Origin: Planktomarina temperata RCA23
GTDB lineage: Bacteria; Pseudomonadota; Alphaproteobacteria; Rhodobacterales; Rhodobacteraceae
Reading direction: 5' to 3'
DNA: 64,000 nucleotides
Assembly (NCBI RefSeq): GCF_000738435.1
Contig: NZ_CP003984.1
Location: forward strand, 1,178,001 to 1,242,000
Numbering within the stretch: position 1 is the first letter of the stretch; every line of letters starts with the position of its first letter. The translations under genes were made by a program, and so were the position numbers. The notes under the pieces were generated by a model. That model was given only the letters and a program-made list of their open reading frames with translations, searched no databases and was not told the origin of the DNA. This document shows, one piece after another, positions 1 through 64,000 of this stretch.

Positions 1-253
1 GATACTCGCGCACAAAGCTGCTACCGGGCTTAAAGGCGGGGCGCATAACATCGCGCAGCGCTGCGCGTTTGAGGCGCTGGCTCAGCCTTTTGGAGAAGCC
101 CCTGTGTTGCTTTGATTGCAGTTCAAAAGCTATTATCTGGATCAGCAGGCTGCGGCTGATATGCTTGGGCGGCGGCCTTCCAATCAAAGATCGCCAGTGC
201 TCCAAAAGTTCATCGCGGCCCGCTGTGTCCAATGCAGCTATATCAATTCCCAT
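1..253 (-). CDS. DUF2924 domain protein, partial (runs off the window edge)
   Basis: Reading leftward from the ATG at 251-253 gives 84 codons with no stop up to base 1, beginning MGIDIAALDTAGRDELLEHW and containing GRPPPKHISRSLL, then a Lys/Arg-rich middle and PGSSFVREY. This matches the DUF2924 family, small proteins usually next to site-specific recombinases in phage or island DNA; the molecular role is unknown. An AAGGA ribosome-binding site lies just upstream. The C-terminus and the expected recombinase lie outside the window. Family recognition is fairly sure; function is not. Confidence 0.75.
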   Translation of the reverse strand, partial: MGIDIAALDTAGRDELLEHWRSLIGRPPPKHISRSLLIQIIAFELQSKQHRGFSKRLSQRLKRAALRDVMRPAFKPGSSFVREY

Positions 254-270
254 GTCCTTATTCCCTTTGA

Positions 271-306
271 CTTTGCTCACTGAGCAAAGCCCGAGGGCAT
301 TCGGGC
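271..306. promoter_or_regulatory. Two small inverted repeats upstream of the DUF2924 gene
   Basis: CTTTGCTC-ACT-GAGCAAAG (271-289) is a perfect 8-bp inverted repeat and GCCCGA...TCGGGC (289-306) a second. They sit 20-50 bp upstream of the DUF2924 start codon and could be an operator or a transcript hairpin. No regulator can be assigned. Confidence 0.3.
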
Positions 307-377
307 ACATCAACACACAGGCTTACGGCAAAACAAAAGTCCAGTCCGAAGAGGAGCTGTCAAAGGTTAGGCTGCCG

Positions 378-483
378 ATGCTGAAATGGATGCGTCTGCG
401 AGTACCTTGGCGCCAGAAATTGGAGGCGTAAAATTAGGCTGCGCTAGCAACCCGATGCGAGTTTTAAATCGTCTCCTAGCACC
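378..483 (+). mobile_element. Decayed right-end remnant of the local IS6-family element
   Basis: The stretch resembles the last bases of the transposase gene plus right terminus seen in the intact copies, including GGCGCCAG, GGCGTAAAATTAGGCTGCGCT, CCGATGCGAG and a final AGCACC, but with many substitutions. It is clearly more diverged than the other copies and lacks the TCTGACAG terminus. It probably marks an old insertion boundary between the DUF2924 region and the sulfatase regulon. Confidence 0.5.
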
Positions 484-528
484 TCTCATTGTTCTGAGGG
501 GCAGCACACATCCACAGAATAGATGAAA

Positions 529-556
529 ATTTCATTTTGGGATCCCAAAATGAAAT
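529..556. promoter_or_regulatory. Operator A: 28-bp perfect palindrome around GGGATCCC
   Basis: Bases 529-556 read the same on both strands, centred at 542.5, with core TTTTGGGATCCCAAAA. It is the longest of eight GGATCC-centred sites in this window and lies 62 bp upstream of the centre of operator B. The likely ligand is the GntR/FCD regulator encoded at 21107-21895, whose own promoter carries the same box (inference). Confidence 0.75.
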
Positions 557-592
557 AAAATCAGTAAAATTTATGTTTATTTTTAAAATTTC

Positions 593-621
593 TTGACTTA
601 AGGATCCCGAAATAATGTATT
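593..621 (+). promoter_or_regulatory. Promoter of the TAXI-TRAP/sulfatase operon with operator B
   Basis: A -35 hexamer TTGACT (593-598) is followed after two bases by AGGATCCC (601-608, core centre 604.5) and, 17 bp from the -35, by TGTATT (616-621). The operator therefore fills the promoter spacer, which suggests repression. The same geometry occurs at 8972-9000 (minus), 9040-9068, 21006-21034 (minus) and 21073-21101. The untranslated leader to the ATG at 793 is about 165 bases. Confidence 0.6.
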
Positions 622-792
622 GGGGCTCAGAAGACTGGACTCAAACGAATTGCGAATCTAAAGGTCCGCATTTTTGGGAGTGTCTGGTAGTGAGTTAGAC
701 AGGAAAACTGCAGCCCACTTTGTCATCTAGAGATTGATTGCGCAGCGGTAGCAACAGATTTGCCGCAATGTTTAGAGCTAAGGGAGGACACA

Positions 793-1848
793 ATGCTCAA
801 GACTATATTCAAAACGGCCAGCGCCATGACGTTCGCGCTAAGTGCAAGCGCGAGTTTCGCGCAAGTTAACTTGACATCCAACGCTGCTGGCGCGGGCACT
901 GCCGGTGCGCTATCCGCGACGTCGCTCGTTGAGAACGCAGCAGAGCGCGGCATCGCCAATATTCAAATGAAAGACGGACAAACCGGAACCAAATACATAA
1001 TGGCCCTCGCAGAAGGTAAAATTGACCTTGCCAGCGGACCTTTCATTCTACCGTTCTTGATGGCGAAAGCAGCTGGTCCATATTCCAATTTGGAAAAAGA
1101 CGCGGCTAAGGAGCTTGGTCATAGCATTGCTATGCTTTATCCTTACACATTCTCAATATTCACGCTTTATGCATATGATTCAAAAGGAATTTCTGGTTGG
1201 GATGACCTTAAGGGCATGAAGGTTTTGAACGGGCCACCACGTGGTACTGCCGCTTTGAACTCACGTAGCTTGATCCAGCTTTTCACCGGCCTGAAGCCAG
1301 AAGACGATTACGATACGGTGACAGTAAACTGGAGTCAGATGCCATCGGCGATTATCGACGGCACTGTTGATGCTGCTGTAATCCCTGCAATGTTCCCTGG
1401 ACCGCGGGTGACTCAAGCTTCCGCTGCGGGTTCAATGACAATGCACTCCATGCCCAAGGAATTGTTCGAAGCGCCGGCAACGCAGAAGTTCTTGAACAAG
1501 CCTGGCTCAACGCCTTTCGTTGTGCCGCTTGCAGACATCAAAGCGGCGATGGGTGAAGGTTGGACCATTGTGTCTGAGGATGACATGTTCCGCGGCAAAG
1601 CTGTGCCTGGTGGGGATCTTGTTAACAAAAGCATGGACGAAGAGCTGGCCTACCAACTCACAAAGTCGCACATCGAGAATTTAGATGAGATCAAAGCGAT
1701 GGCTCCATTCATGGCGACGCTCAACTTTGGTGATGTTTCCGAAAAAGCCAACGGTCTTTGTGGAGCGAACATTGTGAAATTCCACCCTGGCGCGGTACGT
1801 GCTTGGGAAGAAGCTGGACACACGCTACCTGACTGTTCCAAGCCTTAA
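793..1848 (+). CDS. TAXI-family TRAP transporter solute-binding protein
   Basis: A 351-residue periplasmic receptor of a TRAP transporter. The N-terminus has a signal peptide (MLKTIFKTASAMTFALSASA, then SFAQ). The body is of the TAXI (TRAP-associated extracytoplasmic immunogenic) class, ending in a short Cys-containing tail (GLCGANIVKFHPG, then LPDCSKP). The start at 793 is preferred over an upstream in-frame codon because AGGGAGGA lies just before it and the signal peptide starts there. It is followed by the fused TRAP permease, so the two form one transporter. The ligand is unknown; the downstream sulfatases suggest an organic sulfate (inference). Confidence 0.85.
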   Translation: MLKTIFKTASAMTFALSASASFAQVNLTSNAAGAGTAGALSATSLVENAAERGIANIQMKDGQTGTKYIMALAEGKIDLASGPFILPFLMAKAAGPYSNLEKDAAKELGHSIAMLYPYTFSIFTLYAYDSKGISGWDDLKGMKVLNGPPRGTAALNSRSLIQLFTGLKPEDDYDTVTVNWSQMPSAIIDGTVDAAVIPAMFPGPRVTQASAAGSMTMHSMPKELFEAPATQKFLNKPGSTPFVVPLADIKAAMGEGWTIVSEDDMFRGKAVPGGDLVNKSMDEELAYQLTKSHIENLDEIKAMAPFMATLNFGDVSEKANGLCGANIVKFHPGAVRAWEEAGHTLPDCSKP

Positions 1849-1940
1849 TCTGGTGAACACTTTCAGTTAGGGGGGGGGCGTAACGCATGTGCCCTCCTTT
1901 TCAATTTCCCTGCTCCAGTGGGTAAAAGGTTGCTTTCGTC

Positions 1941-4292
1941 ATGTCAGATCAAAACTCTACAAATTCCATAATAGCATTTCAAAAACCTGTGTTTGTAGAT
2001 CGACTAATCTACATTTTGGCACTTCTGCTTGTTCTGCTTGGTCTCATAAACGTGACACCTGCTATTCCGGGTTGGGACAATCTATGGAAGGATCTCACGG
2101 GAAACGAGTTTTTCAGAATACGGCGCTTCCCGACCGAGTGGTTGTTCCCGATCACCTTCTTCTGGATGATGCTGGTTGTTGCATTGAAAAAGTCTATGTG
2201 GCGTAGTTGGGCAAACAAAAGTGCAACTGTCCGCCGTTTTGGACTTTTTATGGATGCAGCGCTTGTAGTAGCCGCTGCAGCAATTTCGCTAACATACTTA
2301 GTCGAGATCGAATCCGTGTGCCTGATCGATAAATTTACCGGAGACCGTGAACGCCTGGTCGCCAAGGCATTACAGGCAGAAATTGACTTCGCTGAGCTTT
2401 ATGGGTTGCCCGTGCCTGACACAGCCGATGATCCGGGGTGCGCGACCACAACAGGTAGCTGGTTGATCTTAATCATGTTCAGCGCCGTTGCTGTTTTCCT
2501 TGGCTACAATATTAAAGTCTGGGGATTGCCGCTCGTCCTAGTCTCAATCCTGATAGCCGCTTATACTTTCTTTACAATTCTTAACTGGTATTTTTTTGGG
2601 CCAGAGGACCAAAACAAGTACTTAGTGACGATTTTAAGCAGTGAAGATGTCAGGAGCCTTGGATCTAGCCATGGGTTGTTCCAAGATGCCTTGGTCAATC
2701 AATCTTCTGGCCTGCTCGGTCGTTTCATCAATGTCCTGCTTGTTCTCGTGTTCCCATATGTCATTCTAGGTGCTCTTTTCGGCAAATGCGCGGGTGGCCA
2801 ATCTTTGATCAAGCTCGCCTTTGCTGCAACCCGCAACTTGCGCGGTGGCCCAGCCCATGCGGCCGTCGTGTCTTCCGCGATGTTTGGAACGATCACGGGC
2901 GGCCCAGTTGTGAACGTCTTGTCCACGGGCGTTTTGACGATCCCAATGATGCTCAAGCGGGGCTTCTCCAAAGTCTTTTCAGGCGGCGTAGAAGCTGCCG
3001 CCTCTTCCGGCGGTGCAATTATGCCGCCGATCATGGGCGTTGCTGCTTTCATCATGGCAGCTTTGACTGGTGTGCCTTATCGCGAGATTATCATTGCCGC
3101 AACTTTGCCCGCACTCTTCTACTTCTTCTGCTTGTTCCTCTCTGTCATGTTTCAAGCGCGTAAGCAAAAAATCGAAGCAGTCGGAGAATTAACTGAAGAC
3201 ATGAAACTAACAGGTGAGGATCGCCTTCATTTGATGCAAATCTTTGGTCCTGTTTTGTTGGTTCTGATACTTCTGCTTACTCCCAAAGACGCTGTCGGAT
3301 GCAGCTGGTATTCTATCATGCTGGGCGCAGTTGTTGATCAAAGAAACGGGACGTGCGAGATCACATCCTTGCCTTGGATCATCGAGCTGTGCCAAAACGC
3401 GGCGGGTGATGCAAGCGCGGCGGGATGGTGGGCGGTGTTCCTCCTACTTATCCTGATGTTCGTCGACAAATCCTTCCGTGCCAAACCGATGAAGATCTTT
3501 GATGGTCTGTCGCAAGCGGGCGTGACGATCTCCACATTGTTCTTAATGTTCGTCGCTGTCACTGTGATCGATGTATGCTTGAACTTCACAGGCCTTGCTA
3601 AATTTGTGGCCGTTGATGTGCTTGGTTTCCTCAATTCCTTTGATGTTTCCGCCAACTCTGCTGGTTTCCAACTGTTCGCATTATTTTTGACAATGCTTTT
3701 GGCAGTCCTACTCGGCATGGGAATGCCAGCGGTGCCAGCCTACATTAACGTTGCGTTGCTGATGGGTCCGATGCTTGTGGGCCTAGGACTTGCGACGTTC
3801 ACGGCGCATATGTTCATCTTTTACTTCGCAGTTGCCTCAGCTATCACGCCGCCCGTCGCATTGGCTGCGTTTGCAGCAGCGAGTATCACAAAGGCAGATC
3901 CGATGAAAACTGGTTTTTCGGCAGTGCGATCTGGTATCGTTATGTTCACCATTCCCTTCGTTTTCGCGCTCTACCCAGAATTATTGCTGATCGACAAGGC
4001 TGTGATCGATCCAAACAATGGGTTATTCATAGCGGGCTACGATGGCTCCCTCAATTTTGGCTGGTTGGCATTGCTGATGCTTCGCATCGCCGTGGCCCTT
4101 TATTTGGTGTCCAGCGCCCTTGCAGGGTTTGACCGCAAAGCGCTGAAACCGATAATGATCTGCACGCGCCTCATAATTGCAGTTCTGATCCTAGCGCGTC
4201 CGACCGAAATCTATGGTCTGGCATTAGCCGGGGGGTTTGTTCTGGTGGCATGGCATACGCTGCGCAGCCGTGATGAACTACCAACAACATAG
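1941..4292 (+). CDS. TRAP transporter fused permease (4TM/12TM), TAXI type
   Basis: A 783-residue inner-membrane protein fusing the small DctQ-like and large DctM-like subunits, as is usual for TAXI-TRAP systems. About four membrane segments occur in the first 230 residues. The large domain follows, with typical motifs such as GGPAHAAVVSSAMFGTITGG, GGAIMPPIMGVAAFIMAALTG and LGMGMPAVPAYI. It uses an ion gradient to import the ligand held by the 793-1848 binding protein. A 92-base gap containing a G-run separates it from that gene, and the sulfatase gene starts 11 bases after its stop, so all are probably one operon. Substrate unknown. Confidence 0.85.
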   Translation: MSDQNSTNSIIAFQKPVFVDRLIYILALLLVLLGLINVTPAIPGWDNLWKDLTGNEFFRIRRFPTEWLFPITFFWMMLVVALKKSMWRSWANKSATVRRFGLFMDAALVVAAAAISLTYLVEIESVCLIDKFTGDRERLVAKALQAEIDFAELYGLPVPDTADDPGCATTTGSWLILIMFSAVAVFLGYNIKVWGLPLVLVSILIAAYTFFTILNWYFFGPEDQNKYLVTILSSEDVRSLGSSHGLFQDALVNQSSGLLGRFINVLLVLVFPYVILGALFGKCAGGQSLIKLAFAATRNLRGGPAHAAVVSSAMFGTITGGPVVNVLSTGVLTIPMMLKRGFSKVFSGGVEAAASSGGAIMPPIMGVAAFIMAALTGVPYREIIIAATLPALFYFFCLFLSVMFQARKQKIEAVGELTEDMKLTGEDRLHLMQIFGPVLLVLILLLTPKDAVGCSWYSIMLGAVVDQRNGTCEITSLPWIIELCQNAAGDASAAGWWAVFLLLILMFVDKSFRAKPMKIFDGLSQAGVTISTLFLMFVAVTVIDVCLNFTGLAKFVAVDVLGFLNSFDVSANSAGFQLFALFLTMLLAVLLGMGMPAVPAYINVALLMGPMLVGLGLATFTAHMFIFYFAVASAITPPVALAAFAAASITKADPMKTGFSAVRSGIVMFTIPFVFALYPELLLIDKAVIDPNNGLFIAGYDGSLNFGWLALLMLRIAVALYLVSSALAGFDRKALKPIMICTRLIIAVLILARPTEIYGLALAGGFVLVAWHTLRSRDELPTT

Positions 4293-4303
4293 GAGCTATA
4301 ACA

Positions 4304-5887
4304 ATGAGCGAACGTTCGAGCTATATCCTCTTCATCACGGATCAACAGCGTTACGATCACCTGGGCTGTAACGGCCATCCGGTTCTGCGCACACCAAATA
4401 TTGATGCAATGGCAGCTGAGGGCGTGAGCCACGACCGGTTCTACGTTGCTTCTCCAGTTTGTATGCCAAACCGCGCAAGCCTTATGACCTGCCGTATGCC
4501 ATCAAGCCATGGAACACGCTCGCTTGGAATTCCTCTTAATCATGACAGTGTGACATTTGTTGAACTTCTTGCGAATGCTGGCTATGACACTTGCTTGATT
4601 GGCAAAAGCCATCTACAAAACGTATCCGATTTTGACATACAGATCGAACCAACCAAGCATCGGGAAGGTTTTACAGCGCCACCCGACGATCTGAATGTCG
4701 CGACCCGCTCGGACCTTGATAACGACACTTATCAGTACGAGCGTCAGGCGTACTGGGATAAACCCGACCCTAAAGTCCCAATACCGTTTTATGGTTTCAA
4801 AGAATACTTCGCAGTTATGCGGCATGGCTTCAACACAGGCGGAAGTCATCTCGAATGGGTCAAGAAGAACGCACCTGAAACTTTGGCTCTGCGTGGGCGT
4901 GACAAACAATTCGATCACGATTTCACCGTTCCTCAAGCGATCCGTACGAAAGTTCCAGAAGAACATTATTCCACGACCTATATCGCAAATCGTGCGGTTG
5001 AGTGGCTCGAAGCGAGGCGTAATAACAATAAGCCCTTCCTGCTGATGGTTTCCTTCCCTGATCCGCACCATCCGTTTACCCCGCCTGGAAAATATTGGGA
5101 CATGTACAAGCCCGAAGATATGGTCGTGCCTGCCGCATATGAAGCTGATGACTGGGATCCGCCCGAGTACATAAAAGTAGCCGAACGTGACCGTGCCAAA
5201 GATCCAAACCTGGGTCAAATGGAAGGCTATTCGGTGGCTGTCTCCAAACAGGAGGCGTTGGAGGCGCGCGCACTGACTTGCGGAATGATCTCGATGATTG
5301 ACGATGCGGTTGGCCGCGTGCGCGCGGCGGCGGCAGATGCAGGCGTCTCGGAAAATACTGTGCAAATATATACGTCCGATCATGGCGATCATTTGGGCGA
5401 ACATCGCCTTTTGTTCAAAGGAGCGGAGCAATACGACAGCCTCACGCACGTTCCATTCATTTGGGCGGATCCGAAAGGCGACAGCGGCACTCGTACAGAC
5501 GACTTAGCCCAAACACTTGATATTGGAACCACCATCCTTGAGCATGCGAAGGTCGAAAAATCGATAGGAATGCAAGGCGTCGTTCTAGCCGCTGCTGGTG
5601 GCGCGGGCAGGGAAGCCGCACATATTCAATATGAAACGCAACGCACGCAAGAAGCCTTTGGGCCTCGCCCCCGCGTTCATTCAATTGTTTATGAAAACTG
5701 GCGTCTCTCAATGTATCTTGGCAAGTGTCCTAACGAGCTTTTTGACCTCTCAAACGACCCTGGCGAAATGGTCAATCTTTGGTGCAGCGCTAAACATCAA
5801 GACGTGAAAGCGCGATTAGTAGAGCGCTTAGCGGAGTTGGAGATTGCTGCGGTCGATCGCGTACCTCTCCCCACGGCTCAGGCTTAA
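4304..5887 (+). CDS. Sulfatase (formylglycine type), probably cytoplasmic
   Basis: A 527-residue alkaline-phosphatase-superfamily sulfatase that should hydrolyse a sulfate ester. The maturation motif C-x-P-x-R is present as CMPNR at residues 53-57, where Cys53 would become formylglycine. Metal ligands are seen at Asp13 (FITDQQRYDHLG) and in YTSDHGDHLGEH, and the substrate-side motif SFPDPHHPF is present. There is no signal peptide, so it would act after TRAP uptake, as choline-sulfatase-like enzymes do. No formylglycine-generating enzyme is encoded in the window. The exact substrate cannot be read from the sequence. Confidence 0.88.
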   Translation: MSERSSYILFITDQQRYDHLGCNGHPVLRTPNIDAMAAEGVSHDRFYVASPVCMPNRASLMTCRMPSSHGTRSLGIPLNHDSVTFVELLANAGYDTCLIGKSHLQNVSDFDIQIEPTKHREGFTAPPDDLNVATRSDLDNDTYQYERQAYWDKPDPKVPIPFYGFKEYFAVMRHGFNTGGSHLEWVKKNAPETLALRGRDKQFDHDFTVPQAIRTKVPEEHYSTTYIANRAVEWLEARRNNNKPFLLMVSFPDPHHPFTPPGKYWDMYKPEDMVVPAAYEADDWDPPEYIKVAERDRAKDPNLGQMEGYSVAVSKQEALEARALTCGMISMIDDAVGRVRAAAADAGVSENTVQIYTSDHGDHLGEHRLLFKGAEQYDSLTHVPFIWADPKGDSGTRTDDLAQTLDIGTTILEHAKVEKSIGMQGVVLAAAGGAGREAAHIQYETQRTQEAFGPRPRVHSIVYENWRLSMYLGKCPNELFDLSNDPGEMVNLWCSAKHQDVKARLVERLAELEIAAVDRVPLPTAQA

Positions 5888-5892
5888 ATGAA

Positions 5893-6789
5893 ATGCCATT
5901 TGATACAACTTTTATCACGCTCGGAACCGCTGGTGGCCCTGTCCCAAAGCTTCATCGCGCTGCACCTTCTCATGCAATTACGTATGGCGATCGCGTGATC
6001 TTGATTGATTGCGGCGAAGGCGCGATGCAACAGTTGATGCGTGCTGGGATCGACTTTCGTCGCATTGATAAGGTCATCCTTTCGCATCATCATTTTGATC
6101 ATATTGGCAGTCTGTTTACCTGCCTCGGGATCAATATGATGCTGCAACGCAAACAGCCGATCACGATCTATGGTCCACCGGGCACGCGTCAAATCGTTGA
6201 GGGTCTCGCGATGGCCTGTGATATTCCGCAAGCCATTGGCTTTGGCGTCGTTGGTCAGTCACTTCCACATCCGCGAAATTTTGTTCAGGTTGAGGAAATC
6301 GCTCCAGGCGACACGTTTGAAATCGATAATATTCGCGTTTCATGCTGCGAAAACACGCATTATCGTGCCGAAACAGAACTGGGAATGAAGGGGCCTATCT
6401 CACTTTCTTTACGTTTTGACGCGCCTGATCGCTCTATAGTTTACACAGGCGACACGGGGCCGTGTCGCATGGTTGAGAATCTCGCCAAAGGCGCGCAACT
6501 GCTTGTGGGTGAAATGATGCTTGCAGAGCAAATCATAGCGCAGCTTCAGGAGAAGAATCCTCACATGACGTCAGAGCGCATCACGATGATGGGTCAGCAC
6601 CTTCATAGTCACCACCTGAGCCCAGAGCAATTGGGCGACCTCGCGGCCCGCGCGGGAGTTGCGCACGTGGTCGCCGTTCATATTCCGCTTGATAGTATCA
6701 CGCCAGAAACTGCGCCTGACTTTACAGCGCGAATTTCTCAAGTTTTTTCGGGTCAGGTTTCAATAGCCAACGATCTCGATCAGTTTTGA
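5893..6789 (+). CDS. MBL-fold metallo-hydrolase, RNase Z / AtsA arylsulfatase-like
   Basis: A 298-residue metallo-beta-lactamase-fold enzyme. The Zn-binding HxHxDH motif is H65-H67-D69-H70 within ILSHHHFDHIG, with further ligands likely at NTHYR, TGDTG and VAVHIP. The type resembles ribonuclease Z-like hydrolases, which include the Zn-dependent arylsulfatase AtsA. It starts 5 bases after the sulfatase stop and precedes a flavin-reductase gene, so it belongs to the operon. An AtsA-like sulfatase or a lactone/phosphodiester hydrolase are both possible; the context favours the first (inference). Confidence 0.78.
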   Translation: MPFDTTFITLGTAGGPVPKLHRAAPSHAITYGDRVILIDCGEGAMQQLMRAGIDFRRIDKVILSHHHFDHIGSLFTCLGINMMLQRKQPITIYGPPGTRQIVEGLAMACDIPQAIGFGVVGQSLPHPRNFVQVEEIAPGDTFEIDNIRVSCCENTHYRAETELGMKGPISLSLRFDAPDRSIVYTGDTGPCRMVENLAKGAQLLVGEMMLAEQIIAQLQEKNPHMTSERITMMGQHLHSHHLSPEQLGDLAARAGVAHVVAVHIPLDSITPETAPDFTARISQVFSGQVSIANDLDQF

Positions 6790-6803
6790 TTTAGGAAAAT
6801 CAT

Positions 6804-7622
6804 ATGACTTTGACTTCAAAAGTGGCTCAAGCCGCGCGCAAACGCACAGAACGCCCTATGCCACGCGTTTTAGTGGTCAAAGATGTGTGGCGTCTAACGC
6901 CCAATATGATCCGTGTTGTGTTTGCTGGCCCTGAGCTTGATGGTTTCCCGAGCGGGCGCGACGGCGGAAATTGCAAGCTGATGATCCCCGAAAATGGCGA
7001 AACTAAAGAGCATTTTGTCGAGCGTCTGAGCAGTGGTCCACCGCCCGTTAGACGCACTTACACGGTACGCAAGTTTGATGCCTTTACGCATGAATTAAGC
7101 ATCGATTTTGTTGCACATGGCGATGAAGGCCCTGCATCACGTTGGGCAAGTTCTGTCAGGGCTGGAGGTTTTCTGGGTTTCGCTGGTCCAAGTGAACCAA
7201 AGTTTATAGATTTTGATGCGGATTGGTATCTTGTTGCAGCTGATCCTTCGGCCATTCCGGTCGCAGCAGTTGCATTGGAGGCCATGCCACGTGATTCAAA
7301 AGGTGTCGCGATATTTGAGATCACTTCGGCATTAGATCGACAAGAAATCGACGCACCGGCAGGCATAAAGATACATTGGTTGGTGCATTCTGATCCCCAC
7401 AAAGCATCTACGCGCCAGGAAGACTTGATCAAAGCTATTGAATGGCCACAGGGCCGCGTAAAAACATGTATTGCAGGCGAGTCGGCCGTCATCCGGTCCT
7501 TGCGAGACTTCCTGATAAACGAAAAACAGGTGCCCCGCGAGGACACCTATATTTCAGGTTATTGGAAAATCGGTTTGATCGAAGACCAGCATCAAAAAGC
7601 CAAGCGAGGCGGGGCTGATTGA
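6804..7622 (+). CDS. Siderophore-interacting protein-type FAD/NAD(P)H oxidoreductase
   Basis: A 272-residue protein of the siderophore-interacting (SIP) flavin reductase family. Family motifs are RRTYTVRKFD (FAD binding), HGDEGPASRWA, VAADPSAIPVAA, a GES...IR segment and the C-terminal YISGYWKIGLIEDQHQ. Members normally reduce ferric siderophores. Here it is the last gene of a sulfatase operon, so it may supply electrons to another redox step or reduce iron. It is convergent with the alkylsulfatase-like gene, 17 bases away; GCGGGG (7609-7614) and CCCCGC (7624-7629) could form a weak shared terminator hairpin. Confidence 0.85.
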   Translation: MTLTSKVAQAARKRTERPMPRVLVVKDVWRLTPNMIRVVFAGPELDGFPSGRDGGNCKLMIPENGETKEHFVERLSSGPPPVRRTYTVRKFDAFTHELSIDFVAHGDEGPASRWASSVRAGGFLGFAGPSEPKFIDFDADWYLVAADPSAIPVAAVALEAMPRDSKGVAIFEITSALDRQEIDAPAGIKIHWLVHSDPHKASTRQEDLIKAIEWPQGRVKTCIAGESAVIRSLRDFLINEKQVPREDTYISGYWKIGLIEDQHQKAKRGGAD

Positions 7623-7639
7623 CCCCCGCTCTGGAGTTT

Positions 7640-8917
7640 TTAGATGTCGCCTTGTTCCAGTTCTTTCGCATATTGAATATAGTAGTGGCGTGTCGGGCAG
7701 TTGATTTGCGCAACGGCGTGCGCGCGAAGTGCCTCTGCTTTTAGTTGCTTCGCATTGGCAACCTCATAATCCACATTTAGCAGGCGATCCAAAAGCTGTA
7801 GCGCCCACTGGAAATCACCATCTTTCAGCGCCTTTTGGGCAGAACCTAAGACAGCGGCGTTGCCACCTGCCAAGTCAATGAAACGCATCGCTTCATCTTT
7901 AGGTGATAACGGCGATAGCGAGGTCGGATTGCCGTCAAACCAACCCATGGTTCCGACAAAATAGGCACGCACAGAAAAATCAACACGGCCATAATACTCC
8001 CGCAGATGAGGTTTTTCGGCCAAATGATCTGGCAATTTCACTTTATGCGCGAGTTCGTCAATTGTCAGTCCCGCGTCCATACCATTGCGGGTTTCATCGA
8101 CAATATGACGGATTGCGTCACGGTAATCTGTCAAATCACTCTTGATTTTCTCCGCACCAAAAACCGCTTTTGTGTGACCCGGACCAAGCACCTCTGATCC
8201 AAAACCCATAAGTAAATCCATTGTATCCGCCCAAGAATCAAAATCCCGATAGGCAGTTCCGCGTGGGGGATAAAGGTTTGGAAAAGAGCGATAGAAATTA
8301 TCGCCACATATCAACACTTTCTTATCTGCATACCAAACAACAATGTGGTCAGGGGTTTCGCCAGGTGCGTGTACAAGCTCCAGATCAATACCGTGAACGC
8401 TTAACTTTTCACCTTCATCCCCGATGCGTCGCGTAGGCGGTAAAGCCCCCGCCCCCATTCCTTTCAGTGGACGCGCGCCTGGACCGACCCCGATGCCAAT
8501 GATCTCATTGGGATACGATAATCCAATACCGAACTGACGTTTTGTTCGGACCTGCATAGCCTTTACTGGCTGTGGATGATTGGATGCAACAAAGAGCGAG
8601 TCTTCCGAGAAACCTGTGCTCGCGAGGATCTCCGGATTACCCCCTTTTGCAAAAATACTGGCACCTGAAACATGATCACGGTGTGAATGCGTAAGGATGA
8701 TCGTTTTGATTGGTAGATCGGTAATCTTGCGGAACTCGGCCAAAATATTTTCAGCCGCGACCGTTGTCTCAGACGTATCAACAATGATCAAACCATCATC
8801 ACCGATGATCATATAAACGTTTGAAGCAGCAAACCCGAAAGCTTGATAGACGTTATCTGCCAATTGCACGACTTCTTTTTTGAAATACTCGGGATGAGCT
8901 TTGAGTTCTGGGTGCAT
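7640..8917 (-). CDS. Alkylsulfatase-like MBL-fold hydrolase (SdsA1 family, short form)
   Basis: A 425-residue metallo-beta-lactamase-fold protein with Zn motif H77-x-H79-x-D81-H82 in LTHSHRDHVSG. It then has the alkylsulfatase dimerisation region (REYYGRVDFSVRAYFVGTMG, continuing GWFDGNPTSLSPL). SdsA1-type enzymes hydrolyse primary alkyl sulfates and end in an SCP2-like domain; that domain is missing here, as in several shorter homologues. The start at 8917 (MHPELKAHPEYF) has AAGGACA upstream and fits family N-termini better than the longest ORF. Its promoter carries operator C. It probably removes sulfate from an alkyl-type ester, but the substrate is inferred. Confidence 0.8.
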   Translation of the reverse strand: MHPELKAHPEYFKKEVVQLADNVYQAFGFAASNVYMIIGDDGLIIVDTSETTVAAENILAEFRKITDLPIKTIILTHSHRDHVSGASIFAKGGNPEILASTGFSEDSLFVASNHPQPVKAMQVRTKRQFGIGLSYPNEIIGIGVGPGARPLKGMGAGALPPTRRIGDEGEKLSVHGIDLELVHAPGETPDHIVVWYADKKVLICGDNFYRSFPNLYPPRGTAYRDFDSWADTMDLLMGFGSEVLGPGHTKAVFGAEKIKSDLTDYRDAIRHIVDETRNGMDAGLTIDELAHKVKLPDHLAEKPHLREYYGRVDFSVRAYFVGTMGWFDGNPTSLSPLSPKDEAMRFIDLAGGNAAVLGSAQKALKDGDFQWALQLLDRLLNVDYEVANAKQLKAEALRAHAVAQINCPTRHYYIQYAKELEQGDI

Positions 8918-8971
8918 GTAACGGTGTCCTTGTATTTTTAGGGTTATGCAGAAACAGGCCTGTTTTGTAAA

Positions 8972-9000
8972 ATTAAGCAATTATGGGATCCCAAAATCAA
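8972..9000 (-). promoter_or_regulatory. Promoter of the alkylsulfatase-like gene with operator C
   Basis: On the minus strand, TTGATT (9000-8995) is followed after two bases by GGGATCCC (8992-8985, core centre 8988.5) and, at a 17-bp spacing, by CTTAAT (8977-8972). The operator lies between -35 and -10, as at the other promoters of this regulon. Confidence 0.6.
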
Positions 9001-9039
9001 GTACTTTTGTGAATTTCGGCTGATTTAAGAGAAAAAATC

Positions 9040-9068
9040 TTGATATAGGATCCCAATTGTTGTAACTA
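9040..9068 (+). promoter_or_regulatory. Promoter of the DctP-TRAP operon with operator D
   Basis: TTGATA (9040-9045), then AGGATCCC (9047-9054, core centre 9050.5), then TAACTA (9063-9068) at 17-bp spacing. Operator D is 62 bp from operator C and 73 bp from operator E, so three sites cover the divergent region. Confidence 0.58.
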
Positions 9069-9116
9069 TGGTACATTATAGGGCTAAATATGTGGATTTT
9101 TGATTCCATTTAAAAA

Positions 9117-9128
9117 TTTGGGATCCTA
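9117..9128. promoter_or_regulatory. Operator E (GGGATCC site in the dctP leader)
   Basis: TTTGGGATCCTA with core centre 9123.5. It lies downstream of the proposed dctP promoter, 49 bp before the start codon and 73 bp from operator D. It is probably an auxiliary site for the same regulator. Confidence 0.55.
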
Positions 9129-9176
9129 ATCTATCTGGTTCTAGTCAAGATTTGGATCTAACTGAGCGAGGAAACT

Positions 9177-10193
9177 ATGAATTTGAGGTTTAAACTAGCA
9201 GCTATTCTTGCTGGATCACTTAGCATTTCCGCAAATGCCGTATCAGGAGAGGAGCTGAGTGTAGCAACTTTTGTTCCACCAAGCCATGAAACAATCACAG
9301 GTGCGCTGGCTTGGTTTGAGAACGAGCTTACTTCCCGCTCTAATGGCGAATTAACATTAAAAGTGTATGCCGCGGGGCAACTGGGCGCAGGACCTACCCA
9401 GCAATATAAACGCGCTGTAGAGGGAGTGGCGGATATCACGTTTGGGATCGCAGCTTCGACCCCTACGCTCTTCCCAAAGACGATGCTTGCAATACTACCT
9501 GGTAAAGCACTTGACGGCCCCGACTCAACTAGGCGCATGTGGACAGTTTTCGACAAATACATGGCAGATGAATGGTCCGATGTGAAAGTTTTAGCCGTTG
9601 GCAACCCAGCTGGAGGCATGATCATTGCCACAAAAGACGTCTCAACGATAGAAGGCATGAGGGGCGCCAAAATTGTTCCTTGGGCGGCCATAACAACGCC
9701 TGTCCTACAGGGAATGGGAGCAGTGCCGGTACAGTTAGATCCAACCGAGCATTACACCGCGTTATCAACTGGAACAATCGACGCAGCAATCTCATCAATC
9801 AACAACATCATGCCGCCTTGGAACCTTGATGAAGTGGCTAATTATGCAGTTGTAAATACACCTGCCACATTTAATCCTGTCTTCTACGTTATGAACAAGG
9901 AACGCTACGAAAGCCTGAGTGCAAAACACCAGAAAATTATTGATGAGATATCTGGCATGCCCTTTTCTATGCAATTGGTGCAGGCGTTTCATGATGCAGA
10001 TGAAGTAGCGCTGAAGTGGAAGGATGAGAAAATTGCCGCAGGCGAACTCAACGTTGAATGGATTGTAACCTCTGATAGGGAACGCGCTAAGATGGAAGCC
10101 GCTGCGGCAGCCGGTATGGAAGCTATCTATTCGGATTACGCAGATCGCGGCATCCAGAATGCGCAAACGATATATGAAGCGCTAAATAAATAA
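9177..10193 (+). CDS. TRAP transporter DctP-family solute-binding protein
   Basis: A 338-residue periplasmic receptor with a signal peptide (MNLRFKLAAILAGSLSISANA). The DctP fold signatures include YAAGQLGAGPTQQYKRAVEG near the N-terminus and a conserved mid-region (GTIDAAISSINNIMP). GAGGAAA precedes the ATG. It is the first gene of an operon with a GST, DctQ, DctM and an EamA exporter. This is a second, unrelated TRAP importer under the same operators as the TAXI system, so the pathway may take up two related compounds. Ligand unknown. Confidence 0.87.
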   Translation: MNLRFKLAAILAGSLSISANAVSGEELSVATFVPPSHETITGALAWFENELTSRSNGELTLKVYAAGQLGAGPTQQYKRAVEGVADITFGIAASTPTLFPKTMLAILPGKALDGPDSTRRMWTVFDKYMADEWSDVKVLAVGNPAGGMIIATKDVSTIEGMRGAKIVPWAAITTPVLQGMGAVPVQLDPTEHYTALSTGTIDAAISSINNIMPPWNLDEVANYAVVNTPATFNPVFYVMNKERYESLSAKHQKIIDEISGMPFSMQLVQAFHDADEVALKWKDEKIAAGELNVEWIVTSDRERAKMEAAAAAGMEAIYSDYADRGIQNAQTIYEALNK

Positions 10194-10200
10194 ATATTTG

Positions 10201-10234
10201 AAGCGCGCACATAAAACAGCTTTATAGCGCGCTT
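10201..10234 (+). terminator. Intercistronic hairpin after dctP
   Basis: AAGCGCGC (10201-10208) pairs with GCGCGCTT (10227-10234), with an inner ATAAA/TTTAT pairing. No U-run follows, so it is more likely an mRNA-stabilising or attenuating hairpin, which would keep binding-protein mRNA in excess, than a full terminator. Confidence 0.5.
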
Positions 10235-10272
10235 TGATTGATTACTTAAATCGAAAATAAGGAACACGTCAT

Positions 10273-11034
10273 ATGGCCGTCATAACACCCAAAAACAAGA
10301 CTGTTGAAACCTTCACAGGACTGCACTTGTACCACGGTGCTATTTCTAACTGCTCGATGCGCGTAAGAATGACACTTATTGAAAAAGGACTGGCTTGGGA
10401 AAGCCATCACCTAGACTTGAAGAAAAAAGAAAATATTTCTGATGAATATTTTGGCATAAACCCGAACGGCCTGGTGCCAACTTTAATTGACAACGGCGTT
10501 GTTCATATCGAGTCAAATGACATAATAGATTACCTTGATGAAACCTATTCAGAACCATCGTTGCGAGCAAAAAACAATGTGGAGATGATGGAATGGCTGC
10601 ATCTTGCTGCAGCTATCCATGTCCCAGGCTGCAAGCCTTACGTGTATGCCATGAAGATGGCTCCAAAATTAAAGAAAACAGCAAAAGAGCAGGCGAAATA
10701 CGATGATTTGCAAAAAAATCAAGAATTAAAGGCATTTCACTCCAAACATGCCGGTGACAAGAGTTTTGAAACTAGCGATCTGGACAAGGCCAAGGCGATT
10801 TTGGATACGTCTTTCTTTAAACTGGAACAAACCCTAGAAGGCCGAACCTGGATTATGGGACATCAATACACTCTGGCTGACATCTCATGGATACCCCTAC
10901 ATTTTGTTTTGAAGGGCTGCGGATACTCGTTTGAAAAATTTCCAAATATTACGCGTTGGGCAGAAACCTTTTGCGAAAAAGATAGCTATAAAGAGGGTGT
11001 TTTGAAATGGTGCCCAGACTTTGCTGAAGTATAA
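10273..11034 (+). CDS. Glutathione S-transferase family protein
   Basis: A 253-residue cytosolic GST. The N-terminal thioredoxin-like domain shows LYHGAISNCSMRVRMTLIEK, the cis-Pro motif NGLVPTLIDNG and the glutathione-contacting ESNDIIDYL. The C-terminal helical domain has a long insert before YTLADISWIPLHF. It lies between dctP and dctQ, so its task is tied to the imported compound. It may cleave or isomerise a glutathione-activated intermediate, as bacterial beta-etherase-type GSTs do (inference). A second GST occurs at 18637-19455. Confidence 0.82.
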   Translation: MAVITPKNKTVETFTGLHLYHGAISNCSMRVRMTLIEKGLAWESHHLDLKKKENISDEYFGINPNGLVPTLIDNGVVHIESNDIIDYLDETYSEPSLRAKNNVEMMEWLHLAAAIHVPGCKPYVYAMKMAPKLKKTAKEQAKYDDLQKNQELKAFHSKHAGDKSFETSDLDKAKAILDTSFFKLEQTLEGRTWIMGHQYTLADISWIPLHFVLKGCGYSFEKFPNITRWAETFCEKDSYKEGVLKWCPDFAEV

Positions 11035-11052
11035 AGATCTGGAAATAACACA

Positions 11053-11601
11053 ATGAGTGACACACTTTTTTCAAGGATGATGTTGATATCAATATCAGCA
11101 CTTGATCATTTCCTTAAGTGGACTGCGTTGATCTGTGGTGGAGCCACCCTTACGTTTATGACAGGCTTTTCAGTCTGGAATGTGCTCATTATGCGTAAAG
11201 CAATGAACGCACCCATAACAGGCGCAGAAGATTTACTTCTTCTAGCACTCGTTACAATGGTAGCGCTTTCGATCCCACTAGGGGCACGGACTGGTGCTCA
11301 CGTAGAAATTGAAATTCTAGAACCAAGTATGTCAGCTCTATTTGCTAAATGGTCCATGATTTTTATTAAGAGTTTGGGCGCTTCAATGCTTGGATTTATG
11401 GGATGGCGGCTTTGGCATGCTGGTGGAATGGCAAGTAAATTTGGCGAGACGACACAACAATTACTAATTTCATTCGAACCATTTTATTACCTTCTTTCAG
11501 TTTCAATTCTAATTTACGCTCTCGTTTTAGTACTAGATATTTGGCAAATTCTACAGTCACAAAAAGTAAATCAGCTACAAATTGGAGAAAAACTTTTGTG
11601 A
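11053..11601 (+). CDS. TRAP transporter small permease, DctQ family
   Basis: A 182-residue membrane protein with four hydrophobic helices. DctQ hallmarks include FSVWNVLIMRKAMNAPITGAED and VALSIPLGARTGAHVEIE. It partners with the large permease whose start codon overlaps its stop (GTGA at 11598-11601) and with the binding protein at 9177-10193. Base composition is AT-richer than the neighbouring sulfatase genes. Confidence 0.85.
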   Translation: MSDTLFSRMMLISISALDHFLKWTALICGGATLTFMTGFSVWNVLIMRKAMNAPITGAEDLLLLALVTMVALSIPLGARTGAHVEIEILEPSMSALFAKWSMIFIKSLGASMLGFMGWRLWHAGGMASKFGETTQQLLISFEPFYYLLSVSILIYALVLVLDIWQILQSQKVNQLQIGEKLL

Positions 11602-12959
11602 TAAGTTTAACTCTCATAGGCATTCTAGGCTTACTCTCACTTTTCATTTTACTGGCCCTACGAATGCCCGTAGCCCTGTCAATGCTAAGCGTGGGGTTTA
11701 TCGGCACGATCATTGCCAATGCATATAAATTCATGGCTGTAGGTATGGCCGAAGATCAAGCTTGGTCACGTGGACTTAAAGTCGCCTATTCAAACTTAGC
11801 AGGAGAAACATTTGAGGCTGCCTCAAATTACAACCTGTTGGTAATACCCATGTTCGTTTTGATGGGAAACCTAGCCGGTGTGTCTGGCATGTCAAAAGAT
11901 TTATTCTCTGCCGCCTATCGTTGGATGGGCCATCTGCGCGGTGGCTTGGCATCAGCTACGATCGCAGCCTGTGCGGGATTTGCAGCACTTTCAGGATCAT
12001 CTTTAGCTTCTGCTGTCACCATGGGGCGGGTCGCACTACCTGAAATGAAAAAGTATAAATATGCGGACAGTCTTGCAACAGGTTCAGTTGCAGCGGGGGG
12101 CACACTTGGGTTTTTGATTCCACCCTCAGGTGGCATGATCATTTATGCTGTATTAACCGAACAATCCATTGGGCGATTATTTATGGCTGGTGTGTTCCCG
12201 GGAATTATTCTGACACTTCTCTTTATTGGCGCAATATATTGTGTTGTTATTAGGAACCCCACTGCGGGGCCGCGTGCAAAACGATTTGGCCGTCCTGAAC
12301 GGGTCACATCACTTTGGCGGGCACTTCCAATCGTCGGTGTCGTGTTGATTACCATTGGTGGCATGTACACTGGGTTCTTCACACCAGTCGAAGCATCATC
12401 TATTGGGGCATTTCTAACTTTTGTTGTCGCAGCATACCGTCAGTCACTTGGCTGGCAAGCCTCCAAGGCGGTAATCCTTGAAACTATGAATGCAACTGCC
12501 ACGGTTTTTCTAATAATCATTGGTGCATTTGTTTTCATTCCTTTCATGTCATTGACAGAACTTCCTGCACAATTGGTTACAATATTGACTTCCCTACCCA
12601 TCGGCAACATTGGTATTCTGCTGATTATTGTCCTGATTTACATGTTTCTTGGTATGTTTTTAGAAGCAATAGCAATGTTAGTATTAACCGTCCCCGTAGT
12701 CATTCCTATCGCCGTAGCACTAGATTGGGATCTGATCTGGTTTGGCATTATCCTGGTCATTGTACTGGAAATGGGCATGATCAGCCCGCCAGTCGGGATC
12801 AATGTGTTCATCGTCAAATCCATTGCAAGAGATGTGCCCATGAGCACGATTTTCCGCGGCATTTGGCCCTTTTGGTTCGCAATGGCAGCAATGATCGGAT
12901 TATTAATTTTGTTCCCGCAAATTGCTTTGTATTTGCCACAAGCCGTCGTTGGTGGATGA
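11598..12959 (+). CDS. TRAP transporter large permease, DctM family
   Basis: A 453-residue integral membrane transporter subunit. Motifs include LRMPVALSMLSVG, GVSGMSKDLFSAAYRWMGHL, SGSSLASAVTMGRVALPEM, LIPPSGGMIIYAV and MISPPVGINVFIVKSIA. The proposed start is GTG at 11598, which overlaps the dctQ stop and has GGAGAAA upstream. The longer ATG ORF would overlap dctQ by 61 bases and add a hydrophilic extension not expected for DctM. Confidence 0.85.
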   Translation: MISLTLIGILGLLSLFILLALRMPVALSMLSVGFIGTIIANAYKFMAVGMAEDQAWSRGLKVAYSNLAGETFEAASNYNLLVIPMFVLMGNLAGVSGMSKDLFSAAYRWMGHLRGGLASATIAACAGFAALSGSSLASAVTMGRVALPEMKKYKYADSLATGSVAAGGTLGFLIPPSGGMIIYAVLTEQSIGRLFMAGVFPGIILTLLFIGAIYCVVIRNPTAGPRAKRFGRPERVTSLWRALPIVGVVLITIGGMYTGFFTPVEASSIGAFLTFVVAAYRQSLGWQASKAVILETMNATATVFLIIIGAFVFIPFMSLTELPAQLVTILTSLPIGNIGILLIIVLIYMFLGMFLEAIAMLVLTVPVVIPIAVALDWDLIWFGIILVIVLEMGMISPPVGINVFIVKSIARDVPMSTIFRGIWPFWFAMAAMIGLLILFPQIALYLPQAVVGG

Positions 12960-12994
12960 TCGAATCCACACTATTTCCTATGGAACGCTAGTAG

Positions 12995-13909
12995 ATGCAC
13001 CAATCAGACGATCTTCAAGATCAAAACACCGATTACACCGCTTGGATTGCCTTTGGATTTATGACGGTTTGCTTGAGCCTGTCGTTCGTCTTCGTAAAAC
13101 TTTCTCTAGAAGCGTTCACGTTAGAACAAGCCGCTGGTGGACGTTTAGTCCTTGGCGCTGCTTTTCTACTACCAATCACTTATCTATTAGGTGACGGCCT
13201 GCCCCTCAAGTTTGAGTTTTGGAAATGGGCGTTCATTCTGGGCATTTTTAATTTTGTCTTCCCAATCGGTCTGACAACTTATGGATTACAAACGATCCCA
13301 TCAAATGTAGTGGGTTCAATGTATGCAATGGTCCCTCTGATAACGATTGGCCTTTCAGCATTGGTTTTAAAGGTTCAGATTTCTCGCCAAAAATCCGTTG
13401 GTTTGATCATTGGATTGGTGGGCTTGCTTACTATCACAGAGCCGACTTCGTGGATTGGTACTGCAGGAAGGGAAAGTGCTTTTCCTATGTTGGCTACGTT
13501 TTGCGCGGTAGCTTGCCTTGCGATGGCTACCATTTTAATGCGCGTCATGCCAAAAGCGCATCCGATTTCGATGATCGGTGGGAGCGCTTTGGTTGCATCG
13601 TTGTTCGGCATTTGGCCTTTCTTGTCAGTATTCGAAGGTGAATTGCCTAGTGCGCGGCCTTGGTTAGGGCTAACTGGTGTTTCAATCCTTTCAACCGCCG
13701 TAGCCTATTCCATCCGTATCTTTTTGATCCGTCGCAAGGGGCCAATATTCCTAGCCCCCAATGCATATTTCAGCATCATTTTGACCAATGTGTTCGGGGT
13801 TTTGCTGCTTGGCGACGTGATCACAACGCGAACGAAAGTTGCATTCGTGTTAATCTTTGTTGGTCTATATCTCGCCAGAGATCGATCTGGGTATATGAAG
13901 CAGGTTTAG
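12995..13909 (+). CDS. EamA/DMT-family membrane transporter
   Basis: A 304-residue protein with about ten hydrophobic helices in two EamA repeats. Typical motifs are FVKLSLEAFTLEQAAGGRLV, PSNVVGSMYAMVPLIT and the C-terminal half ending in LLGDVITTRTKVAFVLIFVG, then LYLARDR. Members are drug/metabolite exporters or metabolite permeases. It follows dctM by 35 bases and is probably co-transcribed, so it may export a by-product of the pathway. Substrate unknown. Confidence 0.83.
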   Translation: MHQSDDLQDQNTDYTAWIAFGFMTVCLSLSFVFVKLSLEAFTLEQAAGGRLVLGAAFLLPITYLLGDGLPLKFEFWKWAFILGIFNFVFPIGLTTYGLQTIPSNVVGSMYAMVPLITIGLSALVLKVQISRQKSVGLIIGLVGLLTITEPTSWIGTAGRESAFPMLATFCAVACLAMATILMRVMPKAHPISMIGGSALVASLFGIWPFLSVFEGELPSARPWLGLTGVSILSTAVAYSIRIFLIRRKGPIFLAPNAYFSIILTNVFGVLLLGDVITTRTKVAFVLIFVGLYLARDRSGYMKQV

Positions 13910-13930
13910 AATTTTGATTTCGTCTTTTTT

Positions 13931-14587
13931 CTGAGCAATTTTAGGAAACACGTTATTTTCGCAGTCAAATCTTTCTGGGATCACCCCTACGCATTCTAGG
14001 TGCTGCTCAGCCCTCCAGCAATTCTGATGATAGTTGGTCTCGCTTTGGGCGATAAGAGATCAATCCATCAATTGCTTCACCCTAGCAGCGAGGTTTCTGC
14101 ACGCTTCATGATCATCACCATGATAATCACACCTTTGAAGATACTTCGAAGGGGCAGGCGTGGTTTGCGTTGGTTGATGAAACGCCGTCAGTATCTTGCC
14201 GTTGCTGCCTTCGGTTACGGGCTGTTGCACAAGGTACTTTACTTGCACGACATAGGCACTGTTGGACTTTCTGGTGGTGAGATTTCAAAATTCTACATTT
14301 GAACTGGGTGGCTCGCTTTTTTCATCTTGGTCCCGCTTGCGATCACCTCCACAAACGGTTGGGTGCGCCGCTTTGAGCTTAAATGGAAATCGCTACAATG
14401 AGAGGTTTATGGCGCCGCAGTTTTGAAGTTGTTTCACTGGGACACGCTGTACGAATGGGGCGACATCGGCCCCACGCTTGTTCAGTTCATGCCGTTGGCG
14501 TTGCTTGAGACCTACCGCTCTATGTACACCGACGCAGAGGGTCCCAAGGTTTGGCTGCTTAATTGCCCGTTTGAGAGCTTTTCTTAA
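13931..14587 (+). pseudogene. Ferric reductase-like (MsrQ/YedZ-type) membrane protein, broken by three in-frame stops
   Basis: One continuous frame reads ...FWDHPYAF, stop (TAG 13997), VLLSPPAILMIVG...PSSEVSARFMIITMIITPLK...RRQYLAVAAFGYGLLHKVLY..., stop (TGA 14300), TGWLAFFILVPLAITSTNGW...WKSLQ, stop (TGA 14399), EVYGAAVLKLFHW...LVQFMPLALLETYRSMY. This is the six-helix haem b domain layout of the MsrQ/YedZ family, including candidate haem histidines in GYGLLHK and KLFHW. No frameshift is needed to follow it, so the decay is by nonsense mutation. No convincing start codon was found. The 3' end overlaps the minus-strand gene at 14559. Confidence 0.65.
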
Positions 14588-14990
14588 GGCGCTTCCAAAC
14601 CACCACACAGGCCAGAATTTCAATCGCAACTACGACAACATGCATACCAAAATCCATCGCCGGACTAGCAGGTGCATTTGCAATCGGGAAGAGTGGATCG
14701 ATAATCGTCTCAGTGCCTTCGCGTAGAATGTTCATGAAAAGCACCACAAGGAATTGCCGCGCATTTTGCGTGATCATAACAAAGATCGACGCTGCAGCCA
14801 TAGTTAACGTGCGACCACCCATCTCATAGACAAGATTCAAATCAGGCGTCCCATTGACCGTGACACCTGTTGCAGCAAGCAGATCATGATCGAAGAAATA
14901 CATGTAGACCTGACCGAGCATGATCAAAGTCAGCAGAACTTGAAGGACGTTTACCCAGATCGGAATGTCTGATTTCAGGAACTTTTGCAT
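14559..14990 (-). CDS. Small four-helix membrane protein, function unknown
   Basis: A 143-residue protein with about four hydrophobic segments (IWVNVLQVLLTLIMLGQVYM; LTMAAASIFVMI; FLVVLFMNIL; MHVVVVAIEILACVVVW). The ATG at 14990 lies one base after the stop of the double-OsmC gene, so translation is probably coupled; the TTG a few codons upstream is less likely. No family was recognised with certainty. It is the last gene of the operon starting with the aldehyde dehydrogenase. Confidence 0.7.
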   Translation of the reverse strand: MQKFLKSDIPIWVNVLQVLLTLIMLGQVYMYFFDHDLLAATGVTVNGTPDLNLVYEMGGRTLTMAAASIFVMITQNARQFLVVLFMNILREGTETIIDPLFPIANAPASPAMDFGMHVVVVAIEILACVVVWKRLKKSSQTGN

Positions 14991-14991
14991 T

Positions 14992-16176
14992 TTATGCAAT
15001 CCGTTTAATCTTGAGCTTTGTCTTCAAATCCGTCTTGCAGAAGGCGTGCAGAAAGCACGTCTTCTCTGAAATATCGAGCATCTCTTGCGCGGTTGCATCG
15101 CTCTCAGAGGTTTCAAGATAGACATGTGTTTCAATCGGATCCGCACTACCTGCTTTGCCAGTGCCACCGCTCGCGCCACCTAGGCTAAAGTGCGTGTCCT
15201 GCACGATGCGGTAATCAGGTAAGTCGAGTTTCAGCATCGACACGAAGCGTCCGAACTGCGTCATAAAGCAAAAGCCGATGCCAGCAGAGATCAGAGTATT
15301 CGCATCTGGTGCGCGGCCATCTTCTGAACTGAGTAGCATAAACGATGTTCCATAGGGCGAGTATTGCATCTGCTGGATTTGCTTAATTCCATCCTTTCGC
15401 AATTCAGCCACCGCACCAATATTTAGACGTCGGTTCTGCTCATCACTCAGGGAAGACGCGTTGGTCGCAGTACCACCGCTTACATCTTTTTTTGGTGTTG
15501 GTCCAACCTTGGTCATCAAGCCATCTGTAGCATCCGTAGGCATCGCTTTGGCAAAATGATCGCCGGGGTCAGGCAGTATCGTGCCGCTAAATTCAAAAGC
15601 ATTGGCGGTCGCTAGCTCTGAACCGTTTTTGCTCAACTTAAACAAGCTCTCAATCTGCCCACGCATCAAGCCATTGAGTGGAGATGCATAGGTAGCGTTC
15701 ACCAAAAAATCATTCAATGCAGCATCATCGAGATCACAATCAATCTCGACTTGTAGCTCAATATTTTCCGCTCCACCTACCATGGTACGCTTCATCATTG
15801 AGCCTTTCATAGTATAGTAATTATCCTGAATAAGCTTGAGCTTACGGATCTCAACACCCTGTTGTTCAGCTAGCGCTATGATTTCGTTCATGTAACTTGC
15901 AGCCATTCCGCAAGACAGAAACGCAAGTGGGCAGCAAGCCGCGTCATGGCCATTCAAGTACTGTCCTTCATCACTTACAAAACGCCATGTGTCGCCGGTC
16001 TTGGCAGAGCGCACCAAGGCCTCTTTCTGGAAACCACTCAACGAGCGCACCCATGTTCGATCCGCATCGCCTATGCGATTTTCAGGTGCTTGAATTCCAA
16101 TCTCATCTGCATTTGCAACTTTGAAGAACGGTGTTTGAGTGCTTCTTCCAATAATATCTTCGCCAAGATGTGCCAT
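14992..16176 (-). CDS. Tandem (double) OsmC-domain protein
   Basis: A 394-residue protein with two OsmC-like regions. Region 1 (about 60-185) has the helix GHDAACCPLAFLSCGMAASY with Cys81, Cys82 and Cys89. Where OsmC proteins carry the second active-site Cys it has YASPLNGLMRG, which lacks one. Region 2 (about 250-390) has GIGFCFMTQFGRFV (Cys301) and KTCFLHAFCKTD (Cys374, Cys380), so it keeps both. OsmC/Ohr proteins are thiol-dependent peroxidases or act on thiol-bound substrates. Its operon partners include a GST, so work on a glutathione-derived or oxidised intermediate is possible (inference). AAGGAA precedes the start. Confidence 0.72.
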   Translation of the reverse strand: MAHLGEDIIGRSTQTPFFKVANADEIGIQAPENRIGDADRTWVRSLSGFQKEALVRSAKTGDTWRFVSDEGQYLNGHDAACCPLAFLSCGMAASYMNEIIALAEQQGVEIRKLKLIQDNYYTMKGSMMKRTMVGGAENIELQVEIDCDLDDAALNDFLVNATYASPLNGLMRGQIESLFKLSKNGSELATANAFEFSGTILPDPGDHFAKAMPTDATDGLMTKVGPTPKKDVSGGTATNASSLSDEQNRRLNIGAVAELRKDGIKQIQQMQYSPYGTSFMLLSSEDGRAPDANTLISAGIGFCFMTQFGRFVSMLKLDLPDYRIVQDTHFSLGGASGGTGKAGSADPIETHVYLETSESDATAQEMLDISEKTCFLHAFCKTDLKTKLKIKRIA

Positions 16177-16216
16177 CAGTCGAATTCCTTCTAGAAACCT
16201 TATTATTAGTGTTGGT

Positions 16217-17854
16217 TTAGTGTGCTTTTGGCCCAGATTCGAAATCAGGAGCCGTTGCTGGAGGCTTTACGTCCTCTTCATTCCAGTACCCGATAAGCAC
16301 GCCAAACTTGTCCTCAAGACCGACCATTTGCTCCGCCCGTTCTTCTGATACGGTTTCGCGTTGGCGATACTGTAAAGACCAGTCAGCTAAAGCGTAGTGC
16401 ATATATTGCCGGGCATCTGTGTGATCATCTGAGTTTCCCAAATCGACAAATTCGTCTGGGTCATTTGTTAGATCAAACAGAATTGGCAAAAATCCGGGTG
16501 CGTGGATGTATTTCCATCGATCATTCTTGATCATATAGATCCGGCACTCGAGCGGTGCGCGACCTGTCTTTGGGCTGAAGGACTGTTGAAAATAATCATA
16601 TTCACTAACAACGAATTCGCGCCACGGCACGTCATTCCCTTGCAGTAAAGGCATTAGGGAACGACCATCAAGAATGTGCTTAGGCACAGCTCCACCAGCA
16701 TACTCGATAAACGTCGGCACAAGATCAATTGCTTCAACAGGTGCGTTCTGCACACTACCGCGCGTATTGTCACATGACGGATCAGGGTCGGAAATGATAA
16801 GTGGGACTTTAACGGCAGGATCGTGGAAAAAATCTTTGTCCCCCATCCAGTGATCACCAAAATATTCTCCATGATCTGATGTGAACACAATCATCGTGCT
16901 CTTCATAAGATCCTTTTTTTCCATGAACTCGAAAAGTATGCCAAGTTGATCATCTATTTGTTTGATCAGCCCCATATACGCAGGTATCACAGTCTCGCGG
17001 GCCTCTTCCCTGGAGAAAGTTTGCCCGCAAATCCGTTCTTGGAAGTGCTGTGCAAGTTGGTTGGTATTTTCGCGTTCTGTTTCAGACCTGTGAACATCCT
17101 GAACATCCGCCGCTGAGTACATATCGTTGTAGGGCGCAGGTGCAATGTAGGGCCAGTGTGGCTTGATATAACTCAGGTGAAGACACCATGGCTTTTCGCC
17201 ATCGTCTTCTTCGATAAATTGCATTGCGCGGCGGGTCATATAGGGTGTTTCGGAGTCTTCTTCACTTACCCGCGCTGGCAGTTGCGCGACATCATTGAAG
17301 AATCCTGAACGGATTTCGCCCCTGCGCTCAACCGAGTTCGCAGCCCAATGCCAAGGGTTCTCGTGGTCGTCATAGCCGCGTTCTTTGAGGTAATTATTAT
17401 ACGCAACATTCGGCTTCAAAACCAGGTCGGGATGGATACCATCATCACGCTCATAAGGTTCGAACCCGATTTGTGAATGATGCACACCGATCGGGCTCGC
17501 TGGTTCAATGCCGAGACGTTTCATCCCTTCTTGATCAGGGATCATGTGGGTCTTGCCTACTAGAACTGGGCGAATTCCCAAAGGCTTGAGATGGTCGCCA
17601 ATGTTAAGTTCTCCCACGCGCAAAGGTACGAAATTGGCGGTCGCCCCATGATTAGATGGATAGCGCCCCGTGTATGTACTCATGCGACTTGGGCCGCAAA
17701 TCGGAGACTGCACGTAAGCATTAGAAAAGCGAACACCGCGCTCTGCGAGAGAGTCGATGTTGGGCGTGTGCAAGGTCTTGTGACCTGCACAGGATAGGTA
17801 ATCATAGCGCAATTGATCGCACATGATGAAGAGGATGTTCTTGCGCTGGGACAT
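16217..17854 (-). CDS. Sulfatase (formylglycine type), second copy
   Basis: A 545-residue sulfatase with the canonical motif CGPSR at residues 53-57, Asp13 metal ligand (FIMCDQLRYDYL), HLSYIKPHWPYIAP and VFTSDHGEYFGDHWMGDK. No signal peptide is seen. It differs strongly from the sulfatase at 4304-5887, so it probably acts on another ester or position of the same substrate. It starts 5 bases after the SDR stop in the operon ALDH-GST-SDR-sulfatase-OsmC-membrane protein. Activity needs a formylglycine-generating enzyme encoded elsewhere. Confidence 0.88.
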   Translation of the reverse strand: MSQRKNILFIMCDQLRYDYLSCAGHKTLHTPNIDSLAERGVRFSNAYVQSPICGPSRMSTYTGRYPSNHGATANFVPLRVGELNIGDHLKPLGIRPVLVGKTHMIPDQEGMKRLGIEPASPIGVHHSQIGFEPYERDDGIHPDLVLKPNVAYNNYLKERGYDDHENPWHWAANSVERRGEIRSGFFNDVAQLPARVSEEDSETPYMTRRAMQFIEEDDGEKPWCLHLSYIKPHWPYIAPAPYNDMYSAADVQDVHRSETERENTNQLAQHFQERICGQTFSREEARETVIPAYMGLIKQIDDQLGILFEFMEKKDLMKSTMIVFTSDHGEYFGDHWMGDKDFFHDPAVKVPLIISDPDPSCDNTRGSVQNAPVEAIDLVPTFIEYAGGAVPKHILDGRSLMPLLQGNDVPWREFVVSEYDYFQQSFSPKTGRAPLECRIYMIKNDRWKYIHAPGFLPILFDLTNDPDEFVDLGNSDDHTDARQYMHYALADWSLQYRQRETVSEERAEQMVGLEDKFGVLIGYWNEEDVKPPATAPDFESGPKAH

Positions 17855-17859
17855 AAGGT

Positions 17860-18618
17860 TTAAAGGTTCACCTTGCCGCCATCGACGTTGATCGTCTGAC
17901 CAGTGATAAAATCGCTGTCAGATGTGCACAAAAATATGAGCGTTCCAAGAAGATCTTCGGGCACCATTTCGCGTTTGATCGAACGGGAATCAACGGTGGG
18001 AGCGCGTGCGCGATCCCATTTTTTGTTGTCGCGAATAGAGCTGCTTTCGGTTAGGCCAACGGCTATTGCATTGATTTGAATATTCTTTTCACCAAGTTCG
18101 CGCGCATGACCACGGGTCAAACCGATAACAGCGGCTTTGGATGCGGTGTAATGTGATAGGCCAGGAGGGCCATAATAGAACGTACCAGAGGCGATGTTGA
18201 CAATCTTGCCACCACCCGCGCGTACCAGCGCAGGAAGCGCAGCTTTAGTCGATTGGTGAATTGAGCGCGCGTTGATTGTCATAACCTTATCAAATTCGTC
18301 ATTATCGATCTGGAAAAACGGTTTCAGTTCCAAGTTTGCAAAGAGACCTGCGTTGTTGACAACGATGTTGAGCGCACCAAATTCTTCTTCAGCTTTCGCG
18401 ACCATCGCATTCAGATCATCATCTGATGTTACATCCACAATCATACCAACGGCACGGCCACCCTCTGCAGCGTTGATCTCGGCCACCACCTCTGCTGGGT
18501 CAAGAATGTCAGTCACCATGACGTTGGCCCCCTCATTGGCCAATTTTTTCGCATATTCCGCGCCAATGCCGCGCGCAGCACCAGTGATTGCGGCTGTTTT
18601 TCCAATTAGTCGGCCCAT
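17860..18618 (-). CDS. Short-chain dehydrogenase/reductase
   Basis: A 252-residue classical SDR. It has the cofactor motif TGAARGIGAEYAKKLANEGA, Asp at the end of beta-2 (VMVTDILD; favours NAD), NNAG, and the catalytic Ser, Tyr and Lys in NIASGTFYYGPPGLSHYTASK. It ends with FITGQTINVDGG. It should oxidise an alcohol, or reduce a ketone, of the desulfated compound, ahead of the aldehyde dehydrogenase in the same operon (inference). Confidence 0.87.
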   Translation of the reverse strand: MGRLIGKTAAITGAARGIGAEYAKKLANEGANVMVTDILDPAEVVAEINAAEGGRAVGMIVDVTSDDDLNAMVAKAEEEFGALNIVVNNAGLFANLELKPFFQIDNDEFDKVMTINARSIHQSTKAALPALVRAGGGKIVNIASGTFYYGPPGLSHYTASKAAVIGLTRGHARELGEKNIQINAIAVGLTESSSIRDNKKWDRARAPTVDSRSIKREMVPEDLLGTLIFLCTSDSDFITGQTINVDGGKVNL

Positions 18619-18636
18619 GTCAGCCTCCTCTATTTC

Positions 18637-19455
18637 CTAGATTTCAATTTCAAGAATCTTAGCAACTTCTGGCCAGCTTTTGATCCCGTTCTCACGCAGA
18701 TCATTCGTGAGATCTTCGGGCACCCAGTCGATAAAGCAAGGTTTGAAATTCTCACGCGCTTCGATGGCCTCGAACCAGCGCTCCACATTGGGCAAACGTC
18801 CACCTTCCCACATGCCGCGCATCGACATCATTGCAAGACGATTGATGTAGGGTGTCAGCGCGATGTCAGCGATGGAGAATTTATTGCCAACCAGCCAATC
18901 ATTACCAGTCAGCGCTTTGTCCATCTTGTGCAGATAGCTGTCGTAAAGTTTAACTTTTCCCAACGCTCCAGGTGCCTCAAAGCCTTGGCGCACGATAGCA
19001 TCTTTGAAACTCTTCCAATCAGATGTGACAGAAAAATCTGGTGTGGAGGCAAGGAATTTATTTGCTCCTTCTTTACCAAGCTTGCGCAAAACTGTGTGGC
19101 GGTGCGAACATAAAAACGTCATCGCGCCACAAGCAGGATGCAGATCCTCATCCACCGCTTTGGTCCAATAGCGCGCCTGCGCGCGCTCCCAAGGATCTTT
19201 GGGATGAGTAGAATTTTCTGGTGCAATTTGATCGAGGTATTCGATGATCACAGTACTGTCTGGGATAACCAAGTCATCATGCACAAGTGTTGGCACAACC
19301 GACTTCGCATTGATCTTTTGATACTCGGGTGTGAATTGCTCACCTGCAAGAATATCGATGTAAACACCTTCCCATTTCATGCCTTTTTCCGCCATCGCAA
19401 AGCGAACCTTAGCAGCGCATACTGATGATCCGTGATGATAAAGTGTAAAAGTCAT
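18637..19455 (-). CDS. Glutathione S-transferase family protein (beta-etherase-like)
   Basis: A 272-residue GST beginning MTFTLYHHGSSVCAAKVRFA, with cis-Pro motif KSVVPTLVHDD, PDSTVIIEYLDQ and a C-terminal domain with RARYW-like helices and NKFSIADIALTPYINRL. The long helical domain recalls LigF-like GSTs that open ether bonds with glutathione; this is a resemblance, not proof. The start at 19455 overlaps the ALDH stop (ATGA), which rules out the longer Arg-rich ORF. It is paired with the 10273-11034 GST by common regulation. Confidence 0.83.
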   Translation of the reverse strand: MTFTLYHHGSSVCAAKVRFAMAEKGMKWEGVYIDILAGEQFTPEYQKINAKSVVPTLVHDDLVIPDSTVIIEYLDQIAPENSTHPKDPWERAQARYWTKAVDEDLHPACGAMTFLCSHRHTVLRKLGKEGANKFLASTPDFSVTSDWKSFKDAIVRQGFEAPGALGKVKLYDSYLHKMDKALTGNDWLVGNKFSIADIALTPYINRLAMMSMRGMWEGGRLPNVERWFEAIEARENFKPCFIDWVPEDLTNDLRENGIKSWPEVAKILEIEI

Positions 19456-20888
19456 AATTGCACCGTAACCCATTTGAGTTCTGTCATTGCTTCCATGTCT
19501 GCGTCCGTGCCTTCGCGACCTACGCCGCTTTCGCCATTTCCGCCAAAGGGCACATGGGCCTCGTCGTGAATGGTTGGACCATTTATGTGGCACATGCCCG
19601 CTTTGGAATTACGCACGAAGTGGAAAGCTTTGTCGATGTCTTTGGTGAATATCGCAGATGATAGCCCATATTCAGTGTCGTTCGCTTTTTCCAATCCTTC
19701 CTCGTAGTTCTCAATTGGATAGATCGCAGTGACTGGGCCAAATGTTTCCGTTTGGCAAACAGTCATGTCCTCCGATACCTCTGTGAGCAAAGTCGGCTGG
19801 CACCGATTACCTTCCCATTCGCCGCCGATCACATTTGCACCTTTGGCGCGCGCGTCGTCGATATGGCTTTTTATTCGTTCTCGTTGTCGTGGCGAAATTA
19901 TTGGCGCGATAACAGTATTCGGGTCGCGCAGATCGCCCATACCAAGTTTGCGGATGATCATCGAGAAACGCTTTACGAATTCATCGTATAAAGGTCGTTC
20001 CACATAGAAACGGCTCGACGCTATGCAGGCTTGTCCTGCGAACATAAAGACAGAGCGCGCGGCAAGCAGCATCACGTTGTCCAAGTCGGCATCTGCGAGG
20101 ATTATCGTGGGGCTTTTACCGCCCAATTCCAGCGTGTTCGGCGTTTTATTCTTGGCGCAGATCTCGTTGATATGCTGACCCACCAACGTTGAGCCTGTGA
20201 ACGTCAAAAAATCGATATCTTTGTGGCCGGTCAGATCATCGCCAATCTCTGCGCCCATGCCTGTTACCACATTATACACACCATCGGGGATACCAGCTTC
20301 TTCAACGATCTCCGCGAAGATCAAACTCAGATGAGGGGCCATTTCAGAGGGTAGATGGACAACCGTGTTTCCGACCGCCAAGGCATTGGCCACCAAACGT
20401 GTAGTCTTTATCAGTGGCACATTAAACGGTGTGATCACTGCGACAACACCAAGCGGTTCACGGATGGACATCGAGAACGTACCGGGGCGATCAGATGGGA
20501 TCGTCTCGCCACGCACATTGCGACACAAACCGGCGGCGGCACGGATCATCGTCAAGCCTTTAGTGAATTCAAACATTGCCTTTTGCACGGGTGAGCCGAT
20601 CTCGTCGATCAAGCAATTTACCAGATCTTTCTGACGCGCTTCCATGATTTCTGCGACCCGCAAGAGCCAGCGCTCGCGCTCGGTTGGCGTTGTTTCTTTG
20701 TAAGATGTGAAGGCTGCCTTTGCTGCCGCCACTGCATTGAAGATATCTTCGGTCGTTCCTTTCGCAGCAAAAGCATAATGCGAGTCGTCAAGAGGGTTAA
20801 ACACTTCGAACATTGCACCAGCCGCTGCATCGACCCATTGCCCTGCAATAAAGTGCTTCAAGGATTTACTGTCTGTCCCACCATCCAT
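19452..20888 (-). CDS. NAD(P)-dependent aldehyde dehydrogenase with an altered KPSE motif
   Basis: A 478-residue ALDH. Catalytic residues are present: Asn156 (TPFNVPL), Glu254 (ELGGKSP) and Cys288 (GQACIASS). GSTLVG and ETFGPV motifs are also seen, and the overall type is near vanillin/benzaldehyde dehydrogenases. The usual KPSE segment reads HLPSEMAP, so the cofactor-ribose-binding Lys is replaced by Leu179, which may change cofactor preference or affinity. It is the first gene of the six-gene minus operon, with operators F and G upstream. Confidence 0.87.
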   Translation of the reverse strand: MDGGTDSKSLKHFIAGQWVDAAAGAMFEVFNPLDDSHYAFAAKGTTEDIFNAVAAAKAAFTSYKETTPTERERWLLRVAEIMEARQKDLVNCLIDEIGSPVQKAMFEFTKGLTMIRAAAGLCRNVRGETIPSDRPGTFSMSIREPLGVVAVITPFNVPLIKTTRLVANALAVGNTVVHLPSEMAPHLSLIFAEIVEEAGIPDGVYNVVTGMGAEIGDDLTGHKDIDFLTFTGSTLVGQHINEICAKNKTPNTLELGGKSPTIILADADLDNVMLLAARSVFMFAGQACIASSRFYVERPLYDEFVKRFSMIIRKLGMGDLRDPNTVIAPIISPRQRERIKSHIDDARAKGANVIGGEWEGNRCQPTLLTEVSEDMTVCQTETFGPVTAIYPIENYEEGLEKANDTEYGLSSAIFTKDIDKAFHFVRNSKAGMCHINGPTIHDEAHVPFGGNGESGVGREGTDADMEAMTELKWVTVQL

Positions 20889-20943
20889 GAAAAGGCTCCT
20901 TTTGCCGCGCGTTACTTGGCATGGGTCTGAACTTTATAACCGG

Positions 20944-20957
20944 TTTGGGATCCCAAA
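20944..20957. promoter_or_regulatory. Operator F: TTTGGGATCCCAAA
   Basis: A perfect 14-bp palindrome centred at 20950.5. It is 56 bp upstream of the ALDH start and 73 bp from operator G. It lies downstream of the proposed ALDH promoter, mirroring operator E in the dctP leader. Confidence 0.65.
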
Positions 20958-21005
20958 AAAAGAGCAGGCCACAGCTTCACGCTAGATTCTGTGTATTGAA
21001 GCCTA

Positions 21006-21034
21006 TACAATTACCATTATGGATCCCAAATCAA
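21006..21034 (-). promoter_or_regulatory. Promoter of the ALDH operon with operator G
   Basis: On the minus strand, TTGATT (21034-21029) is followed closely by GGGATCC (core 21021-21026, centre 21023.5) and, at 17-bp spacing, by a weak ATTGTA (21011-21006). The block is nearly identical to operator C and its -35 at 8981-9000. Confidence 0.5.
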
Positions 21035-21072
21035 GCACAAAATTTTAAAATCGATAAGTTTTGGTCGCAATG

Positions 21073-21101
21073 TTGACTTTGGGATCCCAATAGGCTGAAT
21101 G
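21073..21101 (+). promoter_or_regulatory. Promoter of the GntR gene with operator H
   Basis: TTGACT (21073-21078), two bases, then GGGATCCC (21081-21088, core centre 21084.5; with flanks TTTGGGATCCCAA). The -10 is poor. The start codon lies only 29 bases from the -35, so the transcript may be leaderless. The regulator probably controls itself. Confidence 0.55.
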
Positions 21102-21106
21102 GGCCT

Positions 21107-21895
21107 ATGGAATCTATTGATACAGAACTTGCAGCGCGAATTCGCAATGACATCGTGCTCGGCAATTATGGTGAAGAAGAACGCATCTCCGAGGCGCGCT
21201 TGTGCGATACCCACAAGGTTTCTCGCACGCCGGTGCGCCTTGCTCTTCGTATGTTAGAGCATGAAGGGCTCATTCGACGCAGCGAAGGGCGCGGCTATTT
21301 TGTTAACGCACCAAATGTAAATGACGTCTTGCAAGCAGTGCAGGTACGCGGCCACCTCGAAAGCCTCGCCGCGCGGCTCATGGCGCAATCGCCTGATCGA
21401 CTCAGCACACTTCCTATCTTGGAAGCGGCGATTGAAGAGATCGATAGGCTTATTTTAGTGGGCAAGATGGATCACGCTTCAATTCGCTTAATACAAAAAC
21501 AGAATGCAGTGTTTCACAAAACGATTTTGGAATGTTGCGGCAATGATTTTATCGGCTTTACGTGTAGTCGTATCAGTCACATGCCGATGCTAGAGGTTGG
21601 GGCCATGGTTTTCGATCGGCAAGTTCTGTCCACAAAGGAGGGCAAGGAGAGGAGCAACTTCCGCCTTAAACTTGGAAATTCACAACATAAAGTGATCTTT
21701 GAGGCCATTCAAAAGGGCGACGCTGTGCGAGCCGAAGGCGTTATGCGCGAGCATTCGAACACTATGATTGAATACATTCAGGTTTTTGAAAAGCGCACAA
21801 AAGAAGAGCTTACAATCAAAGATTTGATCGACTATTCTGGCCTCAGTGTTATGCGCAAAGAGCATGACACGACTGGGAAAGAAAAATCTCTGTAG
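21107..21895 (+). CDS. GntR-family regulator, FCD (FadR) subfamily, likely controller of the sulfatase regulon
   Basis: A 262-residue repressor-type regulator. A winged helix-turn-helix lies at about residues 8-70 (ERISEARLCDTHKVSRTPVR, then the wing GRGYFVNAP). An all-helical FCD ligand domain follows, with metal/ligand residues in NAVFHKTILE and a C-terminal NSQHKVIFEAIQKGD, then EHSNTM. It is divergent from the ALDH operon and has a GGGATCCC operator in its promoter. The same box precedes the alkylsulfatase, TAXI-TRAP and DctP-TRAP transcripts, so it is the obvious candidate for their regulator. No Shine-Dalgarno sequence precedes the ATG. Confidence 0.87.
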   Translation: MESIDTELAARIRNDIVLGNYGEEERISEARLCDTHKVSRTPVRLALRMLEHEGLIRRSEGRGYFVNAPNVNDVLQAVQVRGHLESLAARLMAQSPDRLSTLPILEAAIEEIDRLILVGKMDHASIRLIQKQNAVFHKTILECCGNDFIGFTCSRISHMPMLEVGAMVFDRQVLSTKEGKERSNFRLKLGNSQHKVIFEAIQKGDAVRAEGVMREHSNTMIEYIQVFEKRTKEELTIKDLIDYSGLSVMRKEHDTTGKEKSL

Positions 21896-22355
21896 CTAAG
21901 TAAGATATACTTCTTTTTTGCTGCTTGAGTAACCTGTTCACTTCTTCAGAGTAGTAGAGGCAGTCAGCGAATACTCCCTTTAGAGTTGGCTCATTGCTGT
22001 GAGTTGGTGATCGAGCAAACTACTTTAACCCTATTGGTCATCATATGTTTTAAGGCATAGGGCATTTCGACTTTGAATGCTCATCGCTCATCTGTGGTTA
22101 TGTAAGCAGCGGATTTGACGTGCTGCAAGCGCCTTAGCCTCATGGCCAAGAGGTATATCGTCTCGGCACACTATTTTTAAGCCTTTTTAAAACACCACAA
22201 CAAAAACGTCATCGACGTTGAGGCAATCGTAGAATCTGATCGCAAAGTTGTGCGTGCACCGCAGATGTGAAAGATGAGAATTAGCAAACTTAGGCAATGA
22301 TATGCTGAGAAAAAGAGATGTTTTGGGCAACTTACTCAGCTAATAAACGTGGTCC
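21896..22355. other. Non-coding stretch before the IS fragment
   Basis: About 460 bases with no convincing coding frame, RNA gene or repeat. It marks the right edge of the sulfatase regulon. Confidence 0.5.
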
Positions 22356-22841
22356 GAGAGATGCATTACCTCTGGCGGGCCGTTGATCACGAAGGTGAGG
22401 TGCTTGAAAGTTATGTAACCAAGCGCCGAGACCGCAAAGCGGCATCGAAGTTTCTCAGAAAAGCAATGAAGCGCTACGGCGGGCCAGAAGTAGTTGTGAC
22501 GGACAAACTACGTTCCTACGGCGCTGCAATGAAAGTTGTTGGCAACGCGGATCGGCAGGAAACGGGCCGCTGGTGTAACAATAGGGCGGAGAATTCCCAC
22601 TTGCCGTTTCGACGACGAGAACGCGCCATGCTCCGCTTTCGACAAATGCGATGTCTGCAGAAGTTCGCTGCAGTCCACTCTTCAGTCCACAACCATTTCA
22701 ATCAGGAACGCCACTTCTACTCACGAGACAATTTCAAGCTCAATCGAACGGCCGATCTTACTGAGTGGCGCCAACTATTTAGCGCATAGGTTCAGGCTGC
22801 ACCAGCAATCCGATGCGAGTTCTCATTTGTCTGACAGCACC
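22356..22841 (+). pseudogene. 5'-truncated IS6-family transposase with right IS end
   Basis: Starting at GAGAGATGCATTACC the sequence matches the intact local copies through the transposase C-terminus (HYLWRAVDHEGEVLESYV ... VVTDKLRSYG ... NNRAENSHLPF ... stop at 22789) and on to the right terminus TCTGACAGCACC at 22841. About 93 N-terminal residues are lost, including the first catalytic Asp, so it is inactive. The right end abuts the left inverted repeat of the integrase element. Confidence 0.85.
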
Positions 22842-22850
22842 GCCATCACC

Positions 22851-22897
22851 GCCTTACTAGCAGTGGCATATCCCCGATAAGCATCAGTTATAACTCA
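22851..22897 (+). repeat. Left copy of a 47-bp inverted repeat flanking the integrase element
   Basis: Bases 22851-22897 match the reverse complement of 26674-26720 at about 40 of 47 positions, including the shared blocks ACTAGCAGTGGCA and ATAAGCATCAGTTAT. Both copies are preceded by CCGCCA on the outside. The pair encloses the integrase and the 24483 gene. Confidence 0.7.
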
Positions 22898-22936
22898 GTT
22901 CTTCTGGCCCGGCGCTTGTAATGCCGCACGTGAGTA

Positions 22937-22958
22937 CTGACCAAATTGCTGACCAAAT
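22937..22958 (+). repeat. Direct repeat CTGACCAAAT x2 at the integrase start
   Basis: Two 10-bp copies (22937-22946, 22949-22958) with a 12-bp period overlap the proposed integrase start codon. They could be integrase arm-type binding sites giving autoregulation (inference). Confidence 0.4.
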
Positions 22959-24112
22959 CTATCCCCCATACTTTCATCCGTAATGGCTACTATTACTTCT
23001 CCAGACGTGTTCCTGCTGACTTGCGAGATCACTATTCTTACCATCGTATTGTCCAAGGGCTGCGTACTACATCCCCTCAGAAAGCTAAGGTGCAAGCCAG
23101 TATTACGGCTGCCAAGCTAGAGGCGTACTGGAGCCAGATGCGATTGGCTAAGTCTGACGTGATTGGTTTGTCGTTGGTTAAAGGCTCTTCCAGCAGTCTA
23201 AAAGTCGCCCCCAAGCAGCCTAACATCGACTGCCCATCCCTTTTAGATGCCTTAGAGGTCTATCTTGAGCAGAAGGGTAAAGGTCGCCCCAAGACCTTTC
23301 GTGTGGCAGCTGAGCGGTCCTGTAACTATCTGATTGGCCTCTGCGGTAACAAGTCGTTGTCAGATTACACTCGCCAAGATGCTCTTCAATTCAGGGATTG
23401 GCTCGTTGCACGTGGACTTACAGGTTCCAGCATTACCCGCAATTTTTCGTATCTGAAGGCAGTCATAAACTTTGCTCTGTCTGAGTATGCCTTGGATATT
23501 CGTAATCCTTTTGTTGGAGTCTATCACGATCGCAGTGCTGGGGTTTTAGTTCGTAAGCCAATACCTATTGAGGCTATTAGAAACGTACAATCTGAGTGTC
23601 ATGCAATCGATGATGATATGAGATGGCTGATAGCTTTGATCTCTGACACGGGAATGCGTTTGGCTGAAGGGGCAGGGCTGCTTAAGGAGGATTTGTTAGG
23701 GCTTGATACGGATCTGCCATGTGTCCGTGTAACCAAACATCCTTGGCGTAATCTTAAGACGGCGAGTAGTGGACGTAAGATACCCTTGGTCGGTGAAGCA
23801 TTATGGGCTGCTAAACGCATGTCAGAGGCAGACAATGGATCAGACTTTGCTTTCCCAAGGTATAATCGTCGATCAATCACGACAGCTAATTCAGCAAGTG
23901 CAGCACTGAACAAATGGCTTAAACATTATGTGCCAGTCGGATGTACGATGCACAGCTTCAGGCACTCGATGAGAGACAGGTTAAGGGCAGTGCAATGTCC
24001 TTCAGATATTACCGACCAGATAGGTGGGTGGACGACCGATGGCGTAGGCCAAGGATACGGATCAGGTTATCCCATGAGTGTGCTGAGGGAATGGTTGGAG
24101 AAGGCGGCATAG
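22946..24112 (+). CDS. Tyrosine recombinase/integrase
   Basis: A site-specific recombinase of about 388 residues. The N-terminal part (SIPHTFIRNGYYYFSRRVP) resembles the short DUF6538-type domain of island integrases. A core-binding domain follows, then the catalytic domain with Arg238 (DTGMRLAEG), a Lys in the KTASSGRKIPL turn, His336-x-x-Arg339 (MHSFRHSMRDRL), Trp362 (GGW) and the Tyr371/Tyr375 region (GYGSGYPMSVL). All catalytic positions appear intact. The start is uncertain: TTG at 22946 is used because no ATG fits the N-terminal domain. It lies just inside the left inverted repeat and probably moved this small element. Confidence 0.85.
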   Translation: MLTKSIPHTFIRNGYYYFSRRVPADLRDHYSYHRIVQGLRTTSPQKAKVQASITAAKLEAYWSQMRLAKSDVIGLSLVKGSSSSLKVAPKQPNIDCPSLLDALEVYLEQKGKGRPKTFRVAAERSCNYLIGLCGNKSLSDYTRQDALQFRDWLVARGLTGSSITRNFSYLKAVINFALSEYALDIRNPFVGVYHDRSAGVLVRKPIPIEAIRNVQSECHAIDDDMRWLIALISDTGMRLAEGAGLLKEDLLGLDTDLPCVRVTKHPWRNLKTASSGRKIPLVGEALWAAKRMSEADNGSDFAFPRYNRRSITTANSASAALNKWLKHYVPVGCTMHSFRHSMRDRLRAVQCPSDITDQIGGWTTDGVGQGYGSGYPMSVLREWLEKAA

Positions 24113-24482
24113 CGATTTAATTGAAATGCAATTCAAATAGCTTGCTGTATAAAGCCTTAAACAAAAATTCTGCGCTTAAGCTCACAATGATAATCAGATA
24201 AAAAATGCATTTGAAGCATATACATAGCGCATTTATGAGAGCAAAAAATTTGGATATTGTCAGAAATTTACGAACATTATGGCACTAGCAGTAATCAAGT
24301 GCACCTTCGCTTTATTATTCGTTTTGCTGCAAAATTTACAAATGGGATCAGATAGATAGATGTAAGGTTAAGCAATAGAGTCTTGACTGATTTATCGCAA
24401 TCTGTGAGTCTTGTTTCTTATAGTAGTACCATGTCCGAACGTGTTTCAATCTGACATGTTGCCTTAATTGGAGTGCGCCCTA
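24113..24482. other. AT-rich intergenic region upstream of the 24483 gene
   Basis: About 370 bases without a credible gene, strongly AT-rich like the gene that follows. A TTGACT at 24383-24388 has no good -10 partner. Nothing else could be assigned. Confidence 0.4.
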
Positions 24483-26498
24483 ATGTTTTGTCCCTTACAA
24501 CCGATTGAAAGTAATAAGTATTACTTCGTTAAAGTTATCGCAAACAAACATATTTTTCAGGTCATTACTGCAATTATAATTTCAATCATTTTACCTTTCT
24601 CTTTGCAGGCATCCGAAAGAAAAACAGAGTTTGAAGTGCAAGCACTTCTTAGCGCACTCGGTTATGATATTGGCGAAATAGACGGTATATTTGGAGCTAA
24701 ATCTAAAAGCGCTTTAGTTCAGTTTGAAAATACCAATAAAATAGGCTCTGCCCTAAAGTTAGAGGAAAGTACAACCTTATTATTGAGCGAAAAGTACTTT
24801 GGTGAAAAGTTTATTCCTATAAATTTGGATTGGAATGGAAACTTTATTGTGCCACTCGAAGTATTGAAAAAATTCAATTCGGCTCCTCAGAAAAAAATTA
24901 ATTTTTTATGTGGTAAAAATCCAGAATCATCAGTTAATCGATTGAATGATAATTTGAAACGACCAATTCCACTGAGGTTATCTGGTTACAATAGTCGGAT
25001 GGATAATCGCATAAATGTACCCCACGCCGAACAACTAAGTTTAGCAACAATTGATTTTTCACATCTTGCTACAATCGCAATGGGTGGGATCAGCGAGACT
25101 TACACTGAAGATGCCATGAAATTCACTGAAGATGCTATGAAATTGCTATTTTACTGGGCTAGTGGCGAGGCTTTTCTCGATACTGTCCAATGTACAAATT
25201 CTGGAGTCTTGAAAAAAGAATGTACGGAATGGACACAGCCAGACGGTCAAGACCTTTCCCTAATCAAAGATCACGGAACAGTGCAAATGGAGATGATGCA
25301 TCTCTCTTATGGGTATTACATGAGCCTTGCTAATCAAAATGTGAATGACCCCAGGCACATTGTTATTAAAAAATGGTTTGGTGAATTTTTTCAAAGAAAC
25401 AAGTCTCCAGATATGGAGAATTTAACTTTTGGAATGGATCATTCTTGGAGCTGGCCTAAAATTCTTCAGAATCAAATAGAGGGCAAATCTAGTATAAATT
25501 TAATTAAAAGTTTGCTTGATCATATCGATCAAAACGTTTTTGAAGATGGTTCGATTAAAGATAGAACCACCAGAGGAAATAGAGCCTTATGGTATCATAA
25601 TGACGGTATGAAGGAAATTTTGGTCACATTAGAAATAGCGAGACGGCACGGTTTGAAAATACCCGATAAATTGAACAAAAAGGTAGAAAAAGCAGGTGAA
25701 TTGTTTTTGAAGGGCTTCCAAGATAATTCATATTTAGACAGATGGGCTAAGGTGGCTCATAACGCAATCTATGAACCAGGTTATCAAGATTTTAAAAACA
25801 GCATCACTGATATGCCGAATAATAATTCATGGTTCTATATTTTCGCATATCGCTATCCTAACAGTACGGTAACTGAGGAGCTTTTGTCTTTAATCTACAA
25901 AGGCCAAGATGAAACACTTGGATCAAAGGATGGGCAAATCGGTTTTGGACTTGGGTGTGTTTACTCTACCATAAACGATAATATTCTCTTGCCTCAACTA
26001 ACGGACAAAATTTCACTCCTGTCTTTTGACGATGTTGATATTATTGAACGTCCGAAAAGGATGATTTCCGCAACGGAGACCTTTCAAGTTTTGGATGTAA
26101 AATTGACAAATGTATCACTCGATGGTGACTTTATTGGTAACCCACGATTTTCAATATTATTAGATTTTAAAAATCATATGTATAAACACTCTAAGACCTT
26201 TCTTTATCGAATAACGTTTCCCACGAAGAGTCTGAAATCAGATGCACTTCTAGATGTTAAGGACTGTTACCATATTACTTACCGTGAAAATAATGGCCAA
26301 GTGGAAGCATTACGTTATTTGATTGGTAATGGTGCTCGGTTTAATGAATGCATTCTAAAATTGATGCAACCTAAAAGAGTGGAGTTTCTGAAAAGTCTAG
26401 AAAATTCTTTGCCTAGTGTTATTGATAGAGGGTTGGCCCATGTTCCAGATAGACGTGAATTCCACATGCTAGCCTTAGAAAAAGCTCAAAACCAATAA
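24483..26498 (+). CDS. Peptidoglycan-binding plus alginate-lyase-like protein, AT-rich cargo gene
   Basis: A 671-residue protein. Residues 24-43 form a signal/anchor helix (VITAIIISIILPFSLQAS). Residues 49-85 are a peptidoglycan-binding type 1 domain (VQALLSALGYDIGEIDGIFG). The large C-terminal part resembles the alginate lyase family: DHGTVQMEMMHLSYGYYMSL, SLLDHIDQNVFEDGSIKDRT and the family-like R-G-N-R-A-L-W-Y-H at 364-372. It may degrade an acidic polysaccharide at the cell wall or surface, but key residues cannot be verified here. ATG 24483 has GGAG nine bases upstream. Composition is far more AT-rich than its neighbours, a sign of transfer. A 21-bp tandem duplication lies at 25104-25145. 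Confidence 0.65.
   Translation: MFCPLQPIESNKYYFVKVIANKHIFQVITAIIISIILPFSLQASERKTEFEVQALLSALGYDIGEIDGIFGAKSKSALVQFENTNKIGSALKLEESTTLLLSEKYFGEKFIPINLDWNGNFIVPLEVLKKFNSAPQKKINFLCGKNPESSVNRLNDNLKRPIPLRLSGYNSRMDNRINVPHAEQLSLATIDFSHLATIAMGGISETYTEDAMKFTEDAMKLLFYWASGEAFLDTVQCTNSGVLKKECTEWTQPDGQDLSLIKDHGTVQMEMMHLSYGYYMSLANQNVNDPRHIVIKKWFGEFFQRNKSPDMENLTFGMDHSWSWPKILQNQIEGKSSINLIKSLLDHIDQNVFEDGSIKDRTTRGNRALWYHNDGMKEILVTLEIARRHGLKIPDKLNKKVEKAGELFLKGFQDNSYLDRWAKVAHNAIYEPGYQDFKNSITDMPNNNSWFYIFAYRYPNSTVTEELLSLIYKGQDETLGSKDGQIGFGLGCVYSTINDNILLPQLTDKISLLSFDDVDIIERPKRMISATETFQVLDVKLTNVSLDGDFIGNPRFSILLDFKNHMYKHSKTFLYRITFPTKSLKSDALLDVKDCYHITYRENNGQVEALRYLIGNGARFNECILKLMQPKRVEFLKSLENSLPSVIDRGLAHVPDRREFHMLALEKAQNQ
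25104..25145 (+). repeat. 21-bp in-frame tandem duplication inside the 24483 gene
   Basis: Two adjacent 21-bp units (25104-25124, 25125-25145) encode TEDAMKF and TEDAMKL and differ at only two positions. It looks like a recent slippage event that keeps the frame. Confidence 0.8.
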
Positions 26499-26673
26499 AT
26501 CCGGGTTGATATTTGACGGGTAGCACCCCAACTCAGCTTGATCCCCACGTGTCTAAGTACTGAACGCGTGTAGGTCATCTGCTATTTTAGTTTTCTTGAG
26601 CGTAGTTGAGGTTAACTTAACGACGGTTACATAACCCACATGCGACATGACAATTGTCGAGCCTAAATAAATG

Positions 26674-26720
26674 AGTAATAACTGATGCTTATTTGAGGTT
26701 TGCCACTGCTAGTGAGGCAG
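26674..26720 (-). repeat. Right copy of the 47-bp inverted repeat
   Basis: Reverse complement of the repeat at 22851-22897 with about seven mismatches. It closes the element holding the integrase and the AT-rich cargo gene. The tRNA-end-like motif at 26725-26740 is four bases further out. Confidence 0.7.
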
Positions 26721-26724
26721 TTTG

Positions 26725-26740
26725 TGGCGGACAGACAGGG
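26725..26740 (-). other. tRNA-Ser 3'-end-like motif (possible attachment-site core)
   Basis: On the minus strand the bases read CCCTGTCTGTCCGCCA, which looks like the acceptor-stem 3' end of a bacterial tRNA-Ser (...CTGTCCGCCA). No tRNA body is present. The same 15-16 bases occur on the plus strand at 37565-37580. Integrases often use such tRNA ends as att cores, so this may be an att remnant of the element. Confidence 0.45.
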
Positions 26741-26978
26741 TGTTCACTTCCTGTTGCATCCACCAGTAAATATTTTAAATCAATTGGTTATTGATAATTT
26801 AATTGTAAACCCATCTACCTACCCATCAAAGATAAATGTGCTTACTGAGGTTTAGTCTTAAGGTGGTTTCTAGCCCATGGGGGGGTAGGGACCGAGGGGG
26901 GGTGACCCCCACCCCTAGCCTATATGTGTTTCGTTTATAGCGACCCCAAAAAATTCCAAATTACCAAATGTCAGCACG
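26741..26978. other. Intergenic stretch with G/C-run hairpin potential
   Basis: No gene was recognised. It contains an unusual G-run/C-run patch (about 26879-26917, GGGGGGGTAGGGACC then GGGGGGGTGACCCCCACCCC) that could fold. A loosely similar C/G-run patch occurs at about 37730-37765. Confidence 0.35.
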
Positions 26979-27087
26979 TTCAAGCTGAACCGCGCCACTG
27001 CTCTCGCTGAGTGGCGTCAATTATTGAGCGCATAGATTCAGGCTGCGCCAGCAATCCGATGCGAGTTCTCATTCGTCTGACAGCTCC
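26979..27087 (+). mobile_element. Right-end remnant of the IS6-family element
   Basis: It begins at TTCAAGCTGAACCGCGCC within the transposase 3' end and runs through GAGCGCATAG and GCAATCCGATGCGAG to GTCTGACAGCTCC at 27087. Only the terminal ~110 bp remain. It separates the integrase element from the GntR/ABC cassette. Confidence 0.75.
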
Positions 27088-27188
27088 GTTGAGAGTGGCT
27101 AAGCTCAACCTGCGCCAAACAGCACCAATCTGATTAATATCTATAAAAATTCCTCGTTTCATCAACACAGAACGGGGATTGCCCAAAA

Positions 27189-27908
27189 TCACTCCGATCC
27201 AAGAATAGCTGCTAAATCGTCCTGAGGTGCCTGCCGCGATGTCATGTCAAGGCCGCTCTGAATATGGTTCAAGTGAGATATGAGAAGTTTTTCGGTAAGT
27301 TCCGGGTTTCGCAACCGGATCGCCTCCAGAATGTTACTGTGTTCATCATCTGGGCAACTGGCGTTTTCGGATGATCCAAAGAGGCCGACAATGAGTGATG
27401 TTCGCGTCACAAGCTCGCGCATCATCCGGAAGACAAATTTGTTTCCCGTCGATTGAGCGAGCTTGGTGTGAAATTCACCGGACAGCCGAATGATCTCGGT
27501 TCGCTCATTCATCTTACGCGCAGCATCCTCGAGCGCAATGTGTTCGGTGAGGAGTGTCAGATCAATATTATCTGGGCTTTGCGCCATTTGCCGAACGAGC
27601 GGTGGTTCGATCAACATGCGGGCTGCGAAGACATCGTTCGCCTCGGATTCGTCAGGGCAGGCGACATAGGCGCCGCGATTTGATTGTAGCTCGATGATTC
27701 CCTGACTTGCGAGGAGAAGAAGGGCGCGCCGAACATGCATGCGACCAACGCCAAATGTCTCGCAGAGGCGGGCCTCGCTCAGTTTTGTTTTCGGTGCCAA
27801 CCGTTGTTCCATGACCGCTTTATAAATGCGTTCAACAATAATGCCCTCGTCTGAGCGAGATTTTAAATTCGATGAAGCAATGGTGCTTTCTTTTAGTTTG
27901 GAAGACAC
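27189..27908 (-). CDS. GntR-family regulator, FCD subfamily
   Basis: A 239-residue regulator with a winged helix (KLSEARLCETFGVGRMHVRR, wing SNRGAYVACP) and an FCD domain (RLSGEFHTKLAQSTGNKF, DDEHSNILEAIRLRN, LLISHLNHIQ). The start is GTG at 27908. It is divergent from the ABC transporter operon at 28137 and most likely controls it through the palindrome at 28028-28041. Confidence 0.83.
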   Translation of the reverse strand: MSSKLKESTIASSNLKSRSDEGIIVERIYKAVMEQRLAPKTKLSEARLCETFGVGRMHVRRALLLLASQGIIELQSNRGAYVACPDESEANDVFAARMLIEPPLVRQMAQSPDNIDLTLLTEHIALEDAARKMNERTEIIRLSGEFHTKLAQSTGNKFVFRMMRELVTRTSLIVGLFGSSENASCPDDEHSNILEAIRLRNPELTEKLLISHLNHIQSGLDMTSRQAPQDDLAAILGSE

Positions 27909-28019
27909 GAGATCACTTTCTATATTGATTGGTTTTTCGTCATTGGCTTTTAGAAACGATTAAACTTCATTCAGTGTAAGTCCAAGCATAAGAATTTGTC
28001 GACTGAAATACAAACTATG

Positions 28020-28041
28020 TTGACAAAGATTGTTAACAATC
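28020..28041 (+). promoter_or_regulatory. -35 box and perfect 14-bp palindrome upstream of the ABC operon
   Basis: TTGACA (28020-28025) is followed after two bases by GATTGTTAACAATC (28028-28041), a perfect palindrome. A FadR-type operator directly behind the -35 suggests repression of the 28137 operon by the divergent GntR protein. No strong -10 was found. Confidence 0.5.
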
Positions 28042-28136
28042 GTGAAGTGATTGGGCGGCACGCATGGAGATTCCATTTAACTGCCGGTCAATAATGGCGC
28101 ATAACGCGCAGAAAACGAATTCAACGGGAGTTAAAA

Positions 28137-29324
28137 ATGCAACGTAGAACACTTATGAAAGCGGCTTTAACGGCTGTAACACTGACCGCCCTTCAAGCAA
28201 CAACCGCCCTCGCAGAAAATACTGTTCTGAAAATTGGCTTTGTTGGAGTGACTAGCGGCCCGGCGGCGGCTTGGGGAATTTCAAATCAACGCTCAATGGA
28301 AGCGCGCGCGTCATGGATCAATGAGACTGGCGGCTATACCATCGGCGGAACTACCTATGACATTGAAATAGTGTCTTTTGACGACCAGAAAGATCCTAAG
28401 CGTGCCATTGCAGGCATGGAAAAAATGGCTCAGGAAGGCATCCACTATGTTGTTGGTCCGAACGTTGACGACGGCGCGGCAGCTGTGCGTCCTGTGGCTG
28501 AAGCCAACGGGATCATGTATTTCCCGTACGCGTTTCCCAAATCACTATATCAAGCGCCAGCCTCCAACGCTGTTCTGGGTATGGTTGCCAACTACCAATC
28601 AGGTCCTGCGATCTACAAATACCTGATGGATGAAAAGGGCGTCAAAACCGTCGCCTTCATCGCGGCCAACGAATCTGATCCACTTAGCCAACGTGATGGT
28701 GGTGTTGAAGCCGCCACGGCGCTTGGGATGGAAGTGGTTTCGGCAAACGTGACATACCAGGTTGACACGACTGACTTTACGCCAGTTTTGACGCCAGTTA
28801 TGCGTTCCCGTCCTGATCTGCTGGTACTATCGGGCGTATCGCCTGCGAATGCACCCCAGCTCATTCGCTCAGCGCGCGAATTGGGCTTCCAGGGTGTCAT
28901 CTCAACAGAAACTGCTCAAGATGCGGGTGTTTTGGCCGAAGGTGCGGGTGATTTAGCAAACGGGTTTATCTCTGTTGGTGGGGCCTCCACGCCAGAGCTT
29001 GCATCTCCAATGATGAATGAATTCGTTCAGCGTTACACAGATATGTTTGGCGAGTACAATGACGAGTCCAACACCAAAGTCTATGCGTTGGAGTATATTC
29101 TAGAAACGCTGAAAGCCGATCCATCCGCGATCACTGATGTAGATGCATTCCAGGCGACAATGGACACCTTTGAAGCACCAAACCCCTATATGAACGGTGA
29201 TGCAAAACTACGTTACGTTGGCATGTCATCATTTGGCCAAAAGCGTCAAGTCTCCGTACCATTAGTAGTCAACGTCTATCAGGACGGCGAGTTTGAAACG
29301 CTGTTTGTCGCTGAAGTAGACTAA
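28137..29324 (+). CDS. Branched-chain amino acid/amide-type ABC transporter substrate-binding protein
   Basis: A 395-residue periplasmic binding protein of the LivJ-like (HAAT) class. It has a signal peptide (MQRRTLMKAALTAVTLTALQ, then ATTALAENT), KIGFVGVTSGPAAAWG, VVGPNVDDGAAAVRPVAEAN and a C-terminal lobe with TKVYALEYILETLK. GGGAG precedes the ATG. It is followed by two permeases and two ATPases. The terminal racemase hints at a hydantoin, dicarboxylate or amide ligand, but this is not shown. Confidence 0.85.
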   Translation: MQRRTLMKAALTAVTLTALQATTALAENTVLKIGFVGVTSGPAAAWGISNQRSMEARASWINETGGYTIGGTTYDIEIVSFDDQKDPKRAIAGMEKMAQEGIHYVVGPNVDDGAAAVRPVAEANGIMYFPYAFPKSLYQAPASNAVLGMVANYQSGPAIYKYLMDEKGVKTVAFIAANESDPLSQRDGGVEAATALGMEVVSANVTYQVDTTDFTPVLTPVMRSRPDLLVLSGVSPANAPQLIRSARELGFQGVISTETAQDAGVLAEGAGDLANGFISVGGASTPELASPMMNEFVQRYTDMFGEYNDESNTKVYALEYILETLKADPSAITDVDAFQATMDTFEAPNPYMNGDAKLRYVGMSSFGQKRQVSVPLVVNVYQDGEFETLFVAEVD

Positions 29325-29388
29325 TATTTCCTCCCCGCTTTTGGACCTGTCCTGAGTATTTCCTCCCCGCTTTTGGACCTGTCCTGAG
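29325..29388 (+). repeat. Perfect 32-bp tandem duplication between SBP and permease genes
   Basis: Two identical adjacent 32-bp units (29325-29356 and 29357-29388), each beginning TATTTCCTCCCCGC and ending CTGTCCTGAG, directly follow the stop codon. They lie just before the hairpin at 29397-29419. Confidence 0.9.
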
Positions 29389-29396
29389 CAGAGCTT

Positions 29397-29424
29397 CCCT
29401 GGGCCAAATTGGCCCAGGGTTTTT
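29397..29424 (+). terminator. Rho-independent-type terminator/attenuator after the binding-protein gene
   Basis: CCCTGGGCCAA (29397-29407) pairs perfectly with TTGGCCCAGGG (29409-29419), followed by TTTTT. Set between the binding-protein gene and the permease, it should let only part of transcription continue, giving binding protein in excess. Confidence 0.85.
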
Positions 29425-29441
29425 CTAAGAAAGAAGAAAGC

Positions 29442-30311
29442 ATGGAACAGATACTGGCTAACGGCGTCTATCTGGGGTCCCAATACGCGATGATCGCGCT
29501 TGGTCTAACCCTGATCTTCGCTCTCATGAATGTCCTCAATTTTGCTCATGGGCAGATGTATGTAATTGGTGGCTTCGTAACCTATACATTCTATGGCCAT
29601 TGGGGCGTTCCATTTGTTTTGGCGCTTGTAATGTCCTGTGTGACCTTGGCTATATTGGGGGCATTGATTGAGCGGTATCTCTTTGCACCTGTAATCAAAG
29701 GATCATCCCGCGAGGAAAGCACGATGTTGCTCGCGGCTGGGATCGCTTTTTTTCTCGATGCGGTCATTTTACTTGTTTTCGGTGAGAAACAGCGCGGTGT
29801 CCCTAAGATTGTTGATGGCGTGTTCAACTGGGATTTCAGGCTGATTATGCCCTATGATCGCATCTTGATTTGTGTGCTCGCGATCTTGTCGATCATCGCG
29901 TTCATTGCCTTGATGCAATACACCAAAACCGGCCGTGCCTTGCGCGCCTTGGCGCAAGATCGAACAGCAGCGCAATTGATGGGCGTGAATGTCGACCGGT
30001 ATTCAATGATCGGATTTGCGCTGGGCGCGATGCTTGCGGGTCTGGTTGGTGGCCTTTTGGTCACGATCACTGGGGTGAACCTTGGAATGGGCGGCGCGAC
30101 ATCCATCAAAGCCTTTATGATGGTCATGATCGGTGGGGCGGGTGTCATATCCGGTGCGATTTGGGGAGGTATCATCCTTGGCTTTATGGAAGCCATTGGC
30201 CTCGCGCTGCTCTATCAATACGGTGATATCACCTATCTCGTGATCTTCGTTTCCTTAATGATCTTCCTCGCTGTTAGACCGCAAGGTCTGATGGGCAAGC
30301 CGTGGGGTTGA
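29442..30311 (+). CDS. Branched-chain amino acid-type ABC transporter permease (LivH-like)
   Basis: A 289-residue inner-membrane permease with about eight helices. Typical motifs are NGVYLGSQYAMIALGLTLIF, MNVLNFAHGQMYVIGGFVTY and the cytoplasmic loop TGRALRALAQDRTAAQLMGV. ATG 29442 is chosen because the upstream extension would read through the terminator stem. Confidence 0.87.
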   Translation: MEQILANGVYLGSQYAMIALGLTLIFALMNVLNFAHGQMYVIGGFVTYTFYGHWGVPFVLALVMSCVTLAILGALIERYLFAPVIKGSSREESTMLLAAGIAFFLDAVILLVFGEKQRGVPKIVDGVFNWDFRLIMPYDRILICVLAILSIIAFIALMQYTKTGRALRALAQDRTAAQLMGVNVDRYSMIGFALGAMLAGLVGGLLVTITGVNLGMGGATSIKAFMMVMIGGAGVISGAIWGGIILGFMEAIGLALLYQYGDITYLVIFVSLMIFLAVRPQGLMGKPWG

Positions 30312-30315
30312 TGTG

Positions 30316-31296
30316 ATGCTTGGATTTAACTCAAAACAACTCACGGGCGTCGGAATCTTCTTGTTCATGATCTTCATCGGTGTACCCTTTGCAATTGGCG
30401 TTACGGGACGCTGGGATTTTTACTTTACCCTCACCTCTGTGGCTCTCTTGGCCATCGCCAGCGCAGGGGTTTGGTTAACCTTTTACATTGGCCGAATTAA
30501 TATCGGCCAGGGTGCGTTCGCACTGATAGGTGCGTATGTATCAGCTATTCTGGTGGTCAAAGTAGGCTGGTCATTTTGGATTTCGTTGCCTGCGGCGGGC
30601 CTATTCGCAGCAGTGGTGGCGATTTTGATCGGCCTGCCAATCCTACGCCTGCGCGGCGTATATTTCGCAATGATAACGCTTGTTTTAACTCAAGTTGTCA
30701 CTTTAACAGCATTGGCGTTGCCAATCACCAACGGGGCGCGGGGTATCTCAAACATACCTCTGCCCTCGGGTATCTCTGTGTTTGGCATTCCCATCCTGCC
30801 TGACTTCGCCGCGATGGAGAGTACCAAGTTGGCCTTCTATTACACTGCGTGCATTATCATGCTCCTAACCTATGCAGCGCTCTACCGTCTGGTGAATTCC
30901 CGCCTCGGGCACCTTTGTCGCTCGATGCAACAGAACGAAGAACTCGCCAGTTCCATTGGGGTAAACATTTCCTACATTCGTATCGTGATCTTTGCCATTT
31001 CCAGCTTTTTTGGAGGACTTGGTGGAGCCATGTTCGGATCAATCGCGCAGTCGGTTTATCCGTCCAGCTTCCAAGTGGCGGACTCTGTCAACTTCATGCT
31101 GAACTGCTTTCTTGGCGGTCTGGGGTATGTTTTTGGCCCAATGCTGGGCACGCTAGTCCTATACTTCGGATGGGACCTATTGTTTGAATTCGGGAAATAT
31201 CAGATGCTAATCTATTCTACTATCCTGATAATCATCATTCGCTTCCTACCCAACGGGTTACTGAGTATCCGTTTCAGCAAAGGAGGTGACAAATGA
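30316..31296 (+). CDS. Branched-chain amino acid-type ABC transporter permease (LivM-like)
   Basis: A 326-residue second permease with YIGRINIGQGAFALIGAYVS, LPILRLRGVYFAMITLVLTQ and the ATPase-contact loop SRLGHLCRSMQQNEELASSI, then GVNI. A GTG one codon upstream is an alternative start. It overlaps the downstream ATPase gene by four bases (ATGA), so translation is coupled. Confidence 0.87.
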   Translation: MLGFNSKQLTGVGIFLFMIFIGVPFAIGVTGRWDFYFTLTSVALLAIASAGVWLTFYIGRINIGQGAFALIGAYVSAILVVKVGWSFWISLPAAGLFAAVVAILIGLPILRLRGVYFAMITLVLTQVVTLTALALPITNGARGISNIPLPSGISVFGIPILPDFAAMESTKLAFYYTACIIMLLTYAALYRLVNSRLGHLCRSMQQNEELASSIGVNISYIRIVIFAISSFFGGLGGAMFGSIAQSVYPSSFQVADSVNFMLNCFLGGLGYVFGPMLGTLVLYFGWDLLFEFGKYQMLIYSTILIIIIRFLPNGLLSIRFSKGGDK

Positions 31297-32075
31297 GCCC
31301 GCTTCTCCAAGTTAAGAATGTGACCAAGAAATATGGTGGCTTGACCGCGAACAATGCGATCAGCTTTGATGTGGCCGAAAATGAAATACTATCGGTGATT
31401 GGTCCAAATGGCGCAGGCAAATCTACACTGTTCAAGATGATTGCGTCTTTTACACCAACCACCTCTGGTGAGGTGATCTATCGGGGCGAGCGCATTTCCA
31501 ACCTAAAGCCGCATATAGTTGCGCGCAAAGGAGTGGTGCGCACGTTTCAGGAGACTACGATTTTCAAAAGTATGACCGTACGTGAAAGTGTTGTAGTTGC
31601 GCAGCATTTGCGCGCTAAAGCTTCGCTTGCGGGATACTTTTGGGGTTCAAAGACGGCCAAGGAGGATGTTGCGGCGTTCGGGAAACATGCAGACGAGTTG
31701 CTGGAATTTCTTGGTATGTGGGATATCCGCAATGAACAGGCCAGCAATTTACCGCAGGGTAGTCTGCGTGCATTAGGCATTGCAATTGGCCTTGCGACGG
31801 ATCCACAGGTGTTGCTGCTTGATGAGCCCTTTGCGGGCATGAACCACGATGAGACCATGAACATGGTCGATTTGGTGCGCTCTGTGCGGGATGAACGCGA
31901 TGTCACGGTCATGCTGGTAGAGCACGATATGCCAGCGGTCATGAATATCTCGGATCGGATTGTGGTGCTGAACTTTGGTGAAAAGATAGCAGAGGGTACG
32001 CCTTCTGAGATTCAAAACAATGAAAAAGTTATCGAGGCTTATCTAGGCAGCGTCGACGATGAGATCGGGATGTAA
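31293..32075 (+). CDS. Branched-chain amino acid-type ABC transporter ATP-binding protein (LivG-like)
   Basis: A 260-residue ATPase with Walker A GPNGAGKST, Q-loop RTFQETTIF, signature region NLPQGSLRALGIAIGLA, Walker B VLLLDEPF and switch His (VEHDM). It works as a heterodimer with the next gene on the LivHM-like permeases. Confidence 0.88.
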   Translation: MSPLLQVKNVTKKYGGLTANNAISFDVAENEILSVIGPNGAGKSTLFKMIASFTPTTSGEVIYRGERISNLKPHIVARKGVVRTFQETTIFKSMTVRESVVVAQHLRAKASLAGYFWGSKTAKEDVAAFGKHADELLEFLGMWDIRNEQASNLPQGSLRALGIAIGLATDPQVLLLDEPFAGMNHDETMNMVDLVRSVRDERDVTVMLVEHDMPAVMNISDRIVVLNFGEKIAEGTPSEIQNNEKVIEAYLGSVDDEIGM

Positions 32076-32078
32076 ATC

Positions 32079-32801
32079 ATGACAGCCATGTTGGATTTCA
32101 AAGATGTCGAACTTTATTACGACCATGTGTATGCGCTGAAGGGCGTTTCACTGAGCGTGAGCCAAGGTGAAACCGTAGCCTTGATCGGGGCCAATGGAGC
32201 AGGCAAGTCATCAATCTTGCGCACCATCACTGGTTTAGCCAATCCCAAAAGTGGATCTGTTACATTCGAAGGAGAGCGCGTGGACGGCACTGATCCGTCA
32301 TCGATAGTTAGGCGCGGCATCGCAATGGTGCCCGAAGGACGCCGCGTCTTTCCTTTTATGTCTGTTAAGGACAATCTGATGATGGGGGCCTTCACGCGCG
32401 AGGACAAAGCGGACATTCAGAACACTTTGGAAAGCATTCTGACACGCTTCCCTCGCCTGAAAGAGCGTTACAGTCAGGCTGCCGGAACACTTTCGGGTGG
32501 CGAGCAACAGATGATGGTGATTGGCCGTGCATTGATGGCAAAACCCAAGCTCTTGCTGCTGGATGAACCAAGCCTTGGGATCGCACCCAAACTGGTACAA
32601 GATATTGCCCGTTCAATCGTTGCAATCAATCGCGACGAAGGCGTTTCGGTGTTGCTGGTCGAGCAAAATTCACGCATGGCGCTGAGCATTTCGCACCGGG
32701 CTTACGCTATGGCGACAGGAAACATCGTGATCGAGGGTAACTCGAAAGAGCTGTTGCACGATGACCGGATTAAAGCCGCCTATCTGGGTGGGGAAGTTTG
32801 A
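32079..32801 (+). CDS. Branched-chain amino acid-type ABC transporter ATP-binding protein (LivF-like)
   Basis: A 240-residue ATPase with Walker A GANGAGKSS, PEGRRVFPFMSV, signature LSGGEQQMMVIGRAL, Walker B LLLLDEPSLGIAP and VEQNS. It starts three bases after the LivG-like gene. Confidence 0.88.
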   Translation: MTAMLDFKDVELYYDHVYALKGVSLSVSQGETVALIGANGAGKSSILRTITGLANPKSGSVTFEGERVDGTDPSSIVRRGIAMVPEGRRVFPFMSVKDNLMMGAFTREDKADIQNTLESILTRFPRLKERYSQAAGTLSGGEQQMMVIGRALMAKPKLLLLDEPSLGIAPKLVQDIARSIVAINRDEGVSVLLVEQNSRMALSISHRAYAMATGNIVIEGNSKELLHDDRIKAAYLGGEV

Positions 32802-32807
32802 GCTGAT

Positions 32808-33491
32808 ATGAAAATACTCGTAATCAACCCCAATACGACCACCTCAATGACCGACAAGATCGCGACAGCGGCGCGGGATATTGCCCGCCCAGATACCGAA
32901 ATCATTGCCGCTAATTCGCAAGAAGGACCAGCGAGTATTCAGGGGTTTCTGGACGTCGCCACCTGTATTCCCGGCTTGCTAGCTGAAGTTTCGCGGCATC
33001 CGGATGTCGATGCGATCGTTATTGCCTGTTTCGATGACACGGGTGTCGATGCGGTGCGGACACTGGTCGAAGTACCCGTGTTGGGTATTGGCGAGGCCGC
33101 TTATCACGCAGCCAGTATGGTCGCCAATAAATTTAGTGTCATAACAACACTTTCACGTTCCATACCGGGTTTAGAAAACAACCTTATGCGCTATGGTCTT
33201 CACCAAAAATGCGTACGGGTTCGTGCAACAGATATTCCAGTTTTAAAACTGGAAGAGGGCGATCCGGCAACATTGTTTAAAATCAGATCTGAAATCCGCG
33301 AGTCAATCGAGCAAGACAATACAGAAGCAATCGTTCTTGGGTGTGCCGGGATGGCGGATCTTATGGCACAGCTCAGCGAGGAATTCGGACTACCCGTTAT
33401 TGATGGTGTTGCAGCAGGTGTCACCTTTGCTGAGGCGCTCGTGAACAATCGGTTGAGTACTTCAAAAATTGGAGCCTACTCGGCCGATTGA
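32808..33491 (+). CDS. Asp/Glu/hydantoin racemase family protein
   Basis: A 227-residue protein with the family N-terminus KILVINPNTTTSMTDKIATA and two catalytic-Cys regions (VIACFDDTG, about residue 75; VLGCAGMADL, about residue 170). Members racemise hydantoins, allantoin or aspartate/glutamate, or act as decarboxylases. It is the last gene of the ABC operon, six bases after LivF, so it probably acts on the imported compound. The IS left end begins 15 bases after its stop. Confidence 0.85.
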   Translation: MKILVINPNTTTSMTDKIATAARDIARPDTEIIAANSQEGPASIQGFLDVATCIPGLLAEVSRHPDVDAIVIACFDDTGVDAVRTLVEVPVLGIGEAAYHAASMVANKFSVITTLSRSIPGLENNLMRYGLHQKCVRVRATDIPVLKLEEGDPATLFKIRSEIRESIEQDNTEAIVLGCAGMADLMAQLSEEFGLPVIDGVAAGVTFAEALVNNRLSTSKIGAYSAD

Positions 33492-33506
33492 ATGATTGCG
33501 GCAAAG

Positions 33507-33574
33507 GGCACTGTCAGACAAAACGAGCTTGAGACGGGGCGGGCTGTTTCCTAGCCTCTCCGTATGAGAAAACA
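33507..33574 (+). mobile_element. Left-end fragment of an IS6-family element
   Basis: GGCACTGTCAGA (33507-33518), then the leader with GAGACGGGGCGGGC and a position equivalent to the transposase start (ATGAGAAAAC). Similarity then stops, so only the left ~68 bp survive. Confidence 0.75.
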
Positions 33575-33626
33575 TTAGTGGCTTTATATTTAGCTGACCC
33601 CTAAATGCTTGCGAAGGTCAAATGCA

Positions 33627-33793
33627 TTATGCACTACCAAGCCAGCGATCCAAGATAGGACTGACATAATCGGCACCAAGCATATGGCCCTTTCCTTCGA
33701 CAACCGTCACTGGGATGGACGTGTTTTCACCAAACGAACTTGCCGCGTCGGGGTTGCTCTGCCAATCCTCGGAGCCAACATGGATTTCGGCCC
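33627..33793 (-). pseudogene. C-terminal fragment of an alpha/beta hydrolase, cut by IS6
   Basis: The minus strand reads AEIHVGSEDWQSNPDAASSF ... VTVVEGKGHMLGADYVSPIL and ends DRWLGSA at a TAA (33627-33629). This is the end of an alpha/beta hydrolase, with GKGHMLG holding the likely catalytic His. Its upstream part is missing: the frame runs into the left terminus of the IS at 33794. It is a relic of a gene once present between two IS copies. Confidence 0.6.
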
Positions 33794-34610
33794 GGCCCTG
33801 TCAGAAGAAACCGGCTTGAGCCGGGCAGGGCGGGAGTTTAGCGTTCTGCCATGACAAAACGCTCCCCTTTTCGCTACTTCAAGACGTCCCCCGAGATCAT
33901 CCGCCTGGCGGTAATGATGTACATCCGGTTCCCGTTGTCGCTACGGAACGTCGAGGATTTGCTGCACGAGCGCGGTATATATATTAGCCACGAGACGGTG
34001 CGGTTTTGGTGGAACAGGTTCGGCCCGATGTTCGCCGCCGAGGTCCGAAGAAAGCGGGTTGAGCACCTTCGCGCTCATTCAAATTGGCAATGGCATCTGG
34101 ATGAGGTTTTCGTGAAGATCAACGGCGAGCGCCATTATCTTTGGCGTGCGGTTGACCACGAAGGCGAGGTGCTCGAAAGCTATGTCACCAAGCGCCGGGA
34201 TCGCAAAGCGGTATTGAAATTCCTCAGAAAAACAATGAAGCGCTTTGGTCCGCCACATGTCATCGTGACCGACAAACTGCGATCTTACGGCGCTGCGATG
34301 AAAGTCGTTGGCAACGCGGACAAACAGGAAACTGGCCGCTGGCTCAACAATCGGGCGGAGAATTCACATCAGCCATTCCGACGAAGAGAACGGGCAATGA
34401 TCCGCTTTAGGCGCATGCGAACCTTGCAGAAATTCGTCTCCGTCCACTCTTCGGTCCACAATCATTTCAACCAGGAACGCCACCTCTACAGCCGAGAAAA
34501 ATTCAAGCTTAACCGCGCTGCCGCTCTCGCTGAGTGGCGTCAACTCGGTACGGCATAACGCGACCGTCACTGGCCATTCAGAGACTGGTTCGCATTTGTC
34601 TGACAGCACC
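33794..34610 (+). mobile_element. Complete IS6-family insertion sequence, copy 1
   Basis: 817 bp bounded by GGCCCTGTCAGA (left) and TCTGACAGCACC (right), imperfect inverted ends. It holds one transposase gene. The 8-bp flanks (TTCGGCCC and CTATTCAC) do not match, so there is no target duplication. The right flank continues directly into the 3' part of another copy of the same element. Confidence 0.85.
33851..34558 (+). CDS. IS6-family transposase
   Basis: A 235-residue DDE transposase that looks intact. Catalytic residues are Asp84 (WHLDEVFVKING), Asp141 (VIVTDKLRSYG) and Glu170 (NNRAENSH). The N-terminal helix-turn-helix region has FPLSLRNVEDLLHERG. It differs at a number of positions from the copy at 36805-37512, so the two were not made by one recent event. 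IS6 elements move by replicative cointegration and by recombination with resident copies. Confidence 0.92.
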   Translation: MTKRSPFRYFKTSPEIIRLAVMMYIRFPLSLRNVEDLLHERGIYISHETVRFWWNRFGPMFAAEVRRKRVEHLRAHSNWQWHLDEVFVKINGERHYLWRAVDHEGEVLESYVTKRRDRKAVLKFLRKTMKRFGPPHVIVTDKLRSYGAAMKVVGNADKQETGRWLNNRAENSHQPFRRRERAMIRFRRMRTLQKFVSVHSSVHNHFNQERHLYSREKFKLNRAAALAEWRQLGTA

Positions 34611-34735
34611 CTATTCACGTCTCAATTTCAAGCTGAACCGCGCCGCTGCTCTCGCTGAGTGGCGCCAGTTATTGGGCGCGTAAAATTAGGCTGCGCTTGC
34701 AAGCTGATGCGAGTGCGCATTTGTCTGACAGCACC
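34611..34735 (+). mobile_element. Right-end remnant of an IS6-family element, fused to copy 1
   Basis: It starts at CTATTCACG, an internal part of the transposase gene, immediately after the right terminus of copy 1. It runs through GGGCGCGTAAAATTAGGCTG to TCTGACAGCACC at 34735. The junction shows IS-into-IS recombination. Confidence 0.8.
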
Positions 34736-34978
34736 ATGTGTTCTATTGGGCCCAGAGGCGTGCGCCAGGAGGCAGTGATGCAAGGCTACTTGCCCAGGTT
34801 GTAAAACTACATTCACTGTCAATTCCTTTTAATCCCTAGATCTATTTCTTGGACTCGCGTTAAAGCACGTTTTTCTAAAAATGTTTCTGTATGGGGTTCT
34901 TTGTTAATAAGATGAGAAAACGGGAGATATTGCTCGTTAGCATCAGTTTTTTAATCATCTAGCTATTTCCTTTTACAC
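34736..34978. other. Intergenic stretch downstream of the ectoine-type ABC genes
   Basis: About 240 bases with no gene or repeat recognised. It lies between the IS remnant and the 3' end of the ATPase gene. Confidence 0.4.
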
Positions 34979-35785
34979 TCAATTCGCTGCAAGAACGGCG
35001 CTAAGAAATTGTCGAGTTCGTTCGTTTTGGGGGTCTTCGAATATTTGTTGAGGAGTCCCCTCCTCGGCAATTTTCCCCTCATAGAAGAAACAGATTCGAT
35101 CAGAAATTTCTCGGGCAAATCCCATCTGATGCGTGACCATTAGCATAGTCAAGCTGTGCTCTGAAGCCAGTGAACGAATAACGTTAAGAACTTCACCGAT
35201 AACCTCAGGGTCCAAGGCCGATGTGACCTCATCGAAAAGCAAGACTTTTGGACGCATCGCCAAAGCGCGTGCTATGGCGACGCGCTGTTGCTGACCGCCT
35301 GAAAGCCTTGCGGGATGTTCGTGTATCTTGTCTGCCAGTCCTACCATCTCCAGGAGTTCCTCAGACCGAGCTAAGGCTTCCTCCCTACTCATGCCAAGAA
35401 CATGCATCGGAGCTTCCATGCAATTTCCAAGTGCTGTCATGTGAGGAAACAAATTAAAATGCTGAAAAACCATGCCAATATTATTTCGCATTTTTCGCAA
35501 ATGGGCCTCATTCGCTTTAATCAGTAAGTTATTTTGTGACATATGTGTCAACGGCTGACCATCCACATATATGACACCATCGTTAATTTCTTCCAGTGTC
35601 ATAAGCATACGAAGTACCGTTGTCTTGCCTGACCCAGAAGGTCCTATGATTGACACTATCTCATTCTGTTTTACGTCGAGATCTAGAGAATCTAATACCG
35701 TTAGCTCGCCATATCGCTTCGTTACTTTAGAAAATCGTACCATCGGCGGATTAGAGCCAAGATTTAGGGGAAAATTCTCTTTCAT
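34979..35785 (-). CDS. ehuA: Polar amino acid/ectoine-type ABC transporter ATP-binding protein
   Basis: A 268-residue ATPase with Walker [25 protein letters not shown], signature [15 protein letters not shown], Walker [14 protein letters not shown] and switch VTHQM. The overall type is that of EhuA of ectoine/hydroxyectoine importers (PAAT family). It lies downstream of ehuD, with a 16-base gap. The first two genes of the operon are truncated or missing, so the system is probably non-functional here. Ectoine specificity is inferred mainly from the neighbouring EhuC/D-like sequences. Confidence 0.8.
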
Positions 35786-35801
35786 TGTTATTGTGCTTTC
35801 T

Positions 35802-36500
35802 TCATTTACGCATGCCTAGCGCTCTAGCGACAAACGACTCGAACCGGCGTAATCCAAAGGCTGTTGGCAACGAGATCAGCAGGAATAATATGCCTACCAT
35901 AGTGTAAGGTTCCAAATAACGATAGTAAGTTGAACCCAATGCTGTTGCTGCATGCATTAGCTCAGCTACGCCAATCACCATTAACATTGGGGTATCCTTA
36001 AAAATTCCGACAAGGTAATTACCCATGCCGGGCAGTGCAGGTGGTAATGCTTGAGGAATGATTACTCGAAAATATGTACGCGTCATTGAGAAGTTCAGCG
36101 CCTTACAAGCTTCCCACTGACCTCTCGGTACACTTTCCAAACCGGCTCGATAGACCTCTGATAGATATGCCGCATAATGTAAGCCAATTGCGATCATCCC
36201 AGAGGTCCAAGGAGAGAGCCGGATACCGAACTGTGGCCCGACATAAAAAATAAAAAATATTTGCAGAACTAGTGGTGTAGAGCGGATAAATTCGACAATT
36301 TCCCGAACTATTAGCGTGACCGTACGTATACCTGTACGCTGAGCCAGAGCGAAGACAAGTCCTATAACAAGTGCAATGGCATAGCCGGTTCCAGCCGCCA
36401 TTAGTGTGTTCAATGTTGCCCATAGAAGCCGTGGCAGAATCTCGAACACAAAGCTCCACTTCCAGTCGAATTTGGGAAATAATTCAAAACCTTCAAACAT
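35802..36500 (-). CDS. ehuD: Ectoine/hydroxyectoine-type ABC transporter permease
   Basis: A 232-residue permease with about five helices and the PAAT signature [20 protein letters not shown], then the EAA-type loop [39 protein letters not shown] and [19 protein letters not shown]. It matches EhuD-like proteins. It starts three bases after the ehuC fragment and looks intact, but it has lost its promoter and operon head to the IS insertion. Confidence 0.8.
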
Positions 36501-36503
36501 GGT

Positions 36504-36747
36504 TTATATCCTCCCCATCTTTTTGCCCCAGTAACTCTCAAAAGCGCGCATGCCTGGCGAAACTACAACCCTCGCCATTAAGTAATAAATGATCATCGCA
36601 GTGCCAAACGATTCAGCAGATAGATAGGTGGTTCCGTTTATTTGCTTGGCTTCAAACATTAAATCTGTTACCGAAATCAATGATACTAAGGCGGTGCCTT
36701 TTAGTAGTTCGATCAGAAGATTTCCCCAAGGTGGAAGCATAATTAAC
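36504..36747 (-). pseudogene. ehuC: C-terminal fragment of an EhuC-like permease, cut by IS6
   Basis: The minus frame runs from the IS border (36748) as LIMLPPWGNLLIELLKGTAL, then VSLISVTDLMFEAKQINGTT, and ends ESYWGKKMGRI. This is the C-terminal third of an EhuC-type permease; the first ~140 residues are gone. The ATG at 36738-36740 is an internal Met, not a true start. Confidence 0.8.
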
Positions 36748-37564
36748 GGTACTGTCAGATAAAACTAACTTGAGACGGGGCGGGCGGTTTTGTAGCCTCG
36801 CCGCATGACAAAACACTCCCCATTCAGGTACTTTAAAACGAGTCCTGAGATCATCCGCTTGGCTGTGATGCTGTACGTTCGTTTTCCGCTCTCACTCCGT
36901 AACGTGGAAGATCTTCTGCACGAACGAGGCATTGAGATCAGCCACGAAACAGTTCGGTTTTGGTGGAATAGATTTGGTCCGATGTTTGCTGCTGAGATAC
37001 GAAGAAACCGGGTCAGTCGGATGCGATCTTATTCGAACTGGCAATGGCACTTGGACGAGGTCTTCGTGAAGATCAACGGAGAGACGCATTACCTCTGGCG
37101 GGCCGTTGATCACGAAGGTGAGGTGCTTGAAAGTTATGTAACCAAGCGCCGAGACCGCAAGGTAGCATTGAAATTCCTCAGAAAAGCAATGAAGCGCTAC
37201 GGCGGGCCAGAAGTAGTTGTGACGGACAAACTACGTTCCTATGGCGCTGCAATGAAAGTTGTTGGCAACGCGGATCGGCAGGAAACGGGTCGCTGGGTAA
37301 ATAATAGGGCGGAGAATTCCCACTTGCCGTTTCGACGACGAGAACGCGCTATGCTCCGCTTTCGACAGATGCGATGTCTGCAAAAGTTCGCTGCCGTCCA
37401 CTCTTCAGTCCACAACCATTTCAATCAGGAGCGCCACTTCTATTCACGAGACAATTTCAAGATCAATCGAACCGCCGCTCTTACTGAGTGGCGCCAACTG
37501 TTGAGCGCATAGATTAAAGCTGCGCCAGCAATCCGATGCGAGTTCTCATTCGTCTGACAGCACC
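36748..37564 (+). mobile_element. Complete IS6-family insertion sequence, copy 2
   Basis: 817 bp bounded by GGTACTGTCAGA and TCTGACAGCACC, the same length as copy 1. The 8-bp flanks TAATTAAC and CCCTGTCT differ, so no target duplication. Its left end truncates the ehuC-like gene and its right end abuts the tRNA-Ser-like motif at 37565. Confidence 0.88.
36805..37512 (+). CDS. IS6-family transposase
   Basis: A 235-residue transposase with Asp84, Asp141 and Glu170 in WHLDEVF, VVTDKLRSY and NNRAENSH. It is very close to the truncated genes at 22356 and 48191, which share EIRRNRVSR or YGGPEVVVTDK. It looks functional and may have driven the recombination at the neighbouring sites. Confidence 0.92.
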   Translation: MTKHSPFRYFKTSPEIIRLAVMLYVRFPLSLRNVEDLLHERGIEISHETVRFWWNRFGPMFAAEIRRNRVSRMRSYSNWQWHLDEVFVKINGETHYLWRAVDHEGEVLESYVTKRRDRKVALKFLRKAMKRYGGPEVVVTDKLRSYGAAMKVVGNADRQETGRWVNNRAENSHLPFRRRERAMLRFRQMRCLQKFAAVHSSVHNHFNQERHFYSRDNFKINRTAALTEWRQLLSA

Positions 37565-37580
37565 CCCTGTCTGTCCGCCA
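37565..37580 (+). other. tRNA-Ser 3'-end-like motif next to IS copy 2
   Basis: CCCTGTCTGTCCGCCA directly after the IS right end. It is identical to the motif at 26725-26740 (opposite orientation). It may be a second att remnant of the same or a related integrative element, and was perhaps originally joined to the first before IS-driven rearrangement. Confidence 0.45.
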
Positions 37581-37831
37581 TATATATGCATTAAGTATAT
37601 GTTTTTATTTTTATTAATAATAAAGCAAAAATTCTACCCACAACGCTACCCACAACGAAACGTCAGATCAAAACAGAGTTAATCAGGGGTTACTGCGCCT
37701 GATCCCTACGGCTAAGCCGCAGGACCATGGACCGGGGCCCCCCATCATAAGGCCCCGCGTCTCGGACCACGGGCCTTTAGTGTTGGGGGTGTAGATTCAT
37801 TGGACGGGGGTTTTGTTTGGTAACTGCATCG
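37581..37831. other. Non-coding patch between att-like motif and IS remnants
   Basis: About 250 bases: an AT-rich part, a 12-bp tandem repeat (37634-37657) and a GC-run patch (about 37730-37780) with dyads. No gene was seen. It resembles the outer border of an integrative element. Confidence 0.4.
37634..37657 (+). repeat. Tandem repeat CTACCCACAACG x2
   Basis: Two exact 12-bp copies side by side, 54 bp inside the tRNA-like motif. The placement suits arm-type integrase binding sites, but no integrase gene is next to it. Confidence 0.5.
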
Positions 37832-37956
37832 TTATTCACGCGCCAATTTCAAGCTGAACCGTGCCGTTGCTCTCGCTGAGTGGCGCCAACTATTGAGCGC
37901 ATAGATTCAGGCTGCGCCAGCAATCTGATGCGAGTTCTCATTAGTCTGACAGCACC
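37832..37956 (+). mobile_element. IS6-family right-end remnant (first of two in a row)
   Basis: From TTATTCACG through GAGCGCATAGATTCAGG to GTCTGACAGCACC at 37956. About 125 bp of the transposase 3' end and terminus. Confidence 0.8.
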
Positions 37957-38072
37957 CACGAGACAATTTCAAGTTCAATCGAACCGCTGCTCTTGCTGAG
38001 TAGCGCCAACTATTGAGCGCATAGGTTCAGGCTGCGCTAGCAATCTGATGCGAGTTCTCATTCGTCTGACAG
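37957..38072 (+). mobile_element. IS6-family right-end remnant (second in a row), fused to the cox cassette
   Basis: From CACGAGACAATTTCAAG through GAGCGCATAGG to GTCTGACAG at 38072, then novel sequence GATCATATC. It lacks the final bases of the terminus. It marks the left border of the cox cassette. Confidence 0.8.
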
Positions 38073-38119
38073 GATCATATCAATTGCAAAACCTTTCAGT
38101 TTTGGTCATCGTCGTCGTT

Positions 38120-39244
38120 ATGGATTTCTTGAATGTCAGCCACAGCAACTTTTTGGTCGGAATGTCTTGCGTTGTCGCGATGGTCTCTGCCTTTACAGCG
38201 CTTTCGTTGACGCGCGATCTGGCGGACAGAGTGATGCTTCACAAAAAAGTGTCTATCGCCTTGGCATCGGTGGTCTTGGGCGGTGGTATCTGGGCCATGC
38301 ATTTTGTGGCCATGCTGGGCTTACAATTGCCGATCTTGTTTTATTATGATGCCGCAATCACATTGGTCTCGGCTTTGTCCGCTATTTTATTGGTCGGCGC
38401 AGCGTTGATCCTTTTGCACTTTTTCCAACGGACGCCGCTCATCATCTCGCTGGCCGGGAGCGTTGTGGGTGTGGGCGTTCTTGTCATGCACTACATCGGC
38501 ATGGCTGCTCTTGAGCTTTGTCGCGCAGTCTACACTACAACCGGTGTCTTCTTGTCATCCCTAGTCGCCATTGCGCTTTGCATTTTGGCATTCTGGATTG
38601 CCTACGGTCGACGCACAAACCGCAATATCATTTGGGGGACAATCTGTTTCGCAGGGGCCGTATGCTCGGTTCATTTCCTTGCGATGGCGGGTACTAACTT
38701 TGCACCAGAACCCGCCATGCCAGAATTTGGTCCCTCCATGAGCAACGAGACACTGGCCCTTGGCGTTATCTTCTTCAGCTTTGTAATTTTCGGGGCCTGT
38801 TTGTGGGTGAGCGTGACCTACTTGGTTGTAGCCACAGACAAAACGGCGACAAGTGAGCAAAACAATCTGCAGACCGCTCCTGTAAAGGCGCAGGTCCTAC
38901 ACATCCCATGCGAGCGGGATGGCGGTAAAGTCTTTGTCCTATCTTGGGACATACGTTTTGTGCGTGCAGATGGCCATTACACCCAAGTCTACACAGCCGA
39001 CGAAAGGTTGTTCTGCGCTTGGCCCATCACCGAAGCCTCCAAACGTCTATTTCCTGCGGGGTTCTTGCAAACGCATCGTAGCTATTTGGTGAATCCGCAT
39101 CACGTGGCACGGTTCGAAAGAACGAAGGACGCGGGGCGATGCCTTTTCGCGAGTGACGGTCTGCCCCCAGCGCCAGTGAGCCGAACAAAGTTAAAGGTCA
39201 TCGGCGAAGCGCTTGCGTCAACTTGCGGCGTAGTTCATGAATAA
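38120..39244 (+). CDS. coxC: MHYT-domain membrane sensor with LytTR DNA-binding domain (CoxC-like)
   Basis: About 374 residues. The first 230 form paired membrane helices with MHYT repeats MHFVAMLG, MHYIGMAA and VHFLAMAG, thought to bind a diatomic gas through a metal. A LytTR domain follows (DIRFVRADGHYTQVYTADER ... LQTHRSYLVNPHHVARF). This architecture is known from CoxC/CoxH in carboxidotroph cox clusters and implies CO- or O2-dependent control of the downstream operon. The start at 38120 (MDFLNVSHSN) fits MHYT N-termini. The same frame is also open from an ATG at 38048 inside the IS end, giving a 24-residue extension. Confidence 0.8.
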   Translation: MDFLNVSHSNFLVGMSCVVAMVSAFTALSLTRDLADRVMLHKKVSIALASVVLGGGIWAMHFVAMLGLQLPILFYYDAAITLVSALSAILLVGAALILLHFFQRTPLIISLAGSVVGVGVLVMHYIGMAALELCRAVYTTTGVFLSSLVAIALCILAFWIAYGRRTNRNIIWGTICFAGAVCSVHFLAMAGTNFAPEPAMPEFGPSMSNETLALGVIFFSFVIFGACLWVSVTYLVVATDKTATSEQNNLQTAPVKAQVLHIPCERDGGKVFVLSWDIRFVRADGHYTQVYTADERLFCAWPITEASKRLFPAGFLQTHRSYLVNPHHVARFERTKDAGRCLFASDGLPPAPVSRTKLKVIGEALASTCGVVHE

Positions 39245-39359
39245 AAGCGCGCAGTTCGTGCAATAACTCCGTGTTTCATTCATTTTTGCGTGTGTACGTT
39301 TGCTGCGGTCTACAGGCTTTAATCAGATTTAAAAAGTTCGCCTCGTGGAGATAACGCTT
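39245..39359. promoter_or_regulatory. Leader region of the cox structural operon
   Basis: 115 bases between the sensor-regulator and coxM. No clear promoter hexamers were found. It is the expected place for LytTR binding sites, but none could be fixed. Confidence 0.3.
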
Positions 39360-40214
39360 ATGATTCCAGCCGCATTTGAATATTACCGGCCTAAGGATAT
39401 GGACAAAGTCCTATCTATTCTCGAGGAGCATGGCGATGATGCGCGTGTCATGGCGGGTGGGCACAGCCTGATACCTATGATGAAACTGCGCATGGCTGAC
39501 GTTCCGCATCTGATCGACCTTCAAGATGTTGGAGGCATGTCAGAGATCGAGATTGGCGCAGACACCATCAAGATCGGTGCGCTTGTCACGCAATCGGACA
39601 TTATTGATCATGCAGCCCTTGCAGATGTGGCACCAATCCTGCGCGAAGCTGCGTTGCAGATCGCTGATCCGCAGGTCCGTTATATGGGCACTTTGGGTGG
39701 CAATATTGCAAACGGCGATCCAGGCAACGACATGCCAGGTTTGATGCAATGTCTTGATGCCAGTTTTACCGTCGTCGGACAGAACGGTGAACGCGTCATC
39801 CCCGCTCGCGAGTTCTACGAAGCGGCCTACGTGACCGCACGCGAAGATGGCGAGGTTTTGACCGCAGTCACAATCCCACGTCCCAAGGGCGGCTACGCAT
39901 ATGAAAAGCAGAAGCGCAAGATCGGTGACTATGCGACGGCCGCTGCTTCAGTTCAGATTGTGAATGACGATGGAAAATGCGTAAGCGCCGCGATCGCGAT
40001 GACGAACCTGAGCGACACGCCCGTATTTTCAAAAACCGCAGGTGATGCACTTGTCGGGACATCAGTGGATGACGCCGCATTAAAGGCTGCCGTGGCCGCC
40101 ATGCTTGGCGATATCGACCCGACCGAAGATAACCGCGGGCCTGTCGCGTTCAAAAACCACGTCGCTGGCGTCATCCTGCGCCGCGCGATCGCACGCGCCT
40201 GGTCGCGGGCGTAA
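39360..40214 (+). CDS. coxM: Aerobic CO dehydrogenase medium (FAD) subunit
   Basis: A 284-residue flavoprotein subunit of the CoxLMS heterohexamer, which oxidises CO to CO2. FAD motifs are [13 protein letters not shown] (about 32-44) and [14 protein letters not shown] (about 112-125). ATG 39360 has GGAG upstream and gives the usual N-terminus ([11 protein letters not shown]). Gene order M-S-L is that of form I CO dehydrogenase clusters. Confidence 0.92.
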
Positions 40215-40224
40215 GGAGAAAATC

Positions 40225-40719
40225 ATGTCAAAGAAAAAACACGTCACCCTGAACGTAAACGGCAAGACAGAGGAATTTCTGGCTGAGCCACGCGAGTTGC
40301 TGATCTACACACTACGTGAGCGTCTGAATATCACAGGGCCGCATATCGGTTGTGAAACGTCCCATTGCGGCGCTTGTACCGTTACGATCAATGGCAAATC
40401 TGTCAAATCCTGCACCATGTTTGCAGTGCAAGCCGAAGGCGCTGAGATCACAACCATCGAAGGCATCGGTGGGCCGGATAATTTGCATCCGCTGCAAGAG
40501 GCTTTCAAGGAGCATCACGGGCTTCAGTGCGGCTATTGCACGCCTGGTATGATCACGCGGGCCACTAAGCTGCTTGAGGAGATTCCAAACCCAACCGAAG
40601 CGGAAATCCGCTTTGGCATGGCTGGCAATCTTTGCCGGTGCACAGGCTACCAGAACATTGTGAAATCCATTCAGGCGGCTGCGGCCCAGATGAGTGCAGC
40701 CAAGGAGGCCGCAGAATGA
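40225..40719 (+). CDS. coxS: Aerobic CO dehydrogenase small (2Fe-2S) subunit
   Basis: A 164-residue protein with two [2Fe-2S] clusters. The plant-type ferredoxin set is Cys43, Cys48, Cys51 and Cys63 ([12 protein letters not shown]). The second set is Cys102, Cys105, Cys137 and Cys139 ([18 protein letters not shown]). AAGGAGAA precedes ATG 40225. Its end overlaps the coxL start by four bases (ATGA). It carries electrons from the molybdenum site to FAD. Confidence 0.93.
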
Positions 40720-43142
40720 AAGACGAAATCACACGCGAAGAACGGGTCGATAACCTCAAAGGCATGGGCTGCTCGCGCAAGCGGGTAGAGGATGCCCGGT
40801 TTACGCAAGGCAAAGGCAACTACGTCGATGATATCAAACTGGACGGCATGCTGTTTGGCGACTTTGTCCGCTCGCCCTATGCGCACGCGCGGGTGAAAAG
40901 CATCAACAAGGATACGGCACTTAAGGTGCCCGGCGTTCTGGCGGTGCTGACAGCCGACGACCTGCGGCCGCTGGGCCTGCACTGGATGCCGACGCTGGCC
41001 GGTGACAAGCAGATGGTTTTGGCCGATGGCAAGGTGTTGTTTCAAGGGCAAGAGGTTGCTTTTGTTGTGGCCGAAGACCGCTACGCTGCTGCTGATGGCA
41101 TTGAAGCCGTCGAAGTAGAGTATGAAGAACTGCCGGTACTTGTGAATCCGTTTGAGGCACTGAAATCTGATGTGGTCCTTCGCGAGGATCTTGTGGCCGC
41201 AGACGGGTCTATCCCCGCCGGCGCGCACGGTCCACGCAAGCATCACAACCATATCTTTACATGGGAAGCTGGTGACAAAGACCCTACTGAAGAAGTCATT
41301 GCCAACGCTGAGGTCGTGGCCGAAGAATCAATGTACTACCACCGCACCCATCCGTGTCCGCTTGAAACCTGCGGCTGCGTGGCCTCGATGGACAAGGTTA
41401 ATGGTAAGCTGACCCTGTGGGGCACTTTTCAGGCACCTCATGCCATTCGCACCGTGGTCAGCCTGATTTCAGGGATCGAAGAACACAACATTCGCGTTGT
41501 TTCACCCGACATTGGCGGCGGCTTTGGCAACAAGGTCGGGGCGTATCCGGGCTATGTCTGTTCCGTCGTTGCCTCAATCGTCACGGGTAAACCCGTGAAA
41601 TGGATTGAAGATCGCATGGACAATTTGATGACCACCGCCTTTGCGCGTGATTATCACATGACCGGTAAGATCAGTGCCACCAAAGAGGGCAAGATCACTG
41701 GCCTACAATGTCACGTGACGGCCGATCATGGCGGTTTTGATGCCTGTGCTGATCCCACAAAATTCCCAGCGGGTTTCATGAATATTTGCACCGGATCGTA
41801 TGACATTCCTACAGCATTTCTTGAAGTCGACGGCGTCTATACAAACAAAGCCCCCGGCGGCGTTAGCTATCGTTGTTCATTCCGAGTGACCGAAGCCGTG
41901 TATTTCATCGAGCGCATGATCGAGGTCCTCGCTATCAAGTTGAACATGGACTCGGCTGAACTGCGACGGATCAATTTTATCAAGAAAGAGCAGTTCCCCT
42001 ACAAAGCGGCTTTGGGCTGGGAATACGACAGCGGCGACTATCACACAGCATGGGACAAGGCGCTCAAGACGGTTGACTACGATGGGTTACGCGCTGAACA
42101 GGCGCAGCGAGTCGAAGATTTTAAGGCCGGCAAAACTCGCAAGTTGATGGGTATTGGCCTCAGTTTCTTTACGGAAATTGTTGGTGCTGGTCCGGTTAAA
42201 AATTGTGATATCCTTGGCCTCGGTATGTTCGATAGCTGTGAAATCCGTATCCACCCAACAGGTTCGGCGATTGCACGGCTTGGAACCATCAGCCAGGGTC
42301 AAGGGCACGCGACCACGTTTGCGCAAATCCTTGCGTCCGAGATTGGTTTGCCCGCGGATAGCATCACCATCGAGGAAGGTGACACCGACACCGCACCTTA
42401 TGGGCTTGGCACATATGGCTCTCGCTCTACTCCGGTGGCAGGGGCTGCTACGGCCATGGCGGGGCGTAAAATCCGCGCCAAGGCACAGATGATTGCCGCG
42501 TATCTGCTAGAGGTTCACGACAACGATGTGGAATTCGACGTAGATCGTTTTGCCGTCAAAGGTGCTCCTGAAAAGTTCAAGACGATGAAGGAAATCGCCT
42601 TTGCGGCCTACAATCAGGCTATTCCAGGGTTGGAGCCAGGTCTGGAAGCGGTCAGCTATTACGACCCGCCCAACATGACCTATCCATTCGGGGCGTATGT
42701 CTGCGTCATGGACATTGATGTAGATACAGGTGTTCCGGAAATTCGCCGCTTCTATGCGCTGGATGACTGTGGTACGCGGATTAATCCGATGATCATCGAA
42801 GGTCAGGTGCACGGTGGTTTGACCGAAGCGCTCGCCGTCGCCCTGGGGCAAGAGATCGCCTACGACGACATGGGTAACGTCAAAACGGGGACCTTGATGG
42901 ACTTCTTCTTGCCGACCGCATGGGAAGTGCCGAACTATGAAACGGACTTCACAGTCACCCCATCTCCGCACCATCCCATCGGTGCAAAAGGCGTCGGAGA
43001 AAGCCCGCACGTGGGAGGCGTTCCATGTTTTTCCAATGCGGTGCAGGATGCGTTCCGCCCGTTTGGGAATACCCACACGAACATGCCCCACGATCACTGG
43101 CGGATTTGGCGCACGGCCAATGAACTTGGCCTGCATGATTGA
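40716..43142 (+). CDS. coxL: Form I aerobic CO dehydrogenase large (Mo/Cu) subunit
   Basis: An 808-residue catalytic subunit of normal length. The active-site loop is SYRCSFR at 384-390, with the copper-binding Cys387. The form I consensus is AYxCSFR, so the first position is Ser instead of Ala. The catalytic Glu is Glu762 in [10 protein letters not shown]. Molybdopterin-binding glycine motifs ([11 protein letters not shown]) are present. The CSFR motif separates it from form II (xanthine dehydrogenase-like) proteins, so CO oxidation is well supported. Confidence 0.93.
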
Positions 43143-43152
43143 TGGAAGCGAT

Positions 43153-43174
43153 AGGGCGGGATCACACCCGCCCT
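43153..43174 (+). terminator. Intercistronic hairpin between coxL and coxD
   Basis: AGGGCGGG (43153-43160) pairs perfectly with CCCGCCCT (43167-43174) across a six-base loop. Only two T follow, so it probably stabilises the coxMSL message or partly terminates before the maturation genes. Confidence 0.6.
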
Positions 43175-43187
43175 TTGGGGAATTCTG

Positions 43188-44063
43188 ATGACTTGGAAAG
43201 ATCTGCAAACTGCCCTTGGCGGCGAAGGATACGTGGCTTCTGACGACCTGGCGGTTGCTTTGCAACTCGCCTTGTCATTAGGGCGGCCACTATTGCTCGA
43301 GGGGGCTGCCGGTGTTGGTAAAACCGAAATCGCGCGGGCGTTATCGGCGGTCAAAGACACAAAGCTGATCCGTTTGCAGTGCTACGAAGGGCTGGACGCC
43401 GCGCAGGCGATCTATGAATGGAACTATCAGCGTCAACTGCTCAGCATTCGTGCAGCTTCTGAGGACGGCGTCACGGGCAAAGCTGTTGAGGATCGCATTT
43501 TCTCGCGGGATTTCTTGCTGGAAAGACCGCTGCTTGCTGCGATAACGCAAGAGGCGCCACCTGTGTTGTTGATTGATGAGATTGACAGAGCGGATGAAGA
43601 ATTCGAAGCCTATTTATTGGAAGTGCTGTCTGATTTTCAGATTTCCATCCCAGAATTGGGCACAATCACCGCGACAACGCGGCCTATCGTGATCTTGACG
43701 TCGAATGGCACACGCGATCTCTCGGACGCGCTAAGACGGCGTTGTCTTTATACCTACGTTGCATATCCTGAACGTGCGACTGAACTGGCAATATTGAAAG
43801 CGCGCTGTCCAGAGGTGGACGTGCGGCTAGGGGAACAGATCGTGGGATTTGTCCAGAAACTGCGCGGAGAAGACCTCGAAAAGACTCCCGGTATCGCAGA
43901 AATGCTGGACTTTGCCGCGGCTCTGATGGGGTTGGGTATTGCCGATTTGACCGCTGACCCAGCCGTTCTACAATCGACGCTGACTACTTTGCTAAAGACC
44001 CAGAGCGATAAAGCCCAGATAACGCCCGAGGTCGCAGGGCGTATCGCAGGCAAAGCGGCATGA
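43188..44063 (+). CDS. coxD: MoxR-type AAA+ ATPase for CO dehydrogenase maturation
   Basis: A 291-residue AAA+ chaperone with Walker A GAAGVGKTE (about 39-47), Walker B VLLIDEIDRAD and sensor-1 ILTSNGTRDLSDALRRRC. CoxD is needed to build the Cu-S-Mo centre of CoxL. A GGGGAA ribosome-binding site precedes the ATG, and the stop overlaps the coxE start. Confidence 0.9.
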   Translation: MTWKDLQTALGGEGYVASDDLAVALQLALSLGRPLLLEGAAGVGKTEIARALSAVKDTKLIRLQCYEGLDAAQAIYEWNYQRQLLSIRAASEDGVTGKAVEDRIFSRDFLLERPLLAAITQEAPPVLLIDEIDRADEEFEAYLLEVLSDFQISIPELGTITATTRPIVILTSNGTRDLSDALRRRCLYTYVAYPERATELAILKARCPEVDVRLGEQIVGFVQKLRGEDLEKTPGIAEMLDFAAALMGLGIADLTADPAVLQSTLTTLLKTQSDKAQITPEVAGRIAGKAA

Positions 44064-45241
44064 GCCGTGTTACGAAATTTGCGGCCCGCGATCCTAGCCC
44101 ATCTGCGCGCATCGTGGGCTTCATTGCGCACCTTCGCGAAAACGGTCTGCGGTTGGGCGTTGCTGAGGCAGACTTGGCCATGTCTGCACTTGTCGAGATT
44201 GACGCCATACAACCTGGCGACAGCCGCCGGGCTTTGCGCGCCGTATGCACAGGGTGCAAGGAAGAGGCCGAGCGGTTTGACGATCTGTTCGACAGTTACT
44301 GGATGGACATGGGTCGAGTTCGGCAAAAAGTTACTCCGTCGTTGAGCAATGCCGTAAACGACGGCGTCCATTCATCGAGTGACGCCACGGGCGAACACAC
44401 GGGAAGTACCGGATCGGCGACTGCGCCAGATGGTCAGGAAGGTGCTGCTGACAGCGATGGGACTGGTAAACTGATCGCCTCGGAGAATCGCAACCTGAAC
44501 CGTAGTGATCTACGTGATTTGGTGCGGCCCGAAGAAATTTCCGAGGCAGAGGATGTCGCCCGCCAGATCGGGGCTGCGTTGCGCGACAAACGCTCTCGTC
44601 GCCGCGTTGCTGCGCGCAAAGGCGATAGGTTGCATTTTCGCAAAACTATTCGCAGTAGCCTTGCCACGGGTGGTGAACCCCTGCGCCTTTTGCGCAAGCG
44701 TCGCCCCGATCGCACGCGCAAGATTGTGGCCTTGTGCGACGTGTCAGGGTCTATGTCCTTATATGCCCGAGTATTTCTAGCCTTTTTGGCCGGGCTGATG
44801 CGGGCGGATACGGCGGCTGATGCCTATCTTTTTCACACGCGGCTTGTGCGAATTACCGAGGCACTGCGCGACAAAGATGCAATGCGTGCCATTGGACGCC
44901 TGTCATTGATGGCCGATGGATTCGGGGGGGGGTCAAAGATTGGGCAGTCTCTGATGCGCTTTGCGGACACTTACGCCAAACGGTTCGTCGATGGGCGCAG
45001 TGTCGTTCTGATCCTGTCGGACGGATATGACACAGAACCGCCAGCCATGATCGCTGCCGCGTTGGAAAAACTGCGAAAACGTGGCTGCAAAGTAATCTGG
45101 CTGAACCCTTTAAAAGGTTGGGCGGATTATGCGCCCATAGCAGAGGGAATGGCCGCCGCGCTTCCGTATCTGGACACCTTTAAAGCCGCAAACACACTCG
45201 CTGATCTGGCAGCGCTTGAACATGATCTGGTTTCCCTTTGA
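44060..45241 (+). CDS. coxE: VWA-domain protein CoxE
   Basis: A 393-residue protein with a C-terminal von Willebrand A-like domain and MIDAS motif D227-x-S229-x-S231 (CDVSGSMSLYARVFL). The N-terminal part is charged with a low-complexity linker around 100-135. It works with the MoxR ATPase CoxD in copper/sulfur insertion into CoxL. It overlaps both neighbours by four bases. Confidence 0.9.
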   Translation: MSRVTKFAARDPSPSARIVGFIAHLRENGLRLGVAEADLAMSALVEIDAIQPGDSRRALRAVCTGCKEEAERFDDLFDSYWMDMGRVRQKVTPSLSNAVNDGVHSSSDATGEHTGSTGSATAPDGQEGAADSDGTGKLIASENRNLNRSDLRDLVRPEEISEAEDVARQIGAALRDKRSRRRVAARKGDRLHFRKTIRSSLATGGEPLRLLRKRRPDRTRKIVALCDVSGSMSLYARVFLAFLAGLMRADTAADAYLFHTRLVRITEALRDKDAMRAIGRLSLMADGFGGGSKIGQSLMRFADTYAKRFVDGRSVVLILSDGYDTEPPAMIAAALEKLRKRGCKVIWLNPLKGWADYAPIAEGMAAALPYLDTFKAANTLADLAALEHDLVSL

Positions 45242-46017
45242 CACAAGCCGAAATCTTCTCAACTGATTTGTCCATGGCCGCGCAGCAATTACGCGACAAG
45301 GATGAACCTTTTGCCTTTGCGACTATTGTGCGCACGGCCGGATCAACTGCGGCCAAACCGGGAGCGAAGGCGCTGCTCAGCGCGGATGGAACGATCTTGC
45401 AAGGCTGGCTCGGTGGTGGCTGCACCCGTGGTGCCGTAAAGCGGGCAACCCTTCAGGCCCTGCGTGACGGCAAACCGCAACTTGTGTCAGTCGCGCCCGA
45501 AGACCTTTTGGCTAAAAAGGGTATCGCCGCTGGCGACACTATCGACGGTACGCGGTTTGCCCGCAATGGCTGCCCTTCTCGCGGGACAGTCGACATATTC
45601 ATCGAACCTTGTTTGCCCGCACCGCAGCTTGTGGTTTTAGGTGCGTCACCCGTCGCACAAGCACTCAGTTCCTTTGCGCCGCAATTTCATTGGTCGGTCG
45701 CCGCAACCTTGGCGCAGAAGAAGCCACATCAACAGCAATTTGTTGTCGTTGCCACCCAAGGACAGGGCGACCTTGATGCACTGAAATCTGCACTGAGCGA
45801 AAAAAAAGATCATGTGGCGTTTGTTGGAAGTCGCCGCAAATACGCTGTACTTGCTGAAAAGCTTGTGGCAGCGGGGATTGATCGCTCACTTATTGAAAGC
45901 GTTCAAGCGCCCGCAGGTCTGAATTTAGGTGCCGTAACACCCGAGGAGATCGCTTTGTCGATACTTGCACAGTTTGTTCAGATCAGGCGTATGGCGGTGA
46001 AACCAAGCCATGCGTGA
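45238..46017 (+). CDS. coxF: XdhC/CoxF-family maturation protein
   Basis: About 259 residues. An XdhC-type N-terminal domain (FATIVRTAGSTAAKPGAKAL, GGGCTRGAVKRA) and a C-terminal Rossmann-like domain (VVLGASPVAQAL, VAFVGSRRKYAVL) are seen. Such proteins bind and protect the molybdenum cofactor before insertion. The TTG start at 45238 overlaps the coxE stop; ATG 45274 is an alternative that would drop a short helix. Confidence 0.85.
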   Translation: MTQAEIFSTDLSMAAQQLRDKDEPFAFATIVRTAGSTAAKPGAKALLSADGTILQGWLGGGCTRGAVKRATLQALRDGKPQLVSVAPEDLLAKKGIAAGDTIDGTRFARNGCPSRGTVDIFIEPCLPAPQLVVLGASPVAQALSSFAPQFHWSVAATLAQKKPHQQQFVVVATQGQGDLDALKSALSEKKDHVAFVGSRRKYAVLAEKLVAAGIDRSLIESVQAPAGLNLGAVTPEEIALSILAQFVQIRRMAVKPSHA

Positions 46018-46600
46018 TGTGATCGGGATCATACTGGCCGGCGGTCTTTCACAACGTATGGGAGCGCGGAACAAGCTGCTTTTGCCAGTGAATGGTGTGC
46101 CCATGGTTCGCCACATGGTGCAAAACTATGCTGCGGTCGCGACTTGTGTCATCGTGGTGACAGGGCATGAGGCCGGCGAAATAGAGGCCGCGCTTGCTGG
46201 CACGAATGTCGTGTTCGTGTTCAATCCGGGTTTCGCCGAAGGGCAGCAAACCTCTGTCGTTTGCGGGTTGCGGGCAGCTGGCGCGGATGGGGTGGTGCTG
46301 ATGGGGCTTGGCGATCAGCCGCAACTCACGGCAGATGACTTGCGCGCTTTGCTTGACGCACATCAGGTTGCCGATCCGGCGCGCATTTCGATCCCGACGG
46401 CAGATGGACGAAGAGGCAACCCGATTGTGATTCCTGCAGAATTGCGTGCGCGCCTCTTGGTCGACGGCAAATCACCCGGTTGCAAAGCATTTACGCGTGC
46501 GCATCCCAAATATGTGCAGTTCCACCAGATGAAATCTGCAGGCTTTTATGCCGATGTCGACACGCCCGAAGACTACATCGCCATTGCGGCGGCACAATGA
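46010..46600 (+). CDS. Molybdenum cofactor cytidylyltransferase-like NTP transferase (MocA/MobA-like)
   Basis: A 196-residue nucleotidyltransferase with the signature LAGGLSQRMGARNKLLLPVN, the metal-binding MGLGDQPQL and a C-terminal DVDTPEDY. CoxL uses molybdopterin cytosine dinucleotide, so CTP transfer to the cofactor is the natural role here. It overlaps coxF by eight bases. Confidence 0.85.
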   Translation: MRDVIGIILAGGLSQRMGARNKLLLPVNGVPMVRHMVQNYAAVATCVIVVTGHEAGEIEAALAGTNVVFVFNPGFAEGQQTSVVCGLRAAGADGVVLMGLGDQPQLTADDLRALLDAHQVADPARISIPTADGRRGNPIVIPAELRARLLVDGKSPGCKAFTRAHPKYVQFHQMKSAGFYADVDTPEDYIAIAAAQ

Positions 46601-46713
46601 GCGGAAACGTTATGAAAACGCTCAAACGGATCGCTAAACGGTTTCGCCGCAAAATTGCGCTCACCCCCGAACAGGCCGATCTTTTGGCCACAATAAAATT
46701 CCCATGCTGCTAA
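46597..46713 (+). CDS. Very small basic protein with a Cys-Cys end, between mocA-like gene and coxG
   Basis: A 38-codon frame starting at an ATG that overlaps the upstream stop (ATGA at 46597-46600) and ending TIKFPCC before TAA. A second ATG at 46612 with GGAA upstream would give 33 residues. The peptide is strongly basic in the middle (KTLKRIAKRFRRK), then ALTPEQADLLATIK. Position, coupling and codon use suggest it is translated. The terminal Cys pair could bind metal, for instance copper for CoxL, but no function is known to me. Confidence 0.55.
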   Translation: MSGNVMKTLKRIAKRFRRKIALTPEQADLLATIKFPCC

Positions 46714-46726
46714 AATAGGACATTCC

Positions 46727-47182
46727 ATGGAACTTTCAGACGAAATCATCATCAACGCGCCTAAGGAAAAGGTCTATGCGGCCTTGAACGACCCAGAGAT
46801 ATTGCAGCAATGCATTCCGGGCTGCGAAGAGCTCATAAAACATTCGGATACAGAACTTGAGGCCAAGGTGGTGCTGAAAATTGGCCCAGTAAAGGCCAAG
46901 TTCAGCGGTGATGTCCAACTCGATACTGCAGGCGCACCAGATGCGTTTTCACTCACAGGTCAAGGCAACGGAGGGGCGGCTGGGCACGCGAAAGGCGGGG
47001 CCGACGTCACGCTGACTGCGGATGGTCCGAACAAGACGATCTTGCGTTATGAGGCCAAAGCAGCAATTGGCGGTAAGCTCGCGCAATTGGGCAGCAGACT
47101 GATCCAAAGTACCGCAAAAAAGCTGGCGGCCAAGTTTTTCAAATCCTTCGCTGATGTTGTCAATGACGACGCCTCAGCCTAA
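46727..47182 (+). CDS. coxG: CO dehydrogenase subunit G (SRPBCC family)
   Basis: A 151-residue CoxG-type protein with the START/SRPBCC fold: KEKVYAALNDPEILQQCIPG near the N-terminus, LKIGPVKAKFSGDVQ in the middle and an amphipathic C-terminus. In carboxidotrophs CoxG helps anchor the enzyme at the membrane or carry a lipid quinone. The short form here lacks a long C-terminal tail. AGGAC precedes the ATG. Confidence 0.88.
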   Translation: MELSDEIIINAPKEKVYAALNDPEILQQCIPGCEELIKHSDTELEAKVVLKIGPVKAKFSGDVQLDTAGAPDAFSLTGQGNGGAAGHAKGGADVTLTADGPNKTILRYEAKAAIGGKLAQLGSRLIQSTAKKLAAKFFKSFADVVNDDASA

Positions 47183-48101
47183 CGAAATGGTCTACGCGGA
47201 GCACGCGTCTGATATCATTTCAAAGGGAGCGGCGCTCATAGCAGCGTCGCGCCCGTTTGCCTTGATCACATCGTTGGAAATTGAAGGTGGTGCGGCCCGC
47301 AACGTCGGCTCACTCGCATTGGTCGATGAAGCTGGGGCAATGACGGGGTATCTGTCCAACGGCTGCATCGACCGTGATATTCAACTTCATGCACAAAAGT
47401 CCTTACACACCAAACGCAAGAAATTGATCCGTTACGGTGAAGGCTCTCGATATGCGGATCTGAAACTACCCTGTGGTGGCGCCCTTACTGTGTTGATTGA
47501 CCCAAATCCAGACACTGACGCGATTTGCGCCGCAGCGGCGTGTTTTGCAAAACGACAGCCCGTGCGCTTGACCTTTCACAGCCCGGACGATTCCGGCGAA
47601 GGTTTATCGCGGACATTTGCCTATGATCCGCGACACCGTCTTGTTCTGGCGGGGCGCGGTGCGATCTTTCGATCGATGGCCCAGATTGGCAACGCAACAG
47701 GCTATGAGGTGCATCTTCTTTCGCCAGACGCTGCAGACCTTTCGGCTGTTGGGCATTTGTCAGCATCGCCGCCGCTATATTTGACGACCCCAAACAGAGA
47801 GTACGTCTTTGACATACTCGATGCCCATTCCGCTTTTCTCACGCTCTTTCATGATCACGACTGGGAGCCGCATTTGCTCCGTTCAGCTTTGACCAGGCCC
47901 GTGCGTTTCATTGGCTGCCTTGGAAGCCATCGCACCCATGATATGCGGTGCGAAACATTGCGACATATGGGCGTTTCAGATATTTCACTTGCGCGTTTGC
48001 GCGGCCCAATAGGCTTGGTGCCATCCCTGCGCGATGCATCGTCCATTGCTGTATCCGCGCTGGCAGAAATCGTAGCGACATTTCAAAACGCCGATGTGTG
48101 A
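47163..48101 (+). CDS. coxI: XdhC/CoxI-family maturation protein
   Basis: A 312-residue protein with XdhC domains: PFALITSLEIEGGAARNVGS, YLSNGCIDRDIQLHA and LKLPCGGALTVLIDP in the N-terminal half. The C-terminal Rossmann half has RHRLVLAGRGAIFRSMAQIG, and FIGCLGSHRTHDMR. It overlaps coxG by 20 bases. Like coxF it should handle the molybdenum cofactor. It is the last gene of the cassette; IS remnants begin 52 bases later. Confidence 0.82.
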   Translation: MTTPQPNEMVYAEHASDIISKGAALIAASRPFALITSLEIEGGAARNVGSLALVDEAGAMTGYLSNGCIDRDIQLHAQKSLHTKRKKLIRYGEGSRYADLKLPCGGALTVLIDPNPDTDAICAAAACFAKRQPVRLTFHSPDDSGEGLSRTFAYDPRHRLVLAGRGAIFRSMAQIGNATGYEVHLLSPDAADLSAVGHLSASPPLYLTTPNREYVFDILDAHSAFLTLFHDHDWEPHLLRSALTRPVRFIGCLGSHRTHDMRCETLRHMGVSDISLARLRGPIGLVPSLRDASSIAVSALAEIVATFQNADV

Positions 48102-48152
48102 CTTTCTAAACTGCCGTCAGAGCCAAGTTGATATTCCACTTAAGCAAAATGA

Positions 48153-48190
48153 GGCACTTTCAGATTAAACTTGGTTGAAGTGGGCGGGCG
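48153..48190 (+). mobile_element. IS6-family left-end remnant
   Basis: GGCACTTTCAGATTAAACTT and GGTTGAAGTGGGCGGGCGG resemble the left end of the element and are directly followed by a second left end at 48191. This shows one copy inserted or recombined into the end of another. Confidence 0.6.
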
Positions 48191-48783
48191 GGTACTGTCA
48201 GATTAAACTCGGTTGAAGCGAGCAGGGTGTATTTGTAGAATCCGCAAATTACAAAACACTCCCCATTCAGGTCCTTTAAAACGAGCCCTGAGACCATCCG
48301 CCTGGCTGTGATGCTTTATGTTCGTTTTCCGCTCTCACTCCGTAATGTTGAAGATCTTCTGCACGAACGAGGCATAGAGATCAGCCATGAAACGGTTCGG
48401 TTTTGGTGGAACAGATTTGGTCCGATGTTTGCTGCTGAGATACGAAGAAACCGGGTCAGTAGGATACGATCTTATTCGAACTGGCAATGGCACTTGGACG
48501 AGGTCTTCGTAAAGATCAACGGAGAGATGCATTACCTCTGGCGGGCAGTAGATCACGAAGGTGAGGTGCTTGAAAGTTATGTAACCAAGCGCCGAGACCG
48601 CAAGGCGGCATTGAAATTCCTCAGAAAAGCAATGAAGCGCTACGGCGGGCCAGAAGTAGTTGTGACGGACAAACTACGTTCCTACGGCGCTGCAATGAAA
48701 GTTGTTGGCAACGCGGATCGGCAGGAAACGGGCCGCTGGTGTAACAATAGGGCGGAGAATTCCCACTTGCCGTTTCGACGACG
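48191..48783 (+). pseudogene. 3'-truncated IS6-family transposase with left IS end
   Basis: It starts with GGTACTGTCAGA. The transposase start codon is changed (the frame begins ATT ACA AAA CAC), and FRYFK is FRSFK. The gene is otherwise intact through Asp84, Asp141 and Glu170, but similarity stops at CGACGACG (48783), where the frame ends PVC. The C-terminal third and the right end are missing. It forms the right border of the cox cassette. Confidence 0.85.
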
Positions 48784-49060
48784 TCCTGTTTGTTGAGTTT
48801 TGCGAAGTTTTAGGAGCGTTTTTGATGCCCCGTGATTTCAACGGGTGCCACTTTTACGGTGGGGTGACTGTGCAGGCAGTGAGTTGAGTAGGGCCCCTTT
48901 TACTCCGCGCCCATAGCCCTTGATAATGCATAATGAGAGTTGGATGTGGCGTTGGTTTCTGGGTGTGCAAAGTGGTTAGGATCGCAGCTATCATATCTGT
49001 TTACGCAGGTTGGAATTGGGTTTACGCTGAGGCGGTATCTCAAACTGGAAAGTTCTCAAT
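48784..49060. other. Intergenic stretch after the truncated IS
   Basis: About 280 bases with no convincing gene. It holds the promoter region of the 49061 gene, but no clear hexamers were assigned. Confidence 0.4.
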
Positions 49061-49807
49061 ATGACACGCTCATGGTTTACTCTTGTGACGTCTTTTGCTT
49101 TTTCTGCCACGGCTGCCTTCGCAGGCGGCCACAGCCAATCGGTTTTTTATAAATCGGGTGATAAGGAGTTTAGCGCTTATGCTATGACGGCAGGGTCAGC
49201 GCCGAAAGGCACAGTCTATATCATTCATGATTGGAATGGTTTGGACAGTTATGAGCAGAAACGCGTCGGGATGCTGGCGGATTTAGGCTATAATGCGGTG
49301 GCTTTGGATCTTTTTGGTGTCGATGCAAAGCTGGAAGGATTTGAGGATTATCGCCGAGAAACCGGTGCTTTGTACAAAGATCGAAATGAGTTTCGCAATC
49401 GGATTAATGCCGGGATCGCCGCAGCGGAAGCCCTTTTTAACACCGCTGGTAAGACTGTTTTAATGGGCTATTGTTTTGGCGGCGCTGCGGTTCTCGAAGC
49501 GGCGCGGTCCGGGAGCGATCTGGATGGGTTTGTGAGCTTTCATGGTGGATTAACCACCCCTGAGGGCCAAGATTACACGCAAACTAGGGGTGAAATTTTG
49601 GTTCTGCATGGATCTGCCGATCCAGTGTCTGGCATGGACGATTTGGCAAGCCTTTTGCAGCAAATGCAGGAGGCAGAGGTGGTGCACAATGCCGAAGTAT
49701 TTGGCGGTGCGCGCCATTCCTTCACAATTGAAGGCTCTCGTGATTTCGACGCCGCAGCAGAGCGCAAATCTTGGGACGCTTTGCTGCGGTTCTTAGACGA
49801 AGTCTAG
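49061..49807 (+). CDS. Dienelactone hydrolase-family protein, exported
   Basis: A 248-residue alpha/beta hydrolase with a signal peptide (MTRSWFTLVTSFAFSATAAF, then AGG). The nucleophile is Cys138 in MGYCFGGAA, with the acid in LHGSADPVSG and the base His in GGARHSFTIEG. DLH-like proteins open lactones or hydrolyse esters; the periplasmic location points to a broad hydrolase rather than the cytoplasmic chlorocatechol pathway. It is convergent with the aldo/keto reductase gene and overlaps its end by four bases. Confidence 0.85.
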   Translation: MTRSWFTLVTSFAFSATAAFAGGHSQSVFYKSGDKEFSAYAMTAGSAPKGTVYIIHDWNGLDSYEQKRVGMLADLGYNAVALDLFGVDAKLEGFEDYRRETGALYKDRNEFRNRINAGIAAAEALFNTAGKTVLMGYCFGGAAVLEAARSGSDLDGFVSFHGGLTTPEGQDYTQTRGEILVLHGSADPVSGMDDLASLLQQMQEAEVVHNAEVFGGARHSFTIEGSRDFDAAAERKSWDALLRFLDEV

Positions 49808-50835
49808 GCGGTCTCAGACGATTGCGCCCATAAGTTTATGCCCCGGTCGCCGGACAGAAGGTCAATTTCTGCGAGCTCCGCATCGGTAAATTTAAGGTTT
49901 TCAACGGCCTGGGCGCAGTCGATCACCTGCTGCGCGCTCGAGGCGCCGATGAGCGCAGTGGTCACGCGTCCACCGCGCAACACCCAAGCCAGCGCCATCT
50001 GCGCCAATGTTTGATTGCGCGCCTGGGCAAGGTCATTCAGAGCGCGAAGATTGCCGATCAATTCCTCTGTCAGCTTGTCCCGATCGAGGCTTTTTCCTTG
50101 CAAAGCGCGGCTGTTTTGCGGAATGCCGCCAATGTATTTGTTGGTCAACAGCCCCTGTGCCAGCGGTGTGAAGGCAATGGATCCAATTCCCAAATCATCC
50201 AGGCAGTCTAGCAGCCCATCGGTCTCAACCCAGCGGTTTAGCATGTTATAGCTTGGTTGATGGATCAAACAGGGCGTTCCCAGATCATTGAGAATGGCCA
50301 CCGCTTCTTTGGTGCGCTGGCTGTTGTAGCTGGAAATGCCGACATAAAGCGCCCGTCCTGATCTGACGATGTGATCTAAGGCGCCCATGGTTTCCTCAAG
50401 AGGCGTCTCAGGATCAAAGCGGTGCGAATAAAATATATCCACATAATCGAGGCCCATGCGCTTGAGCGATTGGTCGCAAGACGCAATCAAATACTTACGG
50501 CTGCCCCATTCTCCATAGGGTCCAGGCCACATGTCGTAACCGGCTTTTGAACTGATGATCAACTCATCGCGCAGCCCAGGAAAATCTGTTTTTAAAATTT
50601 CACCAAAAGCAGTCTCTGCGCTGCCGGCGGGCGGGCCGTAGTTATTGGCCAGATCAAAGTGCGTGATGCCCGCATCAAAAGCGGCTTGGCAGATCTGTCT
50701 TTTGCTTTGATGCGGGAAATCTTCACCGAAGTTATGCCACAGGCCCAATGAAATTGCAGGGAGCTTTAACCCCGATTGGCCGCATTTTCGGTAGACCATT
50801 TTGTCATATCTGTTTTCATTCGGGCGATAGTGCAT
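49804..50835 (-). CDS. Aldo/keto reductase, YghZ/L-glyceraldehyde-3-phosphate reductase-like
   Basis: A 343-residue NADPH-dependent AKR. It has FDLANNYGPPAGSAETAFGE (catalytic Asp/Tyr), SSKAGYDMWPGPYGEWGSRK (catalytic Lys, and the WPGPYG loop typical of YghZ-like AKR14 members), YSHRFDPETPLEETM (His), and IAFTPLAQGLL for cofactor binding. The second Met (MHYRPNENRYD) at 50835 is chosen because GGAGGA lies eight bases upstream. It probably detoxifies or interconverts small sugar-derived aldehydes. Confidence 0.85.
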   Translation of the reverse strand: MHYRPNENRYDKMVYRKCGQSGLKLPAISLGLWHNFGEDFPHQSKRQICQAAFDAGITHFDLANNYGPPAGSAETAFGEILKTDFPGLRDELIISSKAGYDMWPGPYGEWGSRKYLIASCDQSLKRMGLDYVDIFYSHRFDPETPLEETMGALDHIVRSGRALYVGISSYNSQRTKEAVAILNDLGTPCLIHQPSYNMLNRWVETDGLLDCLDDLGIGSIAFTPLAQGLLTNKYIGGIPQNSRALQGKSLDRDKLTEELIGNLRALNDLAQARNQTLAQMALAWVLRGGRVTTALIGASSAQQVIDCAQAVENLKFTDAELAEIDLLSGDRGINLWAQSSETA

Positions 50836-50952
50836 GCTCTGTTCCTCCATTTTCCCTGTTGCTGTACAGTTAGGATGGTTTCTGGCGGTTCACAATGTGA
50901 AAGGGACGGGTTAAGGTCTCCTCATAACCCAACCGCCAAGCCAAAACACTTT

Positions 50953-51000
50953 GCCCGGTGGCAACACCGGGCAGCGCCTGCCTGCGCCCCGGCAGGCGCT
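50953..51000. repeat. Two strong adjacent hairpins (REP-like) between the AKR and dehydratase genes
   Basis: GCCCGGTG-GCAA-CACCGGGC (50953-50972) and AGCGCCTGCC...GGCAGGCGCT (50973-51000) are perfect stems placed back to back. They lie downstream of the dehydratase gene and upstream of the aldo/keto reductase (both minus). They may terminate the first transcript or be a dispersed chromosomal repeat. Confidence 0.6.
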
Positions 51001-51125
51001 GCGCTCATGTCGTGTTGCAATGGCGTTGTGCAGAGGTCTTTAGTTTCACACAAGGCGGACGGTCACCGTGGCTGGCATGAGGCCTAGAGGGCAGGGGATT
51101 GGGCAACTCTAGGTGGGGGCATCCA

Positions 51126-52223
51126 TCAGCGGGTCAGCAGGTCCGCGGCCTCAAGTTTTTGCCAGTCGAATGTCACGCCGATCCCGGCGGTATCTGGGGC
51201 AAGGGCCATGTGGTTTTCAACGACGAGGGGGCGCTTTGTGTAGTGCTCAATGGGGAAGGAATGGACCTCGATCCAGCCGGCGTTCTTTTGGCCGGAAACG
51301 AGGCTCACATGCAGTTCTTGCATCCCGTGGCTACAGATCGGCACACCGGCTTGTTCGGCCAGCGCGGCCACCTGAAGAAAGCCGGTGATGCCGCCGCAAT
51401 TGGAAGCATCGGGTTGGATGAAACTCAGGTTAGACTGTGCAAACGCCTGCTCAAATTCATGGATGGTATGCAGGTTTTCCCCCATCGCCAGGGGCATTCC
51501 AGTTGCCGCGCTGATCTTAGCGTAGCCTTGATAATTATCGGGGATGATTGGCTCTTCAAACCAGGTAATATCATAGGCGGCAAAGGCCTTGGCTGCGGTA
51601 ATCGCTTCCTCGACCGTCATCGAATAATTTGCATCAACCATGAATGTGACATCTGGCCCGATGAGATCGCGAACCGCTTTAATGCGGGCAATATCTTCCG
51701 CCAGGCTGGGTTGACCGATTTTGATTTTCACGCCGTTGAAACCACGGTCCAGGTAGCTTTGGATACTGTCCAAGAGTTTTGGCAAGGGAAAGCCAAGATC
51801 AATGCCACCGCAATAGGCTTTGCAGGACTGCGCGGCGCCACCGGCCATCTGCCAAAGCGCTTGGCCGCTGCGTTTGCCACGCAAATCCCATAGCGCAATA
51901 TCCACCGCTGAAATGGCGAAAGAGGCAATGCCGCCGCGTGCCACATAATGCACATGCCATTGCATCGCATCATAAAGACCTTCCACATCTGTCGCCGATT
52001 GGCCCAGCAGAAACGGGGTTAAGTCATGGGAAATCATGGCGGCAATCGCATGTCCCCCTTTGCCGCCTGTATAGGTATAGCCGGTGCCAGAAGACCCATC
52101 TTCGAGGTGGACGGTTGCTGTGATCAACTCAAAAATATGATGGTCGCCATGTTTGGCATCCACCAGCACTTCAGCCAAGGGAATGTGAAATAGGCGGACA
52201 TCAATGGATACAATAGTGCTCAT
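51126..52223 (-). CDS. Mandelate racemase/muconate lactonising (enolase superfamily) dehydratase or racemase
   Basis: A 365-residue enolase-superfamily enzyme. The base pair Lys166-x-Lys168 (GVKIKIG), metal ligands Asp197 (VDANYSMT), Glu223 or Glu224 (WFEEPI) and Glu249 (MGENLHT), and the general base His299 (ICSHGMQE) are all visible. The KxK plus His arrangement is that of the MR subgroup, which dehydrates sugar acids or racemises hydroxy acids. With a D-lyxose isomerase next to it, a sugar-acid route is likely; the substrate is not determined. Confidence 0.85.
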
Positions 52224-52334
52224 GGGGCAGACCTCTTAGAGAATAATTGAGGGGGTATTTGAATGGGGTTGCGCGTGGCAGTTTAGTGTCTTGGGATGCA
52301 AAATGTCACTATGTTTCATCTAGCGCACCGCTTT

Positions 52335-53027
52335 TTATGCGGCGGGCAACATTTGATCATAATCACTGACCAGCAAATGCCTTGGGGCTTCATCCTCTTC
52401 AATGTCGGAGAAACGGCCGATGGGTTCGCGGAAAATATTGTCGGTGTTGTCGTCGTTTACGGTGGACACCTCGCCGATCAACACATCCCCACCATCGCCC
52501 CAAAAGGCGTGCCAATCGCCAGGCATGAGGGTGACGCTTTCACCAGGCGCAAGGCGGAGTTTCTCGCCGGGGGTAAAATCGCGGCGCAGGCCATCACAAT
52601 AGACCGTGCCGCCCTGATCTTCGGCAAATCGGCCTTCAGCGTCAGAGCCAAACAACTCCACCACCAAAGTCGCGCCGCCACGGTTGATGATATCTTCGGC
52701 TTTGATGACATGGGTGTGCATCGGCGAGAGTTGATCTTGCCGCGAAATCAACAGTTTTTCCGCATAGCACATGCCGCCACCGCGCTGCAAATCGGCCAAA
52801 CGCCCATTGCGCAGGGTAAACAAAAACAGGCCCAAAGCCTCAAAATCACCGGCGCCGTAATCGGTAATATCCCAGCCACATTGCGCCTCAATGATCGGCC
52901 GCGCCGCGGCGGCGTTGCGTTTGAACGTCGCGGGCGACCAATAGGCAAAAGGCGGCAGAGTAAAGCCAAAGCTGCGGATCATATCATCCGCTTGCACCAT
53001 GATGTCGTTGACTTGCGAGCGTTTCAT
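52335..53027 (-). CDS. D-lyxose isomerase (D-lyxose ketol-isomerase) family
   Basis: A 230-residue cupin-type sugar isomerase, about the usual length of bacterial D-lyxose isomerases. Metal ligands are visible in MHTHVIKAEDIINRGG (His-x-His and Glu) and in LMPGDWHAFWG (His). It interconverts D-lyxose with D-xylulose and often D-mannose with D-fructose. The start at 53027 (MKRSQVNDIMVQ) has GGAGAA upstream, so the longer ORF is rejected. Confidence 0.85.
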   Translation of the reverse strand: MKRSQVNDIMVQADDMIRSFGFTLPPFAYWSPATFKRNAAAARPIIEAQCGWDITDYGAGDFEALGLFLFTLRNGRLADLQRGGGMCYAEKLLISRQDQLSPMHTHVIKAEDIINRGGATLVVELFGSDAEGRFAEDQGGTVYCDGLRRDFTPGEKLRLAPGESVTLMPGDWHAFWGDGGDVLIGEVSTVNDDNTDNIFREPIGRFSDIEEDEAPRHLLVSDYDQMLPAA

Positions 53028-53230
53028 GCGTTCTCCGATTGACTGACAAACTCGATAACCATGGCCGCCGTCCACGTGAATTCCCCCACAGGCCGCGCCT
53101 ATCATGGGATTATAAATTTTGGACAAACCGCGCTGGTTTATGAGGGTCAGACTATCATCTGTTTGCTTCTGCGCCACTGCGAAACGCATAGCTTGGAGCA
53201 AACGGGCTGCAAATTGGTCATGTCAGAGGT

Positions 53231-54598
53231 TCATATGTCCAGCAAAGAAAAGCTCAGCTTGATTTTAGCGCCACGGGGGGAGGGCAGGATGCTCAACTGC
53301 CCGCCATGATTTTTCATCACACGGGCCGCAATGGCGAGGCCAAGCCCGCTGCCAGGGCCGCCGCCGGCTTGTGAAAAACGGCTCAGCGCCTCGATGTGGC
53401 GATCCTCGGGTATTCCAATACCATCATCTTGGATGAGAATTTCCGCCCCGGCGCCGCTCTTGCGGAGTGTGACCCAAATTCGCTTCAGCTTTGGCCCGCC
53501 ATGCACCAAACAATTGCTGAAGATATTTAAAACAGCCTCTTGGAGCATGGTTTGATCGGCCTGAATAAACAGGCTTTCGCGCGGCAAATCTTGGGTGACC
53601 GTTAAGCTGGCCTTTGGGTGGTTTTGCTCAAAGGTGCTGACGGCATGGGCGATAAGCTGGTTCAGATCCATCGGGCGGCCGGTTTGCGAGACATCGGTGC
53701 CACTTGCGCGTTCAAAGGACAAAAGCTTATTGGTCAGATCGCTGGCCTCGCGCGCGGCTTGCAAGAGCTCAGCGCTGCGCTTTTGCGCGGTTTGCGGGTT
53801 TGGTGCTGTGGTGACCGCTTCGGCCAGCGCAAGGACACCCGCCATAGGGTTGCGCAGCTGATGGGCCGCGTTAGAGATGAATTCGTCTTTCGAGCTGATG
53901 CGCCGGGACACCCTATTTAATAGACCATTTAAAGTGGTCACCAGCCCCCGAGCCTCGGTTGGGACAGCCCTGCGGATCGGCTCCAATTCGCTTGGCGTGC
54001 GCTTTGCAATGGCGCGCTCAAGCTCTAACAGCGGGCGCAGCCCCAAACGCACCCCGAACCACACAACAATGGCAACGCTCATCACCAGCGCGGCAATCAC
54101 TGCAAAGGAGCGCGACAAGACATTGCGCACAAAGCTGCTGCGCACGCTCGCGTTTTGCCACACGGTGATGTTGAAAATTCCGGCAATGCCGCTGACCAAG
54201 GTCACATCTTGGAAGCGCAGAACCCGCACATTTTCGCCCTGATAGACACTGTTGTAGTAAAAAGGATCTGTGGCCCCTTTGGGGGCCATACTCGGTAAGA
54301 CCGGTGGGGTGGAATAGCCTGTGACAAACACACCGTCGGGAGCAAACACATGATAAAATATCGTGCCGCCAGAGGTATCGGCCAGCAGGCGACGGGTCGA
54401 GGGGCTAATGGCGTCCCCATCCGACAGCGCAACGTCGCGCGATATCGCAATTGCGGCGGAGAGCAAGCCTTTGTCAAAGATGCTTTCGGCCCGCAGGGTC
54501 GTATTGTGGAACTGCCAAGCACCGGCAATCAGCGAAATGATGAGCAGAGGGGGCAGGATTATCAATGTCAGCCGGGCCCTCAAAGAGCTGGGTTTCAT
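53231..54598 (-). CDS. tctE: TctE-like sensor histidine kinase
   Basis: A 455-residue membrane kinase. Two helices (about 12-30 and 160-185) enclose a periplasmic sensor domain of the TctE (2CSK_N) type. A HAMP-like linker, the phospho-acceptor His in SNAAHQLRNPMAGV, the N box NIFSNCLVHGG, and the G boxes DDGIGIPED and GGGPGSGLGLAIA follow. It senses external tricarboxylates and phosphorylates TctD. Its start overlaps the tctD stop. It is divergent from tctC. Confidence 0.87.
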   Translation of the reverse strand: MKPSSLRARLTLIILPPLLIISLIAGAWQFHNTTLRAESIFDKGLLSAAIAISRDVALSDGDAISPSTRRLLADTSGGTIFYHVFAPDGVFVTGYSTPPVLPSMAPKGATDPFYYNSVYQGENVRVLRFQDVTLVSGIAGIFNITVWQNASVRSSFVRNVLSRSFAVIAALVMSVAIVVWFGVRLGLRPLLELERAIAKRTPSELEPIRRAVPTEARGLVTTLNGLLNRVSRRISSKDEFISNAAHQLRNPMAGVLALAEAVTTAPNPQTAQKRSAELLQAAREASDLTNKLLSFERASGTDVSQTGRPMDLNQLIAHAVSTFEQNHPKASLTVTQDLPRESLFIQADQTMLQEAVLNIFSNCLVHGGPKLKRIWVTLRKSGAGAEILIQDDGIGIPEDRHIEALSRFSQAGGGPGSGLGLAIAARVMKNHGGQLSILPSPRGAKIKLSFSLLDI

Positions 54599-55269
54599 GC
54601 GCGCTCCTGCACCGTGATGTGATATCCCAATCCACGTCGCGCTTGGATCAAAACACCGTGGTCTTTCAGTCTTTGGCGGAGCCGTGAGATATAAACTTCG
54701 ATGACTTTTTCCTCAATATCAGCCCCGACGCCGTAGACGTGATCGAGCATTGCGCTTTTGGATACAAGCCGTCCGTCCGCACTCAGCAGGCATTCAAAGA
54801 CCGACATTTCTCGGCGCGGAATCTCCAAAGCGGTTTCGCCATCAAACAATTGCCGCGCATTTGGATCGTAATGCAAAGAACCAATTTTGCGCAGTTTTTG
54901 CTGTGGAATAGCCCGGCGGCGCAGGAGGGCGCGAACCCGTGCCTCCAACTCCGCCATCTCGAAGGGCTTGATCAAATAATCATCCGCCCCGGCATCCAAT
55001 CCTTTGACCCGGTCTTGCGTTTCCGCACGGGCGGTTAGCAAGATCACGGGCCGCGCATCGCCGCGTTTGCGCATTTGTGACAGCAAATCCAGCCCATTCA
55101 CGTCGGGCAGGTTGATGTCGAGGATCACAAGATCAGCTCCATCTGCAACAAGATAGTCTTGCGCCTCATCGCCATTGGCAATCGCATCCACAGAATGGCC
55201 TGCATCTTCCAAACGATAGGTTATGCCTTTTGACAGGCTGATATTGTCTTCAACAAGCGTAATTCGCAT
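54595..55269 (-). CDS. tctD: TctD-like OmpR-family response regulator
   Basis: A 224-residue regulator. The receiver domain has the acidic pair in LVEDN, the phospho-acceptor Asp in LVILDINLPDVNG, LLTAR and the Lys in YLIKPFE. A winged helix follows (LEIPRREMSVFECLLSADGR ... VIEVYISRLRQRL). The start at 55269 (MRITLVEDN) has GGAA upstream; the longer ORF adds an unrelated N-terminus. It probably activates the divergent tctC-tctAB operon. Confidence 0.9.
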   Translation of the reverse strand: MRITLVEDNISLSKGITYRLEDAGHSVDAIANGDEAQDYLVADGADLVILDINLPDVNGLDLLSQMRKRGDARPVILLTARAETQDRVKGLDAGADDYLIKPFEMAELEARVRALLRRRAIPQQKLRKIGSLHYDPNARQLFDGETALEIPRREMSVFECLLSADGRLVSKSAMLDHVYGVGADIEEKVIEVYISRLRQRLKDHGVLIQARRGLGYHITVQERA

Positions 55270-55403
55270 TGCTGTTTTTCCGATCCGTGAAAGTTTCATG
55301 AAAGCTTCGCAGATTACACAGCAAGCATCAACCTGGGGTTTATGCCTCAATATGATTCCAATTACGCGGCTTCTGACGCGTTAAAAAAATCTGGGAGGAT
55401 TTA

Positions 55404-56510
55404 ATGTCTACACTTAAAACAACACGCCGCATGGCTATGGGCCTTGTGGCTGCAGCGACGGCCACCTTTGGCCTTCAAGCCAATGCAGGCGGCCATGGGA
55501 TTGACCTGACAGGCGAGACTGTTGAGTGGATCATTCCGTTTTCGGAAACCGGTGGCTCTGCCAAATGGGCAAATTTTTATGCGCCTTTGCTGTCGGAAGC
55601 TTTGCCAGGCCAGCCGACTGTTGTCGTAAAATTCATGCCAGGTGCGGGCTCAACCAAAGGTGCCAACTATTTCCATGAGCAAGAATATGATGACGGCACG
55701 CTCATTTTCGGCTCCTCCGGTTCAACACAATTTCCATTCTTGCTGGGCGACCCGCGGGTGAAATTCGACTATGCCGATTGGAATGTGGTTTTGGCCTCTG
55801 GAACAGGCGGCGTGGCTTATCTTCCACCTGAGCTTGCGGCCAAAATGGACGGCTTGGATGCCTCTGGTCTGAAAGACACAGACTTCATCTATGGCAACCA
55901 AGGTGCCACGCGTCTTGACTTGGTCCCGACATTGGCTTGGGAAATGCTGGGTCTGAACGTTGAAAGCGTCATGGGCATCAAAGGCCGCGGTGACGGGCGT
56001 TTGATGTTTGAACGGGGCGAGGCGAATATCGATTATCAAACCTCCTCTTCCTATTTGTCCGGCGTGACACCATTGGTTGAGGCTGGTACAGCCGTGCCAA
56101 TGATGACTTGGGGTGCTTTGAGCGATGCGGGCGATATCGTTCGCGACCCCACATTCCCGGAGATTCCAACCTTCAAAGAAGTTTGCGAAGCAACCGATGG
56201 TTGTGAAACCTCTGGCGAAAAATGGGATGCTTGGAAAGCCTTCTTCATTGCAGGCTTCCCGGCTCAAAAAATGGTGTTCTTGCCAAGAGGCGCAACGGCG
56301 GATGCCATGGTGACCTATACGGCGGCATTTGAAGCTGTAAAAGCGCGTGCTGATTTTGCAGAAATTTCGGGCAAGCGTTTGGGCAAATACCCGCAGATGA
56401 CCGGGGCCGCGGCCGAAGCTGCCAAAGCAAGTGGCACAAATGTGAGCCCTGATGCCAAAGCCTTCATTGTGAATTGGCTACAAGAAAAATACGGTGTTTC
56501 TCTAAACTAA
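55404..56510 (+). CDS. tctC: Tripartite tricarboxylate transporter substrate-binding protein
   Basis: A 368-residue periplasmic receptor of the TctC/Bug family. The signal peptide (RRMAMGLVAAATATFGLQAN, then AGG) is followed by VEWIIPFSETGGSAKWANF and the family MPGAGSTKGANYF. GGGAGG precedes the ATG. It hands a tri- or dicarboxylate to the TctA-TctB permease downstream and, with TctE, may take part in sensing. Confidence 0.88.
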   Translation: MSTLKTTRRMAMGLVAAATATFGLQANAGGHGIDLTGETVEWIIPFSETGGSAKWANFYAPLLSEALPGQPTVVVKFMPGAGSTKGANYFHEQEYDDGTLIFGSSGSTQFPFLLGDPRVKFDYADWNVVLASGTGGVAYLPPELAAKMDGLDASGLKDTDFIYGNQGATRLDLVPTLAWEMLGLNVESVMGIKGRGDGRLMFERGEANIDYQTSSSYLSGVTPLVEAGTAVPMMTWGALSDAGDIVRDPTFPEIPTFKEVCEATDGCETSGEKWDAWKAFFIAGFPAQKMVFLPRGATADAMVTYTAAFEAVKARADFAEISGKRLGKYPQMTGAAAEAAKASGTNVSPDAKAFIVNWLQEKYGVSLN

Positions 56511-56523
56511 GCTTTTCTTCTAG

Positions 56524-56555
56524 AACGCCCCACTCAAGATAGGTGGGGCGTTTTT
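56524..56555 (+). terminator. Rho-independent-type terminator between tctC and the permease gene
   Basis: ACGCCCCAC (56525-56533) pairs with GTGGGGCGT (56543-56551) over a nine-base loop, followed by TTTTT. As in the ABC operon at 29397, partial readthrough would give receptor in excess over the permease. Confidence 0.85.
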
Positions 56556-56592
56556 ATAAGGAAAGTGGGAGGATATTGTCTTGGAAGTTATC

Positions 56593-58608
56593 ATGGAGGC
56601 CTTGCCCGCCTTCGGCGAGGCTTGGGCACTTATCCTGCAGCCGGTTGTTCTGGGATATTTGGTTCTTGGTGTGCTCATGGGGCTGTGCATCGGCGTCTTT
56701 CCCGGTCTCGGCGGCATCGCGGGCCTGTCGCTCTTGCTGCCCTTCATGTTTGGCATGGATCCGATCTTAGGCCTTGCTTTGATGATTGGTATGGTGGCGG
56801 TTGTGCCAACCTCTGATACTTTCGCCTCTGTTTTGATGGGTATTCCAGGCTCTTCCGCGTCACAAGCCACTGTCTTGGACGGCTTCCCGATGGCGCAAAA
56901 GGGCAAGGCGGCGCGGGCGCTCTCGGCGGCCTTTGCATCATCGCTTTTTGGCGGATTGGTTGGCGCAAGTTTTTTGACGGTCTTTATTTTGGTCGCCCGG
57001 CCCATCGTTTTGGAATTTCGCACGCCAGAGCTGTTGATGATTACGATTTTTGGCCTTTCAATGGTTGGTATTTTGGCTGGGCGTGTGGCCATCAAGGGCA
57101 TTGTTGCGGCGGGTCTGGGCATGTTGATTGGCACCATTGGAGAAGGGGCTTCTTCTGGTGATTTGCGCATGTCCTCTTACGATTTTCCCTATCTTGTCGA
57201 CGGTCTGAAATTGGTAATTGTAGGCCTTGGCATTTTCGCAATTCCTGAAATTATCACCCTGCTGCGTAATGACCGCGCCATCAGCCAGGAGGCGCAGATC
57301 GGTGGCGGTTGGATCGCAGGGATCAAAGATTGGTTTGCCAATATTTGGCTTTCCGTGCGCTGTTCCATCATCGGTGTGATTGTGGGTGTGATCCCGGGTC
57401 TTGGCGGCTCGGTTGTGGATTGGATTGCCTATGGGCACACGGTGCAAACCAGCAAAGACAAGTCCAATTTCGGCAAAGGCGATGTGCGCGGCGTGATCGG
57501 GCCTGAAAGCTCAAACAATGCCAAAGAGGGGGGTGGCCTTGTGCCGACCTTACTGTTCGGCATTCCTGGGTCTGGCTCGATGGCAATCTTTATTGGCGCA
57601 ATTGCCCTGCTGGGATCAGGTCAGATTGAGGTCGGACCGGCCATGCTGAAAAACAATCTCGACATTACCTATGCCATCGTTTGGCTGCTTGCTCTGGCGA
57701 ATGTCGTGGGCACAGTGCTTTGCATTGCAGCCTCAGGCGGGATCGCCAAGCTCACAACCATCCGCTTTGTTTTATTGGCGCCTTTCCTGTTTATGATCAT
57801 AAGCTTCGCGGCCTTTCAATCTGGACAAAACCTGATGGACCTTGTGGCGCTTTTTGCCATTGGCTTTCTTGGAATTTTGATGCGCCGCTTTGACTGGTCG
57901 CGCCCTGCATTTTTGATTGGTTTTGTTCTGTCCAATCCAGCAGAAACCTATGCAAACCAAGCCATTCAAATCGCCCAATCCCGCTTCCGCAAAGGATTTT
58001 TTGAGGGGATTGATTATATTTTCTCGCCCATCGTGCTGGTGCTTTTGGCCATTACATTGGTCTCTGTCGTTTTGGGCCTGCGCCAGGCCAAACATATCTT
58101 GGCCGAAGGGGACAGCAAATCAGGCTCGAAACGCGCGCCGATGATGTTCCTACTCTGCATCACAGCTTTCATTGGCTATGCATTATTTGATGCCGGTTCC
58201 ATCCCGGACTATAGCCGCGATCGGGTCTTTCCGATGTTTGTGGCCAGCGTTTGTTTGGTGGGATGTACGGTGATGATTGCCCGAATGATCTTGGCCCCTG
58301 AAACCGATACGATCTTTGCCGACAGCGAGCGCAGCGCCGAAGCAGGGCAAGCGCGCTATAGCCTATGGTCCACCCTCGCGTGGTTTGCCGCGCTCCTGGT
58401 GGCCACATCGTTATTTGGGTTTATAATTGCCCTGGCCCTCTTTTTGTTCAGCTTTATGCGGATCAGAGCCAATATGAGCACCGTTTTTGCAGCGATCTAT
58501 GCGCTTGCGGGCATCGCTTTTATCTGCACTATGGCTTGGGCATTGAACCGCGATTTTCCACCCGGTCTTTTGCAAGCTTATTCTAACCTTCCATGGCCAT
58601 TCACATGA
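56593..58608 (+). CDS. tctA: Fused TctA-TctB tripartite tricarboxylate permease
   Basis: About 671 residues. The first ~500 are the 12-helix TctA domain (CIGVFPGLGGIAGLSLLLPF, VPTSDTFASVLMGIPGSSAS, SSNNAKEGGGLVPTLLFGIP). The last ~150, after a charged linker (LAEGDSKSGSKRAP), form a four-helix TctB-like domain. TctB is usually a separate small protein encoded before TctA; here it is fused at the C-terminus. ATG 56593 and the upstream TTG 56581 (GGAGG nine bases before) are both possible starts. It overlaps the next gene. Confidence 0.85.
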   Translation: MEALPAFGEAWALILQPVVLGYLVLGVLMGLCIGVFPGLGGIAGLSLLLPFMFGMDPILGLALMIGMVAVVPTSDTFASVLMGIPGSSASQATVLDGFPMAQKGKAARALSAAFASSLFGGLVGASFLTVFILVARPIVLEFRTPELLMITIFGLSMVGILAGRVAIKGIVAAGLGMLIGTIGEGASSGDLRMSSYDFPYLVDGLKLVIVGLGIFAIPEIITLLRNDRAISQEAQIGGGWIAGIKDWFANIWLSVRCSIIGVIVGVIPGLGGSVVDWIAYGHTVQTSKDKSNFGKGDVRGVIGPESSNNAKEGGGLVPTLLFGIPGSGSMAIFIGAIALLGSGQIEVGPAMLKNNLDITYAIVWLLALANVVGTVLCIAASGGIAKLTTIRFVLLAPFLFMIISFAAFQSGQNLMDLVALFAIGFLGILMRRFDWSRPAFLIGFVLSNPAETYANQAIQIAQSRFRKGFFEGIDYIFSPIVLVLLAITLVSVVLGLRQAKHILAEGDSKSGSKRAPMMFLLCITAFIGYALFDAGSIPDYSRDRVFPMFVASVCLVGCTVMIARMILAPETDTIFADSERSAEAGQARYSLWSTLAWFAALLVATSLFGFIIALALFLFSFMRIRANMSTVFAAIYALAGIAFICTMAWALNRDFPPGLLQAYSNLPWPFT

Positions 58609-59696
58609 CACAAACTGCGATCCCTTATCTTCTTATGCGTGGTGGAACCTCTCGGGGGCCATATCTGAACCGCGCTGACCTTCCCGAGGATCTCGAGACT
58701 CTGGCTGAGGTGTTAATCGCGATTGTGGGCTCTGGTCATCCGCTGAACATTGACGGGATTGGCGGTGGCGCGGCGGTCACGACCAAAGTGGCGATGTTGT
58801 CCAAGTCACAGGATCCTTGGGCCGATGTGGATTACTTTTTCGCTCAAGTGAGCGTGGAAGATAAATTGGTCGATTTCAAACCCACCTGCGGCAATATTTT
58901 GACCGGCGTGGGTCCAGCCGCCATTGAGATGGGGTTGGTCGAGGCGCAAGAGGGTGAGACACAGGTGAATATTCTGGCAGTGAACACGCAAGCGCGCGTC
59001 GCCGCTGTCATTCAAACGCCTGAGCAACAGGTCAGCTATGAGGGCGGGGCGCGCATTGATGGCGTGCCGGGAACCTCGGCGCCCATTGCCGTTCAATTCA
59101 TGGAGACGGTCGGGGGGGTCACGGGCGCCTTTTTGCCCACAGGCAACCGGGTTGATGAGATTGACGGAATCGCTGTGACTTGCATGGATGTTGCGATGCC
59201 CATGGTGATTGCAAAGGCCGAGAGCTTTGGGCTGACGGGCTATGAAACGGCCGCTGAGCTGGATGAAAATCGCGCGTTTTTTGATCAGATGGAAGCTCTA
59301 CGGCAAAAGGCAGGGGCTTTGATGGGGATGGGGGATGTCACAAAATCGGTGACGCCAAAATTTGGCCTGCTGGCCCTCGCCAAGGCCGGCGGCACAATTG
59401 CGACCCGCTATTTCATGCCCTGGAGTACGCATCCTTCCATGGCCGTCACGGGCGCGCAATGCCTAGCGTCTTGTGTGTTGACCCCAGGGACGATTGCAGA
59501 GGGCATGGCTGCCAAATCAAATGAGACCCCGGCCAATGTCATTTTGGAACATGCCTCGGGCAAGATTGAAGTGGCGGTTGATTATGCCGATACGGCGACA
59601 GGTTTCGAAATAAAATCGGCAGGTCTCATACGCACCGCTCGAAAAATTGCGGCGGGAGAGGTGTTTATTCCAAGGTCAATTTGGGCCGGTCGTTAA
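58605..59696 (+). CDS. PrpF-family protein, 4-oxalomesaconate tautomerase-like
   Basis: A 363-residue PrpF/AcnD-accessory fold isomerase, which moves a double bond or isomerises an unsaturated carboxylate. Family motifs are LMRGGTSRGPYL, GIGGGAAVTTKVAM and the catalytic-Cys segment FKPTCGNILTGVGPAAIE. 4-oxalomesaconate tautomerase (GalD) and aconitate isomerases belong here. Its position behind a tricarboxylate transporter and ahead of a tricarballylate-dehydrogenase-like enzyme suggests an aconitate-type substrate. ATG 58605 overlaps the permease stop (ATGA). Confidence 0.8.
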   Translation: MTQTAIPYLLMRGGTSRGPYLNRADLPEDLETLAEVLIAIVGSGHPLNIDGIGGGAAVTTKVAMLSKSQDPWADVDYFFAQVSVEDKLVDFKPTCGNILTGVGPAAIEMGLVEAQEGETQVNILAVNTQARVAAVIQTPEQQVSYEGGARIDGVPGTSAPIAVQFMETVGGVTGAFLPTGNRVDEIDGIAVTCMDVAMPMVIAKAESFGLTGYETAAELDENRAFFDQMEALRQKAGALMGMGDVTKSVTPKFGLLALAKAGGTIATRYFMPWSTHPSMAVTGAQCLASCVLTPGTIAEGMAAKSNETPANVILEHASGKIEVAVDYADTATGFEIKSAGLIRTARKIAAGEVFIPRSIWAGR

Positions 59697-59723
59697 CCGC
59701 GTTTACAGAAGGGTGATAGGGCG

Positions 59724-60692
59724 ATGAAGGTTCATATTCTTGATGATTGGTTCGATACCCTGCGCAGCTTGCCGTGCTTTGCCAAATTGGCCGATCACGA
59801 GGTTACCGTCTGGACGGATCATGAGCCTGACCCCGTCAAACTGGCCGCGCGATTGCAAGAGGCAGAGGCTTTGGTGCTCTTTCGTGAGCGCACCAAGGTT
59901 GGGGCTGACCTATTGGCGGGCCTGCCAAATCTGAAACTCATCTCACAGCGCAGCATCTACCCGCATGTTGATGTGCCGGCCTGTACGGCCCATGGTGTTC
60001 TGCTTTGCTCAAATATGCATTCAGATACGCCATCCTATGCGGCCGCAGAGCACACTCTGGCGTTGATTTTGGCCAGCTATCGGCAAATCCCGCAGCAGGT
60101 GACCTCAATCAAAGCGGGCCGGTGGCAATCGGGGGTCGGCAGGACCCTGCGCGGCAGAACATTGGGGCTTTATGGATATGGGCGCATTGCAGGCGCGGTT
60201 GCGGGCTACGCCAAAGCGCTGGGGCTCAATGTGCAATGGTGGGGATCAGAGGCAGGGCGCGCACGGGCCGCTGCCGCGGGTGAAACCGTGGCTGTCTCCC
60301 GTGAGGCCTTTTTTAGACAATCCGATATCGTCAGCCTGCATGTTCGGTTGAATTCCGCGACCCGGGGTTTGATCACCGCCGAGGACCTTGCATTGATGCC
60401 GCCACGCGCTTTATTTGTGAACACGTCGCGCTCCGGTCTTGTGGCCCCCGGTGTCTTAGAGGCGGAGATTGCGAAGGGTCAGCTTCATGCCGCTGTAGAT
60501 GTGTTCGATCACGAGCCGCTTTCAGATCGCGAAAATATACTTCTCACACACCCGAATGTTCTGGCCACGCCCCATATTGGCTTTGTGACCGAGGATGAGT
60601 TTGACATGCAATTTTCGGATATTTTTGATCAAATTAATGCCTATGCCGCAGGCGCACCTAGTCATATGATCAATCCAGAAGCCTATCGGTGA
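59724..60692 (+). CDS. D-isomer-specific 2-hydroxyacid dehydrogenase family protein
   Basis: A 322-residue NAD-dependent dehydrogenase with the dinucleotide fold RTLGLYGYGRIAGAVAGYAK and catalytic Arg (FVNTSRSG), Glu (DVFDHEPLSDREN) and His (TPHIGFVTEDEF). It reduces a 2-oxo acid or oxidises a D-2-hydroxy acid. It follows the tautomerase gene by 27 bases and is probably in the same transcript. The exact acid is unknown. Confidence 0.85.
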   Translation: MKVHILDDWFDTLRSLPCFAKLADHEVTVWTDHEPDPVKLAARLQEAEALVLFRERTKVGADLLAGLPNLKLISQRSIYPHVDVPACTAHGVLLCSNMHSDTPSYAAAEHTLALILASYRQIPQQVTSIKAGRWQSGVGRTLRGRTLGLYGYGRIAGAVAGYAKALGLNVQWWGSEAGRARAAAAGETVAVSREAFFRQSDIVSLHVRLNSATRGLITAEDLALMPPRALFVNTSRSGLVAPGVLEAEIAKGQLHAAVDVFDHEPLSDRENILLTHPNVLATPHIGFVTEDEFDMQFSDIFDQINAYAAGAPSHMINPEAYR

Positions 60693-60755
60693 CAGGCGCC
60701 CCCGGCAGGCGCGGCCCTGATTTCTGTTTAGAAATGGCATAGTCAGAGGGTTTGC

Positions 60756-61793
60756 TTAGGGCTTTCGGGCGCCAGTTTTCGGGCGGAACAGGCGCGCAAA
60801 GAACGGCGCACCCAGAATGACGATAAATATTCGCAAGACATGATGGGCCACCACAAAGGCCATATCTGCCCCTACAATGAGCGCAAGCACGGTCAATTCC
60901 GCTTGTCCGCCCGGCGCGAAGGCAAGAACGGTCTCCAAAGGTGGCGCCAGCCCTGCCAGGTGGATCACTTCGGCGAAGATGACAGCCAGTAACAATAGCA
61001 GCACGCAAAACCCAAGCCCGGCCGTCACATCCCGTCTGATTTCGGCCATGGTGACGCCGGCGTATTTGCACCCGACGCTCATTCCGATAAAAAATTGTGC
61101 CGCCCAAATGGCTTCTGACGGAGGGCGGTGTTGTAGGACGCCTGTAAGGGACAAGAGCGCAGCCAGCAAAAGTGGCCCAAGGATTGAGGCTCCAAACATG
61201 CCGGCACGTTTTGCCAGCTGCCAGCCAACCAGCCCGCAGAAAATCATCCACCCAAGCTGTGAGAGCGCAATACTGGCGGCCGGAGCGCCCGGGGGGTTGG
61301 TTAGATCCGCGTTCCAAATCCAGGTCAGTAGAAAAGGCAGGGTCACCACGATGACCAAGACCCGCGTGGCGTGAACGAGCGCGAGTGTGCGCAGATTGCC
61401 GCCTGCCTCTTCGCCAAAAACGAGCATGTCCTGTAGGCCGCCTGGCATTGCAGAATAATAGCTGGTGGCAAAATCAAACCCCCATAGACGCTGGAAGTAA
61501 AAAACGCCAACGAGTCCAATGCAAGTGGTCATCACCGGGATCAACAAAAGCGTCGGCCACATGCCGCCCATGGAGACCAGCAGCGAAAGGGAAAATGTAG
61601 CGCCCACGGCCACGCCGAGAATACTGCGCATCGCCTCATTGATCACTTTGAACCCACGCATGGGCACGCCGAGCAGGGCGGCAATCAAGCAAGAAAAGAT
61701 TGGCCCTAAGAGCCAAGGCAGCGGCAGATGCAAAAATTTGAACGCAAGGACGCCGAGACCCGCGACCGTATAGGCGTAGAGATGCGCGCTCAT
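60756..61793 (-). CDS. AbrB-family membrane protein (putative ammonia monooxygenase/AbrB duplication family)
   Basis: A 345-residue membrane protein with about ten helices in two repeats, with LPWLLGPIFSCLIAALLGVP in the first and FIGMSVGCKYAGVTMAEIRR leading into the second. FAPGGQAELTVLAL and SAMPGGLQDMLVFGEEAGG are the paired PGG motifs of the family. The role is unclear; transport is likely. Its start overlaps the stop of the GntR gene, so the two are one operon. Confidence 0.8.
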   Translation of the reverse strand: MSAHLYAYTVAGLGVLAFKFLHLPLPWLLGPIFSCLIAALLGVPMRGFKVINEAMRSILGVAVGATFSLSLLVSMGGMWPTLLLIPVMTTCIGLVGVFYFQRLWGFDFATSYYSAMPGGLQDMLVFGEEAGGNLRTLALVHATRVLVIVVTLPFLLTWIWNADLTNPPGAPAASIALSQLGWMIFCGLVGWQLAKRAGMFGASILGPLLLAALLSLTGVLQHRPPSEAIWAAQFFIGMSVGCKYAGVTMAEIRRDVTAGLGFCVLLLLLAVIFAEVIHLAGLAPPLETVLAFAPGGQAELTVLALIVGADMAFVVAHHVLRIFIVILGAPFFARLFRPKTGARKP

Positions 61794-62440
61794 CGGTCCA
61801 GCCCCTTGAGCCTGTGGCGCAAAGAGGTTTGCAAATGGGCCTCGGCCGCATCGCCAGCTGCTGTTTGATCGCCCGCTCGGATCGCCTCTATGATCCGAGC
61901 ATGTTGCGCGCTCACGGTTTTTATACGCGTTTCATCATCCAAAGTTGTGGGCCCCAACAGCATGAGCGCATTGTTGAGCCCCCGGGCCGAGGCCAATAAA
62001 AAGCGGTTGCGACTGGCCAGATAAATGCGATGGTGGAAATCTTGATTTAAGGCCGCAGCCTGTTGCGTGTCATCGCCGAGCGCTGCAATTTGATCATTTA
62101 GGTCATTGAGCAGGTCAATCTCAGCATCATTGGCATGTTTTGCAGCCATCTGTGCCGCTGTGCGCTCAAGAACAAGCCGCATTTCGTAAAGTTCAACAAC
62201 TTCGGAGGGGGTCAGGGTGCGGATCACGGCTCCTAACCGGGGGCGATGTTCGACAATCCCGTCGCTTTCGAGCTTGCGCAGGGCTTCACGCACGGGCGTG
62301 CGAGACAGGTCCAACCTCTTGGCCACCTCAATCTCGCGCAATCTGTCGCCGGGGCGGAAATCGCCGGAGCGTATGGCCTCGTAAAGCCGATGATAGGCAG
62401 CTTCTCCTTGGGACATAACTTGCAATTCTGTTTTGGTCAT
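61790..62440 (-). CDS. GntR-family regulator, FCD subfamily
   Basis: About 216 residues. The winged helix (RLREIEVAKRLDLSRTPVRE, wing RPRLGAVIRTLTP) is followed by an FCD domain with NQDFHHRIYLASRN and the metal-ligand His in SAQHARIIEAI. The start at 62440 (MTKTELQVMSQGE) is preferred because the longer ORF would cover the operator at 62456-62477. It probably represses itself and the divergent flavoprotein gene in response to a carboxylate. Confidence 0.83.
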   Translation of the reverse strand: MTKTELQVMSQGEAAYHRLYEAIRSGDFRPGDRLREIEVAKRLDLSRTPVREALRKLESDGIVEHRPRLGAVIRTLTPSEVVELYEMRLVLERTAAQMAAKHANDAEIDLLNDLNDQIAALGDDTQQAAALNQDFHHRIYLASRNRFLLASARGLNNALMLLGPTTLDDETRIKTVSAQHARIIEAIRAGDQTAAGDAAEAHLQTSLRHRLKGLDR

Positions 62441-62455
62441 TTTAAAGAGGCCTAA

Positions 62456-62477
62456 ATTGTATCCACCTGGATACAAT
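62456..62477. promoter_or_regulatory. GntR operator: TTGTATCCA-CC-TGGATACAA
   Basis: A perfect 9-bp inverted repeat with a two-base spacer, extended by one more A/T pair. It lies between the divergent GntR and flavoprotein starts, 16 bp and 24 bp away. TTGTATCCA half-sites are typical in form for FCD-type GntR proteins. Confidence 0.7.
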
Positions 62478-62500
62478 ACTTCAGTCAAATGGGAAAGCCA

Positions 62501-63970
62501 ATGTCAAAATCTGTCATCGTTGTTGGAACTGGAAATGCCGCCCTTTGTGCAGCGCTCGCCGCTTTGGAAGGCGGTGCTCGTGTTACGCTTCTGGAAAAGG
62601 CTGATAAATCCTTATCGGGTGGCAATACAAAATACACAGCAGGGGCGATGCGGTTTGCCTATGATGGCGCTGACGATCTATTGCCGCTGCTGCGCAACCC
62701 AGAGGATCCGCGGGTGAAGAGGGCAGATTTTGGCAGCTACACGACAGAAAAATTTGCCAATGACCTGCTGGGGTTTAATGATGGGCGGCCCTTGTCCGAA
62801 GAGCAGGAGGCACTGGTCCATCAGTCCGGGGCAACGCTGCGCTGGCTGGCCTCGCATGGTGTGAAATTTGAACCCATCTACAGCCGGCAGAGTTTTGAAA
62901 AAGATGGCCGTCATGTCTTTTGGGGCGGTTTAACCTTGGCGGCAGAAAATGAAGGTGTTGGCCTATTTGATATGGAATTGGCGGCAGTTGAGCGGCTCGG
63001 GGGAACGGTCCGTTACAACAGTGCGGTCACTGGTTTGGTCACTGACGCGGGGCGTGTCTGCGGTGTGCAGATTGGGCAAGAGCGGCTGCTTGCGGACGCT
63101 GTTATCCTGGCCTGTGGCGGCTTTGAGGCCAATGGCGCGCTGCGGGTCAAGCATATGGGAGAGAATTGGGAAGCGGCGAAGGTGCGCGGAACCCCGCATA
63201 ATACGGGTGATGGTCTTCTCATGGCGCTGGAACTTGGCGCGGCGGATTACGGGCTTTACTCTGGCTGCCACGCGACGCCGATGGATCTGCATATGGCCGA
63301 TTTTGGCAATCTTGAGTTGCCACCGGGTGAACGCAAGAACTATCGAAAGATTTCCTATTTCCTGGGGGTCATGCTCAATGCCCATGGCGCGCGCTTTGTG
63401 GATGAGGGCGCCAATTTTCGCAATTACACCTATGCGCAATATGGCGCGGCCATTCTAGAACAGCCCGGCCAATTTGCGTGGCAGGTCTTTGACAGCAAAA
63501 CCTATGACCTGCTCTACGATGAGTACCGTTTCAAAGATGCGCATTTTGTCAAAGCAGATCGGCTGGAGGATCTGATCGCGCAGATGAGCGGTGTGGATCA
63601 GGCGGCCGCAAGTGAAACCTTAGCGCGCTATAACGCGGCTGTAGATCAAACGACGGGTTTTGATCCCACAGTTTTGGATGGAAAGGCGACAGTCGGCCTG
63701 AACCCTCCAAAATCAAATTGGGCACAAACTCTCGATCAAGGCCCTTTCTACGCTTATCCGGTTACGGGAGGCATCACATTCACCTATGGCGGTTTAAAGG
63801 TGGATGCGGAGGGCAGGGTGCTGACAGGCGGCGGCGATCACATCAAAGGGTTATTTGCCTGCGGCGAAATTCTGGGCGGTGTTTTTTATGCCGGCTATCC
63901 CGGTGGTTCGGGTTTGACCTCCGGTGCTGTTTTTGGCCGCCGCGCTGGCCAAGGCGCCGCGGGATCCTAG
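62501..63970 (+). CDS. tcuA: FAD-dependent tricarballylate dehydrogenase/fumarate reductase-type flavoprotein
   Basis: A 489-residue flavoprotein of the fumarate reductase/succinate dehydrogenase class, closest in type to TcuA, which oxidises tricarballylate to cis-aconitate. The FAD site VIVVGTGNAALCAALAALEG, GGNTKYTAGAMRFAYDG, ILACGGFEAN, the substrate-side HNTGDGLLMALELGA and the C-terminal GLFACGEILGGVFYAGYPGG are visible. The start at 62501 has GGAAAG upstream. With the Tct transporter and a PrpF-like isomerase it supports use of a tricarballylate- or aconitate-like acid. TcuB/TcuC partners are not in the window. Confidence 0.78.
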   Translation: MSKSVIVVGTGNAALCAALAALEGGARVTLLEKADKSLSGGNTKYTAGAMRFAYDGADDLLPLLRNPEDPRVKRADFGSYTTEKFANDLLGFNDGRPLSEEQEALVHQSGATLRWLASHGVKFEPIYSRQSFEKDGRHVFWGGLTLAAENEGVGLFDMELAAVERLGGTVRYNSAVTGLVTDAGRVCGVQIGQERLLADAVILACGGFEANGALRVKHMGENWEAAKVRGTPHNTGDGLLMALELGAADYGLYSGCHATPMDLHMADFGNLELPPGERKNYRKISYFLGVMLNAHGARFVDEGANFRNYTYAQYGAAILEQPGQFAWQVFDSKTYDLLYDEYRFKDAHFVKADRLEDLIAQMSGVDQAAASETLARYNAAVDQTTGFDPTVLDGKATVGLNPPKSNWAQTLDQGPFYAYPVTGGITFTYGGLKVDAEGRVLTGGGDHIKGLFACGEILGGVFYAGYPGGSGLTSGAVFGRRAGQGAAGS

Positions 63971-64000
63971 AAAGAGTTTGCGGGCCTTGGGTCTCAGGCC

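Follow-up and report, generated by a model that had tools for sequence, protein, structure and literature searches.

What does a marine bacterium take up and break down with two TRAP transporters, sulfatases of three folds and two glutathione S-transferases (GSTs) encoded side by side? The question is raised by a block of about 18 genes at positions 793–21895 of the window, i.e. the 64 kb stretch of DNA analysed here (NZ_CP003984.1, 1,178,001 to 1,242,000, forward strand), from Planktomarina temperata RCA23, whose genome consists of one contig of 3.29 Mb. A first-pass annotation had listed the TRAP transporters, sulfatases and GSTs together with an SDR dehydrogenase, an aldehyde dehydrogenase (ALDH), a double-OsmC protein, a SIP-type flavin reductase and an exporter, every one of which was found in its place. 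It had also taken the set for a possibly undescribed pathway, and we found no description of these genes together in the open-licence literature at the level of titles and abstracts. The most likely answer to the question is a sulfated aromatic.

The claim that common operators tie the block into a single regulon is well supported. Allowing up to two mismatches, the palindromic operator TTTGGGATCCCAAA matches six times in the 64 kb, with 0.46 matches expected, a number reached by none of 100 shuffles, and all six sites lie in promoter gaps of the block. One perfect copy (536–549) is contained in a perfect 28 bp palindrome (529–556) upstream of the TAXI-TRAP/sulfatase unit, the other (20944–20957) lies upstream of the ALDH gene. 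Sites with one mismatch are located between the sdsA-like gene and dctP (8982–8995) and upstream of the GntR gene (21078–21091), and weaker sites with two mismatches before dctP (9117–9130) and in the gap between the ALDH and GntR genes (21017–21030). Throughout the genome, all three sites matching TTTTGGGATCCCAAAA with at most one mismatch fall inside the block, as do four of the eight with at most two; once three mismatches are allowed, such sites become frequent (41 in total vs 29 for the reversed control). Of 142 operator sites counted in 53 loci of other genomes, 135 were upstream of cluster genes, compared with three sites in a greater amount of control DNA, and the GntR gene is preceded by the operator in 39 of these loci. 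The operator is shared between promoter regions and kept across genomes, as expected of a regulon, and its presumed reader, judged from sequence, is the GntR/FCD-family protein (21107–21895, +; PF00392/PF07729). No RNA element was matched in an Rfam search of window positions 1–26000, and a scan of 13850–14700 found neither promoter nor terminator.

The 53 loci were all found with GST2 as probe, and genes were counted in the 38 long loci of at least 18 kb, with flanks of up to 10 kb. The first-pass annotation had named a lack of co-occurrence in other genomes as grounds for refutation, but the genes do co-occur there, the core being together in most of the long loci: SDR was present in 38, ALDH in 37, GntR in 36, the double OsmC and DctQ in 34 each, DctM in 33, DctP in 31, GST1 in 27, and the SdsA-like protein and SulfB in 22 each, while TAXI-TRAP was found in 10 and SulfA in three. 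The conserved core is GntR, DctPQM, ALDH, GST2, SDR and the double OsmC. Four genes lie outside the widely conserved block, judging by flanks of up to 10 kb, i.e. those of an MBL-fold hydrolase of RNase Z/AtsA-like type (5893–6789, +; assigned by sequence match; one long locus), the SIP-type flavin reductase (6804–7622, +; PF04954/PF08021; four), the EamA-type exporter (12995–13909, +; two) and a small ORF of 146 aa (14559–14999, −; no Pfam or NCBIfam match; three). Taken as a whole, the block is almost certainly one conserved, co-regulated catabolic system.

SulfB orthologs of at least 60 % were present in 36 of 49 cluster genomes vs none of 239 others of the class sample, a contrast uncontrolled for phylogeny and drawn from a sample in which the window's family is represented by just two other genomes; the 13 cluster genomes without such an ortholog include those of L173 and L188. 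SulfB alone was rejected as a probe, its 46–57 % homologs being widespread. In 31 stretches around 29 SulfB homologs of other genomes and two paralogs of the window's genome, the other block genes were mostly absent, with TRAP genes in five (L051, L052, L053, L062 and L068), weak SDR matches in three, and GST, GntR and ALDH in one each. GST2 is the better probe.

Two putative sulfate-ester hydrolases of the formylglycine type are encoded, SulfA (4304–5887, +; PF00884, 1e-50) and SulfB (16217–17854, −; PF00884), whose C-x-P-x-R motifs read CMPNR and CGPSR, respectively. When compared with the arylsulfatase/PMH group of the alkaline phosphatase superfamily, SulfB has its best PDB match in 4upi (1e-188), which like 4upl, the other of its nearest solved relatives, is titled ‘sulfatase family protein’, and it scores 318 bits against the PehA model, below the cut-off of 900. 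A further sulfatase fold is that of the SdsA-like alkylsulfatase (7640 to about 8920, −; PF00753; PF14863, 3e-44), which shares with SdsA1 the catalytic and dimerisation domains and carries the MBL metal motif HSHRDH in 27 of 27 aligned sequences. Unlike SdsA1, it has no C-terminal domain (presumably SCP-like), the match spanning residues 105–519 of 658. Since three sulfatase folds are combined and operators precede the SulfB gene in 10 and the SdsA-like gene in 17 of the 53 loci, the substrate is very probably sulfated.

Uptake would depend on two TRAP systems. The first consists of a TAXI-family binding protein (SBP; 793–1848, +), which exceeds the cut-off of PF16868 (2e-23), remains slightly below that of TIGR02122 (82 vs 84.35 bits) and matches two TAXI SBPs in the PDB at 5e-5, and of a fused permease (1941–4292, +; TIGR02123, 352 bits, over the cut-off). 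The second comprises DctP (9177–10193, +), the small permease DctQ (11053–11601, +; PF04290) and the large permease DctM (about 11598–12959, +; TIGR00786, 313 bits, over the cut-off); for DctM and the SdsA-like protein, the shorter start options were chosen after the ORFs of near-identical loci. Of the best 14 PDB matches obtained with the DctP model, 13 carry titles of aromatic-acid-specific SBPs or of TarP, i.e. they are entries with coumarate, cinnamate, ferulate or caffeate and one open form, and the remaining one, 5im2, names no ligand in the visible part of its title. DctP is thus nearest to aromatic-ligand SBPs in fold and sequence. An arginine which, according to a passage of PMC11668362, binds the ligand carboxylate in TRAP SBPs is kept in the five best-matching SBPs and replaced in DctP by Val167 in 32 of 32 aligned sequences, and therefore the ligand of DctP is presumably not a plain carboxylate. 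Protocatechuate 4,5-cleavage genes adjoin the block in seven of the 53 loci, and one further genome has them close to the cluster; those of L139–L142, L168 and L190 have no operator site. The block genes of the window include no ring-cleavage dioxygenase, and LigB had no match in its genome. In our judgement, the substrate is probably aromatic.

Is it halogenated as well? The double-OsmC protein (14992–16176, −; PF02566, 60 bits in two stretches; NF041052, 111 bits, cut-off 95) has four cysteines (147, 303, 374 and 380) that all 27 aligned sequences share, and a fold search gave weak matches to single OsmC proteins (best E 2e-4), with no relative of two domains among the best 50 matches. Only five of 72,556 plasmid records were matched by it, and its best two plasmid relatives (50.5 and 49.2 %) share their loci with pobA, a reductive dehalogenase and 4,5-cleavage genes. 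The closer one belongs to the bromoxynil (bhb) plasmid pBHB of Comamonas sp. 7D-2, a system for which a passage of PMC10463259 describes catabolic debromination. Besides the double OsmC, pBHB has in common with the block or its relatives the binding protein of a transporter and genes for the 4,5-cleavage of protocatechuate; in contrast to the block, it uses a reductive dehalogenase and pobA, and the 31 kb examined contain no sulfatase, GST, SDR or DctPQM. The first-pass annotation had let OsmC act on thiol or peroxide products; of these, general peroxide defence becomes a minor option, because both of the protein's nearest relatives on plasmids belong to debrominase loci.

The reductive dehalogenase RdhA was present in 41 of 49 cluster genomes vs 126 of 238 in the order sample, with phylogeny uncontrolled. 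RdhA is common in the order in any case. In Amylibacter cionae (L108) it lies just beyond the flank of the locus, which made it a tempting cluster gene. As such it was rejected, since RdhA is absent from all 53 loci, and another 16 stretches around RdhA genes in cluster genomes (L281–L296) carry no block sulfatase, MBL or OsmC gene. RdhA was accompanied by a sulfatase of the cluster type (at least 40 %), an MBL or a double OsmC in seven of 39 stretches from cluster or double-OsmC genomes vs two of 24 controls, which is no clear difference, several of the 39 having been chosen because linkage was already visible. In three genomes, homologs of the AtsA-like enzyme (57–63 %) are encoded no more than about 5 kb from reductive dehalogenase genes. 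Overall, we consider the chances that the substrate is halogenated to be about even.

Halogen removal could fall to GST1 (10273–11034, +; SNCS) and GST2 (18637 to about 19476, −; SSVC), the start of the latter overlapping the end of the ALDH gene. Both are of the S-x-C type, S25 and C27 being unchanged in all 28 sequences compared, including two GSTs of plasmid pBAM2 from Aminobacter sp. MSH1; SNCS is kept in 27 of 28 GST1 and SVC in 41 of 43 GST2 sequences. The active-site turn of PcpC is of the same type. Like the block, pBAM2, a plasmid for 2,6-dichlorobenzamide degradation, combines TRAP DctPQM with GSTs related to GST1/GST2 (31 %), presumably dechlorinating enzymes. Unlike the block, the 29 kb examined of pBAM2 have no sulfatase, OsmC, SDR or ALDH gene but do include one for glutathione reductase, an enzyme for which no gene was found in the block. 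The S-x-C motif also occurs in zeta-class isomerases and therefore does not single out dehalogenation. A role of GST1 and GST2 as dehalogenases is put forward here tentatively, as a reasonable possibility from sequence.

From the gene content, the common operator, the conservation of the block, the aromatic-type SBP without arginine and the S-x-C GSTs, which are all read from sequence, we infer the following pathway. The block may be a single GntR regulon for degrading a benzyl or phenol compound that bears sulfate and probably also halogen, most likely bromine, a reading whose chances we place slightly below even. In its outline of import, desulfation, alcohol/aldehyde oxidation and glutathione chemistry, the working model of the first-pass annotation is supported. 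DctPQM and/or TAXI-TRAP would import the sulfated aromatic, after which an alkyl sulfate in benzylic position would be split off by the SdsA-like hydrolase and an aryl sulfate by the formylglycine sulfatases, perhaps also by the AtsA-like enzyme. The freed benzyl alcohol would be oxidised via the aldehyde to the benzoate by SDR (17860–18618, −; PF13561, 4e-57) and ALDH (19452–20888, −; PF00171, 3e-150). Both GSTs would then displace the ring halogen with glutathione, and the cysteine-rich double OsmC would deal with either a reactive quinone or the adduct formed with glutathione. Finally, the ring would exit as protocatechuate or a close relative towards 4,5-cleavage, encoded by the adjoining genes of some relatives, or, in P. 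temperata RCA23, where LigB was not found, towards an intradiol dioxygenase. The isoprene/styrene GST clusters (IsoI-IsoH-IsoJ) also have two GSTs, SDR and ALDH in a row, a likeness that concerns gene content; the block lacks their monooxygenase.

Lanosol-4,7-disulfate of red algae, a 2,3-dibromo compound that carries an aryl sulfate as well as a benzylic one, would suit the gene set, and its existence as a compound is stated in a passage of PMC9322897. It is possible, though doubtful, that naturally sulfated bromophenols of the lanosol-disulfate type are mineralised along an undescribed route, by two desulfation chemistries and then debromination to protocatechuate in a glutathione-dependent, cobalamin-free manner. 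Its carriers would be the pelagic roseobacters of the Planktomarina group together with further marine alpha- and gammaproteobacteria, among them strains from animals and algae.

Alternatively, the substrate could be a halogen-free sulfated aromatic or alkyl compound, with the GSTs serving as isomerases or detoxifying aldehyde, epoxide or quinone intermediates. We regard this as rather unlikely. The best NCBIfam model of both GSTs is maleylacetoacetate isomerase (maiA, TIGR01262), the S-x-C motif suits zeta-class enzymes, and RdhA is missing from all 53 loci, but the maiA scores of 75.6 (GST1) and 87.6 bits (GST2) fall short of the cut-off of 171.05, the window's block has no ring-cleavage dioxygenase, and the link of OsmC to debrominase loci would be left aside.

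Less probable still is a sulfated lignin-like or phenolic beta-ether, in which SDR would oxidise C-alpha, GST2 cleave the ether, GST1 remove glutathione and ALDH finish, with the product entering protocatechuate cleavage as in the LigDEFG pathways. The latter consist of an SDR and several GSTs without sulfatases, and they feed 4,5-cleavage, the genes of which adjoin the block in some relatives. Furthermore, DctP is similar to TarP proteins whose crystal structures contain coumarate and ferulate, and the beta-etherase LigF is the best solved relative of GST2 (whole length, 84.7 bits). However, GST2 reaches only 19.8 of 440 bits in the NCBIfam beta-etherase model NF042997, for which no match of GST1 was listed, and has SSVC at the active-site turn, where LigF has other residues. 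Because of this, and because the gene links point to a halogenated ring, the ether cleavage of the earlier working model is a weaker option, which also leaves the double OsmC in debrominase loci unexplained. With cut-offs missed in both models, membership of the GSTs in the beta-etherase or maiA families was rejected.

Two functions under one regulator, i.e. an aromatic core (DctPQM-ALDH-GST2-SDR-OsmC) and sulfate scavenging by a module of unrelated purpose, would agree with the core genomes lacking a SulfB ortholog and with the rarity of TAXI-TRAP and SulfA, but are very unlikely given the SulfB orthologs in most core genomes and in no other genome of the class sample, the operators preceding sulfB and the sdsA-like gene, and the position of the window's SulfB gene between those of SDR and OsmC in one unit.

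Marine algae and animals produce sulfated and halogenated aromatics, and to our knowledge few pathways return these to CO2, sulfate and bromide. If the block joins desulfation to glutathione chemistry as proposed, it would mark such a flux in the genomes of abundant ocean bacteria, supply two transporters with testable ligands and give a role to the double-OsmC family, for which we found no described function.

The block at positions 793-21895 contains all the genes named by the first-pass annotation and, grouped by strand and spacing, comprises four units and a regulator, i.e. a forward-strand unit (793-7622) with the TAXI SBP of one TRAP transporter, a fused permease, the formylglycine-type sulfatase SulfA, an AtsA-like MBL protein and a SIP reductase; an SdsA-like gene standing alone on the reverse strand; a forward-strand unit (9177-13909) with DctP, GST1, DctQ, DctM and EamA; a reverse-strand unit (20888-14559) with an ALDH, GST2, an SDR, the second formylglycine-type sulfatase SulfB, a double OsmC protein (OsmC2) and a small ORF; and the GntR regulator (21107-21895, forward strand). 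The window corresponds to G000:C1:1178001-1242000 of a one-contig genome of 3,288,122 bases.

Searching 244 genomes of the order with the double OsmC protein gave matches in 13. Since the core was visible in the neighbourhoods of double OsmC and SulfA matches, five aligned GST2 proteins were then used as the query against the named-genome collection, yielding 54 loci (L139-L192). One of them, L192 (36 %), was dropped, its flanks holding no other cluster gene, and 53 loci remained. GST2 is identical to that of the window over 279 residues in four of these (L139-L142), including one from isolate IMCC1909, which is counted among the RCA genomes (PMC10675870). Judged by title, the hosts are mainly Rhodobacterales, followed by Rhizobiaceae-group MAGs and gammaproteobacteria (the Granulosicoccus group and a Chromatiales symbiont of Bugula), plus one MAG each under the titles Geminicoccus and Saprospiraceae.

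Among the 38 loci spanning 18 kb or more, using identity thresholds that we set per gene, SDR was present in 38, ALDH in 37, GntR in 36, OsmC2 and DctQ in 34 each, DctM in 33, DctP in 31, GST1 in 27, SdsA-like and SulfB in 22 each, TAXI and the fused permease in 10 each, SIP and LigB (protocatechuate 4,5-cleavage) in four each, SulfA and the small ORF in three each, EamA in two, AtsA-like in one and the reductive dehalogenase RdhA in none; outer genes are undercounted here because the flanks were at most 10 kb. SulfB orthologues of at least 60 % identity occurred in 36 of 49 cluster genomes (four short loci of the 53 left out) versus none of the 239 other genomes of the class sample, where the best match reached 57 %. 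Fisher's test gives P of about 3e-35 ignoring phylogeny, a contrast overstated to an unknown extent, because phylogeny was uncontrolled and the class sample includes no more than two further members of the window's family. The first-pass annotation had proposed an undescribed organosulfate pathway under one regulator; the genes do co-occur in other genomes, and this outcome, even so, speaks for one system.

Five clusters (L150, L152, L167, L171 and L180) carry two diverged dctP genes, which adjoin each other or, in L150 and L152, flank GST1, and this suggests two ligands for one permease. In L112 and L179, which are on contigs of equal length (L179 is titled Amylibacter ulvae), two double-OsmC genes (63 and 78 %) stand in tandem, and the core is adjoined by a gene of the FAD-binding monooxygenase type and by another DctPQM set. 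Two further proteins of the relatives' core operon have no counterpart in the window, a conserved cupin protein in 10 loci and one with DUF2218 in seven, in one of which it lies away from SDR; they follow SDR in L163, L173, L180, L188 and others.

The common operators on which the first-pass annotation had based a single function are borne out both in the window and elsewhere. With up to three mismatches to WTTTTGGGATCCCAAAAW, the window holds four sites versus 0.19 expected; with up to two mismatches to the 14-base core, it holds six (536, 8982, 9117, 20944, 21017 and 21078) versus 0.46 expected, a number reached in none of 100 shuffles. Each of the six falls in a promoter gap of the block: in front of the TAXI unit, in the gap shared by the sdsA-like gene and dctP, or in the one separating ALDH from GntR. 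Genome-wide, all three sites with up to one mismatch to TTTTGGGATCCCAAAA and four of the eight with up to two are in the block; at three mismatches there are 41 sites versus 29 for the reversed control, so weak sites elsewhere in the genome are near chance. The 53 loci (951,114 bases), of which four are almost the same as the window, hold 142 matches to the core pattern. Of these, 135 fall in the interval from -60 to 450 bases upstream of mapped cluster genes, seven fall elsewhere and none inside such a gene; the control loci around SulfB paralogues and RdhA genes (n=65, 1,217,875 bases) hold three. By gene, the operator precedes GntR in 39 of the 53 loci, DctP in 29, SdsA-like in 17, ALDH in 11, SulfB in 10, GST1 in six, DctQ and TAXI in three each and GST2 in one. 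We infer that the GntR protein reads these operators.

The nearest solved sequences to DctP are 5iga, 5i5p, 7nr2, 5im2 and 4p56. Of the first 14 fold matches to its AlphaFold model (mean pLDDT 88.4), 13 are marine SBPs titled as aromatic-acid-specific or TarP, the matching TarP entries carrying coumarate, cinnamate, ferulate and caffeate; the other is 5im2, whose title ends before the ligand. In TRAP SBPs, an arginine is described as binding carboxylate or sulfonate (PMC11668362). The five best-matching SBPs have arginine at the carboxylate-binding position, but all 32 aligned cluster DctPs have Val167. The DctP ligand is therefore probably aromatic, without a plain carboxylate grip; a sulfate ester lacking a carboxylate would fit.

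The best solved relatives of SulfB are 4upi and 4upl, which have arylsulfatase activity. The SdsA-like protein has the catalytic and dimerization domains without the C-terminal domain. GST1 and GST2 keep Ser-x-Cys at the active-site turn, as do two pBAM2 GSTs and one each from Cupriavidus, Pacificitalea and Novosphingobium plasmids (28/28 in the joint alignment); the motif is common to PcpC and zeta enzymes. Among plasmids, pBAM2 is the first plasmid match of GST2 by coverage times identity, three other plasmids scoring higher in bits. The best PDB match of GST2 is LigF, but LigF's active-site turn is lacking. Four cysteines of the double OsmC protein are invariant (27/27); a sequence search of the PDB at E 0.01 gives nothing for it, and its model (pLDDT 84.1) matches OsmC domains by fold.

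The double OsmC protein matches only five of 72,556 plasmid records. The best two both carry a reductive dehalogenase and pobA, together with ligA and a LigB-type gene on pBHB (Comamonas sp. 7D-2), and with an ALDH, ring-cleavage and downstream genes on pOM-1 (Nitratireductor sp. OM-1). The third, from Pacificitalea, combines it with DctPQM and an S-x-C GST, and the remaining two are Streptomyces plasmids (26-28 %). RdhA itself occurs in 132 of the 244 genomes of the order sample (140 matches minus eight covering the reductase domain alone). Of the 13 OsmC2 genomes 12 have it, as do 41 of the 49 cluster genomes; the window's genome has one copy (1890662-1893853), and the 53 cluster loci have none. 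Amylibacter cionae (L108) has a self-sufficient RdhA that matches NpRdhA-type structures at 1e-165 and adjoins an AtsA-like gene, with OsmC2 about 6 kb away. A cluster-type sulfatase (at least 40 %), MBL or OsmC2 gene was present in seven of 39 RdhA stretches of cluster or OsmC2 genomes (L108, L243, L244, L246, L251, L252 and L258) versus two of 24 control stretches, these being SulfB paralogues of 53 % (L302 and L304), a difference that is not convincing; L108, L243, L244 and L246-L248 were picked with linkage partly known beforehand. Support for a halogenated substrate, to which we give about an even chance, thus comes chiefly from the OsmC plasmids and from the family to which the GSTs belong. 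Sulfatase or AtsA-like genes lie near RdhA genes outside the cluster in L243, L251, L252, L258, L302 and L304, a hint that those RdhA loci, too, may act on sulfated halophenols.

In L139-L142, protocatechuate 4,5-cleavage genes adjoin GntR, with LigA, LigK and 4-oxalomesaconate tautomerase equivalogs and a LigB subfamily scoring above their cut-offs, whereas a LigI-like hydrolase stays below that of its model. LigB is present in seven of the 53 loci (also L147, L168 and L190). In an eighth genome (L166, its contig matched via SulfB coordinates) it lies about 13 kb away from GST2, and 34 of the 49 cluster genomes, the only genomes counted, have it somewhere. The window's homology to L139 and L142 ends at 22355, at an IS240-type transposase. 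Since these sisters carry the 4,5-cleavage genes here and the window's genome has no LigB match, the genes were probably lost or replaced at 22349-24112, where a transposase piece of this type and a tyrosine recombinase begin. The window's genome does have two intradiol dioxygenase matches. To the left of the window, upstream of the block, lies a gene that by eye is site-specific recombinase-like (L297:10257-11861), so the block may be in an acquired island.

Further right, an AT-rich stretch (GC 0.37 in 24001-26000) includes a 676-aa ORF (24468-26498) with weak peptidoglycan-binding and alginate-lyase-like matches, followed by branched-chain-amino-acid-type ABC transporter genes and another IS240-type transposase (28137-34558), and by an MHYT/LytTR protein and CO-dehydrogenase-type molybdoflavoprotein genes (38048-43142). 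Elsewhere in the genome, a SulfB paralogue (53 %) adjoins a TAXI-TRAP (34 %/48 %) and a DctP/DctM pair (27 %/39 %) in L062 (G000:C1:2761601-2781600), possibly a second, paralogous organosulfate locus.

In number and kind, the enzymes suit a substrate that bears one alkyl and one aryl sulfate as well as a benzylic carbon and halogens on the ring, and lanosol-4,7-disulfate is one natural compound of that kind. Lanosol is 2,3-dibromo-4,5-dihydroxybenzyl alcohol, and its 4,7-disulfate is described as natural (PMC9322897). Roseobacter RdhA enzymes are reported to debrominate bromophenols (PMC13101508, PMC10463259), so bacteria of this kind do make use of this compound class; that the block debrominates with glutathione is what we infer. 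Going by titles and the opening lines of abstracts, no paper listed from the open-licence literature searched describes this gene set. The named parts all come from known families, and regulons for catabolism are familiar as such; what is new is the coupling of desulfation to glutathione chemistry under a single conserved operator.
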